From positions 1,690,666-1,754,665 of the forward strand of contig KV440964.1 in assembly GCA_001636495.1 (NCBI GenBank): DNA of 64,000 bases, read 5' to 3'. The notes below the pieces were generated by a model. That model worked only from the letters and a program-made list of their open reading frames with translations. It made no database searches and had not been told where the DNA came from. The position numbers and the translations under genes are program-made. The first letter of the stretch is position 1. Each line of letters opens with the position of its first letter. This DNA is from Sutcliffiella horikoshii. Lineage in GTDB: Bacteria > Bacillota > Bacilli > Bacillales > Bacillaceae_I. Shown here piece after piece: positions 1-64,000 of this stretch.

Positions 1-395
1 AAGACGGCTGGTTATTGACCGGCGACCTTGGCTATATGGACGAAAGGGGCTACTTCTATGTGGTGGACCGCAAGAAAGACATGATCATCGCTGGCGGTTT
101 CAACATCTACCCAAGGGAAATAGAAGAAGTATTATATGAACATGAACAAATCCAGGAAGTTGTCGTCGCTGGCGTTCCTGACGCTTATCGTGGGGAGACG
201 GTGAAGGCTTATATCGTCAAGAAGGCAGGAGCGACCCTAACAGAAGAAGAGCTGGATGTTTTCGCACGCAAACACCTTGCTGCCTATAAGGTTCCTAGGC
301 TCTATGAATTCAGAGATGAGCTGCCAAAGACCGCTGTAGGGAAAATCCTCAGAAGAGCACTAGTGGACGAAGAAAAACAAAAAATCGCAAAATAA
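1..395 (+). CDS. lcfA: Long-chain acyl-CoA synthetase, C-terminal fragment
   Basis: This is the 3' end of an AMP-forming fatty acyl-CoA ligase; its 5' part lies outside the window and the reading frame is open from base 3. The visible 130 or so residues are the small C-terminal domain of the ANL superfamily. They contain the TGD motif, the hinge segment [20 protein letters not shown], and the terminal [11 protein letters not shown] segment with the catalytic lysine needed for adenylate formation. The family activates free fatty acids to acyl-CoA at the membrane. It is followed by fadR, fadB, etfB and etfA as in B. subtilis, which supports lcfA. The family is certain; the gene symbol rests on context. 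Confidence 0.9.
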
Positions 396-404
396 GATAA
401 CAGG

Positions 405-436
405 GGGAGAGGGACAATACCCTCTCTTTTTGTTTT
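405..436 (+). terminator. Rho-independent terminator of lcfA
   Basis: GAGAGGG and CCCTCTC pair across a 6-nt loop and are followed by TTTTTG, ten bases after the lcfA stop codon. It separates lcfA from the fadR unit. Confidence 0.8.
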
Positions 437-471
437 GAATTGATAAAGCAGTATCTATGAAGATCAGAAAA

Positions 472-608
472 CCCTCTGTTGTTTGAAGTGCAGGGTATGA
501 GACTCCGGAGGGAGGTAGCGGTAGGTTGAGACCCCTAAAGCGTTGTGAGGAGGCTCAAGCATCGCCCCTCGGAAAGCGAATACCCGGAACGGAAATCAAC
601 AGAGAATT
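472..608 (+). repeat. Structured intergenic element, copy 1 (CTGTT-ended type)
   Basis: This belongs to the dispersed element family of the window. Its ends pair as CTCTGTTG/CAACAGAG. The second helix is GGGTAT/ATACCC, then GCGGT/ATCGC with one G-U pair, then TTGAG/CTCAA around a purine-rich loop. It lies between the lcfA terminator and the fadR promoter and has no T-tract, so it is not itself a terminator. Confidence 0.8.
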
Positions 609-669
609 TACCAGAAAACTAACCTATAAATAATTAGTTACTGGTACGGAAATTATGATAAGATAATGA

Positions 670-698
670 TTGACAGTTCATTCATGGTGCAGTATCAT
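670..698 (+). promoter_or_regulatory. Sigma-A promoter of fadR operon
   Basis: A perfect -35 TTGACA is separated by 17 bp from TATCAT. The predicted start is near 705, immediately before the FadR operator, so a bound repressor would block initiation. Confidence 0.7.
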
Positions 699-705
699 GA
701 AAATA

Positions 706-723
706 TGAATGATTATTCATTCA
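706..723 (+). promoter_or_regulatory. FadR operator
   Basis: TGAATGATTATTCATTCA is an inverted repeat matching the known FadR box of Bacillus (TGAATGA, 4-nt centre, TCATTCA). It covers the predicted transcription start of fadR. This implies negative autoregulation of the fadR-fadB-etfBA unit, relieved by long-chain acyl-CoA in the known system. Confidence 0.85.
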
Positions 724-746
724 TTTTCCAAAAAGGAGCGAATAGG

Positions 747-1334
747 TTGAAACAACAAAAACCTAAATACAAACAAATAATAGATGCTGCAGTTATTGTC
801 ATAGCAGAAAACGGCTACCATCAAGCGCAAGTTTCCAAAATCGCTAAACAAGCAGGCGTAGCAGACGGTACCATTTATTTATACTTTAAAAATAAAGAAG
901 ACATCCTCATTTCTCTTTTTCAAGAAAAAATGGGATTCTTCATTGAAAAGATTCGTCAAGAAATTGCAGGAAAATCGACATCAACAGAGAAATTATTAAC
1001 GTTGATAGAAAAACACTTCTCGTTGCTTGCTGCTGATCACCATCTTGCCATCGTAACGCAATTGGAATTAAGGCAATCCAATTTAGAACTTCGTTTGAAG
1101 ATTAACGAAGTGTTAAAAGGGTATTTACATGTTGTGGATGAAATTCTGGTGGCGGGTACAAAGAACGGCGAGCTACGTTCAGACTTGGATGTCCGTCTTG
1201 CAAGACAAATGGTGTTCGGTACGATTGATGAAACGATCACCACTTGGGTCATGAATGACCAAAAATATGATCTCACATCGATTGCACCAAGAGTACATGA
1301 TCTATTGATCAGAGGGTTTGGAGCTACACCTTAA
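747..1334 (+). CDS. fadR: Fatty acid degradation regulator FadR (TetR family)
   Basis: A 195-residue TetR-family repressor close to B. subtilis FadR (YsiA), which represses beta-oxidation genes and is released by long-chain acyl-CoAs. The N-terminal helix-turn-helix spans roughly residues 8-54, with recognition segment GVADGTIYLYFKNKEDIL. The rest is the helical ligand-binding domain, including LAIVTQLELRQSNLELR. I chose the TTG at 747 because AAAAGGAG sits eight bases upstream and it gives the family's usual N-terminus (MKQQKPKYKQIID). An upstream in-frame ATG at 666 would place the promoter and operator inside the coding region and is rejected. It heads fadB, etfB and etfA. Confidence 0.93.
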   Translation: MKQQKPKYKQIIDAAVIVIAENGYHQAQVSKIAKQAGVADGTIYLYFKNKEDILISLFQEKMGFFIEKIRQEIAGKSTSTEKLLTLIEKHFSLLAADHHLAIVTQLELRQSNLELRLKINEVLKGYLHVVDEILVAGTKNGELRSDLDVRLARQMVFGTIDETITTWVMNDQKYDLTSIAPRVHDLLIRGFGATP

Positions 1335-1368
1335 GTAGCTCTATGCTTTACATAAGGAGGGATTAATA

Positions 1369-2142
1369 ATGGAATTCTTGCAAATGAAAGTAGAAGATCG
1401 AATTGCAGTCATCACCATCAACAAAGCCCCGGCAAATGCTTTATCATCCGCAGTTTTGAAAGAGCTTTCATCGTTGATGGATGACCTAGAAAACCAAGAA
1501 GATGTAAGGGTGGTCCTTCTTCATGGAGAAGGAAGATTCTTCTCGGCAGGTGCTGATATTAAAGAATTTACCACGGTGGAAACAGGTGAAGAGTTTGCGA
1601 AGCTTGCAAAGTTCGGCCAAGACCTTTTTGAAAGAATGGAGAATTTCCCGAAACCGATTATCGCAGCCATCCACGGTGCTGCATTAGGCGGTGGCCTTGA
1701 ACTTGCTATGGGCTGCCATATCCGCTTGGTGACAAAAACCGCAAAGCTTGGTTTGCCTGAATTGCAATTAGGACTGATTCCAGGATTCGCTGGGACGCAG
1801 CGCTTACCTAAACTCGTTGGTTCTGCCAAGGCGTTTGAAATGCTCTTCACCAGCGATACATTAACAGGAGAAGAAGCTGTTCAATGGGGACTTGCGAATA
1901 AGGCCGTCGATGAAGAAGCATTAATGGAAGAAGCTTTGAAGATGGCGAAAAAGATTGCACAAAAAGGACCAATATCCGTTGCTTCTGTTATTGAATTATC
2001 CCGATACACAAAGCATGAAGAATTTTATCAAGGGGTAGACAGAGAAGCACAATTATTCGGTAAAGTCTTCACGTCCGAAGATGGCAAAGAAGGTATTACT
2101 GCGTTTATGGAAAAAAGAGCTCCCGAATTTAAAGGGAAGTAA
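1369..2142 (+). CDS. fadB: Enoyl-CoA hydratase FadB
   Basis: A 257-residue crotonase-fold protein that hydrates trans-2-enoyl-CoA in the second step of cytosolic beta-oxidation. The oxyanion-hole regions are visible as SAGADIKEF (59-67) and HGAALGGGLELA (102-113). The two catalytic glutamates fall at E111 (GGGLE) and E131 (LPELQLGLIPG). The start has a strong AAGGAGG eight bases upstream. It lies 34 bp after fadR and 65 bp before etfB, so one transcript under FadR control is likely. I see no terminator after it. Confidence 0.93.
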   Translation: MEFLQMKVEDRIAVITINKAPANALSSAVLKELSSLMDDLENQEDVRVVLLHGEGRFFSAGADIKEFTTVETGEEFAKLAKFGQDLFERMENFPKPIIAAIHGAALGGGLELAMGCHIRLVTKTAKLGLPELQLGLIPGFAGTQRLPKLVGSAKAFEMLFTSDTLTGEEAVQWGLANKAVDEEALMEEALKMAKKIAQKGPISVASVIELSRYTKHEEFYQGVDREAQLFGKVFTSEDGKEGITAFMEKRAPEFKGK

Positions 2143-2207
2143 ATTTTTTTATAATATAAAATCTGAATATTACTAATAAAAATAATGTTTAAACAGGAGG
2201 TACTGTG

Positions 2208-2981
2208 ATGAATATTTTTGTTTTATTAAAAAGAACATTTGATACGGAGGAAAGACTAACGGTTTCAAATGGCAGCATAAATGAAGATGGTGCAGAATTC
2301 ATTATCAACCCGTACGATGAGTATGCAGTAGAGGAAGCAATCCAAGTAAGAGACTCGCATGGCGGAGAAGTGACAGTCGTGACAGTCGGAACCGAAGAGG
2401 CAGAAAAAGAGCTTCGCACGGCACTTGCGATGGGTGCTGACAAAGCGGTATTGATCAACACGGAAGATGACGTGGAAAATGGAGACCAATTTACAACAGC
2501 AAAAATCTTGGCTGAGTTCCTGAAAGACAAAGATGCTGACTTGATCATTGGCGGTAACGTAGCAATTGACGGTGGTTCCGGACAAGTTGGACCTCGTGTA
2601 GCAGAATTATTAGATATTCCTTACGTGACAACCATCACAAAGCTAGACATTGAAGGCGGAAAAGCTACAATCGTGCGTGATGTTGAAGGGGATTCCGAAG
2701 TCATTGAAACATCCCTTCCATTGCTTGTAACAGCACAACAAGGTTTGAACGACCCGCGCTATCCATCTCTTCCAGGAATCATGAAGGCAAAGAAAAAGCC
2801 TCTTGAAGAACTAGAATTAGATGATTTAGATCTAGATGAGGACGATGTAGAAGCGAAAACCAAAACGTTGGAGATCTATCTTCCACCGAAAAAAGAAGCT
2901 GGACGTGTGCTTCAAGGGGAGTTAGACGCCCAAGTAAAAGAATTGGTTACCGCATTAAGAAACGAAGCGAAAGTAATCTAA
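2208..2981 (+). CDS. etfB: Electron transfer flavoprotein beta subunit
   Basis: A 257-residue EtfB. With EtfA it carries electrons from acyl-CoA dehydrogenases towards the quinone pool. Recognisable segments are MNIFVLLKRTFDTEE, INPYDEYAVEEAI, the AMP-binding region VAIDGGSGQVGPRVAELL and the signature GLNDPRYPSLPGIMKAKKKP. I prefer ATG 2208 over the adjacent GTG 2205 because of the family N-terminus. The ribosome binding site is AGGAGG at 2196-2201. It is followed not directly by etfA but by a structured repeat of about 140 bp inserted between the two cotranscribed subunits. Confidence 0.93.
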   Translation: MNIFVLLKRTFDTEERLTVSNGSINEDGAEFIINPYDEYAVEEAIQVRDSHGGEVTVVTVGTEEAEKELRTALAMGADKAVLINTEDDVENGDQFTTAKILAEFLKDKDADLIIGGNVAIDGGSGQVGPRVAELLDIPYVTTITKLDIEGGKATIVRDVEGDSEVIETSLPLLVTAQQGLNDPRYPSLPGIMKAKKKPLEELELDDLDLDEDDVEAKTKTLEIYLPPKKEAGRVLQGELDAQVKELVTALRNEAKVI

Positions 2982-2996
2982 ACATCATATAAACAT

Positions 2997-3138
2997 CTAG
3001 CGTTTGATTGGAGCAGATGGCGTAGACTCCGGCGGGAGGTAGCGCTTAGGTGAGACCCCGCAGGAGGCCTGAGGAGGTTCACCAAGTGCCCCGCGGAAAG
3101 CGAAGCCAGATGCGGAAATCAAAAAGCGTCGTTAAGAA
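2997..3138 (+). repeat. Structured intergenic element, copy 2 (between etfB and etfA)
   Basis: Its second helix is GCAGATGGC against GCCAGATGC, with two central mismatches. The third is GCGCTT/AAGTGC with one G-U, and the fourth GGTGA/TCACC. These differ from other copies but keep pairing. It lies between two genes of one operon and so should be transcribed. Confidence 0.8.
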
Positions 3139-3176
3139 GACTTTATAGATAGATACATGGACAGGAGGAGACAAAC

Positions 3177-4154
3177 ATGGCAAGAAAAGTATTAACGTTA
3201 GCAGAAGTACGTGATTCCGCATTACGTAATGTATCGTTTGAGGCAATTGCAGCCGGAAAAACAGTAGCAGAAGGTGGCGAAGTAGTTACTGTACTAGTAG
3301 GGGAAGGTGTAGGTTCACTTGCACAAGAATTGATCGCTTACGGTGCAGACCGCGTCATTACAGTGGAACACGCAAACTTGAAAGCGTACACATCTGACGG
3401 ATACTCCCAAGCATTAATGGCAGTAATCGATTCCGAAAAGCCAGAAGGTATTATTTTCGGTCACACAGCATTAGGGAAGGATCTATCTCCTAAATTGGCT
3501 TCCAAGCTGAACTCCGGTTTAATTTCCGATGCAACGGAAGTGGAAGAGGTTGGCGGAAACCTTGTATTCACAAGACCAATCTATTCTGGTAAAGCATTTG
3601 AAAAGAAAATCGTAACGGACGGCGTTATTTTTGCAACAGTTCGTCCAAACAACATTGCATCTCTTGAAAAAGACGAGGCACGCGCAGGTGATGTAACTTC
3701 CCTTGACGTCGATGTGAAAGATCTTCGCACGATCATAAAAGAAGTCGTTCGCAAAGCTACAGAAGGTGTAGACCTTTCTGAGGCAAAAGTAGTGGTAGCT
3801 GGTGGCCGTGGAGTAAAATCTACAGACGGCTTCGAGCCATTAAAAGAGTTAGCAGACGTACTTAGTGCTGCAGTGGGTGCTTCCCGTGGAGCGTGTGATG
3901 CAGACTATTGCGATTACTCTTTACAGATCGGCCAAACAGGTAAAGTAGTAACACCTGACCTTTACATTGCATGCGGTATCTCCGGAGCGATTCAGCATCT
4001 AGCTGGTATGTCCAACTCCAAAGTAATCGTTGCAATCAATAAAGATCCAGAAGCAAATATCTTTAAAGTGGCTGACTACGGTATCGTCGGTGACCTATTT
4101 GAAGTAGTACCAATGTTAACAGCTGAATTTAAAAAGCTGTTAGTAACGAACTAA
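3177..4154 (+). CDS. etfA: Electron transfer flavoprotein alpha subunit
   Basis: A 325-residue EtfA, the FAD-carrying partner of EtfB. The N-terminal half has the alpha/beta fold segment IIFGHTALGKDLSPKLASKL. The C-terminal FAD-binding domain (about residues 200-300) shows VVAGGRGVKS, GASRGACDADYCDYSLQIGQ, then GISGAIQHLAGM and a terminal NKDPEANIFKVADYGIVGDL. The start has GGAGGAG eight bases upstream. A strong terminator follows, ending the fadR-fadB-etfBA unit. Confidence 0.95.
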   Translation: MARKVLTLAEVRDSALRNVSFEAIAAGKTVAEGGEVVTVLVGEGVGSLAQELIAYGADRVITVEHANLKAYTSDGYSQALMAVIDSEKPEGIIFGHTALGKDLSPKLASKLNSGLISDATEVEEVGGNLVFTRPIYSGKAFEKKIVTDGVIFATVRPNNIASLEKDEARAGDVTSLDVDVKDLRTIIKEVVRKATEGVDLSEAKVVVAGGRGVKSTDGFEPLKELADVLSAAVGASRGACDADYCDYSLQIGQTGKVVTPDLYIACGISGAIQHLAGMSNSKVIVAINKDPEANIFKVADYGIVGDLFEVVPMLTAEFKKLLVTN

Positions 4155-4164
4155 GGTATCCTTG

Positions 4165-4201
4165 AAAACAGCCAGGCACTTAGGGGTGCTTGGCTGTTTT
4201 T
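4165..4201 (+). terminator. Terminator of etfA operon
   Basis: AACAGCCAGGCAC pairs with GTGCTTGGCTGTT around a short loop and is followed by TTTTA. Confidence 0.85.
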
Positions 4202-4229
4202 ATGTGATGGATTGAATAAAGGATAACTT

Positions 4230-4367
4230 AGCTGGTGATTGGAGCAAAAGGCGAAGACTCCAGCGGGGGAGTAGCGACAATGTTGAGACCCCGCAACGAA
4301 GTGAGGAGGCTCAAGGTCGCCCCGCGGAAAGCGAAGCCGTTTGCGGAAATCACCAGCGGTGTACAGA
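4230..4367 (+). repeat. Structured intergenic element, copy 3 (AGCTG-ended type)
   Basis: The ends pair perfectly as GCTGGTGATT/AATCACCAGC. The second helix is GCAAAAGGC/GCCGTTTGC with one mismatch, the third GCGAC/GTCGC and the fourth TTGAG/CTCAA. It lies between the etfA terminator and trxA. Confidence 0.82.
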
Positions 4368-4556
4368 GGGACACAAGCATGAAATAAAATGGACAAAAAC
4401 GGGTAAACCTATACTGAAGCAAATAATTAGCAACACTATGTGGTAAATGCTATACTTTACCTATACTAAATCTCTGAAAGATTTTCCAACTGTCAGAGAA
4501 CACATTAACAGCATATATTGTTAACTGTGAGATAAAAGGCTTAGGAGGAATTTATT

Positions 4557-4871
4557 ATGGCAATTACAAATGCAACTGACCAAAACTTTACACAAGAAAC
4601 TAGCGACGGTCTAGTTCTTGCTGATTTCTGGGCACCATGGTGCGGACCTTGTAAAATGATCGCTCCTGTTCTTGAAGAATTAGATCAAGACATGGGTGAC
4701 AAAGTGAAAATCGTAAAAGTTGATGTGGATGAGAACCAAGAAACTGCTGGAAAATTCGGCGTTATGAGCATCCCGACTTTACTTGTTATCAAAAACGGTG
4801 AAGTAGTAGACAAAGCAGTAGGTTTCCAACCGAAAGAAGCTTTGGCTGAACTATTAAACAAGCACGCTTAA
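4557..4871 (+). CDS. trxA: Thioredoxin
   Basis: A 104-residue cytosolic thioredoxin, the standard family length. It reduces protein disulfides using electrons from thioredoxin reductase. The redox site is WCGPC at residues 28-32, and the cis-proline is Pro73 in SIPT. The start has AGGAGG nine bases upstream. It is a single-gene unit: a terminator follows directly. Two TATACT hexamers at 4451 and 4462 lie in the upstream spacer but have no good -35, so I do not assign a promoter. Confidence 0.97.
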   Translation: MAITNATDQNFTQETSDGLVLADFWAPWCGPCKMIAPVLEELDQDMGDKVKIVKVDVDENQETAGKFGVMSIPTLLVIKNGEVVDKAVGFQPKEALAELLNKHA

Positions 4872-4883
4872 TCCAATTTGTAG

Positions 4884-4911
4884 AAGCCCGGTCCTGTGAC
4901 CGGGCTTTTTG
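4884..4911 (+). terminator. Terminator of trxA
   Basis: AAGCCCGGTC pairs with GACCGGGCTT across CTGT and is followed by TTTTT. Confidence 0.9.
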
Positions 4912-4948
4912 CATGTCTAAGGTTAGAAAAAGAACTTGGCTAAGTACT

Positions 4949-5088
4949 TATATCAATAATATCTTGGATATATCAATAATTTTAGGCATATATCAATAAA
5001 AAATAGAATATATCAATAATTTTTAGGATATATCAACAAAAAATAAAATATATCAGTAATTTTCAAGATATATCAGTAATTCACCACA
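4949..5088 (+). repeat. Tandem array of seven 20-bp units
   Basis: Seven units of exactly 20 bp begin at 4949, 4969, 4989, 5009, 5029, 5049 and 5069. Each starts TATATCA followed by ATAA, ACAA or GTAA, and then has a variable AT-rich second half. There are no unique spacers and no dyad, so this is not CRISPR. It fills the trxA-uvrC spacer. Confidence 0.9.
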
Positions 5089-5216
5089 TCAATATTCCTC
5101 TCCGTGTCCTTTATAACTCCAATCATACCCATCCCTCAAACTTCCAAATGGAACATACGTACGAAACAAGGTATAATAAGATCATACGAAAAATCTTGGG
5201 TTGGGAGGAAGAACCA

Positions 5217-6989
5217 TTGAATGAATCATTAAAAGAGAAGCTCGCCATACTTCCCGACCAACCGGGATGTTATTTGATGAAGGATCGACAAGGAACCATC
5301 ATCTATGTCGGAAAGGCGAAGGTGCTAAAAAATCGCGTCCGCTCCTATTTTACTGGAAGCCATGACGGCAAAACACTAAGGCTTGTCAATGAAATTGTGG
5401 ACTTTGAATATATAGTAACCTCATCAAATATTGAAGCACTGATACTTGAACTGAATCTTATAAAAAAACACAATCCTAAATACAATGTCATGTTGAAAGA
5501 TGACAAGCGTTACCCTTTTATCAAAATTACAGCGGAGAAGCATCCGCGTCTATTAATTACCCGCAAAGTACAAAAGGATAAAGGAAAGTACTTTGGACCT
5601 TATCCGAATGTTCAAGCGGCTAATGAAACAAAAAAGCTACTCGACCGAATATATCCCCTAAGAAAATGTATGACACTGCCTGATCGTGTCTGTCTTTACT
5701 ACCACATGGGACAATGTCTGGCTCCTTGTGTTGAGCATGTGCCGGATGAGACGAATAAAGAAATGGTGGATGGGATTGTCCGGTTTTTGAACGGTGGCTA
5801 TAAAGAAGTCAAAAGTGAGCTTACCGAAAAAATGATGAAAGCATCAGAGAATCTGGAGTTTGAACGGGCACAGGAATTCCGGGACCAAATCATCAATATC
5901 GAAGCGACAATGGAAAAGCAAAAGATGGAGATGAATGACTTTGTCGACCGGGATGTATTTGGATATTCCTTTGACAAGGGGTGGATGTGTGTGCAGGTCT
6001 TTTTTATCCGTCAGGGTAAATTGATTGAACGTGATGTTTCCTTGTTCCCTATCTACAATGAACCAGAAGAGGATTTCCTTACGTTCCTCGGCCAGTTCTA
6101 TTCCAAGCAAAACCACTTTGTACCAAAGGAAGTCATGCTTCCAAGTCAAATCGACCTACCGGTTGCGCAAGAGCTTCTTCAAACCAATGTGCTTCAGCCG
6201 CAACGCGGGAAAAAGAAGCAGCTGGTGGACCTTGCCAATAAGAATGCAAAAGTTGCGCTTGGAGAAAAATTCTCATTAATTGAACGGGATGAGAGCAGAA
6301 CCATCAAAGCGGTCGAAAATCTTGGCAAAATCCTTGGCATCATGACCCCGCACCGTATCGAAGCCTTTGATAACTCTAATATCCAAGGGACAGATCCGGT
6401 TTCTGCCATGGTCGTGTTTATTGATGGGAAACCGGAGAAGAGGGAGTATCGAAAATATAAGACTAAAAGTGTCCAAGGACCTGATGACTATGAATCCATG
6501 AGGGAAGTTGTAAGAAGAAGGTACACGCGTGTACTGAAGGAATCCCTACCATTACCAGATCTGATAGTCATTGATGGTGCCAAGGGACATATGAGCGCAG
6601 TACGGGATGTTCTTGAAAATGAGCTGGACTTATTTGTTCCGATCGTCGGACTTGCCAAAGATGACAAACATAGAACTAGCAACCTTCTTGCTGGGGAGGA
6701 TGCGATGATTGTACCACTCGAAAGGACAAGCCAAGAGTTCTATCTGCTTCAACGGATACAGGATGAGGTGCATCGATTCGCCATTACCTTCCACCGCCAG
6801 ATCAGAAGCAAGAGTGTGTTCCAGTCTATACTCGATGAAATTACCGGAGTCGGTGCAACAAGGAAAAAAGCATTGATGAAACACTTCGGATCTGTGGCAA
6901 AGATGAAAGAAGCCACGGTGGAAGAAATCCAAGCTGCGAAAATTCCAAAACCGATAGCTGAAGAAATTTTTAAAAAACTTCGTGAATAG
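5217..6989 (+). CDS. uvrC: UvrABC system protein C
   Basis: The nuclease subunit of bacterial nucleotide excision repair, 590 residues. The N-terminal GIY-YIG domain that makes the 3' incision spans about residues 15-95 ([28 protein letters not shown]). A conserved cysteine cluster follows ([21 protein letters not shown]), then the UVR motif that contacts UvrB ([15 protein letters not shown]), the RNase H-like 5'-incision domain ([18 protein letters not shown]) and C-terminal helix-hairpin-helix repeats ([17 protein letters not shown]). The TTG at 5217 has GGGAGG eight bases upstream and gives the family N-terminus. An upstream in-frame ATG at 5148 has no ribosome binding site and precedes a TATAAT at 5171, a possible promoter element. 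Confidence 0.93.
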
Positions 6990-6992
6990 GTG

Positions 6993-7021
6993 TTGTAACG
7001 ATTCTTATTGTCTGATATAAT
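6993..7021 (+). promoter_or_regulatory. Sigma-A promoter of lysC leader
   Basis: TTGTAA is separated by 17 bp from TATAAT, which is also preceded by TG at the extended -10 position. It lies immediately upstream of the lysine riboswitch. Confidence 0.75.
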
Positions 7022-7054
7022 CACTATTAATTTCATAATGTGCCACTTCAAATC

Positions 7055-7252
7055 GATGAAGTGATGATAGAGGTGCGAACTTCAAAAGTATGTAATCGGA
7101 GAAGAAAGAGCTTCCGAGATGATTACGGAAAGGGGAGGATCGCCGAAGTAAAAAAAAGTCTCTTTTTCTTTTTTTTACTGGTTCTGCGTTTAAGAAATGT
7201 AGGACTGTCAGGTTGTCTTTGTGCTGCCTGGAGAGCTATCTCACCGCGTGAA
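7055..7252 (+). ncRNA. Lysine riboswitch (L-box) upstream of lysC
   Basis: The conserved L-box core is present in order: GATAGAGGTGCGAAC at 7067, AGTATG near 7088, GGAAAGGGGAGGATCGCCGA around 7129-7149, GGACTGTCAGG near 7202, and the closing TGGAGAGCTATCTC around 7229. These match the known lysine aptamer of Bacillus lysC leaders, including the strand that closes P1. An intrinsic terminator at 7275 forms the expression platform. Lysine binding is expected to favour termination and lower aspartokinase II synthesis. An open frame at 7040-7330 overlaps this RNA and is not a gene. Confidence 0.93.
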
Positions 7253-7274
7253 CGGATTCTTTATTTGACCAATC

Positions 7275-7310
7275 ACAGCAATGAGACATTAGCTCATTGC
7301 TGTTTTTTTT
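7275..7310 (+). terminator. Riboswitch-controlled terminator of lysC leader
   Basis: ACAGCAATGAG pairs with CTCATTGCTGT and is followed by eight T residues. It is the off-state structure of the lysine riboswitch. Confidence 0.88.
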
Positions 7311-7392
7311 ATATCCTCAAAAGGCTGTAAGGCTAAATGCGTACTGAGAGCTATCTAACATTATGATGAGACTACAAATTCTGTAAATACTT

Positions 7393-7443
7393 AGCTGTTG
7401 ATCGAAGCCCTGGGCGGAAATCAACTGCGTCGTTAAACAGAAC
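7393..7443 (+). repeat. Internally deleted remnant of the structured element (copy 4)
   Basis: The sequence has the element's 5' end (AGCTGTTGAT) joined directly to its 3' part (CGAAGCC, GGGCGGAAATCAACTGCG, then CGTTAAACAGA). About 90 bp of core are missing. It lies between the riboswitch terminator and lysC. Confidence 0.7.
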
Positions 7444-7469
7444 TAATCAATGAAAAGGGAATGGTGCAC

Positions 7470-8711
7470 ATGTCAACGATTGTTGTACAGAAATTCGGAG
7501 GAACATCAGTAGGCTCGGTTGAACGAATTCAGCACGTGGCAAGTCGGGTCATCAGTGAAGTGGAAAACGGACATAAAGTAGTAGTCGTGGTTTCAGCTAT
7601 GGGTAAAACAACAGATGAATTGTTAACATTAGCGAATGCTATAAATCCCCATCCAAGCAAACGCGACATGGATATGCTTCTGACAACTGGTGAACAGATT
7701 ACCATCTCTTTGCTTGCCATGGCATTGCAGGTAAGAGGGCAGGAAGCGGTATCCCTAACAGGCTGGCAGGCGGGAATCCGGACAGAGCCTGTTCACGGAA
7801 ACGCAAGAATTACTCATATTGAAACCGACTTTTTAAAAAGTCACCTGGATTCCGGGAAAATTGTCATCGTTGCAGGATTCCAAGGGATTACAGCAAATAA
7901 CGAAATCACAACACTTGGACGCGGTGGATCGGATACTACGGCGGTAGCGTTGGCAGCGGCACTCAGCGCGAAGAAGTGTGATATTTATACAGATGTTACT
8001 GGTGTCTTCACAACTGACCCACGTTTTGTAAAAGGAGCAAGAAAGCTTGCGGCTATTGCATATGATGAGATGCTAGAACTGGCAAACCTAGGAGCAGGGG
8101 TACTGCATCCGCGTGCGGTAGAGTTTGCTAAAAATTATGGAGTGCAGCTCGTTGTGCGGTCCAGTATGGAAGAGGAAGAAGGAACGATTATTGAGGAGGA
8201 AGTATCCATGGAAAAAAATCTAGTCGTAAGAGGAATCGCATTCGAAGACCAAATCACCCGTATCACCGTGTGTGGATTGCCAAATGAGCTACATACATTA
8301 TCCACAATCTTCACGACATTAGCGCAGCATAGTTTGAATGTGGATATCATCATCCAAACAAGCATGGATAAAGATACAACAAATATTTCGTTCTCTGTCA
8401 AAACAGTGGATGTGAAAGATACAATTGAAGTATTGGAGCAGCACCAAGGTCGTTTAGGATTCACGGCAATCGAGCAGGAGAGCGGACTTGCGAAGGTATC
8501 CATCGTTGGTTCTGGTATGGTTTCCAATCCAGGGGTGGCTGCGGAAATGTTCCAGGTCCTTGCAACAGAAGGTATCCATGTGAAAATGGTTAGCACTTCT
8601 GAAATCAAAGTTTCCACAGTAGTCGATGTTGCCGAGATGGTTCGGGCGGTGGAGGCACTGCATGTGGCATTTAAGCTAGGCGAAGAGTCTGTTGAGAAAG
8701 TATTAAGCTAA
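7470..8711 (+). CDS. lysC: Lysine-sensitive aspartokinase II
   Basis: A 413-residue aspartate kinase that makes 4-aspartyl phosphate at the entry to lysine, diaminopimelate, methionine and threonine synthesis. The N-terminal amino acid kinase domain has QKFGGTSVGS, VVVVSAMGKTTDELL, GFQGITANNEITTLGRGGSD and CDIYTDVTGVFTTDPR. The C-terminal 165 residues hold paired ACT domains, ending with VSIVGSGMVSNPGVAAEMF and KMVSTSEIKVSTVV. I chose ATG 7470 because AAGGG lies about ten bases upstream; an in-frame ATG at 7461 abuts that site. An upstream lysine riboswitch controls it. A second in-frame start at 8208 probably produces the beta subunit. Confidence 0.95.
   Translation: MSTIVVQKFGGTSVGSVERIQHVASRVISEVENGHKVVVVVSAMGKTTDELLTLANAINPHPSKRDMDMLLTTGEQITISLLAMALQVRGQEAVSLTGWQAGIRTEPVHGNARITHIETDFLKSHLDSGKIVIVAGFQGITANNEITTLGRGGSDTTAVALAAALSAKKCDIYTDVTGVFTTDPRFVKGARKLAAIAYDEMLELANLGAGVLHPRAVEFAKNYGVQLVVRSSMEEEEGTIIEEEVSMEKNLVVRGIAFEDQITRITVCGLPNELHTLSTIFTTLAQHSLNVDIIIQTSMDKDTTNISFSVKTVDVKDTIEVLEQHQGRLGFTAIEQESGLAKVSIVGSGMVSNPGVAAEMFQVLATEGIHVKMVSTSEIKVSTVVDVAEMVRAVEALHVAFKLGEESVEKVLS
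8208..8711 (+). CDS. lysC: Aspartokinase II beta subunit (internal in-frame start)
   Basis: Inside lysC, GAGGAGG is followed by an in-frame ATG at codon 247 and encodes a 167-residue ACT-domain protein (MEKNLVVRGIAFEDQITR). B. subtilis aspartokinase II is known to be an alpha2-beta2 enzyme whose beta chain is translated from an equivalent internal start near Met246. The placement and the strong ribosome binding site support the same arrangement here. Confidence 0.75.
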   Translation: MEKNLVVRGIAFEDQITRITVCGLPNELHTLSTIFTTLAQHSLNVDIIIQTSMDKDTTNISFSVKTVDVKDTIEVLEQHQGRLGFTAIEQESGLAKVSIVGSGMVSNPGVAAEMFQVLATEGIHVKMVSTSEIKVSTVVDVAEMVRAVEALHVAFKLGEESVEKVLS

Positions 8712-8734
8712 GAGTATACTAGTTTTTATTTCGA

Positions 8735-8771
8735 AAGTGCCCTCTTCCTGCTTGAGAGGGCGCTTTTTTTG
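8735..8771 (+). terminator. Terminator of lysC
   Basis: AAGTGCCCTCT pairs with AGAGGGCGCTT and is followed by a run of seven T. Confidence 0.88.
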
Positions 8772-8843
8772 CTTAAGTAAAGAGTGCGCGAGTGCAATGA
8801 CCACCGTTACATGCCAAAGCAGGCAACATACTTTCCGTTAATG

Positions 8844-8944
8844 AAAAATACGAGCTGTTATACAAATATATGAGCAGTTAAACAAAAATACGAGCTGTTA
8901 CACAAATATATGAGCAGTTAAACCAAAAATACGAGCCGTTCGAC
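8844..8944 (+). repeat. Tandem array of five 20-21 bp units
   Basis: Units start at 8844, 8864, 8884, 8904 and 8924. The consensus alternates between AAAAATACGAGCTGTTACAC and AAATATATGAGCAGTTAAAC. The common core is GAGCNGTT. The sequence differs from the array before uvrC but the period is the same. It lies between converging lysC and yslB. Confidence 0.85.
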
Positions 8945-8999
8945 AAAAAACCGCAATATCCCCCTCCTGAGTCCCCCCTTCCCCCAAAAACAATTCCAC

Positions 9000-9036
9000 C
9001 AAAAAAAGCCGACCGCCCAACAAAGGGCAATCGGCC
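9000..9036 (-). terminator. Terminator of yslB (minus strand)
   Basis: Read on the minus strand, GCCGATTGCCC pairs with GGGCGGTCGGC and is followed by a run of T. It stands about 150 bp beyond the yslB stop; no closer terminator is visible. Confidence 0.75.
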
Positions 9037-9187
9037 ATCACCTATCTCAAATGTAGCAAGCGGAAAATCAAATGTCATTTAGTTGCCACCCGTAAGGTAG
9101 TCAAAAGCAAGCCGGCAAGAACTCACTGCATGTGCACCCTATGCCTGACTTATCATCAACCACCCTGGAGGCAGCAACAAAATCACA

Positions 9188-9619
9188 TCACTTATCCCAC
9201 TGTACTGTAATCGTAATCTCTTTTCGTTTTTTCTGCTCTTCAATCGCTTCTGCAGTTTTCCCTTTTTGGCGCTGAATCTGCTCAGCAAGAAAGCCTGCTT
9301 CGAGTTGGAAGGTTGCGTCTTTGTTCAGTTCCAGACGTCGTTCAATCATTTCACCACGAATTACGTATTTAACTTCATATTTGCTTTGTTGTATTAGTTC
9401 AAGCTCTCCCCATCCAGCCTCTTTGAAGAACTGGACAATTTCCTCTTGGGTATCGATCGTGAACTTACGTGCAAGCTGTTTTCCGGCCCAGTAGATTAGC
9501 TGAGTATGATCCTTACCCAATAGGTCAGGCAGGAGCATGTCGCGGATCAATTCGTACCCGAAGATAGGGACTTGGATTTGTGTGTCGACCACTTGTTGTT
9601 GGTTGTTCGATTCTGTCAT
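9188..9619 (-). CDS. yslB: YslB family protein (DUF2507)
   Basis: A 143-residue cytosolic protein matching B. subtilis YslB, which sits in the same place between lysC and sdhC. It contains the family segments PIFGYELIRDMLLPDLLG and IYWAGKQLARKF, then an alpha/beta region ending in a lysine-rich tail (EEQKKRKEITITVQWDK). The family has no established biochemical function; V4R-like folds have been suggested for it. The start has GAGGGG upstream on the minus strand. It is transcribed opposite to its neighbours as a single gene. Confidence 0.88.
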   Translation of the reverse strand: MTESNNQQQVVDTQIQVPIFGYELIRDMLLPDLLGKDHTQLIYWAGKQLARKFTIDTQEEIVQFFKEAGWGELELIQQSKYEVKYVIRGEMIERRLELNKDATFQLEAGFLAEQIQRQKGKTAEAIEEQKKRKEITITVQWDK

Positions 9620-9779
9620 TTAGTTCCCCTCTTTCTCTACGTTCATTATATACCATCGGCCCCCTTAAATAAATGAAACGTATGGAGTATTTTATTCTAC
9701 TAAAATATTTTTATATTTTTCTGATAATTAAAAGGAAAGTTAGAGTTTTTTTAAAAGTTCAATTTTTGTTCGCGTTTTC

Positions 9780-9808
9780 TTGACGCTACACATATAGGGG
9801 AGTAAAAT
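9780..9808 (+). promoter_or_regulatory. Probable sigma-A promoter of sdhCAB
   Basis: TTGACG is separated by 17 bp from TAAAAT. A leader of about 160 nt would follow. A second TATAAT at 9900 lacks a recognisable -35. Confidence 0.55.
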
Positions 9809-9972
9809 AAATATGTCACATATTTGTCGATAAATCTGCAAAGGCTTTCATTTTATTGAAAGTTTCAAAAACGAGATGGGGAGTTCCTTGATTTTCTACT
9901 ATAATAGATAGTGAAAAGCAGAACTTACAAAACATCTAATCTATTTTCTTATTCGAAAAAGGGGGTTAAGTG

Positions 9973-10581
9973 ATGGCAACTGAACGTGAATTTTTACTTC
10001 GTCGACTCCACTCGTTACTAGGAGTCATTCCTGTTGGTCTTTTCTTGATTCAGCATTTGGTTATCAACCATTTTGCGACAAAAGGGCCAGAATCTTTTAA
10101 CAAAGCGGCACACTTTATGGAGAGCCTGCCGTTCCGTTATGCGCTAGAAATCTTTGTAATCTTTCTTCCGATCCTTTTCCACGCTATCTATGGCTTATAT
10201 ATTGCTTTTACAGCAAAAAACAATGTAAGCAAGTATGGATTTGTTCGTAACTGGATGTTTATGCTTCAACGCTTTACAGGAATCGTTACATTAATTTTTA
10301 TCGTATGGCATGTATGGGAAACGAGAATCGCAGCAGCACTTGGAGCGGACGTTAACTACAACATGATGGCAGACATCTTGTCCAGTCCATTTATGTTCTG
10401 GTTCTACATTGTAGGTGTAATTGCAACTATTTTCCACTTTGCAAATGGACTTTGGTCTTTCTGTGTAAGCTGGGGAATTACAGTAACTCCTCGTTCTCAA
10501 CTTATTGCAACCTACGTAACGATCGGTATTTTCTTTGCATTGTCTTTCGTAGGGGTACGTGCAATCCTAGCATTCGTCTAA
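9973..10581 (+). CDS. sdhC: Succinate dehydrogenase cytochrome b558 subunit
   Basis: A 202-residue membrane anchor with five hydrophobic segments that binds two b haems and reduces menaquinone. All four haem-ligand histidines known from B. subtilis SdhC fall at the same positions here: His28, His70, His113 and His155. Length is also identical to the B. subtilis protein. The ATG at 9973 follows AAAGGGGG at 9958-9965; a GTG at 9970 immediately before it is less likely. It is first of the sdhCAB operon, 28 bp before sdhA. Confidence 0.96.
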   Translation: MATEREFLLRRLHSLLGVIPVGLFLIQHLVINHFATKGPESFNKAAHFMESLPFRYALEIFVIFLPILFHAIYGLYIAFTAKNNVSKYGFVRNWMFMLQRFTGIVTLIFIVWHVWETRIAAALGADVNYNMMADILSSPFMFWFYIVGVIATIFHFANGLWSFCVSWGITVTPRSQLIATYVTIGIFFALSFVGVRAILAFV

Positions 10582-10609
10582 ACAGCAACTATTAAGGAGT
10601 GAGTTACAT

Positions 10610-12370
10610 ATGAGTAAAAAAGTTATCGTGGTCGGCGGTGGACTTGCGGGATTGATGGCAACCATCAAGGTCGCAGAAGCCGGTGTGCCAGTTGATCTAT
10701 TTTCATTAGTACCAGTTAAACGTTCTCACTCAGTTTGTGCCCAGGGTGGAATTAACGGGGCAGTAAACACTAAAGGAGAAGGGGACTCTCCTTGGGAACA
10801 CTTTGACGATTCCGTATATGGTGGGGACTTCTTAGCGAACCAACCTCCAGTAAAAGCAATGTGTGAAGCGGCACCTGGAATCATCCATCTATTGGACCGT
10901 ATGGGAGTTATGTTCAACCGTACTCCTGAGGGATTACTAGACTTCCGTCGCTTTGGTGGAACACAGCATCACCGTACTGCATTCGCCGGTGCAACAACAG
11001 GCCAGCAGCTGTTATACGCACTAGACGAGCAAGTTCGTCGTCACGAAGTATCCGGTCTTGTAACAAAGTATGAAGGCTGGGAGTTCTTAGGTTCTGTTAT
11101 CGATGACGAAGGCGTTTGCCGCGGGGTTGTCGCACAAAACCTTACAAGCATGGAGATTGTATCATTCCCAGCAGATGCTGTAATCATGGCAACTGGTGGA
11201 CCTGGTATCATCTTCGGTAAATCCACAAACTCTGTTATTAACACTGGGTCTGCAGCATCGATCGTATATCAGCAAGGTGCTTACTACGCAAATGGTGAGT
11301 TCATCCAGATTCACCCGACAGCCATCCCTGGTGATGACAAGTTACGTCTGATGAGTGAGTCAGCTCGTGGAGAAGGTGGACGCGTATGGACATACAAAGA
11401 CGGTAAGCCTTGGTACTTCCTTGAGGAAAAATACCCAGCTTACGGTAACCTTGTTCCTCGTGACATCGCAACACGTGAAATCTTCGATGTGTGTGTTAAC
11501 CAGAAGCTTGGTGTTAACGGTGAAAACATGGTATACCTGGATCTTTCTCATAAAGATCCTAAAGAATTGGATGTCAAACTTGGCGGAATTATTGAAATCT
11601 ATGAAAAATTCATGGGTGACGATCCTCGTAAAGTTCCAATGAAAATCTTCCCTGCTGTTCACTATTCCATGGGCGGAATTTGGGTCGACTATGATCAGAT
11701 GACAAACATACCTGGATTATTTGCTGCAGGTGAGTGTGATTATTCTCAGCATGGTGCAAACCGTCTTGGAGCGAACTCCTTACTATCTGCAATCTACGGT
11801 GGTATGGTAGCTGGTCCAAAAGCAGTAGAATATATGAATGGTCTAGAGAAATCTACAGATTCTCTTTCTTCTTCTCTTTTCGATCGCTATGTAAAAGAAG
11901 AAGAAGCAAAGTGGAACAAGATTATGACAATGAACGGTACAGAAAATGCTTACGTGCTTCATAAAGAGCTTGGAGAGTGGATGACAGACAACGTAACAGT
12001 TGTACGCTACAACGACAAGCTGAAGCAGACGGATGAGAAAATCCAAGAGCTTCTGGAGCGTTATGATAATATCAACATCCACGATACGGCAAAATGGAGC
12101 AACCAAGGAGCGGCGTTCACTCGTCAGCTGCAACATATGCTTCAATTAGCTCGTGTTATCACAATCGGTGCATACAACCGTGATGAGAGCCGTGGAGCCC
12201 ATTATAAACCGGACTTCCCGGAGCGTAATGACGAGAAATTCCTAAAAACTACAATGGCGAAATTCACAGGTCCTAAATCTGCACCTGAGTTCCATTACGA
12301 AGAGGTAGATGTAAGCTTGATTCCGCCGCGTAAGCGTGACTACTCTAAGAAAAAAGGGGGTAAAGAATGA
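10610..12370 (+). CDS. sdhA: Succinate dehydrogenase flavoprotein subunit
   Basis: A 586-residue catalytic subunit that oxidises succinate to fumarate on the cytoplasmic face. The Rossmann FAD site is VVGGGLAGLMA (residues 7-17). His40 in RSHSVCAQGGINGA is the expected covalent FAD attachment site. HHRTAFAGATTG, HPTAI and the C-terminal GANRLGANSLLSAIYGG are family signatures. Its stop codon overlaps the start of sdhB (ATGATG), which indicates translational coupling. Confidence 0.97.
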   Translation: MSKKVIVVGGGLAGLMATIKVAEAGVPVDLFSLVPVKRSHSVCAQGGINGAVNTKGEGDSPWEHFDDSVYGGDFLANQPPVKAMCEAAPGIIHLLDRMGVMFNRTPEGLLDFRRFGGTQHHRTAFAGATTGQQLLYALDEQVRRHEVSGLVTKYEGWEFLGSVIDDEGVCRGVVAQNLTSMEIVSFPADAVIMATGGPGIIFGKSTNSVINTGSAASIVYQQGAYYANGEFIQIHPTAIPGDDKLRLMSESARGEGGRVWTYKDGKPWYFLEEKYPAYGNLVPRDIATREIFDVCVNQKLGVNGENMVYLDLSHKDPKELDVKLGGIIEIYEKFMGDDPRKVPMKIFPAVHYSMGGIWVDYDQMTNIPGLFAAGECDYSQHGANRLGANSLLSAIYGGMVAGPKAVEYMNGLEKSTDSLSSSLFDRYVKEEEAKWNKIMTMNGTENAYVLHKELGEWMTDNVTVVRYNDKLKQTDEKIQELLERYDNINIHDTAKWSNQGAAFTRQLQHMLQLARVITIGAYNRDESRGAHYKPDFPERNDEKFLKTTMAKFTGPKSAPEFHYEEVDVSLIPPRKRDYSKKKGGKE

Positions 12371-13134
12371 TGGCTGAACAAACTAAAACTGTAACGTTTA
12401 AAGTGAAGCGTCAAGACGGTCCTGAGGGAACCCCTTATTACGAAACATTCGAATTGGCATACCGCCCGAACATGAACGTAATCTCTGCATTAATGGAAGT
12501 TCGTCGTAACCCTGTCAACAACGAAGGGAAAGAGACAACTCCTGTAAACTGGGATATGAACTGTTTGGAGGAAGTATGTGGAGCATGTTCGATGGTCATC
12601 AATGGCAAACCGCGTCAATCCTGTACAGCGCTTGTTGATCAATTGGAGCAACCAATCGTTCTTGAACCAATGAGCACATTCCCGGTTGTACGTGACCTTC
12701 AAGTCGATAGAAGCCGCATGTTCGACTCCTTGAAAAAGGTAAAAGCATGGATTCCAATCGATGGCACTTACGATCTTGGACCTGGGCCTCGTATGCCGGA
12801 GAAAAAACGTCAATGGGCTTATGAGCTTTCCAAATGCATGACATGTGGTGTTTGCTTGGAAGCATGTCCGAACGTAAACAGCAAGTCCGAGTTCATCGGT
12901 CCTGCACCACTTTCCCAAGTGCGTCTATTTAATGCACACCCAACTGGAGAAATGAACAAATCCGAGCGTCTGGAAGCAATCATGGGAGACGGAGGCCTTG
13001 CTAACTGCGGTAACTCACAAAACTGTGTGCAGTCTTGCCCGAAAGGTATTCCTCTTACAACATCTATCGCAGCACTTAACCGCGATACGACGGTTCAGAT
13101 GTTCAGAAACTTCTTTGGTTCCGACCAAGGGTAA
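12367..13134 (+). CDS. sdhB: Succinate dehydrogenase iron-sulfur subunit
   Basis: A 254- or 255-residue electron-transfer subunit between FAD and the membrane anchor. Three cluster motifs are visible: CLEEVCGACS with a later PRQSC for the [2Fe-2S] centre, CMTCGVCLEACP for the [4Fe-4S] centre, and CGNSQNCVQSCPKG for the [3Fe-4S] centre. Two consecutive ATG codons (12367 and 12370) overlap the sdhA stop; either may be used. A terminator follows, closing the operon. Confidence 0.97.
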   Translation: MMAEQTKTVTFKVKRQDGPEGTPYYETFELAYRPNMNVISALMEVRRNPVNNEGKETTPVNWDMNCLEEVCGACSMVINGKPRQSCTALVDQLEQPIVLEPMSTFPVVRDLQVDRSRMFDSLKKVKAWIPIDGTYDLGPGPRMPEKKRQWAYELSKCMTCGVCLEACPNVNSKSEFIGPAPLSQVRLFNAHPTGEMNKSERLEAIMGDGGLANCGNSQNCVQSCPKGIPLTTSIAALNRDTTVQMFRNFFGSDQG

Positions 13135-13147
13135 TATACAATCTACA

Positions 13148-13178
13148 AACGCCTCTTTGCTAAAAGGGGCGTTTTTTA
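13148..13178 (+). terminator. Terminator of sdhCAB
   Basis: AACGCCTCTT pairs with AAGGGGCGTT (one G-U) and is followed by TTTT. Confidence 0.82.
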
Positions 13179-13212
13179 CAAAAGCTCATGTTAGAAAATT
13201 CAGAATGATTTA

Positions 13213-13346
13213 AACCACCGTTGATTTCCGTTCCAGGCGCTTCGCTTTTCTGCGGGCGGTCCGGGAGCCTCCTCGGCAAGCCAGCGGGGTCACCCCTGTC
13301 CCTTCCTCCCGCGGAAGTCTGCGCGCCTTCCACTCCAATCAACTAA
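13213..13346 (-). repeat. Structured intergenic element, copy 5 (inverted)
   Basis: Read on the minus strand it begins AGTTGATTGGAGTGG and ends GGAAATCAACGGTGG. The second helix is AGGCGC/GCGCCT, and a GGG/CCC helix replaces CTTGAG/CTCAAG. It faces copy 6 head to head, 46 bp away. Confidence 0.8.
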
Positions 13347-13392
13347 GTGATTGCATTCAATCTTTGAAAGAAATTTATTATTTATAAAAAAG

Positions 13393-13530
13393 TCCCCCTG
13401 TTGACTGAAGTGCAAGATGTGAGACTCCGGCGGGAGGTAGCGGTAGACTTGAGACCCCGCAACAAAGTGAGGAGGCTCAAGCACCGCCCCTCGGAAAGCG
13501 AACATCTGGAACGGAAGTCAACAGGGAGTT
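13393..13530 (+). repeat. Structured intergenic element, copy 6 (CTGTT-ended type)
   Basis: The ends pair perfectly as CCCTGTTGACT/AGTCAACAGGG. The second helix is AGATGT/ACATCT, the third GCGGT/ACCGC and the fourth CTTGAG/CTCAAG. It lies upstream of the ysmA start. Confidence 0.85.
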
Positions 13531-13588
13531 ATACCAAAGACCCATTATTTTTTAAAAACGAGATTTTATAATTCAAGGAGGAATAAAC

Positions 13589-14053
13589 ATGAAAAAGTTA
13601 GCCTATATAGAAGACCTGCAACAATGGGTGAATGAGTTCTCATTCAGTCATAGAGTGAAAGTGAGATTTTCCGAAACAGATATGTTCGGACACATGAACA
13701 ACACAGTGCCTTTTGTTTATTTTGAAGAAGCGAGAATAGAATTTTTCAAGAGCCTTGGCTTCATGCAAGACTGGACCCAATCAGGAAGCAATACCATTCC
13801 TGTCGTAGCAGACTTGCAATGTGACTTCCTGCAACAGGTTTATTTTGGTGAGGAACTCGAGGTGTGCGTGAAAGCAAATCAAGTAGGAACCTCTTCTGTT
13901 GATCTACATTACTTAGGCAGAAAAGGAAATGGAGAGCCTTGTTTTGTAGGAAGAGGACGCATGGTGCAGCTCAATAAACACACGGGAAAAGGGGAGGCAT
14001 GGAGGGAGGAGCAGCGAAATCTCTTTCTATCAAGAGATACATTGAAAAAATAA
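13589..14053 (+). CDS. ysmA: Hot-dog fold acyl-CoA thioesterase (YsmA-like)
   Basis: A 154-residue protein of the 4-hydroxybenzoyl-CoA thioesterase family. The catalytic region is VRFSETDMFGHMNNTVPFVYFEEARIEF, in which the aspartate and GHMNN motif are conserved. The family hydrolyses acyl-CoA thioesters; the natural substrate here is unknown. The start has AAGGAGG eight bases upstream. Position between sdhB and gerE matches B. subtilis ysmA. Confidence 0.85.
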   Translation: MKKLAYIEDLQQWVNEFSFSHRVKVRFSETDMFGHMNNTVPFVYFEEARIEFFKSLGFMQDWTQSGSNTIPVVADLQCDFLQQVYFGEELEVCVKANQVGTSSVDLHYLGRKGNGEPCFVGRGRMVQLNKHTGKGEAWREEQRNLFLSRDTLKK

Positions 14054-14078
14054 TGAAAAATACGTCTAAATACATGTA

Positions 14079-14106
14079 ACTCCCGCCCTCCTTCTAACAT
14101 ATTATA
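14079..14106 (+). promoter_or_regulatory. Putative sigma-K promoter of gerE
   Basis: An AC at 14079-14080 is separated by 17 bp from CATATTATA, matching the sigma-K pattern (AC, then CATANNNTA). gerE is a known mother-cell sigma-K gene, so the site is well placed about 65 bp before the start codon. Confidence 0.65.
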
Positions 14107-14170
14107 CCATGACTAAATATACACCCATCCGCTAGTTCAGCTCTGGCTAAGGCAAGGAGGGTTACAATTA

Positions 14171-14395
14171 TTGAAGGAGAAAGAGTTTCAACCAAAGCCA
14201 TTGCTTACCAAAAGAGAAAGAGAAGTATTTGAGCTGTTAGTTCAGGATAAGACAACGAAAGAGATTGCTGGTGAGTTGTTTATCAGTGAAAAGACAGTTC
14301 GGAACCACATTTCAAATGCTATGCAAAAGCTGGGAGTAAAGGGGCGTTCCCAAGCAGTTGTCGAGCTTCTTCGCATGGGAGAATTAGAGCTTTAA
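14171..14395 (+). CDS. gerE: Spore coat transcription regulator GerE
   Basis: A 74-residue LuxR-type DNA-binding protein, nearly identical to B. subtilis GerE and of the same length. It acts late in the mother cell to modulate sigma-K-dependent coat genes. Almost the whole protein is the LuxR helix-turn-helix: [20 protein letters not shown], then [20 protein letters not shown]. The start codon is TTG at 14171, ten bases after AAGGAGG. A possible sigma-K promoter lies upstream, and CCGACTA/TAGTCGG forms a hairpin soon after the stop. Confidence 0.97.
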
Positions 14396-14402
14396 CTTAA
14401 TC

Positions 14403-14452
14403 TGCCGACTATCTTCTAACAAACCAGTTATGAGTGGTAGTCGGTTATTTAA
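14403..14452 (+). terminator. Probable terminator of gerE
   Basis: CCGACTA pairs with TAGTCGG across a loop of about 26 nt and is followed by a T-rich stretch. The long loop lowers confidence. Confidence 0.5.
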
Positions 14453-14613
14453 TTTTTGATTAAACCAAGTATTTCAATGTGGGTAAATATGTTTATAAGC
14501 CTTTACATCTTGCTTTTTATATGAAAACATAAGAAAATAAACATACTAGACAAAATGATTACATGACATCTATGTTCAGATAAAAAAGAAAAAGGGAAGA
14601 AAGAGGGTCGAGA

Positions 14614-15069
14614 ATGACAAATCAGAATGAAGCTGTACTGCAGGATCCACAATTGGTTGCAGATATAGAGAAATCACTTAGATACATAGCGACTTTGGTA
14701 AAACAGAAGGGTCGCGAAATTTTAAGCAATTACACCATTACACCACCTCAATTCGTTGCCTTGCAATGGTTGCTTGAAGGTGGGGACATGACCATCGGTG
14801 AATTGTCCACGAAAATGTACTTGGCATGCAGTACGACTACAGACCTTGTAGACCGTATGGAAAAGAACGAACTTGTCCAACGTGTAAAAGATCCGAACGA
14901 CCGCCGAGTGGTTCGCATTCACCTTTTAGAAGAAGGAGAGCGCATTATTGCAGAAGTGGTGAAAAAGCGTCAGGACTATTTGCAAAACATACTAAAGAAC
15001 TATTCCAAAGACGAAATTTTCATGTTAGAAAAGTGTTTAGCACGATTACATCTAGAAATGAAAGAATGA
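14614..15069 (+). CDS. ysmB: MarR family transcriptional regulator (YsmB-like)
   Basis: A 151-residue MarR-family winged-helix regulator. The DNA-binding core runs from TPPQFVALQWLLEGGDMTIG through LSTKMYLACSTTTDLVDRM and the wing VKDPNDRRVVRIHL, with dimerisation helices at both ends. Target genes and ligand are unknown. It ends nine bases before the racE start, so it may be cotranscribed with glutamate racemase as in B. subtilis, where ysmB precedes racE. Confidence 0.88.
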   Translation: MTNQNEAVLQDPQLVADIEKSLRYIATLVKQKGREILSNYTITPPQFVALQWLLEGGDMTIGELSTKMYLACSTTTDLVDRMEKNELVQRVKDPNDRRVVRIHLLEEGERIIAEVVKKRQDYLQNILKNYSKDEIFMLEKCLARLHLEMKE

Positions 15070-15078
15070 GGGATTTAG

Positions 15079-15888
15079 TTGCAAAGACCAATAGGAGTTA
15101 TTGATTCGGGAGTAGGAGGCCTGACGGTTGCGAAAGAAATCATGCGTCAGTTGCCAAAAGAGCGCATCATTTACCTGGGAGACACAGCTCGCTGTCCGTA
15201 TGGGCCAAGGCCTGTTGATGAGGTGCGGCTTTATACGTGGGAAATGACCAGGTATCTGTTGACCCATAATATAAAGATGCTTGTCATTGCCTGTAATACT
15301 GCCACCGCTGTTGTGTTGGATGAGATAAGGGAGCAATTGGACATTCCTGTGCTAGGGGTTGTGGACCCTGGTGCTAGAACGGCGTTGAAGGTTACATCCA
15401 ATTACCAGGTGGGTGTGATTGGAACTGTCGGGACGATTAACAGTGGTGCCTATGCCAATGCCTTGAGAGGGATCAACAATGAAGTGCATGTCGAAAGCTT
15501 GGCTTGTCCGAGCTTCGTGCCGTTAGTGGAAAGTGGAGACTTTGAAGGCGAGCGTGCGAGAGAAATTGTCCAGGATACCCTACATCTCTTCAGGGGATCC
15601 GAAATTGATACATTAATTCTTGGATGTACCCATTATCCTCTCCTTCGCTCCACGATACAGGAAGTGATGGGTGATGACATTCAGTTGATCTGCTCAGGTG
15701 ATGAAACGGCCCGTGAAGTCAGTACGATCCTAAATTTCAAAAAGCTCTTGAACAAAAGCCGATCAAATGAAAAGCATCAATTCTTTACAACCGGCTCAAA
15801 GGAAATGTTTGAGAAAATAGCCAACAAATTATTTGAGCAACCGATTGAGAATGTACAAACGATTGTATTGGATCCGATTGGAATTTAA
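15079..15888 (+). CDS. racE: Glutamate racemase
   Basis: A 269-residue cofactor-independent racemase that makes D-glutamate for peptidoglycan. The two catalytic cysteines are Cys72 in ACNTAT and Cys183 in GCTHYP, and the N-terminus shows [16 protein letters not shown]. The start codon is TTG, with GAGGG six bases upstream in the end of the MarR gene. Bacillus species may carry two racemases (racE, yrpC); location between ysmB and gerM supports racE. A terminator follows. Confidence 0.93.
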
Positions 15889-15892
15889 TAAG

Positions 15893-15937
15893 AAAAAAGT
15901 CCGCCTAATCATTTAGAATTAGGTGGACTTTTTTTAT
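15893..15937 (+). terminator. Terminator of racE
   Basis: AAAAAAGTCCGCCTAAT pairs with ATTAGGTGGACTTTTTTT (one G-U) and ends in a T-run. Confidence 0.88.
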
Positions 15938-15979
15938 TTTGGCTTTGTTAAAGTTAGTTGTTAATTATGACCTGTTTCT

Positions 15980-16123
15980 AGCTGGTGATTGGAGCAAAAG
16001 GCGAAGACTCCAGCGGGGGAGTAGCGACAATCTTGAGACCCGCAAGTGTTGCGAGGAGGCTCAAGGTCGCCCCGCGGAAAGCGAAGCCTATTGAGGAAAT
16101 CAACAGCGACGTTTAACAGAGCT
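15980..16123 (+). repeat. Structured intergenic element, copy 7 (AGCTG-ended type)
   Basis: It begins GCTGGTGATT and ends AATCAACAGC. The third helix is GCGAC/GTCGC and the fourth CTTGAG/CTCAAG. The second helix (AGGC/GCCT) is weaker than in copy 3. It lies between the racE terminator and gerM. Confidence 0.8.
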
Positions 16124-16257
16124 TTTATTTTAATGTGCCTGTCAGCTTCCTGCAAGTGCATCAGTTCTTGAATGGGACAAAACTTTTTCCAGAGCTCGGT
16201 CTATTTTTAGGAAAGCTCGTATATATATTAGTACAAACCGTCTTAGGAGGGAAACCT

Positions 16258-17343
16258 ATGTCTCATAAAAAAGTGAAAATTACCGCTGCTGCTGTGCTTG
16301 CTTCTTCTGTGCTTTTATCCGGATGTGGATTATTTGGAGGTGACGAGCAAGCGGACTCTGAACAGGAAATTCCGCAAGATGTTTCATATGTAGATGATGC
16401 TACAAACACAAATGGTGCCGATAGTGAGGTAACCGGGGAAGAAATGGATGGGGAAGAAGCTACTGCAACAGAAAATGTACAAAGAGAAATATACTTAATT
16501 GATAGTAATGGTTATGTTGTTTCGCAAACATTCGAACTGCCAAAAACAAACGAAGTGGCGAAACAGGCATTGGAATACTTAGTTGCTGGTGGACCGGTGG
16601 ATGCCATGTTGCCAAATGGGTTCCGTGCCGTATTACCTGCTGGTACGGAAGTGGATGTGAATCTTAAAGAGGACGGCACCATCGTTGCGGATTTCTCCAA
16701 TGAATTCATGAGCTATGATGCTGCAGATGAAGAGAAAATCCTTCAAGCAATCACGTGGACATTGACACAATTCGAAAATGTGGATAAGGTCCAGATCATG
16801 GTGAACGGACATGTTCAAACTGTGATGCCTGTCAACCAGACACCTATTGGTGATGGTGTGAGCAGAGCAAACGGAATTAACTATGACACTGCAGAAGCGG
16901 TTGATTTAATGAGTTCCCGCGCTGTGACGCTTTACTTTATGGCAGAAAGCAATGATGGGGATCCGTACTATGTTCCCGTCACAACACGATTGAGTCTGGA
17001 AGGGAAAGATAAGTTTGTTGCGATAGTAGAGGCGCTCATTAAAGGTCCAGCCCACAATTCCGGTTTAACGAACGACTTGAGCAATGAAATCGCTTTATTG
17101 GATAATCCGGTAATGGAAGATGGAAATCTTGTATTGAACTTCAATGAGGCGATTCTCGGCCTTGAAGGACGCATTGTGTCCAAGTCAATTGTAGATTCAT
17201 TGGTTCTGACATTAACCGAGCAGACAGGTGTTGAGAGCATTGCGATCACGGTAGACGGGGAAGGCGATCTCATGGCAACGGATGGCACCAACATATCCGA
17301 ACCTGTGGCGCGCCCTGAAAAAGTGAACACAGGCAGGTTTTAA
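16258..17343 (+). CDS. gerM: Germination and sporulation lipoprotein GerM
   Basis: A 361-residue exported lipoprotein. The signal peptide ends in the lipobox LLSGC with Cys23. An acidic linker then leads into two GerMN domains (about residues 80-200 and 220-345), recognisable by REIYLIDSNGYVV, LVAGGPVDAMLPNGFRAVLP, ITWTLTQFENVDKVQIMVNG and VLTLTEQTGVESI. GerM is a mother-cell protein needed for spore maturation and germination. I chose ATG 16258 because AGGAGG is eight bases upstream and the signal peptide starts there; the open frame extends 41 codons further but has no supporting site. I found no convincing sigma-E promoter. Confidence 0.93.
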   Translation: MSHKKVKITAAAVLASSVLLSGCGLFGGDEQADSEQEIPQDVSYVDDATNTNGADSEVTGEEMDGEEATATENVQREIYLIDSNGYVVSQTFELPKTNEVAKQALEYLVAGGPVDAMLPNGFRAVLPAGTEVDVNLKEDGTIVADFSNEFMSYDAADEEKILQAITWTLTQFENVDKVQIMVNGHVQTVMPVNQTPIGDGVSRANGINYDTAEAVDLMSSRAVTLYFMAESNDGDPYYVPVTTRLSLEGKDKFVAIVEALIKGPAHNSGLTNDLSNEIALLDNPVMEDGNLVLNFNEAILGLEGRIVSKSIVDSLVLTLTEQTGVESIAITVDGEGDLMATDGTNISEPVARPEKVNTGRF

Positions 17344-17375
17344 TGTGTAAAATTTGATATACTAATAATAGAAGA

Positions 17376-17413
17376 AAAGAAGAGGTGAAACACTGCCTCT
17401 TCTTTCTTTTTAT
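17376..17413 (+). terminator. Terminator of gerM
   Basis: AGAAGAGG pairs with CCTCTTCT across ten bases and is followed by TTCTTTTT. Confidence 0.75.
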
Positions 17414-17442
17414 ACATATGGTGACAAAAGGAGTTTGTTAGA

Positions 17443-18204
17443 ATGTCCAGAACAGATGGAAGAGAACAAAATCAAATCAGAACAGTTGAAATAATCACCG
17501 ACTATATCACTCATCCTGAAGGATCGGTTTTAATTTGTATAGGAAACACAAAAGTTATCTGTTCGGCTACGATAGAAGACAGAGTACCACCTTTTATGCG
17601 CGGTGGAGGAAAGGGTTGGATTACAGCGGAGTACTCCATGCTTCCGAGAGCAACTGAAAAAAGAACCATGCGTGAGTCCACAAAAGGCAAAGTAACAGGC
17701 AGAACAATGGAAATCCAGCGTCTGATAGGACGTGTACTCCGTTCGGTTGTGGAACTGGAGAAAATAGGGGAGAAAACGATTTGGATAGACTGTGATGTCA
17801 TCCAAGCGGACGGGGGAACAAGGACAGCCTCCATCACTGGTGCGTTTGTTGCGATGGTACTTGCTTTTCAAAAATTAGTGGAAGCCAAGAAGATTGCAAG
17901 TCTCCCAGTTACAGACTTTCTGGCTGCTACTTCTGTTGGAGTAATGGAAAATGGACAGCCTCTGCTTGATTTGAACTACATAGAAGACTCCACTGCCCAG
18001 GTGGATATGAACGTCATTATGACTGGCTCCTTGGACCTGGTGGAATTGCAAGGTACCGGTGAAGAAGCCACCTTTTCAAGAAAACAATTGAATGAGCTAT
18101 TGGACCTGGCAGAAGAAGGAGTCCTTCATCTAGTGGAAGAGCAAAAAAAGGCATTGGGATCTTTGGCTGAAAGTATTACTGGAAATGGAAAAGGAGAAAA
18201 TTAA
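17443..18204 (+). CDS. rph: Ribonuclease PH
   Basis: A 253-residue phosphate-dependent 3'-to-5' exoribonuclease that trims tRNA 3' ends. Family signatures include [20 protein letters not shown], the segment [58 protein letters not shown] and the C-terminal [17 protein letters not shown]. Its end overlaps the ribosome binding site region of the next gene, so the rph-ysnA-ysnB group is probably one operon. The B. subtilis order is the same. Confidence 0.96.
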
Positions 18205-18205
18205 A

Positions 18206-18808
18206 ATGACAGAGATTATTATAGCGACCAACAATCCCGGTAAAGTAAAAGATTTTGAAGTCATTCTGGAACCGAAAGGGTTTACGGTCAAATCTCTTGC
18301 TGATTTCCCACACATCCCAGACGTAGAGGAAACGGGAACTACCTTTGAAGAAAATGCATTACTAAAGGCGGAGGCGGTATCAGCACATCTTGGTAAAATA
18401 GTGCTTGCAGATGATTCCGGACTTGAGGTGGATGCACTAAATGGTGAACCAGGTGTGTACTCCGCACGCTATGCGGGTATGGATAAAGATGATAGAAAAA
18501 ACATCCTAAAGGTGCTGGATAGGCTGGAGGGAATTCCTGAAAAAAAGCGTACAGCACGATTTGTATGTGTTTTGGCAGTAGTGAATCCTGATGGGGAAAG
18601 ATTTACCGTTCGCGGAACGTGTGAAGGTACCATCGCTTTTAAACCTGCTGGGGAAAACGGCTTCGGATATGATCCAATTTTTTATGTAAAAGAAAAACAG
18701 AGGACGATGGCCCAACTAACTAAAGAAGAAAAAAGTGAAATCAGTCACAGAGGAAATGCCATCAGTCAGTTGACTAATCAGTGGGAGATGCTCTCCCACA
18801 AAAACTAG
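18206..18808 (+). CDS. ysnA: XTP/dITP diphosphatase
   Basis: A 200-residue HAM1/RdgB-family nucleotide pyrophosphatase that removes ITP, dITP and XTP from the pool. Key segments are IIIATNNPGKVKDFE at the N-terminus, EETGTTFEENALLKAEAV, LADDSGLEVDALNGEPGVYS and GFGYDPIFY. The ATG at 18206 has AAGGAG nine bases upstream; an in-frame ATG at 18185 would lie inside rph and adds MEKEKIK. It starts one base after the rph stop, consistent with coupling. Confidence 0.94.
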   Translation: MTEIIIATNNPGKVKDFEVILEPKGFTVKSLADFPHIPDVEETGTTFEENALLKAEAVSAHLGKIVLADDSGLEVDALNGEPGVYSARYAGMDKDDRKNILKVLDRLEGIPEKKRTARFVCVLAVVNPDGERFTVRGTCEGTIAFKPAGENGFGYDPIFYVKEKQRTMAQLTKEEKSEISHRGNAISQLTNQWEMLSHKN

Positions 18809-18818
18809 GAGTGGAAGC

Positions 18819-19322
18819 ATGAAAGTTTTAATTGTTAGTGACAATCATGGACAAGCAGAGGTACTGCGGCAAATAAAGGCCCGTCATCACGGGGAAGTGG
18901 ATCTTTTCATCCATTGTGGGGATTCTGAACTTCCATCGACCTGTGAAGAAATGAAAGGCTTTTATGGTGTAAGAGGAAACTGCGATTATGATGATGATTA
19001 TCCTCAACAATTAACCAAAGAATTCTCCAACAATAGACTATTTGCCACGCATGGGCACCTGTACCAAGTGAAATCTTCTTTGCTACCATTAAAGTATGCC
19101 GCGGAAGAAGAGGAAGCGAATATAGTATGTTTCGGACATTCGCATATTGCAGGTGCAGAATTCCTAGATGGGATCCTTTTTATCAACCCGGGTAGCATAG
19201 AACTTCCACGTATGACACGGAATAAGACGTATGCTATACTTGATTCAAAAGACTCCGGTTATTTTGTACATTACTATAATGAAAAGGGAGAAAAACTTTC
19301 CTCCCACACATTCGAGAAGTAA
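18819..19322 (+). CDS. ysnB: Metallophosphoesterase (YsnB, YfcE/MJ0936-like)
   Basis: A 167-residue calcineurin-fold phosphoesterase. All family metal-binding motifs are present in order: VSDNHG (N-terminal), HCGD, GNCD, THGHLYQV, FGHSH and NPGS. The aspartate, asparagine and histidine residues in these motifs bind two divalent metals. Close homologues hydrolyse phosphodiesters in vitro; the cellular substrate is unknown. It starts ten bases after ysnA and is probably cotranscribed with it. A GAGAGAGG/CCCCTCTC hairpin follows but lacks a good T-run. Confidence 0.88.
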   Translation: MKVLIVSDNHGQAEVLRQIKARHHGEVDLFIHCGDSELPSTCEEMKGFYGVRGNCDYDDDYPQQLTKEFSNNRLFATHGHLYQVKSSLLPLKYAAEEEEANIVCFGHSHIAGAEFLDGILFINPGSIELPRMTRNKTYAILDSKDSGYFVHYYNEKGEKLSSHTFEK

Positions 19323-19389
19323 CAGGAGAGAGGTTTCCCCTCTCTCTTAAAAGGAATTAAAATTATCCAAGAAAAGTTTTTAAAAAGTG

Positions 19390-19418
19390 TTGACTTTAAT
19401 TTATATATCTCATATAAT
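19390..19418 (+). promoter_or_regulatory. Strong sigma-A promoter of the tRNA region
   Basis: TTGACT is separated by 17 bp from a perfect TATAAT. It lies upstream of both the broken and the intact tRNA-Arg sequences, so the transcript would include both. Confidence 0.75.
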
Positions 19419-19466
19419 AAATCTTGTCGCTGATGATAATTAGTAAATATTTCTTATCAGAGAATA

Positions 19467-19518
19467 CATAGCAAGCCTTTATTCTCATAATCTCCCAGTA
19501 GCTCAGCTGGATAGAGCA
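19467..19518 (+). pseudogene. 5' fragment of tRNA-Arg (partial duplication)
   Basis: The 52 bases from CATAGCAAGCCTTTA to the D-arm end GGATAGAGCA repeat, with a few changes, the leader and 5' part of the intact tRNA-Arg 151 bp downstream. The fragment stops before the anticodon stem. The first base of the acceptor (G in the intact gene) is C, and no anticodon or T-arm follows. It is a tRNA remnant, not a functional gene. Confidence 0.8.
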
Positions 19519-19553
19519 CGATCGAATACGCTTCTTGAAAAAGCTTCAGCGTA

Positions 19554-19595
19554 CCGATTTTGAAACAGCTCTGATTTTACTCCTAGCAAAATCGG
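19554..19595 (+). other. Stem-loop between tRNA remnant and tRNA-Arg
   Basis: CCGATTTTG and CAAAATCGG are perfect 9-bp inverted arms separated by 24 nt, without a T-run. The surrounding segment of about 100 bp (19519-19617) does not match any tRNA part that I recognise. Confidence 0.5.
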
Positions 19596-19642
19596 GACGA
19601 CGGTAGTACAGATTAACCATAGCAAGCCTTTACTTTTATATT

Positions 19643-19719
<77 letters not shown>

Positions 19720-19731
19720 TTTTACCTAAAC

Positions 19732-19803
19732 AACACCATGTGCATTTTTATGAACACTTTTTAAAAGAGTGCTGATAAAAATGGTTGCATGGTGTTTTTT
19801 TAT
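19732..19803 (+). terminator. Terminator of tRNA-Arg
   Basis: ACACCATG and CATGGTGT bracket an inner CACTTTTTAAAAGAGTG hairpin and are followed by a run of seven or more T. Confidence 0.8.
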
Positions 19804-19892
19804 TAAATACCCCTATCACTTGTGCTCCACTCCAAACATTGATAAACTTGTTTCAAATATTTCCACAATAAAAATAGGACGGCTACATACAT

Positions 19893-20912
19893 ATGAAAAA
19901 ACAGAAAAAGATAGTTGAGTTTCCCAATTTAAAACAAAGGCTGTTGGAAAAAGCGATGCTGACCATGAAAGAGAAGAAGTTCTCGGAGGCATTGGAGCTT
20001 TTTGAACAGGCACGCGAGAACGAGTATGCTTATGCAGAGGTAGAGCTTGGGATGGTTGTATGCTATATGGAGCTTGGGCAGCTGACAGAGGCGAGGAATC
20101 GTTGCAAGAAAATGCTGCGCGAGGATATTGGCGATTATTTTCATGTGCTCCAAATTTACATAACGATCCTTATTCAACTAAAAGAGTATGCAGAAGTCAA
20201 AACGACCATTGAAGCAATCCTTGAAGAGGATAAGGTGCCGGCGCAGTATGCACAAAATTTCTACCAACTCTTGGAGTTTGCCAGAAAAATGCTTCCTTCA
20301 GAAGATGCGCAAACGGAACAGTTTGAGCCGGACTATGGACAATCAAATGACCAAGTGGATGAACTGTTTATGCTTCATGAAGGATCTGTCCAAAAACAGT
20401 ATGAACTAATTCAGGTATTGAAACACCGCAACATCCGCCCGCTTATCCCACAAATTGAAAGGTACGTAAAGGATGAGCTGAAACATCCTGTTCTGAAAAC
20501 CTTTTTGCTTCATATTCTCAAAGAGCAGGGTTGGGACAAGGAGATGGAGGTGGTGAAAATGGGGCAGCATATCACCATCATTCCAAGTAACTTGTACAGC
20601 GGGGAAGAGGATCCTTTCTTAAATAAAATCATTTCGATACTGGAAGATAAAGTGGAAAGTGATAATCCTACTCTTTTTGAAGGCTTGAAGGAAATGCTTG
20701 TCAGGATACATGCTGTTCAGTTTCCGTTGCCTTTTGTTCCTGATAAGCCGGAAGTATGGGCGGCAGGGCTTCATAGTGCAGGTGTGGATCTATTTGGTTT
20801 AGGTGTGGAAGATGAGGAACTGGCAGAGGAATATCATGTGTCTGCATTGGAAGTCAAATCGGTCGTGCGGGAAATCAATAAGCTTGAAGATTTTTCATAT
20901 TTACGATTATGA
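19893..20912 (+). CDS. ysoA: TPR-repeat protein YsoA
   Basis: A 339-residue soluble protein, the same length as B. subtilis YsoA, in the same position upstream of tig. The N-terminal third contains TPR-like helical repeats (LTMKEKKFSEALELFEQA, AYAEVELGMVVCYMELGQ, QIYITILIQLKEYAEV). The rest is mainly helical, with a C-terminal segment DLFGLGVEDEELAEEYHVSA resembling a small helix-turn-helix. No enzymatic motif is visible and the function is unknown; TPRs suggest a protein-protein role. Confidence 0.85.
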   Translation: MKKQKKIVEFPNLKQRLLEKAMLTMKEKKFSEALELFEQARENEYAYAEVELGMVVCYMELGQLTEARNRCKKMLREDIGDYFHVLQIYITILIQLKEYAEVKTTIEAILEEDKVPAQYAQNFYQLLEFARKMLPSEDAQTEQFEPDYGQSNDQVDELFMLHEGSVQKQYELIQVLKHRNIRPLIPQIERYVKDELKHPVLKTFLLHILKEQGWDKEMEVVKMGQHITIIPSNLYSGEEDPFLNKIISILEDKVESDNPTLFEGLKEMLVRIHAVQFPLPFVPDKPEVWAAGLHSAGVDLFGLGVEDEELAEEYHVSALEVKSVVREINKLEDFSYLRL

Positions 20913-20921
20913 GGCTATGTG

Positions 20922-20949
20922 TTGAACTCATGCAAGATTATGTTATAAT
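20922..20949 (+). promoter_or_regulatory. Sigma-A promoter of tig
   Basis: TTGAAC is separated by 16 bp from TATAAT, which has an upstream TG in the extended -10 position. A leader of about 180 nt would follow. Confidence 0.7.
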
Positions 20950-20994
20950 GTAAGGGTTGTAAACTGTATATACGATATAGGTTCTTAGATTAAC

Positions 20995-21113
20995 CTCTTG
21001 TAACAAGGGGTGTTTAAGACTGTGTACTTGCAGCAAAAATGTAGAAAACAACAACCACCATGTGTGGTTCATCAGATTAGATAGTGTGAAAATCATTATC
21101 TTTTTTGAAAATA
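20995..21113 (+). other. Hairpin-rich leader of tig
   Basis: Three potential RNA hairpins precede trigger factor: CCTCTTG/CAAGGGG (20995-21009), AACCAC/GTGGTT (21052-21068), and AGATAGTG/CATTATCT with following TTTTTT (21079-21107), which resembles a weak terminator. I recognise no known riboswitch class. Confidence 0.4.
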
Positions 21114-21131
21114 GATGTTGGAGGGAAAATT

Positions 21132-22418
21132 ATGTCTGCTAAATGGGAAAAGTTAGAAGGAAATCAAGGCGTATTAACAGTTGAAGTTGATGCTGACACT
21201 GTTAACAAAGGTCTTGACGCAGCATTTAAAAAAGTTGTAACGAAAGTAAATGTACCAGGATTCCGTAAAGGGAAAATTCCTCGTGGAATGTTCGAGCAAC
21301 GTTTCGGTGTAGAATCTTTATACCAAGATGCTCTTGATATCATTCTTCCAACTGCATACTCTAACGCAGTTGTTGAAACTGGAATCGAACCAGTTGATCA
21401 ACCTGAAATCGACATCGAAACTATCGCGAAAAACGAAAAGTTAGTATTCACTGCTAAAGTTATCGTGAAGCCTGAAGTAAAACTTGGCGAATACAAAGGA
21501 TTAGAAGTTGAGCGTTTAGATGCTAACGTTACTGACGAAGATGTTGACGCTGACTTAAAAGGCCTTCAAGAGCGTCAAGCTGAGCTAGTTGTAAAAGAAG
21601 AAGGAACTATTGAAAACGGCGATACTGTTGTTATGGACTTCGAAGGATTCGTTAACGGCGAAGCATTCGAAGGTGGAAAAGCGGAGAACTATTCTTTAGA
21701 AATCGGTTCTAACACGTTTATCCCAGGTTTCGAAGAGCAACTAGTAGGTCTTGCAGCTGGTGCGGAGAAAGAAGTAGAAGTTTCTTTCCCTGAAGAGTAC
21801 CACGCTGAAGAGCTTGCTGGTAAGCCTGCAGTTTTCAAAGTGACTGTACACGAAATCAAAACAAAAGAACTTCCTGCACTTGACGATGAGTTCGCGAAAG
21901 ATGTAGACGAAGAAGTTGAAACACTTGAAGAGCTTAAAGCAAAAACAAAAGCTCGTCTTGAAGAAGCGAAGAAAACAGAAGCTGACAACCACCTACGCGA
22001 CACGCTAGTGGATCAAGCTGCTGCTAACGCAGAAGTGGAAGTTCCTGAAGCAATGGTGAAAACTGAAACAGACCGCATGGTTCGTGAATTCGAACAACGC
22101 CTTCAAATGCAAGGTATGAACATGGAGCTTTACTTCCAGTTCTCCGGCCAAGATGAAGAAGCTCTTCGTACTCAAATGAAAGAAGATGCAGAAAAGCGTG
22201 TGAAAATGAACCTTACGCTTGAAGCAATCTCTAAAGCTGAAAACATCGAAGTTACTGATGAGGAAGCAAACGAAGAAATTGAAAAAATGGCTGGCATGTA
22301 CAACATGTCTGTTGACCAAATCAAGCAAGCATTAGGTAGCTTGGAAGGTCTTAAAGAAGACTTGAAAATCAGAAAAGCAATTGATTTCCTTGTAGAAAAC
22401 AGCAAAGATGTTGCATAA
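21132..22418 (+). CDS. tig: Trigger factor
   Basis: A 428-residue ribosome-associated chaperone. The N-terminal ribosome-binding domain has the signature [20 protein letters not shown]. The FKBP-type prolyl isomerase domain spans about residues 160-245 ([20 protein letters not shown], then [11 protein letters not shown]). The remaining C-terminal helices form the substrate cradle. The ATG at 21132 has GGAGGGA upstream and gives the usual N-terminus; an in-frame ATG at 21105 is less likely. Codon use is strongly biased, as expected for a highly expressed gene. A terminator separates it from clpX. Confidence 0.96.
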
Positions 22419-22427
22419 TAGAGTATA

Positions 22428-22465
22428 AGAGACAAGGCGCGACTTGATCGTGCCTTGTTTTGTAC
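22428..22465 (+). terminator. Terminator of tig
   Basis: ACAAGGCGCGA pairs with TCGTGCCTTGT (G-U and mismatch tolerated) and is followed by TTTG. Confidence 0.75.
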
Positions 22466-22735
22466 CATCTAGACCTATTTTATAAGTAAAAGATTTCCGC
22501 TTTTTCCATGCATCCTTGTGTTAGTAAAATGAATTCATGGATACAATAGTACGGACTCATCCTCTAAAATATCCATACATAACCAAAGTATTATTATTAG
22601 AAATGTTAGGCTAAAATGTGGTAAAATGCAGTACATAACTATTTTTTAAAAGTGATGAGTTTTTTAGTGTTTCTCATTTTTTAGGAAGCCAGCCGATGGA
22701 TGGGAAAAGAGAGAAATGATAAGGGGTGAAACAAT
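22466..22735 (+). other. clpX upstream region
   Basis: This 270 bp spacer has no coding signal. A weak hairpin ATGAG/CTCAT with following TTTTTT lies at 22657-22682. TACAAT at 22542 and TAAAAT at 22622 are -10-like, but I found no convincing -35 for either and no CtsR-type direct repeat. Confidence 0.3.
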
Positions 22736-24004
22736 TTGTTTAAATTTAATGACGAAAAAGGACAATTGAAGTGTTCTTTCTGTGGAAAGACACAAGATCA
22801 AGTTCGTAAACTTGTAGCAGGTCCAGGCGTATACATATGTGATGAATGTATTGAACTTTGTACGGAAATCGTAGAAGAAGAGTTGGGTACAGAGGAAGAA
22901 GTAGAATTTAAAGACGTTCCTAAGCCAAAGGAAATTCGAGATATTTTAGACGAATATGTCATTGGTCAGGAGTCTGCAAAGAAATCTTTATCTGTAGCGG
23001 TATATAACCACTACAAACGTATTAACTCCAACAGTAAAATTGATGATGTAGAGCTTGCTAAGAGTAATATTGCCATGATCGGACCGACTGGTAGCGGTAA
23101 AACTCTTCTTGCTCAAACACTTGCGAGAATTCTGAATGTGCCATTTGCGATTGCAGATGCTACTTCCTTAACAGAAGCTGGTTATGTTGGGGAAGATGTA
23201 GAAAACATCTTGCTAAAGCTGATTCAAGCTGCTGATTATGATGTGGAGAAAGCTGAAAAAGGAATTATCTACATCGATGAAATTGATAAAGTAGCGCGTA
23301 AGTCTGAAAACCCGTCCATCACTCGTGATGTATCTGGTGAAGGTGTACAACAAGCGCTATTAAAAATTCTTGAAGGTACTGTTGCAAGCGTTCCTCCTCA
23401 AGGTGGACGTAAGCACCCTCATCAAGAATTCATTCAGATTGATACAACAAACATCCTATTTATCTGCGGTGGAGCATTTGATGGAATTGAACAGATTATC
23501 AAACGCCGACTAGGTAAAAAAGTTATTGGTTTCGGAACTGTTGAAACAAAAGCGGATGATTTGGAGCAAAAAGAATTACTAGGTAAAGTTTTACCTGAAG
23601 ACTTGCTTCGTTTTGGATTGATCCCTGAGTTCATCGGTCGTCTTCCGGTGACAGCGAGCTTGATGCCGCTTGATGAGGACGCTCTAATTGAAATCCTTAC
23701 AAAGCCTAAAAATGCACTTGTGAAGCAATATCAAAAGATGCTTGATCTTGATAATGTGGAACTTGAGTTTGAAGAAGGTGCATTAACTGAGATTGCGAAA
23801 AAAGCGATCGAAAGAAAAACTGGGGCACGTGGATTGCGATCTATCATTGAGGGACTTATGCTTGATGTGATGTATGAGCTTCCTTCTCGTGAAGATATCA
23901 AGAAGTGTGTGATTACAGCTGAAACGGTTGCTGATAATGTGGCTCCGAAGTTGATTTTAGATGATGGGTCTGAGTTGAAAGAGGACGAAAAGACTTCAGC
24001 ATAA
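22736..24004 (+). CDS. clpX: ATP-dependent Clp protease ATP-binding subunit ClpX
   Basis: A 422-residue AAA+ unfoldase that feeds substrates to ClpP. The N-terminal zinc-binding domain uses Cys13, Cys16, Cys35 and Cys38. The Walker A motif is GPTGSGKT (116-123), Walker B is [10 protein letters not shown], and [14 protein letters not shown] forms the pore loop region. The C-terminal ClpP-binding IGF loop (KVIGFGTVE) is present. The start codon is TTG at 22736 with AAGGGG upstream, giving the usual [13 protein letters not shown] start. It is followed by a bidirectional terminator. Confidence 0.97.
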
Positions 24005-24016
24005 ATAAAAACTACT

Positions 24017-24054
24017 GATAAAAAGCACTTTCCTTAGGGAGAGTGCTTTTTTGA
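24017..24054. terminator. Bidirectional terminator between clpX and a converging gene
   Basis: AAAAAGCACTTTCC pairs with GGGAGAGTGCTTTTTT (one mismatch), with A-run and T-run on either side. It can end clpX on the plus strand and the converging gene on the minus strand. Confidence 0.8.
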
Positions 24055-24624
24055 TTAATCTTTTAATTGAAGATGGCATATTTGATGAAGAACTGCAATT
24101 TCTAATAAAGAGATTTGACACATTTTCGTAGATTTTATGATATAGCTCGGACTTGGGAGGGATCTGACCCTTTCGATTTCAGTTATTAATACTCCCTCCT
24201 CTTTTATGTATGTTGTTCCATCCAATAAATTTTTTTCAAGGGTGAATTTTCGATTGTTTTTGTAGTATATAAACCTGCCATGGGTCTTTATTTTAGTTAT
24301 ATCTTGAAAAAAATAGGTTTCTTCTTCTCCGGCATTATTAGTATGGGTAACATCCCATTTAGGTTTAAACAAGTTTTCCTTAAATGACCGCTCCTCTACT
24401 TTTATCGTTTCTCCATTGTGTGAAAATCCAATTAAATCTTTTTTCTCAAAGAAAGCTTGTACTCCTTCCGAAAGAATTGGGATAGGTAGCTTGGAAACTA
24501 CTTCCACCCACTTTTTTCTGTATGTTCGATTAAAAGATGCAACTTGATTTCCTTGAGAGTCAAGTATGGGTATTGGCTTAGCAGAATGTTTAAGTAGTGG
24601 AAGTGTGAAAGTAAGTTCTATCAT
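24055..24624 (-). CDS. Hypothetical protein, possible tubby/LURP-like fold
   Basis: A 189-residue protein inserted on the opposite strand between clpX and lonB, which are adjacent in B. subtilis. The start chosen (ATG at 24622-24624) has AAGGAGG nine bases upstream; the open frame continues 18 codons further but without a site. No catalytic motif or signal peptide is visible. The pattern of beta-strands with PIPILDSQGNQVASFNRTY, IGFSHNGETIKVEE and YYKNNRKFTLEKNLLDG resembles tubby C-terminal-like or LURP-one-related proteins of Bacillus. That assignment is only an impression. The gene looks more AT-rich than its neighbours, which suits later acquisition. Confidence 0.65.
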   Translation of the reverse strand: MIELTFTLPLLKHSAKPIPILDSQGNQVASFNRTYRKKWVEVVSKLPIPILSEGVQAFFEKKDLIGFSHNGETIKVEERSFKENLFKPKWDVTHTNNAGEEETYFFQDITKIKTHGRFIYYKNNRKFTLEKNLLDGTTYIKEEGVLITEIERVRSLPSPSYIIKSTKMCQISLLEIAVLHQICHLQLKD

Positions 24625-24755
24625 ATTTTTTTGCCTCCTTGCCCTTTTTTTACGAAAGAAACCCTTAAAAGGTTTCATATATTCTTTTTCTGAAATTATG
24701 TTCTCCCCTCCAATCTTTTCGCTAAAAGCCTATTTTAACCAAATATTTTTTATTG

Positions 24756-24784
24756 GATTATTACCCATTCCCACGGAGATACTA
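24756..24784 (+). promoter_or_regulatory. Putative forespore (sigma-F/G) promoter of lonB
   Basis: GATTA at 24756 is separated by 14 bp from GGAGATACTA, which fits the forespore -10 pattern (GGnrAnAnTw). lonB is a known forespore gene in B. subtilis. Spacing is one base short of optimum. Confidence 0.4.
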
Positions 24785-24819
24785 CCATATAATCACATCA
24801 AGAATGCAGGAGGGTTTCT

Positions 24820-26505
24820 ATGTCTTTCACAGGTATAGCACTGTTCATACAGCTTTTCTTCGGGGTTATCATCGGGCTTTATTTCTGGAACCTGCTCAAG
24901 AACCAACGGACGCAAAAAGTGACGATTGATAAAGAATCAAAAAAGGAAATGGAACAACTAAGAAAAATGAGAAGTATTTCATTGTCTGAGCCACTTGCCG
25001 AAAAAGTAAGACCTACAAGCTTCAAGGAAATTGTCGGGCAAGAGGATGGTATCAAGGCATTAAAAGCAGCCATTTGTGGACCAAACCCCCAGCATGTCAT
25101 CATCTATGGGCCGCCTGGTGTAGGGAAAACAGCAGCTGCAAGGCTTGTTCTCGAGGAAGCGAAAAAAAATCCAAAATCTCCATTTAGGGGCTCTGCTGTT
25201 TTTATAGAGCTGGATGCAACTACTGCTCGTTTTGATGAGAGAGGGATTGCAGATCCGTTGATTGGTTCGGTGCATGATCCGATCTATCAAGGTGCAGGAG
25301 CGATGGGGCAGGCGGGGATTCCGCAACCTAAGCAAGGAGCTGTAACGCATGCACACGGAGGGATGCTTTTCATTGATGAAATCGGTGAACTTCATTCCAT
25401 TCAAATGAACAAATTACTTAAAGTGTTGGAAGATCGGAAAGTTTACTTAGATAGCGCGTACTACAGCGAAGAGAATAACCAGATCCCGACACATATCCAT
25501 GATATTTTTCAAAATGGCTTACCTGCTGACTTCCGCCTTGTCGGAGCAACAACTAGAACGCCAAATGAAATTCCACCGGCCATCCGGTCAAGATGCATGG
25601 AAGTTTTCTTCCGGGAGCTTGATCAGGAGGAACTGGAAGCAGTCGCAAGGAATGCTGCTTCAAAGATCAATATGATGGTCGAAGAAGAGGGGATCAGCCT
25701 GCTTGCTTCCTATACAAGAAACGGACGTGAAGTGGTAAACATGATGCAAATTGCATGTGGCCTGGCTATCACCGAAGATAGGGATAAAGTAGAGGTGGCA
25801 GACATTGAATGGGTCATCCACTCCAGTCAGTTGGCTCCAAAATATGAGAACAAAATCAAAGAAGCGGCTCAGCTTGGACTTGTTAACGGGCTTGCCGTAT
25901 TCGGACCGAACTCCGGTGCTCTGCTTGAAATAGAAGTGACAGCGATCCCGACCGAAGAGAAAAAAGGAACGGTGAACATCACTGGAATCGTGGAAGAGGA
26001 AAGCATGGGCAATCAGGGAGGGAAGTCCATCCGCAGAAAAAGTATGGCAAAAGGTTCTGTGGAGAATGTTATTACTGTATTAAGAAAGCTCGGTGTGCCT
26101 GCAGCTGATTATGATATCCATGTCAATTTTCCTGGGGGCATTCCGATAGACGGGCCTTCTGCAGGTATTGCAATGGCAACAGGGATCTATTCTGCCATTT
26201 TTAAAATACCGGTGAGCAATCTTGTGGCAATGACAGGGGAAATCAGTATCCATGGAACGGTCAAGCCGATCGGTGGAGTGATTCCGAAAATTAAAGCTGC
26301 CAAACAGGCCGGAGCGGAAAGGGTCATTATTCCGGCAGATAACATGCAATCGATCATCAAAGAAATCGATGGGATTGAAGTCATTCCGGTAAAAGAGTTC
26401 CAAGAGGTATTGGACCTTGCATTAGTGAGAGAAAAAATTACGGAAACAAGCTTTGATACAATTTTGCAGGCTCCGATCAGTATCCCTAAAACCGAATCCA
26501 TGTAA
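24820..26505 (+). CDS. lonB: ATP-dependent protease LonB
   Basis: A 561-residue membrane-anchored Lon-like protease, known in B. subtilis to be made in the forespore. One N-terminal transmembrane helix (GIALFIQLFFGVIIGLYFW) is followed by an AAA+ ATPase domain with GPPGVGKT near residue 97 and Walker B MLFIDEIGEL. The C-terminal Lon protease domain has the catalytic serine Ser447 in DGPSAGIAMA, with the lysine downstream in KAAKQAGAERVIIP. The start has AGGAGGG upstream. It precedes lonA, from which it is separated by about 240 bp. Confidence 0.96.
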   Translation: MSFTGIALFIQLFFGVIIGLYFWNLLKNQRTQKVTIDKESKKEMEQLRKMRSISLSEPLAEKVRPTSFKEIVGQEDGIKALKAAICGPNPQHVIIYGPPGVGKTAAARLVLEEAKKNPKSPFRGSAVFIELDATTARFDERGIADPLIGSVHDPIYQGAGAMGQAGIPQPKQGAVTHAHGGMLFIDEIGELHSIQMNKLLKVLEDRKVYLDSAYYSEENNQIPTHIHDIFQNGLPADFRLVGATTRTPNEIPPAIRSRCMEVFFRELDQEELEAVARNAASKINMMVEEEGISLLASYTRNGREVVNMMQIACGLAITEDRDKVEVADIEWVIHSSQLAPKYENKIKEAAQLGLVNGLAVFGPNSGALLEIEVTAIPTEEKKGTVNITGIVEEESMGNQGGKSIRRKSMAKGSVENVITVLRKLGVPAADYDIHVNFPGGIPIDGPSAGIAMATGIYSAIFKIPVSNLVAMTGEISIHGTVKPIGGVIPKIKAAKQAGAERVIIPADNMQSIIKEIDGIEVIPVKEFQEVLDLALVREKITETSFDTILQAPISIPKTESM

Positions 26506-26678
26506 AGGATAGGCAGGCCCTGAAATGGTCTGCCTGTTTACATATAATAAAAGCTTACACATTGCACTTGTCTTCTGAAAAAGGTAAAATTTTTACTAAC
26601 GGTTTCTTTATTAAGTGAGGCAAACTTGTAAAAGATAGTAGAACAAAACTCTTTTACAACTGAAACTGTCTCTTTGAT

Positions 26679-26707
26679 TAGACAGGGCAATTTAATTAGG
26701 ATAGAAT
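26679..26707 (+). promoter_or_regulatory. Possible sigma-A promoter of lonA
   Basis: TAGACA is separated by 17 bp from TAGAAT, upstream of lonA. No CIRCE or CtsR operator is evident. Confidence 0.35.
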
Positions 26708-26749
26708 TGAACAAAGATACACAAAGGAAGAGCGTACGGGGGTGTTACC

Positions 26750-29074
26750 ATGGCAACAAATAAGGAATATCATGTTCCATTATTGCCGTTAAGAGGGCTA
26801 ATGGTCTTTCCGACAATGGTTTTACATTTGGATGTCGGAAGGGAAAAATCGATAGAAGCGTTAGAACAAGCGATGCTTGGAGATGATATTGTCGTTCTTT
26901 CTACCCAGAAGGAAGTGGGAACGGACAATCCAACAAAGGATGACCTATATGATTGGGGGACTTTAACAAAGGTAAAACAAATGTTGAAGCTTCCGAATGG
27001 AACGGTTCGTGTTTTGGTGGAAGGGCTGGAGCGTGCGAAAATAGAAGAGTTCATCGAAAAAGATACGCACTGGGAAGCCAAACTTCTGACGTATCCGGAT
27101 ACCGAAGCGAAGGACCCGGAAGACGAAGCGTTGATGAGAACATTGCTGGACTATTTTCATACATATACAAAGCTTTCCAAAAAGACGACGATTGAAACGT
27201 ATCATACGGTATCTGATATAACAGAACCTGGTCGTTTGGCGGATATCATCACCTCTCATTTACCTGTCAACATGAAGGAAAAGCAGGACATCCTAGAAAC
27301 AAGAGATGTCAAAGAGCGTCTGAACAAAGTGATCAAGCATGTAAATAATGAAAAAGAAGTGCTTCAGCTTGAAAAGAAAATCGGGTTGCGGGTGAAGCAT
27401 TCCATGGAACGTACACAAAAGGAATACTATCTTCGCGAGCAGATGAAAGCGATCCAGAAGGAACTTGGGGACAAAGAAGGAAAAGGTGGAGAAATCCAAG
27501 AACTCAAAGAGAAGCTCGAAAAAATCGGGATGCCGGAAAATGTGAAGAAAACCGCATTAAAGGAAATCGACCGTTATGAAAAAATTCCTTCCAGTTCCGC
27601 GGAAAGCTCTGTCATCCGAAACTATATTGATTGGCTATTGAACCTTCCGTGGACGGAAGCGACAGAAGACCAACTCAATATCATCCGTGCGGAAGAGATC
27701 CTGAATGAAGATCATTTTGGACTGGAAAAGGTGAAAGAACGCGTGCTTGAATATTTGGCGGTACAGCAGCTGACTAAGTCCCTTAAAGGACCGATACTCT
27801 GTCTGGCAGGACCTCCAGGAGTAGGGAAAACCTCCCTTGCACGTTCCATCGCAAAGTCCCTGGATCGTAAATTTGTCCGTGTCTCTCTTGGTGGAGTGAG
27901 GGACGAATCAGAAATCCGCGGTCACCGCAGAACCTATGTAGGAGCCATGCCAGGACGAATCATCCAAGGCATGAAAAAAGGGGGAACCATCAATCCGGTC
28001 TTCCTTTTGGATGAGATAGATAAGATGTCCAATGATTTCAGAGGAGATCCATCTTCCGCCTTGTTGGAAGTGTTGGATCCTGAACAGAATTTCAACTTCA
28101 GTGATCACTATATTGAAGAGCCATATGATCTATCCAATGTCATGTTCATCGCAACGGCAAACAATTTGGCGACCATTCCTGGACCATTACGTGATCGTAT
28201 GGAAATCATCACGATTGCCGGTTACACGGAGATTGAAAAGCTGAATATCGGTAAAGACCACCTATTGCCTCGTCAGGCAAAGGAGCATGGTCTTCAGAAA
28301 AACCTGCTTCAGATCAGGGATGAGGCGCTAATGTCCATCATCCGCTATCATACTCGTGAAGCTGGTGTGCGTAGCTTGGAAAGACAGCTTGCCTCCATTT
28401 GCAGAAAAGCTGCCAAGATTATCGTTTCTGGTGAAAAGAAACGTGTGGTCATAACGGATAAAAATCTTGCAGACTTCCTTGGCAAGCCGAAGTTCCGATA
28501 TGGACAGGCTGAGGTGGAAGACCAAGTTGGTGTGGCCACAGGCCTTGCTTATACAACGGTTGGTGGAGATACACTATCCATTGAAGTATCCTTATCTCCT
28601 GGTAAAGGTAAGCTGATGTTGACTGGTAAGCTTGGGGATGTGATGAAAGAGTCCGCACATGCCGCGTTCAGTTTTATCCGATCACGTGCAAGCGAACTGA
28701 ACATTGACCCTGATTTTAACGAGAAAAATGATATTCATATACATGTTCCTGAAGGAGCGGTTCCAAAGGACGGGCCATCAGCAGGTATTACAATGGCCAC
28801 CGCCCTTATCTCAGCGCTCACCGGAAGACCGGTCCGAAGAGATGTGGGCATGACAGGGGAGATTACCTTAAGAGGACGCGTATTGCCGATTGGTGGTTTG
28901 AAAGAAAAATCACTAAGTGCTCACCGCGCAGGCCTAAAAAAGGTTATACTACCTAAAGAGAACGAAAAAGATTTGGATGATATTCCAGAAAGTGTGCGAG
29001 AAGATTTAACGTTTGTTTTAGTATCACATTTAGATCAAGTGTTAGAACACGCATTAGCAGGAGAGAAAAAATGA
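26750..29074 (+). CDS. lonA: ATP-dependent protease LonA
   Basis: A 774-residue soluble Lon protease that degrades misfolded and regulatory proteins. The N-terminal substrate-binding domain starts with [20 protein letters not shown]. The AAA+ module has Walker [15 protein letters not shown] (about residue 354) and the characteristic [20 protein letters not shown]. The serine-lysine dyad domain has Ser677 in [11 protein letters not shown]. Length is standard. Its TGA overlaps the ysxC ATG by four bases (ATGA), so the two genes are translationally coupled. Confidence 0.97.
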
Positions 29075-29655
29075 AAGTAACACAAGCAGATATAGTAATC
29101 AGTGCCGTTAAACCAGAACAATATCCAACTGAACAATTACCTGAATTCGCCTTAGCTGGTCGTTCCAATGTGGGGAAATCATCCTTTATCAATAAGATGA
29201 TTAACCGCAAAAACCTAGCTAGAACATCTTCCAAACCGGGAAAAACACAAACATTGAACTTTTATTTAATTAATGAAATGGTTCATTTTGTGGATGTTCC
29301 TGGTTACGGATTCGCGAAAGTGCCAAAATCCGAGCGTGATGCATGGGGCAGAATGATGGAAACGTATTTGACAAGCAGAGAACAGCTTCGTGCCGTCCTG
29401 CAGATTGTCGACCTTCGCCATCCACCATCCAAGGATGATGTCACCATGTACGGTTACTTGAAGCATTATGAGCTTCCGGTTGTTGTCATCGCTACCAAAG
29501 CGGACAAGATTCCTAAAGGGAAGTGGCAGAAGCACTTGAAAGTCATTAAAGAAACCCTTGGCATGGACAAAGAGGACGAATTGATCCTATTTTCATCCGA
29601 AACCGGACAAGGAAAAGATGAAGTCTGGGGTATGTTGCAAAAGAGAATGAAGTAA
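29071..29655 (+). CDS. ysxC: Ribosome biogenesis GTPase YsxC/EngB
   Basis: A 194-residue EngB-family GTPase required for 50S subunit assembly. G1 is [10 protein letters not shown] (residues 30-39), the G2 region contains [16 protein letters not shown]3 is DVPGYGFA, and G4 is TKADKIPK, all in order. It overlaps lonA by four bases and is followed by a terminator. The lonA-ysxC pair is conserved in Bacillus. Confidence 0.96.
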
Positions 29656-29659
29656 AGCT

Positions 29660-29706
29660 GAAAACTGTGTTCAGAGGATAAATTACTCTGAGCGCAGTTT
29701 TTTTAA
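29660..29706 (+). terminator. Terminator of lonA-ysxC
   Basis: AAAACTGTGTTCAGAG pairs with CTCTGAGCGCAGTTTT (internal mismatches) and ends in a seven-T run. Confidence 0.82.
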
Positions 29707-29724
29707 ATGATAGGAGCGATAGAA

Positions 29725-30924
29725 TTGAAAAACAAACTATATTATCGGGATCCATATATACGAACATTTAAAACCATGCTTAAGAAACAGTCACAGGACG
29801 AATTGGAGAAATGGTATGCTGTCTTGGAAGAAACCGCTTTTTACCCAGAAGGCGGGGGACAACCATATGATAGGGGAACCCTTAATGGCCAAGCTGTCTT
29901 GGAAGTACAGGAGATTGACAGTGAAATCAGGCATTACTTAGAAAAACCATTGCCGGAAACCAATTGGGAGATTACAGGTGAAATCGATTGGAACAGGCGC
30001 TTTGACCATATGCAACAACACGCCGGACAGCATCTGCTATCAGCTGCCTTTGAAGAGTTATTTTCCTATAAGACAATGAGCTTTCATTTAGGAAAAGAAG
30101 TATCAACGATTGATATTGATACAAAGAATCTAACAGAACAAGAAGCCTTGGAAGCTGAAAAGCTTGTCAATAAGATCATCCTTGAGAACCGTACCATTCA
30201 AACAAAGTGGGTGACACATGGGGAGCTTGCGGACTTTACATTGAGAAAAGAACTAGTCGTAGAGGAGAATATTCGCCTCGTCATCATTCCGGACTTCGAT
30301 TATAACGGATGTGGAGGGACTCATCCCAATTCGACGGGGGGAGTTGCTACACTAAAGATACTTTCGACCGAAAAACAAAAGAAAATGATTCGAGTCTCTT
30401 TCGTGGCAGGTAATCGTGTCAGAAAACAGCTCCATGAAAAACATAAGGTGATTTCTGATATGGCGGTTCAGTTAAATGCACCACAGGAGAAAATGATAGA
30501 AGCGGTGGCAAGACTTATGGAGCAGTCAAAGGAACAGGCGAAGCTCCTAAAAGATACAAAAGATAAGTTGCTTAAATATGAGGCTTCGTCCCTTTCTTCA
30601 AACGTGGAGATGATGGAAGGGCAAGCGGTCATCCGAAAAGTGCTGCTGAATAGAACGATGGGAGAACTGCAAATCCTTGCTCGTCAAATTACGGAGGAAG
30701 TAGAAGACGCAAGTGTTTTCTTGGTGGCTGAAAATGATGACAAATTGGCATTTGTTGTTGCTCGCGGAAGTCAATCGGAAATGAATATGAGGGCTGTTGT
30801 GAAAGATGTACTGCCTGTCATAAATGGTAAAGGTGGCGGAAACGAGAGTATGGTACAGGGTGGAGGAGAAGCGGTGGTCACCGGTGAAGAATTATTGGGG
30901 TTGCTTCTTGCAACCATGCAATAG
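29725..30924 (+). CDS. Alanyl-tRNA editing protein, long AlaX type
   Basis: A 399-residue stand-alone homologue of the AlaRS editing and C-Ala regions. Such proteins remove serine or glycine mischarged onto tRNA-Ala. The zinc/editing motifs are ETAFYPEGGGQPYDRG, HMQQHAGQHLLSAAF and CGGTHPNSTGG. A coiled-coil linker leads into a DHHA1 domain (FVVARGSQSEMNMRAVV, then GKGGGNESMVQGGGEA). The TTG at 29725 has TAGGAG about eight bases upstream; an ATG at 29707 would put that site inside the gene. In B. subtilis ysxC and hemA are closer together, so this is an addition to the block. Confidence 0.88.
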   Translation: MKNKLYYRDPYIRTFKTMLKKQSQDELEKWYAVLEETAFYPEGGGQPYDRGTLNGQAVLEVQEIDSEIRHYLEKPLPETNWEITGEIDWNRRFDHMQQHAGQHLLSAAFEELFSYKTMSFHLGKEVSTIDIDTKNLTEQEALEAEKLVNKIILENRTIQTKWVTHGELADFTLRKELVVEENIRLVIIPDFDYNGCGGTHPNSTGGVATLKILSTEKQKKMIRVSFVAGNRVRKQLHEKHKVISDMAVQLNAPQEKMIEAVARLMEQSKEQAKLLKDTKDKLLKYEASSLSSNVEMMEGQAVIRKVLLNRTMGELQILARQITEEVEDASVFLVAENDDKLAFVVARGSQSEMNMRAVVKDVLPVINGKGGGNESMVQGGGEAVVTGEELLGLLLATMQ

Positions 30925-30933
30925 GGAAATTTA

Positions 30934-30991
30934 AAGAGGCACAAGGATATCAACTTGATATGAAGTTGACGATCCTTTTGTCTCTTTTTTT
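30934..30991 (+). terminator. Terminator of the AlaX gene
   Basis: ACAAGGAT pairs with ATCCTTTTGT, extended by flanking AGAG/CTCT, and an inner ATCAACTT/AAGTTGA hairpin. It is followed by seven T. Confidence 0.78.
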
Positions 30992-31229
30992 GGCAAAAGA
31001 AATGTAATAAAATTTCGAAAAATATGTTTATTGAAGATAGTCTTCAGGGAATAGGATGTACAAGGAGTATTTCCGAGCATACATACGATACATAGGTAGT
31101 CAGGTCTTTGAAGTTAGAATTTACAGAATTATTAACAAATATGAAATTTAAGCTTATTTGTGGTAGTTTTCCGTAATTGTTAACATAAAAGGGAGACGAA
31201 AAAATGGACATTAAGGGGGATTTTGGAAA

Positions 31230-32018
31230 TTGAAAAAAAGGGTATTGTTAGTCACGTTTTTTTTGTTGTCTACCATTCTTGCAGCATGCGGCGGAAAAGT
31301 AACAACAAGTGAAGGGTATGAATTAGTAGAGGAAGGTAAGTTCAAATTTGCTTCTTCAGGAGAATTTGCGCCATTTAGTGTAACAGATGGAAGTGGAAAT
31401 ATGACCGGTTTCGATATTGAAGTCGGGGAAGCCATCGCTGCTGAGCTTGGTCTTGAACCAGATCAGGAGAAATACACATTTGCAAGTATTGTTGAAGGAG
31501 TAAAAAGCGGTCGTTTTGATGCCGCAGTAGCGAGTCATACCATTACAGAGGAAAGATTAAAGGAAGTGGATTTTTCTACCCCTTACTACTATTCTGGTGC
31601 TCAGATTTTTGTAAGGCCGGATAGTGACATCCAAACGCTTGAGGATTTGGAAGGAAAGGAAATCGCTGTTTCCAGGGGATCTACGTATGCCAGCCTTGTC
31701 AGCGATATCTCTGATAACATCCAGAACTATGACAGTGACGTTGTCGCCCTCGAAGCATTGAATAACGGCCGTCACGATGCGGTAGTAACGGACTTCGTTA
31801 CAGGACGTGAAGCAATAGGTTCCGGCATGCAGCTTGAAGGACGCGAGCTATTAGATCGCAGTGAACAGGCAGTTGGAGTCGCAAAAGGAAATGAGGCACT
31901 CCTTGAAGCAATCAATGATGCATTGGAAACGTTACGTGAAAACGGCAAGCTGAAAGAAATAAGTGAAAAGTATTTTGGAGAAGACATCACTACAGACCCG
32001 GATGCGCAAGAAGAATAA
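31230..32018 (+). CDS. Polar amino acid ABC transporter, substrate-binding lipoprotein
   Basis: A 262-residue extracellular solute-binding protein of family 3. The signal peptide ends at lipobox ILAAC with Cys20. The mature part shows FKFASSGEFAPFSVTDGSGN, GFDIEVGEAIAAELG, the family signature GRFDAAVASHTITEERLKEV and DFSTPYYYSGAQIFV. The ligand is probably a polar amino acid such as cystine, glutamine or arginine; sequence alone does not decide. The start is TTG, with AAGGGGG nine bases upstream. It is followed by its permease and ATPase, forming a complete importer. I found no clear promoter or riboswitch in the 240 bp upstream. Confidence 0.9.
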   Translation: MKKRVLLVTFFLLSTILAACGGKVTTSEGYELVEEGKFKFASSGEFAPFSVTDGSGNMTGFDIEVGEAIAAELGLEPDQEKYTFASIVEGVKSGRFDAAVASHTITEERLKEVDFSTPYYYSGAQIFVRPDSDIQTLEDLEGKEIAVSRGSTYASLVSDISDNIQNYDSDVVALEALNNGRHDAVVTDFVTGREAIGSGMQLEGRELLDRSEQAVGVAKGNEALLEAINDALETLRENGKLKEISEKYFGEDITTDPDAQEE

Positions 32019-32127
32019 GTTGAAACTCAGCTGACTATAAAATCCAGTTCAAAATGTGTGGTGTTCATTCACCACACATTTGTTCTATTATTTAACAAAT
32101 CCTATAAATAAGGAGAGTGAAAGCGGT

Positions 32128-32790
32128 ATGCCCAGTTTTTTGCACTTTTTTGAAGTTTTCCTGAATACATACGACATGTTTTTCCGAGGGATGATCAGAA
32201 CCCTCCAGATAACGGCAATATCCATTGCCATCGCCCTCCTAATCGGATTATTTTTCGCTTTCTTGAAAATATCAAAAATAAGGGTTCTCGAATGGATTGC
32301 CAACACTTACATATTTCTTATTCGAGGTACACCGCTAATCGTACAGATCTTCGTATTCTACTTCGGACTAGTGACATTGGGAATATCCCAATTCTGGTCT
32401 GTAACACTCGCACTGGCCTTCCACAATGGTGCCTATATCGCGGAGATTTTCAGAGGAAGCATCCAGTCGATAGACAAAGGACAGATGGAAGCGGGCAGAT
32501 CTTTAGGAATGACAGGGAATCTCACAATGAGAAGAATTATTTTGCCACAGGCATTCAGAAGGGCATTACCCCCATTGGGTAATCAGTTCATCATCTGTTT
32601 GAAGGATTCCTCCCTTGCTGCATTCATCGGCTATTACGAGCTTTTCAATGTTGCACAAACTCAGGGAGCCAACTCATACGACGTCATGACATATCTACTA
32701 GTCGTTTCTGTATACTACCTGATCCTAGTTGGGTTGATTGGACTCGTTGTAAATCTATTGGAACGTAAATTCTCAGCAAGTGAAAGATAG
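32128..32790 (+). CDS. Polar amino acid ABC transporter, permease
   Basis: A 220-residue His/Glu/Gln/Arg/opine-type membrane permease with about five hydrophobic segments. The conserved cytoplasmic EAA loop reads GQMEAGRSLGMTGNLTMRRI, then ILPQAFRRALPPLGNQFI. RGTPLIVQIFVFYFGL is a second family signature. ATG 32128 follows AGGAG twelve bases upstream and gives a family-like N-terminus; an earlier in-frame ATG at 32056 is unsupported. It probably forms a homodimer in the membrane with the ATPase encoded next. Confidence 0.92.
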   Translation: MPSFLHFFEVFLNTYDMFFRGMIRTLQITAISIAIALLIGLFFAFLKISKIRVLEWIANTYIFLIRGTPLIVQIFVFYFGLVTLGISQFWSVTLALAFHNGAYIAEIFRGSIQSIDKGQMEAGRSLGMTGNLTMRRIILPQAFRRALPPLGNQFIICLKDSSLAAFIGYYELFNVAQTQGANSYDVMTYLLVVSVYYLILVGLIGLVVNLLERKFSASER

Positions 32791-32800
32791 GAGGTAGGAC

Positions 32801-33532
32801 ATGAGTAATAAAATCGAAGTAACGGATTTAAATAAATCGTTTGGGGACCTACATGTTCTAAAAGACATATCCTTGACTGTGAAAAATAAAGAAGTGGTCT
32901 GCCTTATAGGTGCAAGTGGATCCGGAAAAAGTACCATTTTACGTTGTTTGAACTTTTTGGAAATGAAAGATAGCGGTTCTGTCGTTATTGACGGAAAAGA
33001 AGTTGATGTAAAAAAAGATAACCTAAACAAGGTACGGCAAAAAGTGGGGATGGTGTTTCAACACTTCCACCTTTTCCCTCATAAAACGGTATTGGAAAAT
33101 GTAATGGAAGCCCCTCTTCAAGTAGAAGGGCTGAAAAAGGCCGAAGCGAAAAAGAGAGCATCGGAACTTTTAGCGAAGGTCGGATTATCGGATAAGGAAA
33201 ACGTCTATCCTGAAAAGCTATCCGGTGGACAGAAACAGCGTGTGGCAATTGCCCGTGCCCTTGCCATGAGACCAGAAGTCATGCTCTTTGACGAGCCCAC
33301 TTCCGCTCTTGATCCAGAACTAGTAGGGGAAGTCTTAAAAACAATGAAAGAACTGGCCGAAGAGGGAATGACCATGGTGGTCGTTACTCACGAGATGGGA
33401 TTTGCACAAGAAGTCGCCGACCGTGTCATCTACATGCACGACGGCAAAATCGTCGAAGAAGGCACGCCACAGGAACTCTTCAACAACCCAAAAAACCAAC
33501 GAACCAGAGACTTCCTAGAAGCCGTTCTGTAA
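32801..33532 (+). CDS. Polar amino acid ABC transporter, ATP-binding protein
   Basis: A 243-residue GlnQ-type ATPase that powers the importer. Walker A is [14 protein letters not shown] (near residue 36), the Q-loop region is [20 protein letters not shown], the ABC signature is [15 protein letters not shown], and Walker B is [14 protein letters not shown], followed by the H-loop VVTHEMGFA. The start has GGAGGT eight bases upstream. It ends the three-gene operon; a structured repeat follows with no obvious plus-strand terminator before it. Confidence 0.95.
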
Positions 33533-33560
33533 CCAGAAAACAATTTGGTGATGTAAATAT

Positions 33561-33696
33561 CCCCCCTGTTTTCTGGAGTGCAAGGTGTGAGACTCCTAAG
33601 GGAGATAGCGGTAGCTTGAGACCCCACAGCGAAGCGAGGAGGCTCAAGCACCGCCCCTAGGAAAGCGAACACCTGGAACGCAAGAAAACAGGGAGT
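33561..33696 (+). repeat. Structured intergenic element, copy 8 (CTGTT-ended type)
   Basis: The ends pair as CCCTGTTTTCT/AGAAAACAGGG, a double-sided change from copy 6 (CCCTGTTGACT/AGTCAACAGGG). The second helix is AGGTGT/ACACCT and the fourth CTTGAG/CTCAAG. It lies between converging genes. Confidence 0.85.
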
Positions 33697-33721
33697 TAAG
33701 TGTTAAAACATAGGTGTACAA

Positions 33722-33771
33722 ACAAAAAGACCTACAACAACGGAATAACACTCCATTGCTTGTAGGTCTTC
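33722..33771 (-). terminator. Terminator of the minus-strand membrane protein gene
   Basis: Read on the minus strand, AAGACCTACAAG pairs with TTGTAGGTCTT and is followed by TTTTGTTTG. The plus-strand side lacks an equivalent T-run. Confidence 0.75.
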
Positions 33772-33773
33772 TC

Positions 33774-34256
33774 TTATTTCCTCTTAAAAACAAAAAACGC
33801 ACCAATCAAAATCAACAAAACAGGCCAAAAAGTATGTAAACTAGCAACACCAGTCTCTACCACACCTAACATTTCCATAAACGTATCGTAGAAAAGAAAG
33901 AAACTGGCAAGAATACATAACACAACGCCTTCAAACATCCCGCCCTTCGTCTTTTGCGAGCGTAAGATAAAGCCGACACCAATAATCAAGATGATAACCG
34001 CGAAGTGATCGGGCCAAACATCCACCGTATCCTTCAATTGAAAATGCAACCCAATCCCCAACAGGATGAAGCCGGGGAGTATGTTAGGATGATCATTCTG
34101 TTTATAAGCTTGTAATAAAAGTGCAACTCCTGTAATAAGGAGAAGAGTGGACCAGGTGAACATACCTTCCCAAAGTACAATGTTTAATTGTTGTAACAGG
34201 AAATATAAACCAAAAAACAATAAAAGTAAACCTGGCAGAAAGCTATTCTTCTTCAT
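33774..34256 (-). CDS. Membrane protein with LiaI/LiaF-like transmembrane region
   Basis: A 160-residue integral membrane protein with about six hydrophobic segments: LPGLLLLFFGLYFLLQQLNI, the helix STLLLITGVALLLQAY, ILPGFILLGIGLHF, FAVIILIIGVGFILR, VVLCILASFFLFY and FWPVLLILIGAFFVF. The short repeated hydrophobic pattern with small residues resembles the LiaI-LiaF-like region seen in cell-envelope stress proteins. No cytosolic domain is present. Function is not assigned. The start has AAGGAGG on the minus strand. It is divergent from hemA. Confidence 0.7.
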   Translation of the reverse strand: MKKNSFLPGLLLLFFGLYFLLQQLNIVLWEGMFTWSTLLLITGVALLLQAYKQNDHPNILPGFILLGIGLHFQLKDTVDVWPDHFAVIILIIGVGFILRSQKTKGGMFEGVVLCILASFFLFYDTFMEMLGVVETGVASLHTFWPVLLILIGAFFVFKRK

Positions 34257-34456
34257 ATTTTCCTCCTTGAGATCGAGGCTGAAACCTTGATTCTACAATG
34301 AATTTCTGTTAATGTACAAGTTGGTGAATAAATGAATTGTAATGTTTGTAATATATAACTAAGAGAAACCATGAAAACGGTGTATTTTCATTTTCCCTAA
34401 TTACTTAATTGGAAACTATTTGTTCACATTTTAACAAAAGTATCTAGCATTAGTCA

Positions 34457-34465
34457 TGTTATAAT
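34457..34465 (+). promoter_or_regulatory. Extended -10 promoter of hemA operon
   Basis: TGTTATAAT is an extended -10 box 41 bp before the hemA start codon. No good -35 lies 17 bp upstream. In B. subtilis this operon is PerR-controlled, but the sequence here matches a Per box only partly. Confidence 0.55.
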
Positions 34466-34506
34466 TTTAGTAGATGATATTATTTTTTGTGGGGGTGTAC
34501 GAACAA

Positions 34507-35877
34507 GTGCATATCATAGTAGTCGGTGTAAATTATAAAACGGCCCCTGTTGAAATACGTGAAAAATTGACATTTAATCCAGCTGATCTGAATAAGGCAA
34601 TGGTAGCTTTGAAGGACCAAAAGTCCATCTTGGAAAACATCATTGTTTCTACCTGCAACCGTACGGAAGTCTATGCAGTAGTCGATCAGTTGCATACTGG
34701 ACGTTATTATATTAAAGCTTTCCTTGCAGACTGGTTCGGTTTAGACAAGGAAGAGTTTTCTCCTTACTTAAACATATATGAACATGACGGGGCAATCGAG
34801 CATTTGTACCGGGTGTCCTGTGGATTGGATTCCATGGTGCTTGGGGAAACGCAAATCCTTGGTCAAATCCGGACAAGTTTTCTTGCCGCACAAGAGCATA
34901 AAACGGTCGGAACCATTTTCAATCAATTATTTAAACAAGCTATCACTTTAGCTAAGCGTGCGCATTCCGAAACAGATATTGGATCTAATGCCGTTTCTGT
35001 CAGCTATGCAGCGGTGGAGCTTGCGAAAAAGATTTTCGGGGAATTAAAAAACAAGCATGTGTTAATTTTAGGCGCAGGGAAAATGGGAGAACTCGCCGTC
35101 CAGAACCTTCACAGCAACGGGGTAGAAAGGGTCACGGTTATCAACCGTACCTTGGAAAAAGCAACAAACCTGGCGAATCGTTTCGCTGGCCAGGCAAAGT
35201 CGATGCAGGAGCTTTCCTGTGCGTTGGTAGAAGCGGATATTCTTATCTCTTCTACCGGAGCCAAAGATTATGTTTTGACTAAAGACGATATGACCTATGT
35301 CGAGCGTATGAGAAAAGGGCGTCCACTCTTCATGGTGGATATTGCGGTTCCAAGAGATTTGGACCCTGAATTGGATAAGCTAGAGAGCGTCTTCTTATAC
35401 GATATTGATGATCTTGAGGGAATCGTCAATGCCAACTTGGCAGAACGCAAGAAAGCGGCAGAAGAGATCGAACTGTTCATAGAAGAGGAGATTGTGGAAT
35501 TTAAATACTGGTTGAATACACTTGGTGTGGTTCCGGTCATTTCCGCATTACGTCAAAAAGCGCTGGATATCCAATCGGAAACGATGCAAAGTATCCAACG
35601 TAAACTTCCTCATCTTTCCGAGCGTGAAATTAAGGTCTTAAATAAGCATACAAAAAGCATCATTAATCAGATGTTGCGCGACCCGATTTTACGAGCGAAA
35701 GAACTTTCAGCTGAATCTGACGCAAAAGAATCTCTAGAACTGTTCACTAAAATCTTTAATATCGAAGAAGCGGTTCAGCAAGAAGTTCAAACACAGTACT
35801 ATACTGTAAAAAAGGAAAAGAGCTCCACAGCACCTGTGGGCATCCCGCTTCCTCAAGCTGCGACATACAGGTCGTAA
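34507..35877 (+). CDS. hemA: Glutamyl-tRNA reductase
   Basis: A 456-residue NADPH-dependent enzyme that converts glutamyl-tRNA to glutamate-1-semialdehyde, the first committed step of tetrapyrrole synthesis. The catalytic cysteine is Cys50 in [14 protein letters not shown]. The substrate domain has [16 protein letters not shown], the NADPH site is [11 protein letters not shown] (near residue 188), and the C-terminal helices form the dimerisation domain ([20 protein letters not shown]). The start is GTG at 34507 with GGGGGTG upstream; an in-frame ATG at 34474 is rejected because it adds a non-family leader. It heads hemAXCDBL. Confidence 0.95.
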
Positions 35878-35892
35878 GAGAGGCTGTTAACT

Positions 35893-36726
35893 ATGCTAGA
35901 GATGACTATCGCAAGGCTATATGAATTAACGATTATCATCTATGCCTTAAGCGTACTCTTATATTTTATTGATTTTCTACAACATAACCAGAAGGCTAAC
36001 AAAACGGCCTTCTGGTTACTTGCAATTGTATGGGTATTGCAAACGGTTTTCTTGTTTTTAAGAATGCTCGATACCGGACGTTTTCCGATATTGACCTTGT
36101 ATGAAGGGATGTATTTCTATACATGGGTACTGATAACCTTCTCATTGGTCATCAATCGGATACTCCGTGTGGATTTTATCGTATTTTTTACAAATGTAAT
36201 AGGATTCCTGGTCCTGGCATTGCATACGTTCACCCCGATTCAGCATGAGTCGCAGGTGGTCGCACAGGCTCTAGTATCCGAACTGCTTATCATACATATC
36301 ACGATGGCCATTCTGTCATATGGTGCATTTTCGCTATCTTTTGCCTTTTCCTTGCTTTATATCATTCAATATAAGCTTTTGAAGGAGAAAAAGTGGGGAA
36401 AACGGTTATTGCGTATACAAGACTTGGCGAAGCTTGATCATATGTCCTATGTATTGAATGTGATCGGGGTGCCGATGCTGCTCCTATCCCTTATTTTGGG
36501 GAGTATATGGGCATCCGTAAAATTGTCTGAGTTTCAGTGGTATGACATGAAAGTAATCGGATCCTTTATTGTAATTACCGCATACAGCTATTATTTTTAT
36601 CAAAGACTTGCCAAGGGAATTAGTGGAAAGGCTATTGCCAGCTGGAATATTGCCGCATTTCTAGTCGTCCTCATCAACTTTTTCCTGTTCGGTAGATTAT
36701 CAAATTTTCATTTTTGGATTTTATGA
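35893..36726 (+). CDS. hemX: HemX, cytochrome c assembly-type membrane protein
   Basis: A 277-residue membrane protein with about eight transmembrane helices, related to CcsA/ResC cytochrome assembly proteins. In B. subtilis HemX lowers the amount of HemA. Hydrophobic segments are spread over the length, with family segments TLYEGMYFYTWVLITFSLVI, LIIHITMAILSYGAFSLSFA and LDHMSYVLNVIGVPMLLLSL. It starts 15 bases after hemA, and is followed 41 bases later by hemC. An alternative start at 35902 (MTIARL) is possible. Confidence 0.9.
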   Translation: MLEMTIARLYELTIIIYALSVLLYFIDFLQHNQKANKTAFWLLAIVWVLQTVFLFLRMLDTGRFPILTLYEGMYFYTWVLITFSLVINRILRVDFIVFFTNVIGFLVLALHTFTPIQHESQVVAQALVSELLIIHITMAILSYGAFSLSFAFSLLYIIQYKLLKEKKWGKRLLRIQDLAKLDHMSYVLNVIGVPMLLLSLILGSIWASVKLSEFQWYDMKVIGSFIVITAYSYYFYQRLAKGISGKAIASWNIAAFLVVLINFFLFGRLSNFHFWIL

Positions 36727-36767
36727 TCTTATAGGAGAATCCCAATGGTTTTGGGTAAGGAGGAAAT

Positions 36768-37700
36768 ATGAGAAAAATAATTGTAGGTTCTAGAAGAAGT
36801 AAGCTTGCTTTAACCCAAACGAACTGGGTCATAGATCAACTGAAGGCATTAGGTGCTCCGTTTGATTTTGAAGTGAAGGAAATCGTGACAAAGGGTGATC
36901 AAATCCTTGATGTGACGTTATCCAAAGTCGGGGGAAAAGGTCTTTTTGTAAAAGAGATCGAGCAGGCGATGTTAGATAAAGAAATAGACATGGCCGTCCA
37001 CAGCATGAAGGATATGCCGGCCGTTTTACCGGAAGGGTTGATGATTGGTTGCATCCCGTTCCGTGAGGATCATCGCGATGCATTCATCTCCAAGGATCAT
37101 GTGAAATTTGCTGATCTGCCGAGCGGGTCGATTGTAGGAACAAGCAGTCTGCGCCGCGGTGCACAGTTGCTAGCAAAACGTCCTGACTTAGAAATCAAAT
37201 GGATACGTGGAAATATTGATACGAGACTTGCTAAACTGCAAAATGAAGACTATGATGCCATCATTTTGGCAGCAGCAGGCCTTGCAAGAATGGGTTGGTC
37301 AAGAGATGTCGTAACAGAATTCCTAGATGAGGATCTATGCTTGCCAGCAGTCGGGCAAGGGGCTCTTTCTATCGAATGCCGTGAAGATGATGCAGAATTA
37401 CTCGAGACTTTGGGTTTATTCACGGATTCTGTGACACATAAAGCAGTCACTGCAGAACGTGCTTTCCTTCATAAAATGGAAGGCGGATGCCAGGTTCCAA
37501 TTGCAGGTTATGCCTCTGTAGGACAAGAAGACACAATCACGTTGACCGTACTTGTAGGTGCGCCGGACGGATCTGTTTTGTATAAAGAAAGAATTACGGG
37601 AACTGACCCTGTGAAGGTCGGGCTTGAAGCAGCAGAGAGCCTGACGGAACAGGGAGGAAAGAAATTAATTGATGATGTGAAAAAGGAGCTTGATCAGTAA
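36768..37700 (+). CDS. hemC: Porphobilinogen deaminase
   Basis: A 310-residue hydroxymethylbilane synthase joining four porphobilinogen units. The dipyrromethane cofactor is attached to Cys241 in [11 protein letters not shown]. Other signatures are [16 protein letters not shown], the segment [36 protein letters not shown] and [14 protein letters not shown]. The start has AAGGAGG seven bases upstream. Its stop codon shares one base with the hemD start. Confidence 0.97.
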
Positions 37701-38446
37701 TGGATCGTACTTTGCCGTTAGCCGATAAACGCATTCTTATTACAAGAAGCAAAGAGCAGGCAAGGTACTTTTCCACGCAGATACAAGCGCTCGGAGGGAC
37801 CTCGCTAGAAGTCCCTCTTATTCAATTTCAGAGGGTTTCCGAAAGTGTCATTTCTTCGGCGGAGATTGAAGAGAGCCTGCCACACTATGAGTGGATTGTG
37901 TTCACAAGTGTTAATGGCGTGAAGTATTTCTTTGAAATGTTTGATGGTCTTCTGTCGAACAGGATTGCAGTGGTAGGCATTAAAACAAAGAGTGCTCTGG
38001 AAGCTTTAGGATATACGGTGGATATGGTGCCTGAGCGCTTTTCTGCAGAAGATTTAGTGGAGTGTTTTGAAAAGGTGACACCATCCTCTGTGCTACTGAT
38101 ACAAGGGAATCTGGCCCGACCTCTTTTACGTGAAGAACTGAGTAGAATAGGGTACAATGTAAAGCAGATAGTAGTATATGAAAATCAGCTCCGAGTACCG
38201 GAAGAGAAGGAAATGACTGTATTGAAAAAGGGGCAAGTGGACCTTTATACATTTACGAGCCCTTCCACGGTACATAATTTCATCAAATTGTTCGGACTTC
38301 CTGATGGCCCTGTAGCAACAATAGGACCGATTACTAAACAGGCGGCAGAACAGGCGGGTGTAGAGGTGTCCATCAGCCCGGCGGAATACACCATGGATGG
38401 ACTGCTAGCAGAAATCGTGCAATATTTTCAAAGGGAGGATACATAA
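37700..38446 (+). CDS. hemD: Uroporphyrinogen-III synthase
   Basis: A 248-residue enzyme that cyclises hydroxymethylbilane with D-ring inversion. This family is weakly conserved; visible features are [55 protein letters not shown] and the late motif [13 protein letters not shown]. Length and position between hemC and hemB support the call. It overlaps hemC by one base and ends two bases before hemB, indicating tight coupling. Confidence 0.93.
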
Positions 38447-38447
38447 T

Positions 38448-39428
38448 ATGAAAGACTTGCAATTTACTCGTCATCGCAGATTAAGGAATTCCGATAACAT
38501 TCGTTCATTAGTGCGCGAAACTTATTTACATAAGGAAGACTTCATTTACCCGATCTTTGTGGTGGAAGGGGAAAACATCAGAAATGAAGTTCCTTCTATG
38601 CCAGGGGTCTATCACCTTTCCCTAGACTTGTTGAATGCGGAAATGGCCGAGGTTTCAGAGCTTGGCATCAAATCGGTTATCGTATTCGGCGTACCAAAAG
38701 AGAAGGATGAAGTGGGAACGCAGGCTTACCATGAGCATGGGATTGTGCAACAGGCGATTACTCAAATCAAAGTGCACTTCCCTGAACTTGTAGTAATTGC
38801 AGATACTTGCCTTTGCCAATACACTTCTCACGGGCACTGTGGAATCGTGGAAGAGGGACGTATTTTAAATGATCCAACTCTTGACCTGTTAGCGCGCACT
38901 GCTGTCAGCCAAGCTCGTGCTGGTGCGGATATCATTGCACCATCCAATATGATGGACGGGTTTGTCGCGGCAATCCGTGCAGGGTTGGATGAAAACGGCT
39001 TTGAAGATGTGCCAATCATGTCTTACGCCGTCAAGTATTCCTCTGCTTTCTACGGACCTTTCCGTGATGCAGCACACAGCTCCCCTCAATTCGGGGACAG
39101 AAAAACCTATCAGATGGATCCGGCGAACCGTCAGGAAGCTCTTCGTGAAGCGGAATCCGATATGCTTGAAGGAGCGGACTTCCTAATTGTGAAGCCTGCA
39201 ATGGCCTACCTCGATATCATCCGTGATGTGAAGAACAACTTCAACGTGCCGGTTGTTGCTTACAATGTGAGCGGGGAATATTCCATGATCAAAGCTGCGG
39301 CCATGAATGGCTGGATCAATGAAAGAGAAATCGTAATGGAAAAGCTGATTGGCATGAAACGTGCAGGTGTGGACTTGATCATTACGTACTATGCGAAAGA
39401 TGTGGCTCGTTGGTTGGACGAGAAGTGA
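38448..39428 (+). CDS. hemB: Porphobilinogen synthase (delta-aminolevulinic acid dehydratase)
   Basis: A 326-residue enzyme that condenses two 5-aminolevulinate molecules. The zinc-binding cysteine cluster is [15 protein letters not shown]. The two Schiff-base lysines are in [16 protein letters not shown] and [14 protein letters not shown]. The N-terminal [15 protein letters not shown] and the central [19 protein letters not shown] are family signatures. It is followed by about 100 bp and hemL. Confidence 0.97.
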
Positions 39429-39526
39429 TTTTGAATGATGGGCGGTTCTGCTGGAGACATGGTGGGGCCGCTTCGCTTTAAGATAAAGTGAAATCCATTC
39501 GAGATAAAAGAAAGGATGATAGACAA

Positions 39527-40816
39527 ATGAGAAGTTATGAAAAGTCCAAAGAAGCTTTTGTAGAAGCGTCAAAACTAATGCCAGGTGGAGTAAACAGTCC
39601 GGTTCGTGCATTTAAATCAGTGGATATGGACCCAATCTTCATGGAACGTGGAAAAGGCTCCAAAATATACGATGTGGATGGAAACGAATACATAGATTAC
39701 GTGCTTTCTTGGGGACCACTGATCCACGGCCACTCTAATGACAGAGTAGTGGAAGCAATCAAAAAGGTGACGGAATCCGGAACAAGTTTCGGTGCTCCTA
39801 CCCTCATTGAAAATGAACTGGCAAAGCTTGTGATCGATCGCGTACCTTCGATCGAAGTGGTGCGTATGGTAAGCTCCGGTACGGAAGCGACGATGAGTGC
39901 CCTGCGCTTGGCGCGTGGGTATACGGGACGAAACAAGATTGTGAAGTTTGAAGGCTGCTACCATGGTCATGGGGATTCCCTGTTGATTAAAGCCGGTTCT
40001 GGAGTCGCTACACTTGGTTTGCCAGACAGCCCAGGTGTTCCGGAAGGTGTTGCACAAAACACAATCACCGTGCCTTACAATGACTTGGAAAGCATCCGTT
40101 TTGCCTTCAAGGAGTTCGGTGACGACATTGCTGGTGTTATTGTTGAGCCTGTTGCAGGAAACATGGGGGTAGTACCTCCGCAACCAGGATTCTTGGAAGG
40201 ATTGCGCGATGTGACGACGGAATATGGTGCGTTATTGATATTTGACGAAGTTATGACCGGTTTCCGTGTGGATTACAATTGTGCACAAGGATACTACGGC
40301 GTAACACCTGACTTGACGTGTCTAGGGAAAGTAATCGGTGGCGGCCTGCCTGTTGGTGCTTACGGCGGGAAAGCGGAAATCATGGCACAGATCGCTCCAA
40401 GCGGGCCAATCTACCAGGCTGGAACATTGTCAGGTAACCCGCTTGCCATGACAGCTGGTTATGAAACATTGGCGCAATTGACTCCGGAAACTTATAAAGA
40501 GTTTGCGAAGAAAGCGGACCGTTTAGAAGAAGGAATTGTGGCGCTAGGCGAGAAGTACGATGTTCCTGTTTCCGTGAATCGTGCCGGTTCGATGATCGGT
40601 TTCTTCTTTAACTCTGAAGAAGTGGTGAATTATGATATTGCGAAGTCCTCTGACTTGGGTTATTTCGCAAAGTTCTTCCGCGAGATGGCGAACAACGGAG
40701 TATTTTTACCGCCATCCCAGTTTGAAGGCTTGTTCTTGTCCACCGCACATACGGATGAGGACATCGAAAAAACGTTGGATGCGATTGAGAAATCGTTCGC
40801 AGCGATTAAAGCATAA
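39527..40816 (+). CDS. hemL: Glutamate-1-semialdehyde 2,1-aminomutase
   Basis: A 429-residue PLP enzyme producing 5-aminolevulinate. The PLP lysine is Lys268 in [16 protein letters not shown]. Other signatures are [12 protein letters not shown], the segment [33 protein letters not shown] and [14 protein letters not shown] 39527 matches the family N-terminus ([11 protein letters not shown]) and follows AAAGGA; the open frame to 39488 adds a basic leader without support. It ends the hem operon, with a strong terminator. Confidence 0.96.
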
Positions 40817-40833
40817 TAATTGAATAATTTGTA

Positions 40834-40876
40834 CAGCCCGCCCATAGATATTAAATGATGGGGCGGGTTTTTTTGT
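40834..40876 (+). terminator. Terminator of hem operon
   Basis: AGCCCGCCC pairs with GGGCGGGTT around a 17-nt loop and ends in seven T. Confidence 0.85.
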
Positions 40877-40954
40877 GTCTATTGGGATCTATAGTGCCTA
40901 ATCTGGAAGGCAGGGGGGAGAGTAGAGTGGTGAGATGGGGGCCGCCTAGGTGGG

Positions 40955-41079
40955 TTCTGCATTTCCTGTTGCTTGTTGTACATTTCCCAGATTAGCTTCT
41001 CAATTTCCCGAAGTTACTTCTCAATTTCCCAAGCTCACTTCTACCATTCAAGAGCAATGTTCTACAAATTAAAGCAAAC
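40955..41079 (+). repeat. Tandem array of six 21-bp units
   Basis: Units start at 40955, 40976, 40997, 41018, 41039 and 41060. The two central ones read TTCTCAATTTCCCGAAGTTA plus C and TTCTCAATTTCCCAAGCTCA plus C; the outer ones are diverged. The consensus is the reverse complement of the array at 50331-50430. Confidence 0.85.
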
Positions 41080-41203
41080 AGCTACCCAATTACAAATAAC
41101 AAACTATCACTTTACCACCAGCAACCTGTTCGGCCGCCTGCTTCGACATCCACTCAAAAACTCCTTTAGGGGTCTGACCCCCTTAGTAAATTTCTTTTTT
41201 CAT

Positions 41204-41231
41204 TCATATTCCCATCAATCTAATCATACAT
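41204..41231 (+). promoter_or_regulatory. Sigma-E promoter of spoVID
   Basis: TCATATT is separated by 14 bp from CATACAT, a close match to the mother-cell sigma-E consensus. spoVID is a known sigma-E gene, and the site lies about 50 bp before its start. Confidence 0.75.
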
Positions 41232-41278
41232 CTTTATTGATATAGTAAATTTTTTTAGGTGTGAAAGGAGGAACCCCT

Positions 41279-42493
41279 TTGTCTTCAGAACAACAATCGT
41301 GCTTACGGTTTTCAGTAGAGGAATCAATATGGTTTCAAAAGGGACAGGAAGTATCTGAGCTCATCTCCATTGCGTTAGATCCAGATATACAGATTTATGA
41401 GCAGGACCAATATGTTTCCATACGGGGAGCTTTATTATTAACGGGGGAATACAACGTAAATACAGAAGCGGATGCTGAGGAAGAGGAGTATCATCCACAG
41501 GCCCGCGTTGTCCAGGAGGTAGAAGAACGTGAGGATGGGGTCTGCGCCTTGCATCATCGTTTTCCGGTGGACATTACGATACCGAAAAACAGGATCCAGA
41601 GCCTAGACGATATCTATGTGGCAATCGAGTCATTTGACTACAGCGTCCCGACTCGAGGCTGCCTCCAGTTGGACGCAGAGCTGTCGATCTCCGGCATCTA
41701 TGGACATCAACAAAGCAGTCCTGCTTGGGAAGAGGAGCAAGAAGAGACGTATGAAGTGGAACCTAACAGGGACCATGAGGAAGCATATGCTTCACAAAAT
41801 TCTCAAAACCAGGTCAATGAATACGAGCAAGAGCTAGAAACAGACGAACAGGAAGAAGAAGTGTTAGAGTACGAACCGATGTATCGTAGTGCAAATTCCG
41901 ATAATGAGTATGAAGAGGATACCTATCAATACTATACGGAAGATGATGAGGAAGAAGAGATCCTCAATCAGCATGAAATCGATGCGAACATGCAATACAA
42001 TTATAACGCTGATGGCGAGTATGCTCCTTTTGAAGTGGAGGCAAGAAAAGCTCCGGCGATAGAGGAGGAAGCACCCTATAATCCTGCCGACTTTATTTAT
42101 CAAGACAAAGATGCCTATGCGCCGTTGCATTCACTGCATGCCAGCAAAAACGACGACCAGGTAGAAGAAACGTCAAATGTTGTTTCCTTTTTTGATAAAA
42201 GAAAACAGGCATTAGCAGATGCTAATCAACATGATCAGGCCCAATATTCTGAGGAGCCACGAGATGAAAATGATTTATCCCTTACCAAAATTTTCGCGGA
42301 AGATGATGGAGAAGAATTCACCAAGCTGAAAATTTGTATCGTTCAACAGGGAGAGTCGATGGATCACATAGCCGAACGTTATGACGTGAGTATTCAACAA
42401 CTGATTAGGGTCAACAGGCTTTCCACAGATGACCAAGTCAATGAAGGACAGCTACTATATATTCCGGTAAAGGCTTCCTCTAAAAGTCAATAA
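41279..42493 (+). CDS. spoVID: Spore coat morphogenetic protein SpoVID
   Basis: A 404-residue mother-cell protein that drives coat encasement of the forespore. The conserved N-terminal region reads RFSVEESIWFQKGQEVSELI, then SIALDPDIQIYEQDQYVSIR and FPVDITIPKNRIQSLDDIYV. A long, very acidic and repetitive linker (about residues 150-330) follows. The C-terminus (about 355-400) is a LysM domain (ICIVQQGESMDHIAERYDVS). It is shorter than the 575-residue B. subtilis protein, mainly in the linker. I chose TTG 41279 because AAAGGAGG lies seven bases upstream. Confidence 0.93.
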   Translation: MSSEQQSCLRFSVEESIWFQKGQEVSELISIALDPDIQIYEQDQYVSIRGALLLTGEYNVNTEADAEEEEYHPQARVVQEVEEREDGVCALHHRFPVDITIPKNRIQSLDDIYVAIESFDYSVPTRGCLQLDAELSISGIYGHQQSSPAWEEEQEETYEVEPNRDHEEAYASQNSQNQVNEYEQELETDEQEEEVLEYEPMYRSANSDNEYEEDTYQYYTEDDEEEEILNQHEIDANMQYNYNADGEYAPFEVEARKAPAIEEEAPYNPADFIYQDKDAYAPLHSLHASKNDDQVEETSNVVSFFDKRKQALADANQHDQAQYSEEPRDENDLSLTKIFAEDDGEEFTKLKICIVQQGESMDHIAERYDVSIQQLIRVNRLSTDDQVNEGQLLYIPVKASSKSQ

Positions 42494-42626
42494 CCGGCTG
42501 GAGAGGAATGTGAGGGAGGGGTAACCTTTCTCACTTCTTTTTTAGCTAGGCTCTTTTCTCAAAGATTGTAACAGCCTTTACCTATGATGACACTTTAAAA
42601 ATTCACAACGAAAGTGAGTTATCGCT

Positions 42627-43667
42627 ATGCAGACGAATGAGCAAAGCGTCGAAGAGTTAGTTTATCAATATGGGATAACCCCGGAATTTGTGGAAAAGCA
42701 TGGTGGAGTATGGAGAGTCGCGACCAAGAATGGTGCTTTTGCATTGAAGAAAATAAGAAAGGAACATGCCTATCCGCTGTTTCGGAATATACACTCCCTT
42801 TTTCAACGCGGCATCAAGACTGTGGTTCCGATCTATCAGACGAAACAGGGCTATTATTTTATAGAAAGTTATAAAGATGCCTATTACTTGATGCCATGGA
42901 TTGAGGACAACGAAGAGCGGGAACTGGACTTCAAGGACAGCTTGATGTTCAAAGAGCTTGCCAAGCTCCATAGTATGACAGTGCAAGAAAAGGAGTACCC
43001 AGAAGAGGAGATAACCTCCTTTTATGACAGGCTATCTGAAGAGTGGACAAAAGAGCAGCAGGATTTGGAGAAGTTTGTGGATGTTTGCGAAAAGAAGTTA
43101 TATATGTCCCCATTTGAGCTTCAGGTGTGTACCTATGCTCATGAAATTTCGCTCGCTCAAAAATTTTCCCTGCAAAAGCTTGAAAACTGGCAGGAAGCGG
43201 TAAAGGAAACAAAGAAACACAGGGTAGCCATGACACACGGCAGGGTATCGTTTCACCATTTCGTCAAGGATACCGAGGGAATGGGCTACTTCATCAGCTG
43301 GGAACGGGCTAAGCAAGCCGCACCTGCAAACGACATCATCTCTTTTTATCACAGATATTTAAGGACGTACCCGCTTTTTTGCGATGACTGTATTGAATGG
43401 TTCTATGAATATCAGAAGGGGTTCAGTTTGCAACAATATGAAAAGGACCTGACGCTGAGCTATCTCTCACACCCTGCCTCCTTTATGCAAGCAGTCGAAC
43501 AGTTCCAACAGCCACCAAACCCCAACCAAAGGCGTTCCTTAACAGAACGGGAATTGGTAAAAAGGATTCAGGGAAGCTATTGGCTTGCCAAAAATATAGA
43601 GTATGTGGCAGGCAGAATCAATCAGATTGAAGAGCAAAACAAAAACAAAGAGGCCCAAACCAGTTAA
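42627..43667 (+). CDS. ysxE: Spore coat protein YsxE (CotS-like kinase fold)
   Basis: A 346-residue protein of the CotS/YsxE family with an aminoglycoside-phosphotransferase-like fold. In B. subtilis ysxE follows spoVID and its product is a spore coat component. Visible family segments are HGGVWRVATKNGAFALKKIR, YYLMPWIEDNE, MTHGRVSFHHFVKDTEG and ISWERAKQAAPANDIISFYH. The catalytic-loop residues that would be expected in an active kinase (HGD...N) appear as HGRVSFHH, so catalysis is doubtful. A terminator follows. Confidence 0.9.
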   Translation: MQTNEQSVEELVYQYGITPEFVEKHGGVWRVATKNGAFALKKIRKEHAYPLFRNIHSLFQRGIKTVVPIYQTKQGYYFIESYKDAYYLMPWIEDNEERELDFKDSLMFKELAKLHSMTVQEKEYPEEEITSFYDRLSEEWTKEQQDLEKFVDVCEKKLYMSPFELQVCTYAHEISLAQKFSLQKLENWQEAVKETKKHRVAMTHGRVSFHHFVKDTEGMGYFISWERAKQAAPANDIISFYHRYLRTYPLFCDDCIEWFYEYQKGFSLQQYEKDLTLSYLSHPASFMQAVEQFQQPPNPNQRRSLTERELVKRIQGSYWLAKNIEYVAGRINQIEEQNKNKEAQTS

Positions 43668-43684
43668 GCTGGAATGGGCCTTAC
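43650..43684 (+). terminator. Terminator of ysxE
   Basis: GGCCCA and TGGGCC bracket an inner CCAG/CTGG hairpin; only two T follow directly, so efficiency is uncertain. It overlaps the last ysxE codons. Confidence 0.6.
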
Positions 43685-43809
43685 TCATGTACAATAATGC
43701 ATGCATATATTATAAAAACCAGTAATTAATTTACATAATATACAGTAAATTCATGTTAAAATATACTTAGAAATATAAGCTTTATCAGATGAGGGGGTAA
43801 AAAAGTAAA

Positions 43810-44952
43810 GTGAATAAGCTATTATTTTCAAAAAAGAGAATGTCAGAAATTGTTGGATGGTCAGAAGCAAATGGTCGCAGATGGGTTAAACATTTTAAAG
43901 AGTACATCCCTGAAGATCTATCAGGTAATAGAGTCATGTACACTTCTGAATCGTTGCGAATAATGAAGCTTTTAAAAAAGTTAAATGAAGAAGGGCTTAA
44001 CATTGCTGAAATTAAACAGCTTTTTTCAAACGAAGGAATACCTAGGAACAAAAAGGAGGAAAAACTTCTTTTTGATAAATTTAGTACTAACCATAATAAT
44101 TCTATAAAAAATATAAAAGAATCAATTCCTTCAATTAAAGATATGATGATACCTTATTTACATATGATTAAAGATGGAAAAGCCTATCCAGCAAGTGAAA
44201 TTACAGAAAGGTTAGTAAGTCACTTTCGATTAACGGATGAACAACAAGTTATGAAGTATGAAAATACATCTGATATCATCTTTTTATCCAGAGTTCGAAG
44301 TGTACGGTATAGTTTAAAAAAAGAAAACTATATCGAGGAAGTGAATAAACTAACTTACCAAATAACCTCCGAGGGACTTGAATTATTAAGTGAAAATAAG
44401 AATGAAATTGAAGAGGAGATAGAGGAGCTTGAAAAAGTTGTTGATCCGCTCACTATAGTTAAAGAAAAGTTAGATGAATTGAAACAGGAGTTAGCAGAAA
44501 CATTACTTAAGCAATTGCGTAATGTTCATTGGATTAAATTTGAAGATATTGTAATTGAGCTATTGACTGTTATGGGATATGGTGATGGAAAAGTTACTCA
44601 ACGAACGAATGACGAAGGGTTGGATGGGGTTATTAAAGAAGATAAATTAGGTCTTGATAATATCTATGTTCAAGCAAAGCGTTATGGAGCAACTAATTCA
44701 GTTGGAAGGGACGTTGTACAAAGTTTTTCCGGAGCCCTAGAAGGGAAGGGTGCAAGGAAAGGAGTGTTCATCACTACTTCATACTTTACAGACAATGCAA
44801 AACAATATGCGGAACGCTTAGATGCGAAAAAGATAATATTAATCGATGGGAAACAGTTGGCGAAATTAATGATTGATCACAATGTAGGTGTAGATATTAG
44901 TGACACTTTTGTTATTAAAAGTATTGATTATGATTATTTCAAAGATGAATAA
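43810..44952 (+). CDS. Mrr-type restriction endonuclease with MerR-like N-terminal helix-turn-helix
   Basis: A 380-residue three-part protein. Residues 1-75 look like a MerR DNA-binding domain (KKRMSEIVGWSEANGRRWVK, then NEEGLNIAEIKQLF). Residues about 115-200 resemble the winged-helix Mrr N-terminal domain (PYLHMIKDGKAYPASEITER). A glutamate-rich coiled segment links to the C-terminal Mrr catalytic domain: WIKFEDIVIELLTVMGYGDG, Asp272 in DEGLDGVI and the Q288-A-K290 of VQAKRYG, forming the PD-(D/E)XK site. Mrr enzymes cut modified DNA. The start is GTG with GAGGGGG upstream. It is visibly AT-rich, stands alone between ysxE and valS, and has no methyltransferase partner in view. Confidence 0.85.
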   Translation: MNKLLFSKKRMSEIVGWSEANGRRWVKHFKEYIPEDLSGNRVMYTSESLRIMKLLKKLNEEGLNIAEIKQLFSNEGIPRNKKEEKLLFDKFSTNHNNSIKNIKESIPSIKDMMIPYLHMIKDGKAYPASEITERLVSHFRLTDEQQVMKYENTSDIIFLSRVRSVRYSLKKENYIEEVNKLTYQITSEGLELLSENKNEIEEEIEELEKVVDPLTIVKEKLDELKQELAETLLKQLRNVHWIKFEDIVIELLTVMGYGDGKVTQRTNDEGLDGVIKEDKLGLDNIYVQAKRYGATNSVGRDVVQSFSGALEGKGARKGVFITTSYFTDNAKQYAERLDAKKIILIDGKQLAKLMIDHNVGVDISDTFVIKSIDYDYFKDE

Positions 44953-44978
44953 TATATTAACTTGAAAATTATTAGTTT

Positions 44979-45013
44979 ATAAAAAAGCTCAGGCTGGTTG
45001 CTGAGCTTTTTAG
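44979..45013 (+). terminator. Terminator of the Mrr-like gene
   Basis: AAAAAAGCTCAG pairs with CTGAGCTTTTT around GCTGGTTG and ends in T residues. Confidence 0.88.
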
Positions 45014-45047
45014 GTTTTTTAAAGGTAATTATCTTATTAGAATGCAG

Positions 45048-45187
45048 TAACCATGTTGATTGTAGTGGAAGGCGCGTAGACTCCTACGGGAGGAAGGGAC
45101 ATGGGAGACCCCGCAAGGCGTAAGCCTGAGGAGGCTCCCGGACCGCCCGTGGAAAGCGTAGCGCCTGAAACGGAAATCAACAGGTTA
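45048..45187 (+). repeat. Structured intergenic element, copy 9
   Basis: The ends pair as TGTTGATT/AATCAACA. The second helix is AGGCGC/GCGCCT. The fourth is GGGAG/CTCCC, a full replacement of the CTTGAG/CTCAAG helix of other copies. It lies between the Mrr-like gene and the converging HemAT-like gene. Confidence 0.82.
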
Positions 45188-45237
45188 ATGTGATTAGTTA
45201 TAATTATATAATTGTATCGATACCTGGTTATTAATTA

Positions 45238-46542
45238 TTATTTGTTAACTGCCTTCTGTAATAACGTTTCGGTCAACAAGGACAGACTCACAGCTGATTG
45301 GTTGATTTCCTTAAAAGAATTAACAATGATAGCAAGGTCCGCTTTGTTTTTATTGAAGCGGTCAAGATAGTTGTCCATTTCCATTTTAACCGTGACAATC
45401 CCGCCCTTCACTTGGACGATATTCTGCTGGGACTGTGCGGTCACTTTGTGCATGGAGGACATCATGCTCGTCACATTGGTGATCTGCTGGTCACTCTTAT
45501 CAATCAACACTTTTATTTTGCTGCTGAGATCCTTCGAGCTTTCCGCAAGCTTTCGTACTTCGCTTGCAACAACCGCGAATCCACGACCTTCATCACCGGC
45601 ACGTGCTGCTTCAATAGAAGCATTCAGGGCAAGTAAGTTCGTTTGATCCGCGATGTTATCAATCCCCTGGGTCATCGTAATGATATCTTCAGAAACAGAT
45701 TTCAATGTGTGCATCTCTTCTAGTGACTGGCTTACTTCCTTCATGACTTTTTCAAAATTACCTACCATCTTCTCCATCTGCATTTCATTGTCATTGGTAA
45801 GATGTAAAAGGTTTTGACTGCTTTTTTGGGTCAAGTCCGTGTCCTTCAGTACTTCTTCCGCTTTTAGGGTAACCGTCTGGATAGTCTCTTCGGTCTCTGT
45901 AACGGTCCCGGCGACTTCTTCACTAATCTTTGTCAGCTCACCCTGGAGAGTACGATTGGCTTCATTGGCCTGTTCAAGCAGATCAATGCGCACATGGATA
46001 TACTCTTCCACCACTAGCTGGGAGTCAAGGTTGATGATATGTGTTAAGGCGGTGAGGGTTGTTACAAGTTCTTTAGGGGAATCCTGAAATAGCTCCACCA
46101 CTTTAGGGAGCAAGAGTGTTTGCATAGCAGAGTACGTCGCCAAAAACCAGGTAACCGGTAGATGGACACCATTATGGGTTTGTCCGATTCTTTTTCTCAT
46201 CTTGAAAAATTCCTCATCAAGCTTTCCACTCAATAAACTTTGAAAATATTGAACAAAAACAGCCTTCAGCCTTTCTTTGCTGGAATTGCTAGTAGCAACG
46301 CGCTTCATAGGCGGTTGTTTATAAAGATGTTCGAGTACTTTTTCGAGGACTTCATCCAGTAATTCAAAAACAACCGGTTTGGCATTCTGTAAAGCTTGCA
46401 GGTGCTCTTTTGTGAATCCCATATAATAAAGACGGCTTGCCAAATCAGGATCCTTTGAATGATTGATGACAGCCTGTCTGTCTGGAAACTGCATATCGGC
46501 AGTATAAGGCACCTTTTTATTTTTCTGCATAAATGAAATCAT
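45238..46542 (-). CDS. hemAT: HemAT-like globin-coupled methyl-accepting chemotaxis protein
   Basis: A 434-residue soluble aerotaxis transducer. Residues about 20-190 form a protoglobin sensor domain; His123 in [18 protein letters not shown] aligns with the haem-ligating His123 of B. subtilis HemAT. There is no transmembrane segment. The C-terminal half is a chemoreceptor coiled coil with the hairpin tip [20 protein letters not shown], then [17 protein letters not shown], which contacts CheA and CheW. I chose the ATG at 46540-46542 because AAAGGAG lies six bases upstream; the open frame extends 13 codons more. The gene is not in this position in B. subtilis. Symbol by homology. Confidence 0.87.
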
Positions 46543-46648
46543 ATGTATCTCCTTTAGAGTAGGAATTGGTAGAATATTCATATCTTTATGTCTTATTATG
46601 GAGGAAAAGGGGGAAATAAGCTACAAGAAATGTGTCGATAGTCGAAAT

Positions 46649-46683
46649 AAAAAACTGCCACAGGATATGTGAGCAGTTTTTGA
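46649..46683. terminator. Terminator-like hairpin after the 62-residue gene
   Basis: AAAACTGCCACA pairs with TGTGAGCAGTTTT across GGATA (one mismatch), with A- and T-runs on both sides. It lies just beyond the stop of the small minus-strand gene and would serve that strand. Confidence 0.7.
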
Positions 46684-46688
46684 AGGAA

Positions 46689-46877
46689 CTAAATCCATTC
46701 CAAATGAAAACAAATGGCGACGACAATACAGATGGCCAAAATCAGAACGTCGAAGGTTGTGGGAAGAAAGATGGTACGTATTCCCTGAAACACACAGATA
46801 GGAATGATGAATTGCGCACATACACCTCGAACCTGTCTCAGCCAAGGCGGCAAGGAATAGGGGTTGTATTTTCGCAT
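46689..46877 (-). CDS. Small membrane protein, 62 residues
   Basis: A short minus-strand gene with an excellent ribosome binding site (AAAGGAGG, six bases before ATG) and a terminator hairpin directly after its stop, both arguing that it is real. The product has a basic, proline-containing N-terminus (MRKYNPYSLPPWLRQVRG) and two hydrophobic segments (VCAQFIIPICVFQGI and FDVLILAICIVVAICFHL). Similar small two-helix proteins occur in Bacillus without assigned function. I do not recognise the family with certainty. Confidence 0.72.
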   Translation of the reverse strand: MRKYNPYSLPPWLRQVRGVCAQFIIPICVFQGIRTIFLPTTFDVLILAICIVVAICFHLEWI

Positions 46878-47010
46878 AAGGTACCTCCTTTAAAGCACAC
46901 TTTTCTCGAAGTATATATACCTAAGATATGATTGGGAGCGGAAAATAGTGCCCAAATCGGAACAAATATTTAATTTTGTGCATAACTTAATAAAAAATTG
47001 GAGAAGCTTA

Positions 47011-47040
47011 TTGACTATTAGCATATCCTTTATGTAACAT
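47011..47040 (+). promoter_or_regulatory. Sigma-A promoter of the valS leader
   Basis: TTGACT is separated by 18 bp from TAACAT, directly upstream of the T-box leader. Confidence 0.6.
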
Positions 47041-47049
47041 AGTAAGGTA

Positions 47050-47288
47050 ATAAGATAACGATCAAATACAGTGACAGGGAAGAGTACAATGCCTGGCTCC
47101 TTTAGAGAGGGAAACCATCAGCTGAAAGGTTTCTCAGGATAGTCGGATTGGAAGGTCGCCCTCGAGTAGTTTCAGCGAACGCGTTATGTTCAGTAGTTGA
47201 AACCGGTGGAGAGCCGTTAACAGATTTGAGTGTACAGGGAAAAGTCTATCTTTTTCACCCTGTAAAAAAAGGTGGTACCGCGAAACTT
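47050..47288 (+). ncRNA. T-box leader (valine) of valS
   Basis: A tRNA-sensing leader. The conserved blocks are in order: GGGAAGAGTA (47078), AGAGAGGGAAACC (47104) with GCTGAAAGGTTTC, the specifier region GGAAGGTCG with codon GTC for valine at 47155-47157, and the antiterminator T-box AGGTGGTACCGCG near 47269-47282. Uncharged tRNA-Val binding would stabilise the antiterminator and allow valS transcription. An overlapping short open frame (47148-47351) is not a gene. Confidence 0.93.
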
Positions 47289-47331
47289 AACTCCTTTCGT
47301 CCTTTTATTTGGATGAAGGGAGTTTTTTATT
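47288..47331 (+). terminator. T-box-controlled terminator of valS leader
   Basis: AACTCCTTTCGTCC pairs with GGATGAAGGGAGTT (with G-U and mismatch) across TTTTATTT and is followed by six T. It competes with the antiterminator. Confidence 0.88.
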
Positions 47332-47349
47332 TTGGTTTTGGAGTTCCAT

Positions 47350-47493
47350 AGCTGGTGATTGGAGCGAAAGGCGAAGACTCCGGCGGGAGGTAGCGGTAGA
47401 CTTGAGACCCCGCAGGCGGAGCCGAGGAGGCTCAAGCACCGCCCCGCGGAAAGCGAAGCCTGGCGCGGAAATCAACAGCGGTGGTAAGCAGAA
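47350..47493 (+). repeat. Structured intergenic element, copy 10 (in valS leader)
   Basis: It begins GCTGGTGATT and ends AATCAACAGC. Internal helices are AGGC/GCCT, GCGGT/ACCGC and CTTGAG/CTCAAG. It lies between the T-box terminator and the valS ribosome binding site, so it is part of the valS mRNA. Confidence 0.83.
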
Positions 47494-47525
47494 CCGTTTT
47501 TTAAAAGAGAACAGGAGGAATTAGG

Positions 47526-50174
47526 ATGGAAATGAATGAAGTAAACCTTCCGACAAAATACGATCCACAAACAATCGAAAAAAACCGTTATCAATACTGG
47601 CTGGATGGCCGCTTTTTTGAAGCGACAAACGACCAGGACAAAACACCATACACAATCGTTATTCCACCACCAAACGTAACAGGCCGCCTTCACCTTGGCC
47701 ACGCATGGGACACGACCCTGCAAGACATCATCACGCGCATGAAGCGCATGCAAGGTTTTGACGTGCTATGGCTACCAGGTATGGACCATGCGGGAATCGC
47801 GACTCAAGCGAAAGTAGACGAAAAGCTTCGTAACCAAGGAATCAACCGCTATGACCTTGGCCGTGAAAAATTCATGGAAGAAGCGTGGAAATGGAAAGAC
47901 GAATACGCGCAACATATACGCCAACAATGGTCCAAGCTAGGTCTTGGCTTGGATTACAGCCGCGAGCGCTTCACATTGGACGAAGGGCTTTCTAAAGCGG
48001 TTAACGAAGTATTCGTATCGCTTTATAAAAAAGGCCTAATCTACCGCGGGGAATACATCATCAACTGGGATCCTGCAACGAAAACAGCCCTTTCTGATAT
48101 CGAGGTAATTCACCAGGATGTTCAAGGTGCCTTCTATCACATGAGATACCCTCTAACAGATGGTTCCGGCTCCATTGAAATTGCGACAACGCGTCCGGAA
48201 ACGATGCTTGGAGATTCTGCGGTTGCAGTTCATCCTGAAGACGAGCGCTACAAGCATCTGATCGGGAAAATGGTGACACTGCCTATCACAGGCCGTGAGA
48301 TTCCAATCGTTGCCGATGATTACGTAGACATGGAGTTTGGTTCCGGTGCCGTAAAAATCACGCCTGCCCATGACCCGAACGACTTTGAAATCGGGAACCG
48401 TCATAACTTAGAGCGAATCTTGGTTATGCACGAAGACGGTAGCATGAACGAGAAAGCTGGCAAATACAAGGGAATGGATCGTTTCGAATGCCGTAAGCAG
48501 CTTGTTAAAGATTTGCAAGAAAGTGGCGTTCTTTTCAAAATCGAAGAGCATTTGCATTCTGTTGGTCACAGTGAGCGAAGTGGAGCAGTTGTTGAACCGT
48601 ACCTTTCCACACAGTGGTTTGTTAAAATGCAGCCGCTAGCGGATAAGGCGATTGACCTTCAATCTCAAGAAGACAAGGTTAATTTCGTACCGAACCGCTT
48701 TGAGAACACATACATGCGCTGGATGGAAAATATCCGCGACTGGTGTATCTCCCGTCAATTATGGTGGGGCCACCGAATTCCGGCTTGGTATAACAAAGAA
48801 ACAGGAGAGATCCATGTTGACCATAACCCACCGGAAAATATCGAAAATTGGGAGCAGGATACGGACGTTCTTGATACATGGTTCAGTTCCGCGTTATGGC
48901 CGTTCTCTACAATGGGCTGGCCGGAAACGGAATCAATGGACTATCAACGTTACTATCCAACAAGTACCTTAGTAACAGGGTATGATATCATTTTCTTCTG
49001 GGTTTCCCGTATGATTTTCCAAGGACTTGAATTCACTGGCGAGCGTCCATTTAAAGATGTTCTAATTCACGGACTTGTTCGTGATGAGGAAGGCCGCAAG
49101 ATGAGTAAATCCCTTGGAAACGGTGTGGATCCAATGGATGTTATTGAGAAGTACGGAGCGGATTCCCTGCGTTACTTCCTATCTACTGGAAGCTCTCCTG
49201 GTCAGGACTTGCGCTTCAGTTATGAAAAAGTAGAGTCTACTTGGAATTTTGCCAACAAGATCTGGAACGCTTCCCGTTTTGCATTGATGAACATGGGTGA
49301 CATGAAATTTGAGGATATCGATATGAGCGGTGAGAAATCTGTTGCAGACAAGTGGATCCTGACTCGTTTGAACGAAACAATTGAGACAGTAACGAAGCTT
49401 GCGGAGAAATATGAGTTCGGTGAAGTGGGCCGTGCCCTTTACAACTTCATCTGGGATGATTTCTGTGACTGGTATATCGAAATGGCGAAGATTCCATTGT
49501 ACGGCGAAGATGAAGCGGCGAAAAAGACAACTCGTTCTATTTTAGCTTACGTATTGGATAACACGATGCGCCTGTTGCATCCGTTCATGCCATTCATCAC
49601 TGAGGAGATCTGGCAACAGCTTCCTCATGAAGGCGAGTCCATCACGGTTGCAAAATGGCCGGAAGTTCGCGATGAGTTGACAGACAAAGAAGCGGCAGCA
49701 GATATGCGTTTACTTGTGGACATCATCCGAAGCGTACGTAACGTTCGTGCAGAAGTGAACACGCCAATGAGCAAGCAGGTTAAACTGCTAGTTAAAGCGA
49801 AAACTTCTGAGATTGCTGAGAAGCTTGAAAATAACCGTTCTTACCTTGAGCGCTTCTGTAACCCAAGCGAGTTGTTAATTGGAACAGATGTTGCATTGGA
49901 TGCTGGCGAAAAGGCGATGACAGCGGTTGTGACAGGAGCGGAGTTGATTCTTCCGTTGCTAGGGCTGATCAATATTGACGAAGAAATTGCTCGTCTGAAC
50001 AAGGAGCTTGCGAAGCTTGATAAAGAAGTGGAGCGCGTGCAGAAGAAGCTTTCCAATCAAGGGTTCATTGCGAAGGCACCTGCGAATGTTATTGAAGAAG
50101 AGAAAGCAAAAGAACAAGATTATGTTGAAAAGCGTGATGCTGTTCAAGCTCGTATTGATGAGTTGAAGGGATAA
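47526..50174 (+). CDS. valS: Valyl-tRNA synthetase
   Basis: An 882-residue class I aminoacyl-tRNA synthetase. The HIGH-type motif is [16 protein letters not shown] (near residue 45) and the KMSKS loop is [14 protein letters not shown]. The CP1 editing domain occupies the central third ([20 protein letters not shown]). The tail is a coiled coil ([20 protein letters not shown]) typical of ValRS. The start has AGGAGG upstream. Expression is expected to follow tRNA-Val charging through the upstream T-box. Confidence 0.98.
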
Positions 50175-50192
50175 GTGCTTGATTAAAATAAG

Positions 50193-50242
50193 ATCCTGGG
50201 TGGATGTCCTTTTGTAGGGGATGTCTGCTTGGGATTTTTTTG
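50193..50242 (+). terminator. Terminator of valS, rich in G-U pairs
   Basis: ATCCTGGGTGGATGTCC pairs over 17 bp with the segment at 50217-50235 (GGATGTCTGCTTGGGAT) only if several G-U pairs are allowed, then seven T follow. The stem is strong in plus-strand RNA but poor on the other strand. Confidence 0.8.
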
Positions 50243-50330
50243 TAGGCGTGGGAGTTTAGGAGTGGTGGAGGATGCAGTGTATGTGTGTGTGGATGTCGAA
50301 TTTTGTTGAAAGTTAGAATAGAGCTTGTGA

Positions 50331-50430
50331 ACGGTAGAATCCCACCCGGTAACGCTAGAAGTAGGAGACTAAACCGTAGAAGTAAGCTCGGGAAATTGAG
50401 AAGTAAATCTGGGAAATTAACAATGCCCTA
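50331..50430 (+). repeat. Tandem array of about five 20-21 bp units
   Basis: Units such as TAACGCTAGAAGTAGGAGAC, TAAACCGTAGAAGTAAGCTC and GGGAAATTGAGAAGTAAATC recur at 20-21 bp. GGTAGAAGTAAGCTCGGGAA-type sequence is the reverse complement of the array after hemL. Confidence 0.7.
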
Positions 50431-50526
50431 AGAATCCTCAAAAACTATAGAATCCAAAATTTCAAACCAAAAAACTGCTCCTGCCCTCCCAAGTCCACAA
50501 GACCAAGAGATTGCCGAAGCATATAT

Positions 50527-51861
50527 CTATCCAATATCCATCAAGGAATCCTTCCAGATCTCTTTGGCGCTGCCGATCATCGACTGAGTTCCAACAACAA
50601 AGATGAGAGTAGGCTCAAAAGTCCGCACCAGTGTAACTGCCTCTGATAGAAAGCCGACTTCCATCGCTCCCTCTTGATATTTCCGAGCAACTGCAAGTGC
50701 ATCAGTAGGAAATGCTTTGTGCGAATTATCGGGCTTCGTCACAACCAAAATATTCGAAAACTCACTACAAACCTCTATGACCCCTTCATAATCCTTGTTT
50801 TCGGGGACGGCTATGATGGTGGCTACTTTCGTTGCGTCTACAAGTGGGAGTATTTCTTTTAGATAAGTAGCAGAAACGCGATTGATGGAGCCATCCAACA
50901 CGACGGTCGGGTGTTCCTCCACCACTTCCAATCTTCCAGGCCAACGTAACTCTCGAAAACAATCATTTAGCATAGCTTCGGTGATTGGTTCGCCAATGAC
51001 TGTTTCACAGGCCCGTATGGCTAATGAAGCATTTTCAACTTGAAAGGAGCCCAGCAACGGTAGGGTGATTTTTTCATATGTACCTATCTTGGTTTGTAGA
51101 GAAAAAGTGCTTCCTTGCAAGCTTGAACTCTTCAAAATGGGTAAAAAATCTTCATCAAAAAACCATGCATGCCGGAGAAGATTTTTCTTCAACATCTTCC
51201 TAACGGTTTCCGATTGATTTCCTACTATCGCATGTTCCGTGCATTCCTTCACAATCCCAGCTTTATGCCCGACAATCTCCTCGAGCGAATTTCCCAGGTA
51301 ACCTAAATGTTCTTCCATCACTTTTGAAATGACAGCCCATTTGTTATCTAAAACGTTTGTATCATCATAAGTACCGCCGCGGCCAATTTCAATGACATTG
51401 ATATCTGTCTCTTGCTCCTTAAAATGGGCGAGGGCAATAGATAGTAGAATGCCTGTCGGACCTAGATATTGCCTAGGGTTTGTGATGGATGCAAGTATCT
51501 TTTCAATAGCAGGCACCTGATGATTTAGGTGGCTTAGAAACACTTCATCAGAAATGGCTTTCCCGTTCACACGGATCCGTTCGTTATAATCCACAAGGTG
51601 AGGGGAGGTGTAGAGACCAACCTTGTACCCCTGTTGCTGTAGGATAGCGGCAATCATTCTAGATGTGGAGCCTTTACCTTTACTTCCTGTCACCAGGATG
51701 ACTTTCTCCTTTGGAGGGAGAAGCCCTAAGCTGGTTAACAGTTCCTTCGTTAAATGGGGAGACCGGATGATCGCGTCATCCACTTCTTCCTGATGGGGCT
51801 TTGCGTTTAGAAAGGAAGCGTACACGTAGGGGAGGGCTTCTTTCATATCGTGAAATTTCAT
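50527..51861 (-). CDS. Mur ligase family protein, folylpolyglutamate-synthase-like
   Basis: A 444-residue ATP-dependent amide ligase of the Mur/FPGS superfamily. The P-loop reads VTGSKGKGSTSRMIAAIL (near residue 58), followed by the FPGS-like segment TSPHLVDYNERIRVNGKAIS. IEIGRGGTYDDTNVL and EHLGYLGNSLEEIVGHKAGI correspond to the metal and ATP regions. The C-terminal DGAHN motif of FolC is replaced by DGSINR, so it is probably not the folate enzyme, which is encoded nearby. The start has AAAGGTGG upstream. It follows two ATP-grasp genes on the same strand, with a structured repeat between. Substrate unknown; a peptide-like product is plausible. Confidence 0.82.
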   Translation of the reverse strand: MKFHDMKEALPYVYASFLNAKPHQEEVDDAIIRSPHLTKELLTSLGLLPPKEKVILVTGSKGKGSTSRMIAAILQQQGYKVGLYTSPHLVDYNERIRVNGKAISDEVFLSHLNHQVPAIEKILASITNPRQYLGPTGILLSIALAHFKEQETDINVIEIGRGGTYDDTNVLDNKWAVISKVMEEHLGYLGNSLEEIVGHKAGIVKECTEHAIVGNQSETVRKMLKKNLLRHAWFFDEDFLPILKSSSLQGSTFSLQTKIGTYEKITLPLLGSFQVENASLAIRACETVIGEPITEAMLNDCFRELRWPGRLEVVEEHPTVVLDGSINRVSATYLKEILPLVDATKVATIIAVPENKDYEGVIEVCSEFSNILVVTKPDNSHKAFPTDALAVARKYQEGAMEVGFLSEAVTLVRTFEPTLIFVVGTQSMIGSAKEIWKDSLMDIG

Positions 51862-51892
51862 GATACACCACCTTTAATTTAATCTTTGTAAA

Positions 51893-52027
51893 GCGCCGCT
51901 GTAGATTTCCGCACTGGGCTTCGCTTTCCGCGGGGCGGTGCTTGAGCCTCCTCACTTCGTTGCGGGGTCTCAAGTCTACCGCTACCTCCCGCCGGAGTCT
52001 TCGCCCTGTGCTCCAATCTACAGCTAG
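51893..52027 (-). repeat. Structured intergenic element, copy 11 (inverted)
   Basis: Read on the minus strand the ends pair as GCTGTAGATT/AATCTACAGC. The second helix is CACAGGGC/GCCCAGTG with one central mismatch, then GCGGT/ACCGC and CTTGAG/CTCAAG. It lies between the second ATP-grasp gene and the Mur-ligase-like gene. Confidence 0.86.
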
Positions 52028-52030
52028 AAT

Positions 52031-52903
52031 CTACCACTTTGCTTCAAGCTTCTCCAAAATATATTCCATGTACAGCTTCACAATGTTGATATCGGTTGTC
52101 TGACACAGCATCCGGCAGCCGACGACATCCTCGATTTCATTGAAGAGGAGCTGTCCTTCCTCGTTAAATAAGAAATCAACGCCGACAAGTCCGAAATCGA
52201 AATGTTCTATGATTTTCTCCACCAATTGTTGCTCTTCTTCACTTAACTTGTAAACTTCAACCGAGCCCCCTAGGGAGAAGTTTGCTTTGAAACTATTCTC
52301 ATTGGTACGCAGGACAGCTGCTACAATCTTTTTACCAAGCACATAAACTCGCAGGTCCTTTCCTGGTACAGCGGCCAGTGGTTGAACAACGAGCGGGAGG
52401 GAGGAAAGCTCTTCCCGGGTGGTCTCCAACTGCTTTTCATTTTCTACTAAAAACACCTCGACTCCACCTCTGCCGGTTGCCGACTTCACCACAAACGGAT
52501 AGGGGAGTGGGAGGAGTCCAGGTTGAAGTTCGTCCGACGTCACAAAAAAAGTCTCAAGCATCGGGATCCCTTTTCCAGCTAAAAACTGATGTGTTTTTGC
52601 TTTGTCATTACAAATTGCTGCCACCTGGTGGGAATTAAAGCATGGGATGTTCATCCGCTCCAATTGCTCACTGAATAGGGGGGCAATATTTCGCATGATG
52701 ACAAAGTCGGGAGCGGCAGCAGTTTGCCCAGCCATCATTATTTCCAACTCACTATCCCTTACACCAAAGGATATCTGGGACTGAAGCAGGAACGTCAAAT
52801 CTATATTCAGCACTTCGGATTCTTCCATAAACCATTGGATAAATGATTCGTTCTTTTTGGAGTGTTCTTCTTCGTATATAAGCCAACCTTTTTTTCTCAT
52901 CAT
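52031..52903 (-). CDS. RimK-like ATP-grasp protein B
   Basis: A 290-residue ATP-grasp ligase. A divergent N-terminal preATP-grasp domain (MMRKKGWLIYEEE) precedes NIPCFNSHQVAAICNDKAKT, typical of RimK-like proteins. The ATP-binding fold follows: PFVVKSATGRGGVEVFLVEN, PLVVQPLAAVPGKDLRVYVL, and the metal-binding region GLVGVDFLFNEEGQLLFNEI. The usual terminal NE-x-N appears as NEIEDVVGCR, so the last metal ligand is altered. The start used here overlaps the upstream stop by four bases (ATGA). Such enzymes join a carboxylate to an amine via acylphosphate; the substrates are unknown. Confidence 0.8.
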   Translation of the reverse strand: MMRKKGWLIYEEEHSKKNESFIQWFMEESEVLNIDLTFLLQSQISFGVRDSELEIMMAGQTAAAPDFVIMRNIAPLFSEQLERMNIPCFNSHQVAAICNDKAKTHQFLAGKGIPMLETFFVTSDELQPGLLPLPYPFVVKSATGRGGVEVFLVENEKQLETTREELSSLPLVVQPLAAVPGKDLRVYVLGKKIVAAVLRTNENSFKANFSLGGSVEVYKLSEEEQQLVEKIIEHFDFGLVGVDFLFNEEGQLLFNEIEDVVGCRMLCQTTDINIVKLYMEYILEKLEAKW

Positions 52904-53799
52904 CTCGACTCTTTCCATTTTTTTATAATATGGGGGACAATATAGGTTGCGACATTAATTCCGGTATAGCTGCGGACGGCTTTGAAATGGGCGTTGGAGT
53001 TGATTTCACAGACAAGCGGCGAGCCATCTGCTCCAATCAACAGATCCACTCCGGCAAAGTCCGCTCCCACAAGCTGCGTGCTTTTGATCGCTATCTCTGT
53101 TTCATATGCGGTAGGTTCATACTTGATCATCCTACCCCCATTGCCGACATTGGCACGAAAATCTGTCTCTGATATTCGCATCACAGACGCGACAACTTGA
53201 TCCCCCACGACATTCAAGCGGATATCTTTGCCTGAACTTGAAGCGATGAACTCTTGCAGTAGAAAAGGACGGTTCCCCATATCCTTCACTTTCTCGAGAA
53301 GTTCTTCCATAGTATGAACTAGGTACACTTGCATGCCGAATGAACCAAAGGCTTCTTTCACTACGTGTGGAAAACCGAGGAATTCACCAGCACGGTAAAA
53401 TGGTTCATAATCTTCGTGAGCATGAAAAACAAAGGGAGCCAATAGAGTTTTAGGCATCGGAATGCCTTTTCCAGCAAGTGCTTGGAAAGTGAGTGATTTA
53501 TTATCGCAAATCTCGATGCAAGTGGCGCTGTTATAGACAGGTATGCCCATCATTTCAAGATGTTTGGCGAGAACCACATCTTTATCAAAAAAAATGATGA
53601 AATCCGGAAGCGGTTCGTCGAGAGCACGTACTAGCTCCGGCTTTCCATCCACAATGGCGGGAATCAGTTGATTGTTTTTTACAAGTTTGCTGGCGATGGA
53701 ATGCTCTATTGCCACATTATTAATCCATGTAGCCATCTCGATAAATTTTTCTTCAGGAAGGTTTCCGTTGTATATAATCCAGCAAAGGTATTTTGACAT
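52900..53799 (-). CDS. RimK-like ATP-grasp protein A
   Basis: A 299-residue ATP-grasp ligase, paralogous to the next gene. It starts MSKYLCWIIYNGNLPEEKF; the preATP domain ends in GIPVYNSATCIEICDNKSLT. The ATP-grasp core has GFPHVVKEAFGSFGMQVYLV, RPFLLQEFIASSSGKDIRLN, ADFAGVDLLIGADGSPLVCE and the canonical end EINSNAHFKAV, including the conserved N-x-N metal ligands. It therefore looks catalytically intact. The ATG at 53797-53799 has GAGGG seven bases upstream; the open frame continues 19 codons further. It is first of the minus-strand cluster and divergent from folC (about 100 bp between starts). Confidence 0.83.
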   Translation of the reverse strand: MSKYLCWIIYNGNLPEEKFIEMATWINNVAIEHSIASKLVKNNQLIPAIVDGKPELVRALDEPLPDFIIFFDKDVVLAKHLEMMGIPVYNSATCIEICDNKSLTFQALAGKGIPMPKTLLAPFVFHAHEDYEPFYRAGEFLGFPHVVKEAFGSFGMQVYLVHTMEELLEKVKDMGNRPFLLQEFIASSSGKDIRLNVVGDQVVASVMRISETDFRANVGNGGRMIKYEPTAYETEIAIKSTQLVGADFAGVDLLIGADGSPLVCEINSNAHFKAVRSYTGINVATYIVPHIIKKWKESR

Positions 53800-53901
53800 G
53801 GTAAAGCCCTCGTTTTCTATGATAAAGTTTGCTATAACAATAATAATGAGTAACATCCATTATTTTACCTAAGGAATTGTCGATTGAAAAGGAGTTGCAA
53901 T

Positions 53902-55197
53902 ATGTTTACATCATTTAAAGAGCTTCAAAAGCATCTAAATTTTACGATGAAAAGCGAAATAAGCCTGGGGTTGGAGCGGATGACCCATTTTTTGGCGAAG
54001 GTCGGTAACCCTCAGGATCAAATAAAAATAGTGCACATTGGGGGGACGAACGGAAAGGGCTCCACCTTGCGATTTTTGGAAAGTGTACTGAACGAGATGG
54101 GGAATAGGGTTGGTACTTTTCATTCCCCTGCCTATCAATATATAAATGACCAGGTTTCAGTAGACGGAGAGTACATATCAGATAAAGAAATGGTGGAGAT
54201 GATAGAGCTTTTTAAAGAGAAGGGGCTAGAAGAGGCAGGGTTGACTGAGTTTGAACTGCAGACTGCCATGGCATTTTATTATTTTGCCTGCGTGAAGAAG
54301 GTGGATTTTGCACTGATTGAGGTGGGGCTTGGCGGAAGAGAGGATTCTACAAATGTCATGAAACCGGTCCTTTCCATCATTACCAATGTGGGATATGACC
54401 ATATCGGCTTCTTAGGGACAACTATAAAGGAAATCGCCTATCAGAAAGCGGGGATCATTAAAAAGGGGATTCCGGTTATCAGTGGAGAACAAAAGGTGCA
54501 AGCCAAAGAAGTTATTAAGGCCGAAGCGGAAACTACCAATAGTCCTATCAGTTTTATTGGAGAGGATTTTTCTTATACCATTTTTCAAACAGAACAGGTA
54601 GGAGAGGCGTTTACTTTTCATGCCGGAGAAAAATCGATAGAAGATTTAAGGATTTCGATGCAAGGAGAGCATCAGGTGGCTAACGCTGCCCTTGCGATTC
54701 AGGCCGTCCTCACATTGACGGAGTTGGGATTAGTTGAATATGAGGAAAAGCGGCTAAGGGCGGGGCTAATGAAAGCGATCCACCCAGGGAGATTTGAAGT
54801 GATTAGCAACAGTCCGTTGATAATAATGGATGGGGCGCATAATGAAGAGGCAATGGATGCGCTGGTGCGTTCTGTCGAAAGAAGGTATTCAACTAGGAGA
54901 ATAATCGTTGTTTTCAGTGGGTTAAAAGATAAGCCGTTGGATTCTATGGTAAAGAAGTTGGAAAAGTTGGCATCTGAAATTATTTTTACCTCTTTTCATT
55001 TCCCTCGGGCAGCTTTGGCAGAAGATATTTTTCTAAGGAGTCATCACGAGAAAAAACGGTTCGAGGAGGACTGGAAAATAGCAATGAATGCTGCTGTATC
55101 AAGGCTGGACGATGATTCTATGTTGCTTGTTACAGGGTCCCTTTATTTCATTTCCGAAACTAGGTCTTATCTCACACGAAGGATCGAAAACATATAA
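53902..55197 (+). CDS. folC: Folylpolyglutamate synthase/dihydrofolate synthase
   Basis: A 431-residue enzyme that adds glutamate to folates and probably to dihydropteroate. The P-loop is VHIGGTNGKGSTLRFL, followed by TFHSPAYQYINDQVSVDGEY. The signature TEFELQTAMAFYYF with GLGGREDSTNVM matches B. subtilis FolC, as do MDGAHNEEAMDALV, VFSGLKDKPLDSMVKKLE and the end VTGSLYFISETRSYL. ATG 53902 follows AAAGGAG. It follows valS in B. subtilis; here about 3.6 kb of minus-strand genes and repeats separate the two. Confidence 0.93.
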   Translation: MFTSFKELQKHLNFTMKSEISLGLERMTHFLAKVGNPQDQIKIVHIGGTNGKGSTLRFLESVLNEMGNRVGTFHSPAYQYINDQVSVDGEYISDKEMVEMIELFKEKGLEEAGLTEFELQTAMAFYYFACVKKVDFALIEVGLGGREDSTNVMKPVLSIITNVGYDHIGFLGTTIKEIAYQKAGIIKKGIPVISGEQKVQAKEVIKAEAETTNSPISFIGEDFSYTIFQTEQVGEAFTFHAGEKSIEDLRISMQGEHQVANAALAIQAVLTLTELGLVEYEEKRLRAGLMKAIHPGRFEVISNSPLIIMDGAHNEEAMDALVRSVERRYSTRRIIVVFSGLKDKPLDSMVKKLEKLASEIIFTSFHFPRAALAEDIFLRSHHEKKRFEEDWKIAMNAAVSRLDDDSMLLVTGSLYFISETRSYLTRRIENI

Positions 55198-55301
55198 GGG
55201 ATAATTATCCTATTTTTGTTGTGACAAATGTTAGAAAATTTGATAATATTTAATTATTGCAAAAGTACGTCGAAAAATGGATATAGAAGGGAGGGGTTAG
55301 T

Positions 55302-57038
55302 TTGGTAGCTCAGGCAGTGAATCGCCAAAAGGAAATGGTGATATGGACAAGCTTTGTTGTATTGGTCCCCATCTTTTTATGGCTAGGATATCAGCTTTCT
55401 CCGGTTGTTTTGGAAGAATTGCCACTCTGGCACGTTGTTGGATTTATAGCTTTGGCAATTATTCTTGCCCTGATTCCGATAGTGGTAGGAGAGGTACCGC
55501 TATTTCTTGCACAGGGCGTTTCGCTGGCAGCCCTTCTATCCTTTGGTCTATTCATTGAGATGATTGTGACACTCATCTCGGTTCTTGCCTTGATGGTCTA
55601 TATGCGTATGAACCGACAGAACTTAGTGCGCATCCCCATCAATGTGCTCATGTTTTCAAGCATATCATTGGTAGCCGGTTTTGTTTTTTATGCTTTGGGT
55701 GGAACACCTGGAGATACGAGATTATGGAATATCGGCGTTATCACACCGATCCTTGCGCATGAATTAGTTTATTTCACCCTTAATACAGTGTATCTGTATG
55801 TTATACAGGTATCTATTTATGAGCGGAAAAGTAAATTCATCACTCCGGATACGAAGTGGGATGCTGTTACAAGCATCATGGTCCTGCCGGTGGGTCTAAT
55901 CCTCTACACCCTCTATGAGCAAGTAGGAGCGGTTGCCTTGTTATATGTCGGGTTGCCGTTCGTCATCTTAACCTTGATTCTTCAACTCTATCATGCTAGT
56001 CAAAAGGTCAATGTTCACCTCCAACAAGCAGCAGATGTCGGTCATCAGTTAACCGAAAGACTTGATACAAAAGGGGTATTGGATGTTTTCCTTGAGAAAA
56101 TATCCACGCTCTTCAAGGTAGATTATGCAGCAATTATTGATGTGAACGGGGAAAAGATCATGAAGGTGCTCCGTGTGATGGATAAGGAAAACAGTGTCGA
56201 GGCCGATACGATCCTTCTTACAGACGAAGAAGAATTATTGGCCTATGTACTAAAACGGGGAAAAAGCGTCTGCTATTTCACGAAAAAAGAATGGAAACAT
56301 ATTTCAAAAACACATCTTCCCGCTTCCATGCAAAGTGTGATGTGCGTTCCGGTCATCCGAAATCATAAAATTGAAGGGCTGGTACTTTTGGCAAGCTCCT
56401 CCAAGCGGACATACGATAAGTCCCAATTGATGATTGTCGATATTCTTTGCTCCTATTTTGGGGTGGCGATGGAAAAAGCACGTCACTATCAGGAAACCAA
56501 ACGAAAGAGCGAACGCTGTGCACTTACTAAACTGTATAATTACCGCTTTTTCGAAAGTGTCCTTGATAATGAGTATGATAAACTGAACAATGGACAATCC
56601 AAATCGCTATCTCTCATCATGCTGGACCTTGATCATTTCAAAAAGATCAATGATGTGTACGGTCATCAAAGTGGAAATGAGATTCTTATGCAGGTCGCAG
56701 ATCGACTCACAGCACTTGTAGGAAACAAAGGGACGGTTGCAAGGTATGGGGGAGAAGAATTCGTCATTTTGCTCCCTAATATAGAGCGAGGACAATGCTT
56801 TGAACTGGCAGAGCGCATCCGTGTTCACCTTGCCACAAGGTCATTCCCGCTCAAACAGCACATCCGTGATTCCCAAGGTGCACAGCTTGTAAAAGTCACA
56901 GCGAGCATCGGTTTCGCAACTGCACCGGACGATGCGGAAGATACACTTGACCTAATCCGCCATGCGGACCGAGCGATGTATGTGGGGGCGAAACAGGCTG
57001 GCAGGAATAAGGTTGCCGAGTATCGGAAGACTTCATAA
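55302..57038 (+). CDS. Membrane GAF-GGDEF diguanylate cyclase
   Basis: A 578-residue protein. The N-terminal 240 residues carry about seven or eight transmembrane helices (for example WTSFVVLVPIFLWLGYQLS, VVGFIALAIILALIPIVVG). Residues about 260-400 form a GAF domain (VLDVFLEKISTLFKVDYAAI). The C-terminal GGDEF domain has LIMLDLDHFKKINDVYGHQS and active site YGGEEF at 482-487, so it should make cyclic di-GMP. The start is TTG with GGGAGGGG upstream. The GGDEF domain looks active; what the sensor region detects is unknown. It lies near type IV pilus genes, a common c-di-GMP target. Confidence 0.9.
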   Translation: MVAQAVNRQKEMVIWTSFVVLVPIFLWLGYQLSPVVLEELPLWHVVGFIALAIILALIPIVVGEVPLFLAQGVSLAALLSFGLFIEMIVTLISVLALMVYMRMNRQNLVRIPINVLMFSSISLVAGFVFYALGGTPGDTRLWNIGVITPILAHELVYFTLNTVYLYVIQVSIYERKSKFITPDTKWDAVTSIMVLPVGLILYTLYEQVGAVALLYVGLPFVILTLILQLYHASQKVNVHLQQAADVGHQLTERLDTKGVLDVFLEKISTLFKVDYAAIIDVNGEKIMKVLRVMDKENSVEADTILLTDEEELLAYVLKRGKSVCYFTKKEWKHISKTHLPASMQSVMCVPVIRNHKIEGLVLLASSSKRTYDKSQLMIVDILCSYFGVAMEKARHYQETKRKSERCALTKLYNYRFFESVLDNEYDKLNNGQSKSLSLIMLDLDHFKKINDVYGHQSGNEILMQVADRLTALVGNKGTVARYGGEEFVILLPNIERGQCFELAERIRVHLATRSFPLKQHIRDSQGAQLVKVTASIGFATAPDDAEDTLDLIRHADRAMYVGAKQAGRNKVAEYRKTS

Positions 57039-57045
57039 TGGAAAT

Positions 57046-57082
57046 AGAAAACTCCCGTCTAAGGTGGCGGGAGTTTTTGTTG
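57046..57082. terminator. Terminator after the GGDEF gene
   Basis: AAAACTCCCG pairs with CGGGAGTTTT around TCTAAGGTGG and is followed by T-rich sequence. It lies between converging genes and may serve both. Confidence 0.85.
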
Positions 57083-57085
57083 TTT

Positions 57086-58237
57086 TTAATTAGTCCAATT
57101 CCAAAGCGCCACATCGTCAATGTGAATGGAGTCGGCCCAGTCTTCCTCTTTCAATGCAAGGATCTCCTTTGACGGGCCGGTAATCACTACCCCATAGTGT
57201 TTGATCCCGTTGTTTTCGAGGAAATCTATTTGTTCATGCAATTTCATCATTCCGGATTGGCGAAGTCTCATATACTCATCTTCGTGTTCCTCAAGGAATT
57301 GAAGTGTTTTCATAAATTGTTTGTGAAGCATGTCGACATCTCCGTTTTCATAGGACATTGCCGAGTGTGTTGTTTCAACAACTTGTGACCCGAACAAGGT
57401 ACGTTCTTCTACTTTAGATTCTAACTTCCAATCGTCAGTATGAAGTATTGGATTATTCGGGAACCCAATCGGTTCTTCTAATGAGAATCCATCTGCGTCC
57501 AAGTCTTCTTTGGAGTAAACATCAACAGGGAACCATAAGATATCTAAATCTCTATTTTCAAATCGTTCAAAAACCTCTTGTGTGGAAACCAGTTTATCAA
57601 AGGAGAGAAAAGCTGTAGCTACAGTTCCTTCCGGTAACATTTCCAATCGGTCCCACTCTGCAGGTGTATGAATTGCGTATTGATAGTGCGAATTTGGATG
57701 GTTAAATTTTAGTTGATAATCCTCCTCTACTTCATTGAAATTTCTTACCTCGGGGAAACCCATTTTAGAAAATAAAAAATTAACTTTCATCTCTCCAACT
57801 GTGTACACTTCCTTACCAACAATCCTTTTAAGGTCCTTTGTAACATCCATTGTAAAGAAGGTCCCAATTTCCCGATTGTTTGTTCTTCCAATACCATACG
57901 GGTCTGTAATCAATGTTCCATAATCGATAATATTACTTAGTTTTTGAGCGCGGTTTTCTTCGTTTTCTTCACTAGAAAAACCGTAATAATATAAATTAGT
58001 GGCAAACGAGGAGATGATAAGTGCAAGCAGAAGAAATGCCAATGCACTGAAAGCGGTCCCGATCCGCGCCTTCCACTTGCTTGCCCGCAATATCTTCCGT
58101 TGCTTGTTTTTGTCCAGGCCAGGCTTCATCCACTGTTTTTCCTTGGCATCCATTTCTTTTTCAAACTCTATCTTTTCATCGGGTGTCATTTCTCCTCTAT
58201 CGTACAGTTCCAGTTTTTCTTTAAAGTCATCATTCAT
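57086..58237 (-). CDS. Anti-sigma factor with Sigma_reg N and C regions
   Basis: A 383-residue single-pass membrane protein encoded directly after an ECF-type sigma factor. The cytoplasmic N-terminus (about 60 residues, DRGEMTPDEKIEFEKEMDAK) is followed by one transmembrane helix (AFSALAFLLLALIISSFATN). A long extracytoplasmic domain follows. Arrangement fits the sigma factor regulator family of Bacillus, in which the N-terminus holds the sigma factor until a signal arrives. The start has AAAGGAG ten bases upstream and overlaps the end of the sigma gene by eight bases. The signal is not deducible. Confidence 0.85.
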   Translation of the reverse strand: MNDDFKEKLELYDRGEMTPDEKIEFEKEMDAKEKQWMKPGLDKNKQRKILRASKWKARIGTAFSALAFLLLALIISSFATNLYYYGFSSEENEENRAQKLSNIIDYGTLITDPYGIGRTNNREIGTFFTMDVTKDLKRIVGKEVYTVGEMKVNFLFSKMGFPEVRNFNEVEEDYQLKFNHPNSHYQYAIHTPAEWDRLEMLPEGTVATAFLSFDKLVSTQEVFERFENRDLDILWFPVDVYSKEDLDADGFSLEEPIGFPNNPILHTDDWKLESKVEERTLFGSQVVETTHSAMSYENGDVDMLHKQFMKTLQFLEEHEDEYMRLRQSGMMKLHEQIDFLENNGIKHYGVVITGPSKEILALKEEDWADSIHIDDVALWNWTN

Positions 58238-58736
58238 TCTTTTCGTTCTCCTTTCCTTGGATGAGTCTTACTTTTTGTCGGGCGCGGTAGAGAAGAACCT
58301 TAAAGTACGTATCTGTTACGCCAATGGCATCTGCCGCTTCCTTATAGGTGAAGCTATGGTAATCATATAAAAGAATGGCTTGCGCCTGCTGCTCGTTCAG
58401 ACTGTTGATCACTTCCATGACCTCGGCCACCTCTGATTTTAGAAGCACTTCTTGTTCGGTCCCGTGTCCCTTTCCAAAAAGGCGTTGAAAGAAGCCTTGC
58501 TCCTTCACCACGGTCCGCTTGTGCTTCCGGTAATGGTCAATAAACGCGTTGTGGGCAATCCGGAACAGCCAAGGCTTCACGTCTTCACCCTTGTAATTCT
58601 CCACATATAAATACGCACGCAGAAATGTTTCTTGTACGAGATCTTCCGCAAGATGATGCTCCCTGCATAAAGAAAGGAGGTACCGGAAAATATCCTGCAT
58701 ATGCTCTTGGTAAATATCATCAATGGACTGTCTCAT
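58230..58736 (-). CDS. ECF-type RNA polymerase sigma factor
   Basis: A 168-residue sigma-70 family factor with regions 2 and 4 only. Region 2 includes MQDIFRYLLSLCREHHLAED, then LVQETFLRAYLYVENY and KPWLFRIAHNAFIDHYRKHK. Region 4 includes VINSLNEQQAQAILLYDYHS and YKEAADAIGVTDTYFKVLLY. It resembles the SigM/SigX group but cannot be named exactly. It is coupled to its anti-sigma gene by an eight-base overlap. An ECF-like promoter on the same strand lies 23 bp upstream of the start, suggesting positive autoregulation. Confidence 0.9.
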   Translation of the reverse strand: MRQSIDDIYQEHMQDIFRYLLSLCREHHLAEDLVQETFLRAYLYVENYKGEDVKPWLFRIAHNAFIDHYRKHKRTVVKEQGFFQRLFGKGHGTEQEVLLKSEVAEVMEVINSLNEQQAQAILLYDYHSFTYKEAADAIGVTDTYFKVLLYRARQKVRLIQGKENEKNE

Positions 58737-58758
58737 CTGGCCCCCCTTTCACAACACT

Positions 58759-58784
58759 AACGTCCGAAATATGGAAATGTTTCA
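58759..58784 (-). promoter_or_regulatory. ECF-type autoregulatory promoter
   Basis: Read on the minus strand, TGAAAC is separated by 16 bp from CGTT. This is the classic ECF promoter form in Bacillus and directly precedes the sigma gene. Confidence 0.65.
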
Positions 58785-58818
58785 AGGAAATGAAAAAATT
58801 ATTAATAGTAAAGAAATT

Positions 58819-58893
58819 CTCCCCTGTTGACTGGAGAGCAAGGTGTGAGACTCCGGAGGGAGATAGCGGTAGCTTGAGACCCCCGCAATGAAG
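58819..58893 (+). repeat. Structured element copy 12, left half
   Basis: This is the left half of a CTGTT-ended element (CCCCTGTTGACTGG, then AGGTGT, CTCCGGAGGGAG and CTTGAG). It ends in the octamer CAATGAAG at 58886, where the 219 bp insertion begins. Joined to 59121-59185 it reconstitutes a complete element. Confidence 0.85.
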
Positions 58894-59112
58894 GAGGCCG
58901 CTGAAAAACCTAGTAACTTATCTTTTTTATGTTTCTAGCTGTTGATTGGAGCAATAGGCGTAGACTCCAGCGGGGGATAGCGACAATCTTGAGACCCCGC
59001 AGGGCGTAGCCCGAGGAGGCTCAAGGTCGCCCCGCGGAAAGCGAAGCCGTTTGCGGAAATCAACAGCGGTGTTAATCAGGTTATTTAAGTTCGTTACTTT
59101 TCCAGTGGCCAC
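58894..59112. mobile_element. 219-bp MITE-like insertion with 8-bp target duplication
   Basis: The segment is flanked on both sides by CAATGAAG (58886-58893 and 59113-59120). Its ends are imperfect inverted repeats: GGCCGCTGAAAAAC then GTAAC on the left, and on the right (reverse complement) GGCCACTGGAAAA then GTAAC. It encodes no protein, so it would depend on a transposase elsewhere. It carries a complete structured element (58937-59080). Family not assigned. Confidence 0.75.
58937..59080 (+). repeat. Structured intergenic element, copy 13 (inside the insertion)
   Basis: The ends pair perfectly as GCTGTTGATT/AATCAACAGC. The third helix is GCGAC/GTCGC and the fourth CTTGAG/CTCAAG. The second is GCAATAGGC/GCCGTTTGC, partly mismatched. 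Confidence 0.85.
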
Positions 59113-59185
59113 CAATGAAGTGAGGAGGCTCAAGCACCGCCCCTCGGAAAGCGAACACCTGAAACGAAAGGAAACAGGGAGTTTA
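59113..59185 (+). repeat. Structured element copy 12, right half
   Basis: It starts with the duplicated CAATGAAG and continues with CTCAAGCACCGCCCC, ACACCT and GGAAACAGGG, the 3' half of the interrupted element. The remaining spacer to 59364 shows no further feature. Confidence 0.85.
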
Positions 59186-59364
59186 TTGGATCTACTTATT
59201 GTTGGTAGATTTCGAGGAGGAAAAATTAGAGGAATAAACAATTTTTTCAATAAAATGTTTTATCTTGTAATCTACTATTTCAAATTACCTGGCTTTATTA
59301 TACAATAACAATAGTTTACTTCGTTCTACAAATTCCGTAAAAATACATAGAAAGCGGTGAGGAT

Positions 59365-59742
59365 TTGGGGGATTATCTATTTGCCGGACTGGCACTTATC
59401 TTACTAACGGCACTCTTCTTTTTGTTTCCGATGAAATTTTCTAAAATAGGAAAATGGGTCATTCCAGCAATCGCTTTTGTGGTCAGCGTATTAGGAATAT
59501 ACATATTTGAACTTCTCACATTATGGCACAGCATACTATCAATGGTACTTCTTCTGCTGCTTACCGCCATCCTACTTCAACGATTACCATTATTCATTAC
59601 TTCAACTGAAACAGAAACTATTCATTCAAAGACAACAATGGAACAAGAGAATATAAACATAGAATCAGTCCATCCTTCAACAACTTCAAGAAGCAAGCCT
59701 GCATTTGAAGAACTGTCTGATGAGCTGATAGAAAAAAGATAA
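59365..59742 (+). CDS. Predicted membrane protein upstream of pilus genes
   Basis: A 125-residue protein with three hydrophobic segments in its first 77 residues (LFAGLALILLTALFFLFPM, WVIPAIAFVVSVLGIYIFEL and ILSMVLLLLLTAILLQRLPL) and a polar, threonine- and glutamate-rich tail. The start is TTG, preceded by GTGAGGA about six bases upstream. It ends 23 bp before the next gene, so it is probably in the same operon as the G5-like protein and pilB. I do not recognise the family. Confidence 0.68.
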   Translation: MGDYLFAGLALILLTALFFLFPMKFSKIGKWVIPAIAFVVSVLGIYIFELLTLWHSILSMVLLLLLTAILLQRLPLFITSTETETIHSKTTMEQENINIESVHPSTTSRSKPAFEELSDELIEKR

Positions 59743-59765
59743 GGCTATTATTTGGAGGGAACAGG

Positions 59766-61286
59766 ATGCAAAGTCTGAAGCTGTTAGTTGCTTTGCTCGT
59801 ATGTACAATATTTATTTTCGGTTTTTCGCAAGTGGGAACGATGGTAACCAATCAGTGGCTGCCCCACACCAATTCGTTTGCCGAGGCGACGCTTATTGCC
59901 AATGAAGAAGTGAGCAACACATCCAAGCCTGATGCGATGGAAAAAATGGAAGCAGCAAAAAACACCTGGTTATCCAATGGGACCATCTATTTGGAATGGG
60001 CAGGAGAAATACAGCCCTTCCCAAAAGAAGCCTTTACGTATTACATATCGGAATCGGTGGAATATGCCGTGGATGGTTCCCAGAACAACTTGAAGGTGGA
60101 ACTTCCGAATGGAACGCTACTGGAGCAGATTGAAGCACTCTCTCAAACTAGTGACATCTTCTCAGCCATGGATACGGAACAATTGAAAAAGGATTTGGAA
60201 GCAGTGGCATCCCAACTGAAAGAAGGCGACCATACTTTTTCATTCTCCAATTATCTAGTTGATGGGGAAGTGATGAATCAGACTGCCCTTCAAGTCAAAC
60301 TGAATCTATTCGGCCAGACTGCCGGATCGGAATTAAATGCAGCATTGAACGGTAAAGAGATAAAGCTTAGAAGCAATGAAATGTTCTCCATGAAAACTTG
60401 GTTGACCAATGAAGAAGTGGCATTATCGGATGAGGCGGCAAGCATGTTTGCCTCTATGCTGTTTGAGCTAATTGCTCCAACCAACTTCGGAATTGTGGAG
60501 CGACATATCTCAAAAGAATTGCCTGCATGGGCAACTGGTGGATATGAGGCACGTTTTCAAATGGAAAAGATGGATTTCGCTTTTGCCAATCCAAATAGCA
60601 GCGATTATACCATCACATTATCCGCTGACGCTAGTTCTCTAACCGGAGATCTTACTGGAGGTCCACTGCCATACGTGTATGAAGTGACACAGGCAGAGAT
60701 GCAGACACTTTCACCTAAAACGGTTGTCCAGTACTCTGCGACGATACCCTCTGCTGGGAAGCAGGTGAAGGAAACTGGTAAAAACGGTTCCTATATCCAA
60801 ATGGTCCGCACTGCTACAGACGCTTCAGGGAAAATAACAGAAACACTCGTCTATAGCGAAGATTTCTATTCTCCTATTCAGCGAGTGGAACTGCATGCTC
60901 TGACCAAGCCACCAGTTGTGGTAGATAATAGCAACACCAATATCCCTGGGACGAACACAGGTACCAATACCGGAATAAATACCGGAATAAATACCGGTAC
61001 AAACACAGGAACGAATACAGGGATAAATACTGGCACTAATACTGGTACAAATACCAATATCAATACTGGTACCAACACTAATACCAATACAAATACGAAC
61101 ACAAATACAAATACAAATACAGGTACAAATACGAATACAAACACAAACCCGACCAATACAACGGGAGGGGAAAACAATCAATCAGGTGGTTCCAACAACA
61201 ATACGAACCCTGGCACAGGAAACGGCAATAATGACGACGATGATAACGAGAGCCCGGGGACCGGTTCTGGAACTGTAGGCAAATAA
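59766..61286 (+). CDS. Exported protein with G5-like domain and Asn-Thr-Gly repeat tail
   Basis: A 506-residue exported protein. An N-terminal hydrophobic segment (LLVALLVCTIFIFGFSQVG) acts as signal or anchor. The middle 300 residues are unassigned. About residues 317-378 look like a G5 domain (VVQYSATIPSAGKQVKETGK, then the typical end SEDFYSPIQRVEL), as found at the end of VanW-type wall proteins. From about residue 386 the chain is a low-complexity run of Asn-Thr and Gly/Ile units, ending in a DDDD-rich tail. Ribosome binding site GGAGGG. Directly followed by pilB (24 bp), which suggests a role in pilus assembly at the wall. Confidence 0.8.
   Translation: MQSLKLLVALLVCTIFIFGFSQVGTMVTNQWLPHTNSFAEATLIANEEVSNTSKPDAMEKMEAAKNTWLSNGTIYLEWAGEIQPFPKEAFTYYISESVEYAVDGSQNNLKVELPNGTLLEQIEALSQTSDIFSAMDTEQLKKDLEAVASQLKEGDHTFSFSNYLVDGEVMNQTALQVKLNLFGQTAGSELNAALNGKEIKLRSNEMFSMKTWLTNEEVALSDEAASMFASMLFELIAPTNFGIVERHISKELPAWATGGYEARFQMEKMDFAFANPNSSDYTITLSADASSLTGDLTGGPLPYVYEVTQAEMQTLSPKTVVQYSATIPSAGKQVKETGKNGSYIQMVRTATDASGKITETLVYSEDFYSPIQRVELHALTKPPVVVDNSNTNIPGTNTGTNTGINTGINTGTNTGTNTGINTGTNTGTNTNINTGTNTNTNTNTNTNTNTNTGTNTNTNTNPTNTTGGENNQSGGSNNNTNPGTGNGNNDDDDNESPGTGSGTVGK
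60942..61176 (+). repeat. In-frame Asn-Thr-Gly coding repeat
   Basis: Short repeated units of ACNGGNACNAAYAC type encode alternating NTGTNT and NTGINT, then NTNTNT. The tract is prone to slippage in steps of six bases, which would keep the frame. Confidence 0.85.
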
Positions 61287-61310
61287 GTGAAGTAAAAGGA
61301 TGATCTCGAT

Positions 61311-62978
61311 ATGGTGCAAATTAGAAAGAGACTTGGTGACCTGCTTGTAGATGCCGGGATCATCACAGAAAGCCAATTGCAAAGCGCTTTAAAAGAAAAG
61401 ACACGTGATCAGAAGATAGGGGATGTCCTGCTTCAAAAAGGCTATATTACTGAGCAGCAGTTGATTGAAGTACTGGAATTTCAACTTGGCATTCCCCATG
61501 TTAGCCTGTACCGCTATCCGCTTGATGAAAGTCTGGTACATTTGATTTCAAAGGATTTTGCGAAAAGAAACTTGATTATTCCACTCAAAAAAGAACAGGA
61601 TAAGCTGTTTGTCGCTATGGCGGATCCGATGGACTTTTTTGCCATGGATGATTTGCGTCTTTCCACAGGGTTTGAAGTGGAGCCGGTTATCGCTACGAAG
61701 GACGATATTCTACGATCCATCAATAAATACTATGAAACGACCGATTCGATGGACGAACTTTTAGACGGCTTTGAACCGAACATAGAAGTGAAGGTACAGG
61801 AGGAAAGCATCACAGAGGATGATTCCCCGATTGTGCGGATTGTGAACCAACTCCTTCAAAATGCCGTTCAGCAAAGGGCGAGTGATATCCATATCGATCC
61901 GCATGAAACGAAGGTCGTCGTGCGTTATCGTATCGATGGGGTACTTAGAACAGAACGAACTTTGCCAAAGCACACACAAAACGTGCTAATCGCAAGGATC
62001 AAGATTTTAGGCAAAATGGATATTACCGAACACCGTGTGCCACAGGATGGCAGGATCAAGACGAATGTTGACTTCCATCCTGTGGATGTCCGTGTTTCTA
62101 CACTGCCAACGGTCTTTGGTGAAAAAATTGTTATGCGTATCCTTGATATGAGCAGCGCCTTGAACGATATTGCCCAGCTAGGGTTTAACCGGAAAAACAA
62201 TGAACGCTTTTTGGACCTGATTCACCGTCCAACGGGGATCATCCTGATTACCGGTCCGACCGGTTCTGGTAAGTCCTCGACCCTTTATGCAGCCCTTAAT
62301 CACTTGAACAGTGAAGAGGTTAATATCATTACCGTGGAAGATCCAGTGGAATATCAGCTGGAGGGAATCAATCAAATTCAGGTGAATACCAATGTCGGCA
62401 TGACATTTGCCAAGGGTCTACGTGCCATTCTCCGTCAGGATCCAAATGTGATCATGGTAGGGGAAATCCGGGACAGGGAAACAGCAGAAGTGGCCATTCG
62501 TGCCTCCCTGACAGGTCATCTCGTTCTTAGTACACTCCATACCAACGATTCTATCAGTACGATTACAAGATTGATTGATATGAAGGTCGAACCATTCCTT
62601 GTCGCTTCCTCCATCAATGGGGTACTTGCTCAGCGTCTTGTCAGAAAAGTATGCCGTGATTGCGCCAAAATGGAAGAGCCAACAGCAAGGGAAATCGAGA
62701 TTTTCGCAAAACGCGGGCTTTCCGTGGAAAAGGTGCCAAGAGGAAAAGGCTGTGGAACATGTAATATGACAGGCTACAAAGGCCGCCTTGCCATCCACGA
62801 ACTTCTCGTCATCAACGATAAAATGAAAAAAATGATTATGAACAATGAGTCCGTTTCCACGATTCGGGAGCTGGCATATGAACAGGATACCGTTTTCCTT
62901 ATTGATGACGGATTGGAAAAAGTAAAACAGGGGTTGACGACGACCGAGGAAATCTTGCGTGTCGCCTTGGCGGAGTAG
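61311..62978 (+). CDS. pilB: Type IV pilus assembly ATPase PilB
   Basis: A 555-residue secretion-superfamily ATPase that powers pilus extension. The N-terminal GspE/MshEN domains have GDLLVDAGIITESQLQSAL and GDVLLQKGYITEQQLIEVLE. The motor domain shows ASDIHIDPHE, Walker A GPTGSGKSS from residue 315, the Asp box LRQDPNVIMVGEIRDRETAE and the His box GHLVLSTLHTND. The zinc tetracysteine is CRDC with CGTC, typical of PilB/GspE and absent from PilT. The full N-terminal domain distinguishes it from the shorter ComGA. pilT follows eleven bases later. Confidence 0.95.
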   Translation: MVQIRKRLGDLLVDAGIITESQLQSALKEKTRDQKIGDVLLQKGYITEQQLIEVLEFQLGIPHVSLYRYPLDESLVHLISKDFAKRNLIIPLKKEQDKLFVAMADPMDFFAMDDLRLSTGFEVEPVIATKDDILRSINKYYETTDSMDELLDGFEPNIEVKVQEESITEDDSPIVRIVNQLLQNAVQQRASDIHIDPHETKVVVRYRIDGVLRTERTLPKHTQNVLIARIKILGKMDITEHRVPQDGRIKTNVDFHPVDVRVSTLPTVFGEKIVMRILDMSSALNDIAQLGFNRKNNERFLDLIHRPTGIILITGPTGSGKSSTLYAALNHLNSEEVNIITVEDPVEYQLEGINQIQVNTNVGMTFAKGLRAILRQDPNVIMVGEIRDRETAEVAIRASLTGHLVLSTLHTNDSISTITRLIDMKVEPFLVASSINGVLAQRLVRKVCRDCAKMEEPTAREIEIFAKRGLSVEKVPRGKGCGTCNMTGYKGRLAIHELLVINDKMKKMIMNNESVSTIRELAYEQDTVFLIDDGLEKVKQGLTTTEEILRVALAE

Positions 62979-62988
62979 GTGAAGAACA

Positions 62989-64000
62989 GTGATTGAAAAA
63001 ATGAATGATTGGCTTCATGCCGCATACGAATACAAGGCCTCCGACATCCATCTATCCGTCGGGGTGGCACCTGTCTTCCGTATAAATGGCGAGCTGAAAC
63101 GCTATGGTCAGGAAACACTTACGCCGGAAGATACAGAGACATTAGCAAAGCAGATGATTCCGGAATTCATGTGGGACCGCTTTGATGAAATAGGCGAACT
63201 GGATTTTTCCTACAGTGTCCCTGGTATCTCACGTTTCCGGGTCAATGCATACAGACAACGGAACTCTGTTGCAATTGCGATACGAATCATCCCTACAAGG
63301 ATACCGTCTTTAGAGGAGCTGCAACTGCCCTCCATCCTGCAGACACTGATGGATAAACCGCAGGGACTGATTCTTGTTACAGGTCCAACCGGTAGCGGGA
63401 AATCTACGACACTTGCATCCATGATTGATTTTATCAACAAGTCCCAGAAAAAACATATCATCACATTGGAAGATCCGATTGAATATTTACACCGCCACAA
63501 TCAGTGCATGATCGATCAACGTGAGGTCGGCTTTGATACGAAGACCTTTGCAACCGGCTTACGCGCTTCCCTAAGGCAGGACCCGGACATCATTTTAGTT
63601 GGAGAATTACGGGATCTAGAAACGATCCAAACAGCCATAACGGCAGCGGAAACAGGACATCTTGTTTTAGGTACATTACATACGACAAGTGCTCCATCCA
63701 CGATTGACCGGATCATTGATGTATTTCCAGGTCCACAGCAAGCACAAATCCGAATTCAGCTGGCATCTGTCCTTGTTTCCATCGTCTCGCAACGACTATT
63801 TCCGACGATTGATAGACAGGGAAGGAAGGTTGCCACAGAGATTCTCGTCAACACACCGGCAGTGGCCAACCTGATCCGCAACGAAAAAATTCATCAGATC
63901 CAGAATGTGATGCAGACAAGTCGTGCGCTTGGCATGCATACGCTGGAAATGAGTATTAAGCAGCTCATCCAACAAGGCGTTATAAGCAGGATATCCGCCG
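62989..64000 (+). CDS. pilT: Type IV pilus retraction ATPase PilT (partial, 3' end outside)
   Basis: The first 337 codons of a PilT-type ATPase that runs off the window. It starts with GTG (VIEKMNDWLHAAYEYKASDI); an in-frame ATG at 63001 is an alternative. The N-terminal PAS-like domain includes HLSVGVAPVFRINGELKRYG. Walker A is VTGPTGSGKSTTLASMIDFI, the Asp box is LRASLRQDPDIILVGELRDL, and the His box is GHLVLGTLHTTSAPSTIDRI with IDVFPGPQQAQIRIQLAS, the PilT signature. There is no tetracysteine. PilT disassembles pili, allowing twitching or DNA uptake. Its presence shows a true retractile pilus rather than only the Com pseudopilus. Confidence 0.93.
   Translation, partial: MIEKMNDWLHAAYEYKASDIHLSVGVAPVFRINGELKRYGQETLTPEDTETLAKQMIPEFMWDRFDEIGELDFSYSVPGISRFRVNAYRQRNSVAIAIRIIPTRIPSLEELQLPSILQTLMDKPQGLILVTGPTGSGKSTTLASMIDFINKSQKKHIITLEDPIEYLHRHNQCMIDQREVGFDTKTFATGLRASLRQDPDIILVGELRDLETIQTAITAAETGHLVLGTLHTTSAPSTIDRIIDVFPGPQQAQIRIQLASVLVSIVSQRLFPTIDRQGRKVATEILVNTPAVANLIRNEKIHQIQNVMQTSRALGMHTLEMSIKQLIQQGVISRISA

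Follow-up and report, generated by a model that had tools for sequence, protein, structure and literature searches.

The repeat dispersed through this stretch of Sutcliffiella horikoshii DNA (64,000 nucleotides, hereafter the window) is, judged by genome comparison, a mobile element, and probably represents the core of non-autonomous transposons (MITEs) of Bacillales with at least two kinds of ends. Its predicted fold is one continuous rod, a ~135-bp imperfect palindrome with conserved purine-rich internal loops, and we refer to the repeat as the rod. In our preferred reading, to which we give a probability of about 0.7, the rod family is a MITE core with two kinds of ends that is also carried by an IS1182-family transposon with a preference for rod tips, and the hairpin is kept as a target or for use in transposition. 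The mobility, the transposon ends with their target duplications, the IS1182-family carrier and the role of rods as the target of that transposon are read from the sequences and go beyond a preliminary description of the window; the reason for keeping the hairpin is what we infer.

A covariance model (R1) was built from 35 sequences that include all 11 full copies of the window, so the scores of these copies are not independent evidence. The model finds the 11 full copies with E ≤ 3.8e-23, in a list of 16 rows of which three are antisense re-readings of listed copies. An internally deleted copy is found at 7391-7433 (E 0.001). Of a further copy that is split, the right half (59073-59183) is not significant alone (E 0.5), and the left half (58818-58883) is visible as a direct repeat. 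The resulting 13 copies agree with the approximately 13 that had been claimed, and the model places their starts within a few bases of those given before. The labels A, B and C for rod types are our own.

472..608, + strand: full rod copy, B type (P1 CCCTCTG/CAGAG), R1 125.8 bits
2997..3132, + strand: full rod copy, R1 126.3 bits
4228..4362, + strand: full rod copy, A type, R1 139.3 bits
7391..7433, + strand: A-type copy with an internal deletion, flanked by a lysine riboswitch and a 416-aa ORF, R1 22.4 bits
13212..13346, - strand: full rod copy, C type, R1 95.7 bits
13394..13530, + strand: full rod copy, B type, R1 135.8 bits
15941..16123, + strand: A-type MITE, ends GGCTTTGTTAAAG / TTTAACAGAGCT, rod 15978-16112 (covariance model and end analysis)
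33562..33697, + strand: full rod copy, B type, P1 CCTGTTTTCT/AGAAAACAGG, R1 128.8 bits
45049..45189, + strand: full rod copy, C type, R1 99.0 bits
47334..47495, + strand: A-type MITE, rod 47348-47484, ends GGTTTTGG / CAGAACC (by eye), R1 153.4 bits
51893..52027, - strand: full rod copy, A type, R1 155.4 bits
58820..59184, + strand: B-type rod, tip split by the element 58894-59112 (direct repeat, genome comparison)
58886..58893, no strand: left copy of the 8-bp target duplication CAATGAAG (sequence)
58894..59112, + strand: GAGGCC-type (IS1182-type) MITE of 219 bp, ends GAGGCCGCTGAAAAA / TTTTCCAGTGGCCAC, rod 58935-59072 (142.0 bits)
59113..59120, no strand: right copy of the 8-bp target duplication CAATGAAG (sequence)

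The pairing within this repeat family is real, and so is the covariation. RNAalifold predicts 38 pairs from 35 copies, 20 of them with two-sided changes that keep the pair. In 66 rows from the own genome, aligned by fitting to the covariance model (which favors the pairing result), 95.4% of the pair cells are paired and two-sided changes occur at 27 of the 38 pairs. These changes amount to 281 cells versus a mean of 77 in shuffles, with none of 500 shuffles reaching the observed number, and sliding the partners by one to three columns reduces pairing in the same rows to 39-47%. A2 and A5 each contain at least one antisense re-reading. All five single copies tried fold below their shuffles, by 3.9 to 6.6 standard deviations. 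Helices P1, P2, P4 and P5 of the preliminary description hold. The local CTCC...GGAG hairpin of the preliminary description, in contrast, finds no support. A long-range helix, TCC.GCGGG/CCCGC.GGA, is the better reading; it shows compensatory changes, with 96.7% of its cells paired and one pair occurring as C-G (47), A-U (9) and U-A (2). The CTCC segment is nearly invariant among the 35 copies, in which the purine-rich internal loops are conserved as well. Eighteen distinct sequences have an insert directly 3' of CTCC (by eye; 57 bp where measured against the window), which argues against a local hairpin because the insert would break it.

The core matches at least 150 places in the own genome. 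Counting the own genome, 77 of the 101 genomes examined in the order have matches, representing 49 of the 64 genera examined. Eight plasmid records also match (Priestia 3, Peribacillus 3, Niallia 1, Bacillus badius 1), while no match to the rod was found in the phage collection searched. Rfam 15 yields no family at gathering score over the whole window, nor for a single copy searched at E up to 10. A literature search by words and sequence strings, covering few subscription journals, retrieved no description of the rod family. No T-run is seen by eye in the common 3' ends CAGCGGYGTTTAACAGA and CAGGGAGTT, so a family of Rho-independent terminators was rejected, as it had been before. The core of ~135 bp is also at odds with the 20-40 bp palindromic unit of REP / RAYT (TnpA-REP) elements. 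Membership of a catalogued repeat family is very improbable. In the passages available, bcr1-bcr3 of the Bacillus cereus group are MITE-like (PMC3446304), bcr1 has a similar size of 147 bp (PMC2267715, Table 3), and Bhal-1 of B. halodurans is likewise a structured intergenic repeat in a bacillus (PMC2267715). However, none of the eight matching plasmid records belongs to the B. cereus group, and Bhal-1, compared by description, has 74 bp, only about half the size of the rod.

Mobility is indicated by rods that are present in one genome and missing from the orthologous spacer of others. The rods at 472..608 and 51893..52027 are absent from the orthologous spacers of all five compared genomes (G001, G007, G012, G013, G015). 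The site of the deleted copy at 7391..7433 is empty in G001, G012 and G013, that of the MITE at 47334..47495 is empty in G001 and G013 and filled in G007, G012 and G015, and the G012 spacer orthologous to 15941..16123 has no such unit. The rod at 2997..3132 has orthologues in four of the five genomes, with none in G007. The G013 copy orthologous to 4228..4362 has its tip split by a GAGGCC MITE. The insertion at 58894-59112 is missing from all five genomes, and G001, G007, G013 and G015 have the unsplit rod there; the window thus contains one rod-carrying element inserted into the tip of another rod.

The MITE units are 144-222 bp long, contain no transposase and occur in many copies with target-site duplications. 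Terminal inverted repeats are established for the GGYTCTGTT (A type) and GAGGCC ends, any ends of B and C types being tentative; some of the pairs (L073, L168, L199, L200) are possibly due to chance. The GGYTCTGTT-ended MITEs have AT-rich duplications of 8 bp, which are perfect in five of nine short units (L043, L045, L057, L136 and 15941-16123 of the window, flanked by TTTATTTT) and not in the other four (L031, L034, two in L144). The MITE at 47334..47495, which has a T-box leader on one side and an 882-aa ORF on the other, shows no clear duplication. The second class has GAGGCCACTGAAAAA ends, which it shares with an IS1182-family transposon, and duplications of 8-9 bp (33 of 39 raw pairs at ≥60%). 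An autonomous relative with the same ends was found for the GAGGCC type only (L148-L152, L154). The own genome has approximately 13 units with exact GAGGCC ends compared to at least 150 copies of the core, and the IS1182 link therefore explains the mobility of a minority only. Rods with other ends would presumably spread via another transposase, and none was found: GGYTCTGTT pairs 700-2600 bp apart in the loci examined enclose what look like ordinary genes (by ORF starts) and no autonomous IS, and the plain pattern in 61 genomes gave no close pair by eye among the matches listed.

G013 has five copies of the carrier, each of 1864 bp, and G012 has one of 1875 bp; all have GAGGCC ends and an internal rod, which lies between the transposase gene and one end. 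The carrier transposases are intact (484 and 485 aa) and exceed the cut-off of 270 of the NCBIfam IS1182 family model with 358.9 (L148) and 355.6 bits (L154); L153 reaches 363.1 bits, and the remaining G013 carrier copies encode a stop-free transposase of 358.6 bits. In a tree of 21 transposases the two carrier transposases are sisters (support 1.0), apart from their rod-less relatives, so that the internal rod marks one branch of the IS. A survey of 30 IS1182 loci (L168-L197) detected an internal rod only in two with GAGGCC ends (L184, L185) and thus none inside other IS1182 groups. L183 has GAGGCC ends without an internal rod, and in L186, L194 and L197 a rod match lies in another part of the locus.

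From the sequences, the carrier transposon often inserts at the tip of another rod copy. Each of the six carrier copies interrupts another rod at its apical loop and is flanked by duplications of 8-9 bp. Counted as distinct target sites, 17 of 23 insertions of rod-carrying elements are at rod tips versus one of 17 for rod-less elements (Fisher p 1.8e-5), a comparison in which the rods on offer vary by genome and the lineages are not independent. The 17 sites come from five genomes of one genus, seven of them from G013, whose IS copies are identical. Sites identical over 15+15 letters were merged (L149 is not counted apart), and duplications below 75% were dropped (among them L082, L083, L089, L092 and one in L155). 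For the rod-carrying IS, all five distinct target sequences are rod tips. Among two-ended GAGGCC MITEs of the own genome, four of nine lie in rod tips by the script rule, L082 lies in an apparently damaged rod, and L021, L083, L084 and L092 lie outside rod tips. If 270 whole rods are assumed, equal to ~0.9% of the genome, four of nine corresponds to p 8e-7.

We give even odds to a more specific proposal, that the IS brings its own landing pad: the internal hairpin would also be the favored target, each jump into a spacer hairpin would add a site, and pairing would be kept as a DNA target and not as RNA. Already in the preferred reading, the transposase would recognize the hairpin as a cruciform or as single-stranded DNA, the carried rod would offer a further harmless landing site with each new insertion, and the hairpin would be retained for its usefulness as a target or during transposition. 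The rods could instead belong to an ordinary MITE family, being struck merely as abundant stable hairpins, with one carried by the IS by accident. This seems doubtful to us, even though an IS1182-family element, IS1272, is described as targeting hairpins, terminators among them (Furi et al., 2016, PMC4923244, in the passages available), and nine of the 13 target sequences of rod-less relatives fall in the loop of some other predicted hairpin, as against 31% for places drawn at random from the same loci (p 0.005). A target preference for hairpins or palindromes like that of IS1272 is thus seen in the carrier, and appears modest in the rod-less IS. In genomes that do bear rods (G005, G009, G016, G017, G045), however, none of ten rod-less target sequences (eight IS, two MITEs) is at a rod tip, and the sole rod-less case is a 151-bp MITE in G057.

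The preliminary description had proposed selection on structure, in RNA or folded single-stranded DNA. The covariation holds up in the 66 rows, and the evidence leans toward DNA: G-U intermediates are rare where one Watson-Crick pair has changed to another, and among 224 distinct rows G-U pairs (165) are little above A-C mispairs (108) (p 0.0007; ratio 1.5). In a SAM riboswitch control (11 of 13 riboswitches found) the numbers are 13 and 1, and the G-U share of cells is 4.6% versus 2.0% in the rods, the control comprising 282 cells only. An RNA function of the rod is weakly supported, and it is quite unlikely that the rod acts as an RNA leader, trailer or intercistronic structure in mRNA regulation or stability, with pairing selected on the transcript and mobility as a means of spread only. 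The excess of G-U over A-C, the conserved internal loops and the copy between T-box and 882-aa ORF would fit such a role, as would the orientation of copies in tandem-gene spacers of the own genome: over 464 kb, including 20 stretches (400 kb) chosen around known copies, 38 lie along and eight against transcription (p 9e-6), the copy at 13212..13346 being the only one of the window in such spacers oriented against its genes. Yet this bias weakens to 12:5 around copies in 20 genomes (six of the same genus) and to 22:18 in 80 named loci (11 titled Sutcliffiella), which does not support a universal strand bias. One-sided changes in place keep the pair in 38 of 165 cases, which by our own estimate does not exceed chance. 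Landing after terminator T-runs was rejected as a cause of the bias, with upstream T-runs at 17 and A-runs at 18 of 39 co-oriented copies (the rule used here counts 39 and nine copies instead of 38 and eight); rod-free tandem spacers have a T-run in 74 of 121 cases.

At orthologous sites, pair-breaking one-sided changes (127) outnumber two-sided changes that keep the pair (57), so tight in-place selection is not supported and the constraint on each resident copy is apparently not tight. Copies at shared sites nevertheless differ by 0-14% at paired positions versus 37-47% at 4-fold sites (window against each relative for the latter, averages over all pairs of a locus for the rods), which neutral decay of relics would not predict; gene conversion between copies could be the source. 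Two-sided changes might arise without selection, by arm-to-arm copying in single-stranded DNA (template switching or mismatch repair) or by conversion between copies. The scarcity of G-U intermediates and the small excess of G-U over A-C agree with this, as do chimeras and block replacements between copies at shared places (L071:1331, the G012 copy at the 33562..33697 site that is occupied in all five genomes, and L061:10856) and the clustering of kept two-sided changes by locus (22 at 33562, 11 at 4228 and 10 at 58818, out of 57). We consider this unlikely: arm copying should turn the internal-loop columns into pairs, but they stay conserved and unpaired while adjacent helices change, and P1 is new on both arms from copy to copy, which conversion between copies supplies poorly.

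Covariation is usually read as proof of a functional RNA, and here a family with strong covariation is tied to DNA transposons and to insertion into the tips of its own copies. A simple strand-mirror test (G-U versus A-C) separates the rod family from a riboswitch, and with matches in so many genera of the order such repeats could pass for RNAs in many genomes. If the IS does bring its own landing pad, the transposon would spare its host while making new targets, and would offer a natural setting in which to study hairpin recognition by a transposase.

MITEs in general, e.g., QMITE2 of Coxiella (PMC10969869), and bcr1-bcr3 (PMC3446304) are, in the passages available, also short, gene-free, intergenic and bounded by terminal inverted repeats, and the 7-9 bp duplications and foldable transcript given for MITEs in the former review apply to rod MITEs as well. 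Rod MITEs differ in that their internal hairpin covaries strongly and keeps its internal loops fixed; this hairpin is common to MITEs of differing ends and to an autonomous IS. As for IS1272 / TnSha1 of staphylococci, the carrier's transposase falls by the NCBIfam model into the IS1182 family, in which PMC4923244 places IS1272, and both insert into hairpins. In the passages available, however, IS1272 makes no target duplication and deletes part of the stem, whereas the carrier makes duplications of 8-9 bp and inserts into the apical loop; those passages mention no carried target hairpin, which the rod carrier has. REP sequences, the targets of IS1397, ISKpn1, IS621 and ISPsy8 (Tobes and Pareja, 2006, PMC1525189), are likewise abundant intergenic palindromes and preferred insertion sites. 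They measure 20-40 bp in the part of PMC3733652 available, versus ~135 bp for the rod, and the passages of PMC1525189 describe no IS that carries its REP target, while the rod lies inside both the IS and its MITEs.

The repeat studied here, an imperfect palindrome of about 135 bp that folds into one long hairpin (hereafter the rod), forms a MITE-type family with a strongly paired hairpin. The preliminary description had reported dispersed copies of it in the window, and these are indeed present: a covariance model search finds 11 full copies, and there is one deleted copy and one copy split in two. The model was built from 35 copies of the S. horikoshii genome, including all 11 full window copies. 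Searched against this whole genome (GCA_001636495.1) it gives at least 150 matches, and a rod match is found in 77 of 101 genomes of the order (S. horikoshii included), covering 49 of 64 genera. Among the matches listed for an 18-letter core in named genomes are Sutcliffiella, Fictibacillus, Neobacillus, Mesobacillus, Peribacillus, Priestia, Sediminibacillus and several Bacillus species.

Rod copies and other repeats in the window and in extracted loci (L-numbers).
Window 7391-7433: deleted rod copy
Window 58820-59184: rod copy split in two
L065 11244 and 2064, L074 10741, L100 7632, L107 15783, L219 4531, L226 5493, L240 1484, and others: rods with an optional hairpin module
L156, L158, L179, L182, L311, L317: second palindromic repeat hit by rod-less IS1182-type elements
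L066 14010-14128, L070 5066-5178, L078 13309-13427: inserts between repeats of a tRNA gene end
L076 17637-17828, L074 17381-17591, L073 953-1139: second MITE-like family

Single copies fold into one long rod. The rod alignment comprises 38 pairs, 27 of them with two-sided changes, which backs the long-range helices proposed earlier; 95.4% of its 2463 cells are paired, and none of 500 shuffles reaches any of five pairing measures. The local CTCC/GGAG hairpin proposed together with these helices is not retained: base changes give it no support, the pairing partner of GCGGG lies a long way downstream and shows compensatory changes, and the hairpin would be broken in two by an insert that recurs among copies. 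Some rods carry an optional module that forms a hairpin of its own (GAAAATGCTA.CGCATTTTC; one measured example is 57 bp long); in 18 of 19 distinct occurrences, from several genera, it sits at the same point of the rod directly 3' of CTCC.

In five genomes of the same genus, the orthologous 64-kb regions include both filled and empty rod sites. Nine short units have GGYTCTGTT ends (A-type MITE ends), and five of them show perfect 8-bp duplications; at L069:4669, L074:10673, L076:14265 and L073:8130 the duplications are unclear or differ, and therefore other ends or decay have to be allowed for. The rod at 58935 is located inside a 219-bp unit with GAGGCC...GGCCAC ends and the 8-bp duplication CAATGAAG. 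This unit interrupts an outer rod copy (the split copy) in its loop and is absent from the corresponding place in all five compared genomes, four of which have the outer copy unsplit. Exact ends of the GAGGCC type, common to MITEs and IS1182-family insertion sequences (IS), are found in 31 of 101 genomes. They occur 14 times in S. horikoshii, representing 13 units (two ends belong to one unit); judging by coordinates, none of the 14 is more than about 45 bp away from a rod match.

End pairs located 1.7-1.9 kb apart in genomes G013, G012 and G005 correspond to IS1182-family IS with intact transposases. In G013 and G012 the IS contain a rod that is antisense to the transposase and separates its start from the closer end of the IS; the IS of G005 has no rod inside and occupies the loop of a terminator-like hairpin. 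The transposases of the rod-carrying IS are sisters in the tree (support 1.0), which fits a single capture of the rod by the IS.

Rod tips (the apical loops) are the site of 19 of 39 raw end pairs, with a clear duplication in 16 of these 19. Counting each distinct target once and requiring a duplication of at least 75% leaves 40 targets: 17 of 23 IS or MITEs with an internal rod are inserted at rod tips versus one of 17 rod-less elements (Fisher p 1.8e-5). These 17 targets stem from five genomes of one genus (seven in G013, four in G012, three in S. horikoshii, two in G011 and one in G007), two of the four in G012 being named contigs of equal origin. Four of the nine two-ended S. horikoshii MITEs with GAGGCC ends are in rod tips. 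For rod-less IS, nine of 13 targets fall in a predicted hairpin loop, compared to 933 of 3000 random places; in other genomes, several rod-less IS1182-type elements target a second palindrome (type GGGAC..GGGACCTGTCCC..GTCCC and variants). We infer that the hairpin is read by the transposase and that carrying a rod pays for the transposon.

Selection on pairing in a transcript would predict far more G-U than A-C pairs, the latter being the mirror of G-U on the other strand. The counts are 26 G-U versus 18 A-C in the S. horikoshii rod rows and 165 versus 108 in 224 distinct rod rows (p 0.0007), set against 13 versus one in a small control of 282 cells (11 of this genome's 13 SAM riboswitches). 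There is thus a small lean towards the sense strand, with mostly Watson-Crick exchange. In tandem spacers of S. horikoshii, 38 rods run along transcription and eight against it; the rest of the 65 copies are convergent (eight), divergent (five), overlapping an ORF (two) or at edges (four). The five same-genus genomes give 23 versus four, at orthologous and thereby non-independent places. Around rod copies in 20 genomes the count is 12:5 and in 80 named loci 22:18, so the strand bias is not general to the family.

At eight shared loci, divergence between rod copies is 0-13.6% for paired and 8.5-21.4% for unpaired positions, compared to 37-47% for 4-fold sites in genes nearby; the copies are therefore constrained or homogenised. 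Over 1803 comparisons, one-sided changes in place broke the pair in 127 cases and kept it in 38, and two-sided changes kept it in 57 and broke it in 21. Many of these two-sided changes belong to loci resembling block exchange, and tight selection at each resident copy is therefore not claimed. The rods at L071:1331 and L061:10856, both shared loci, are chimeric, which suggests that copies have recombined or undergone gene conversion with one another.

Downstream of a T-box leader (47062-47307), an A-type MITE (to 47495) separates the leader from the start codon of an 882-aa ORF at 47526. A lysine riboswitch (7060-7246) precedes the deleted rod copy and a 416-aa ORF (window 7060-7461). By coordinates, a rod lies about 54-78 bp downstream of four of the 13 SAM riboswitches of the genome as well, which may be coincidence. 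Other repeats were also observed. Same-genus genomes differ in whether they have inserts of 112-118 bp between 32-35 bp repeats of one tRNA gene end, and the window has a similar duplicated tRNA start (19458-19518 and 19609-19669). The second, unrelated MITE-like family has ends of type GGCTCTTTTCGTAAACTTTGTTGC / GAAAAGAGCC, and a sister genome lacks it at the same sites. Tandem arrays (window 4949-5080, 8837-8949 and 60954-61147) occupy two spacers, where 20-bp units alternate, and part of a 506-aa ORF, where the repeated units are 12/24 bp long.

The sequences compared show the ends, the nesting and the link of the rod family to a transposon of the IS1182 branch that carries the rod and targets it. 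The family was not found described in the literature searched, nor was an IS that carries its own target hairpin; hairpin targeting as such is already known for IS1272, a member of the IS1182 family (PMC4923244).
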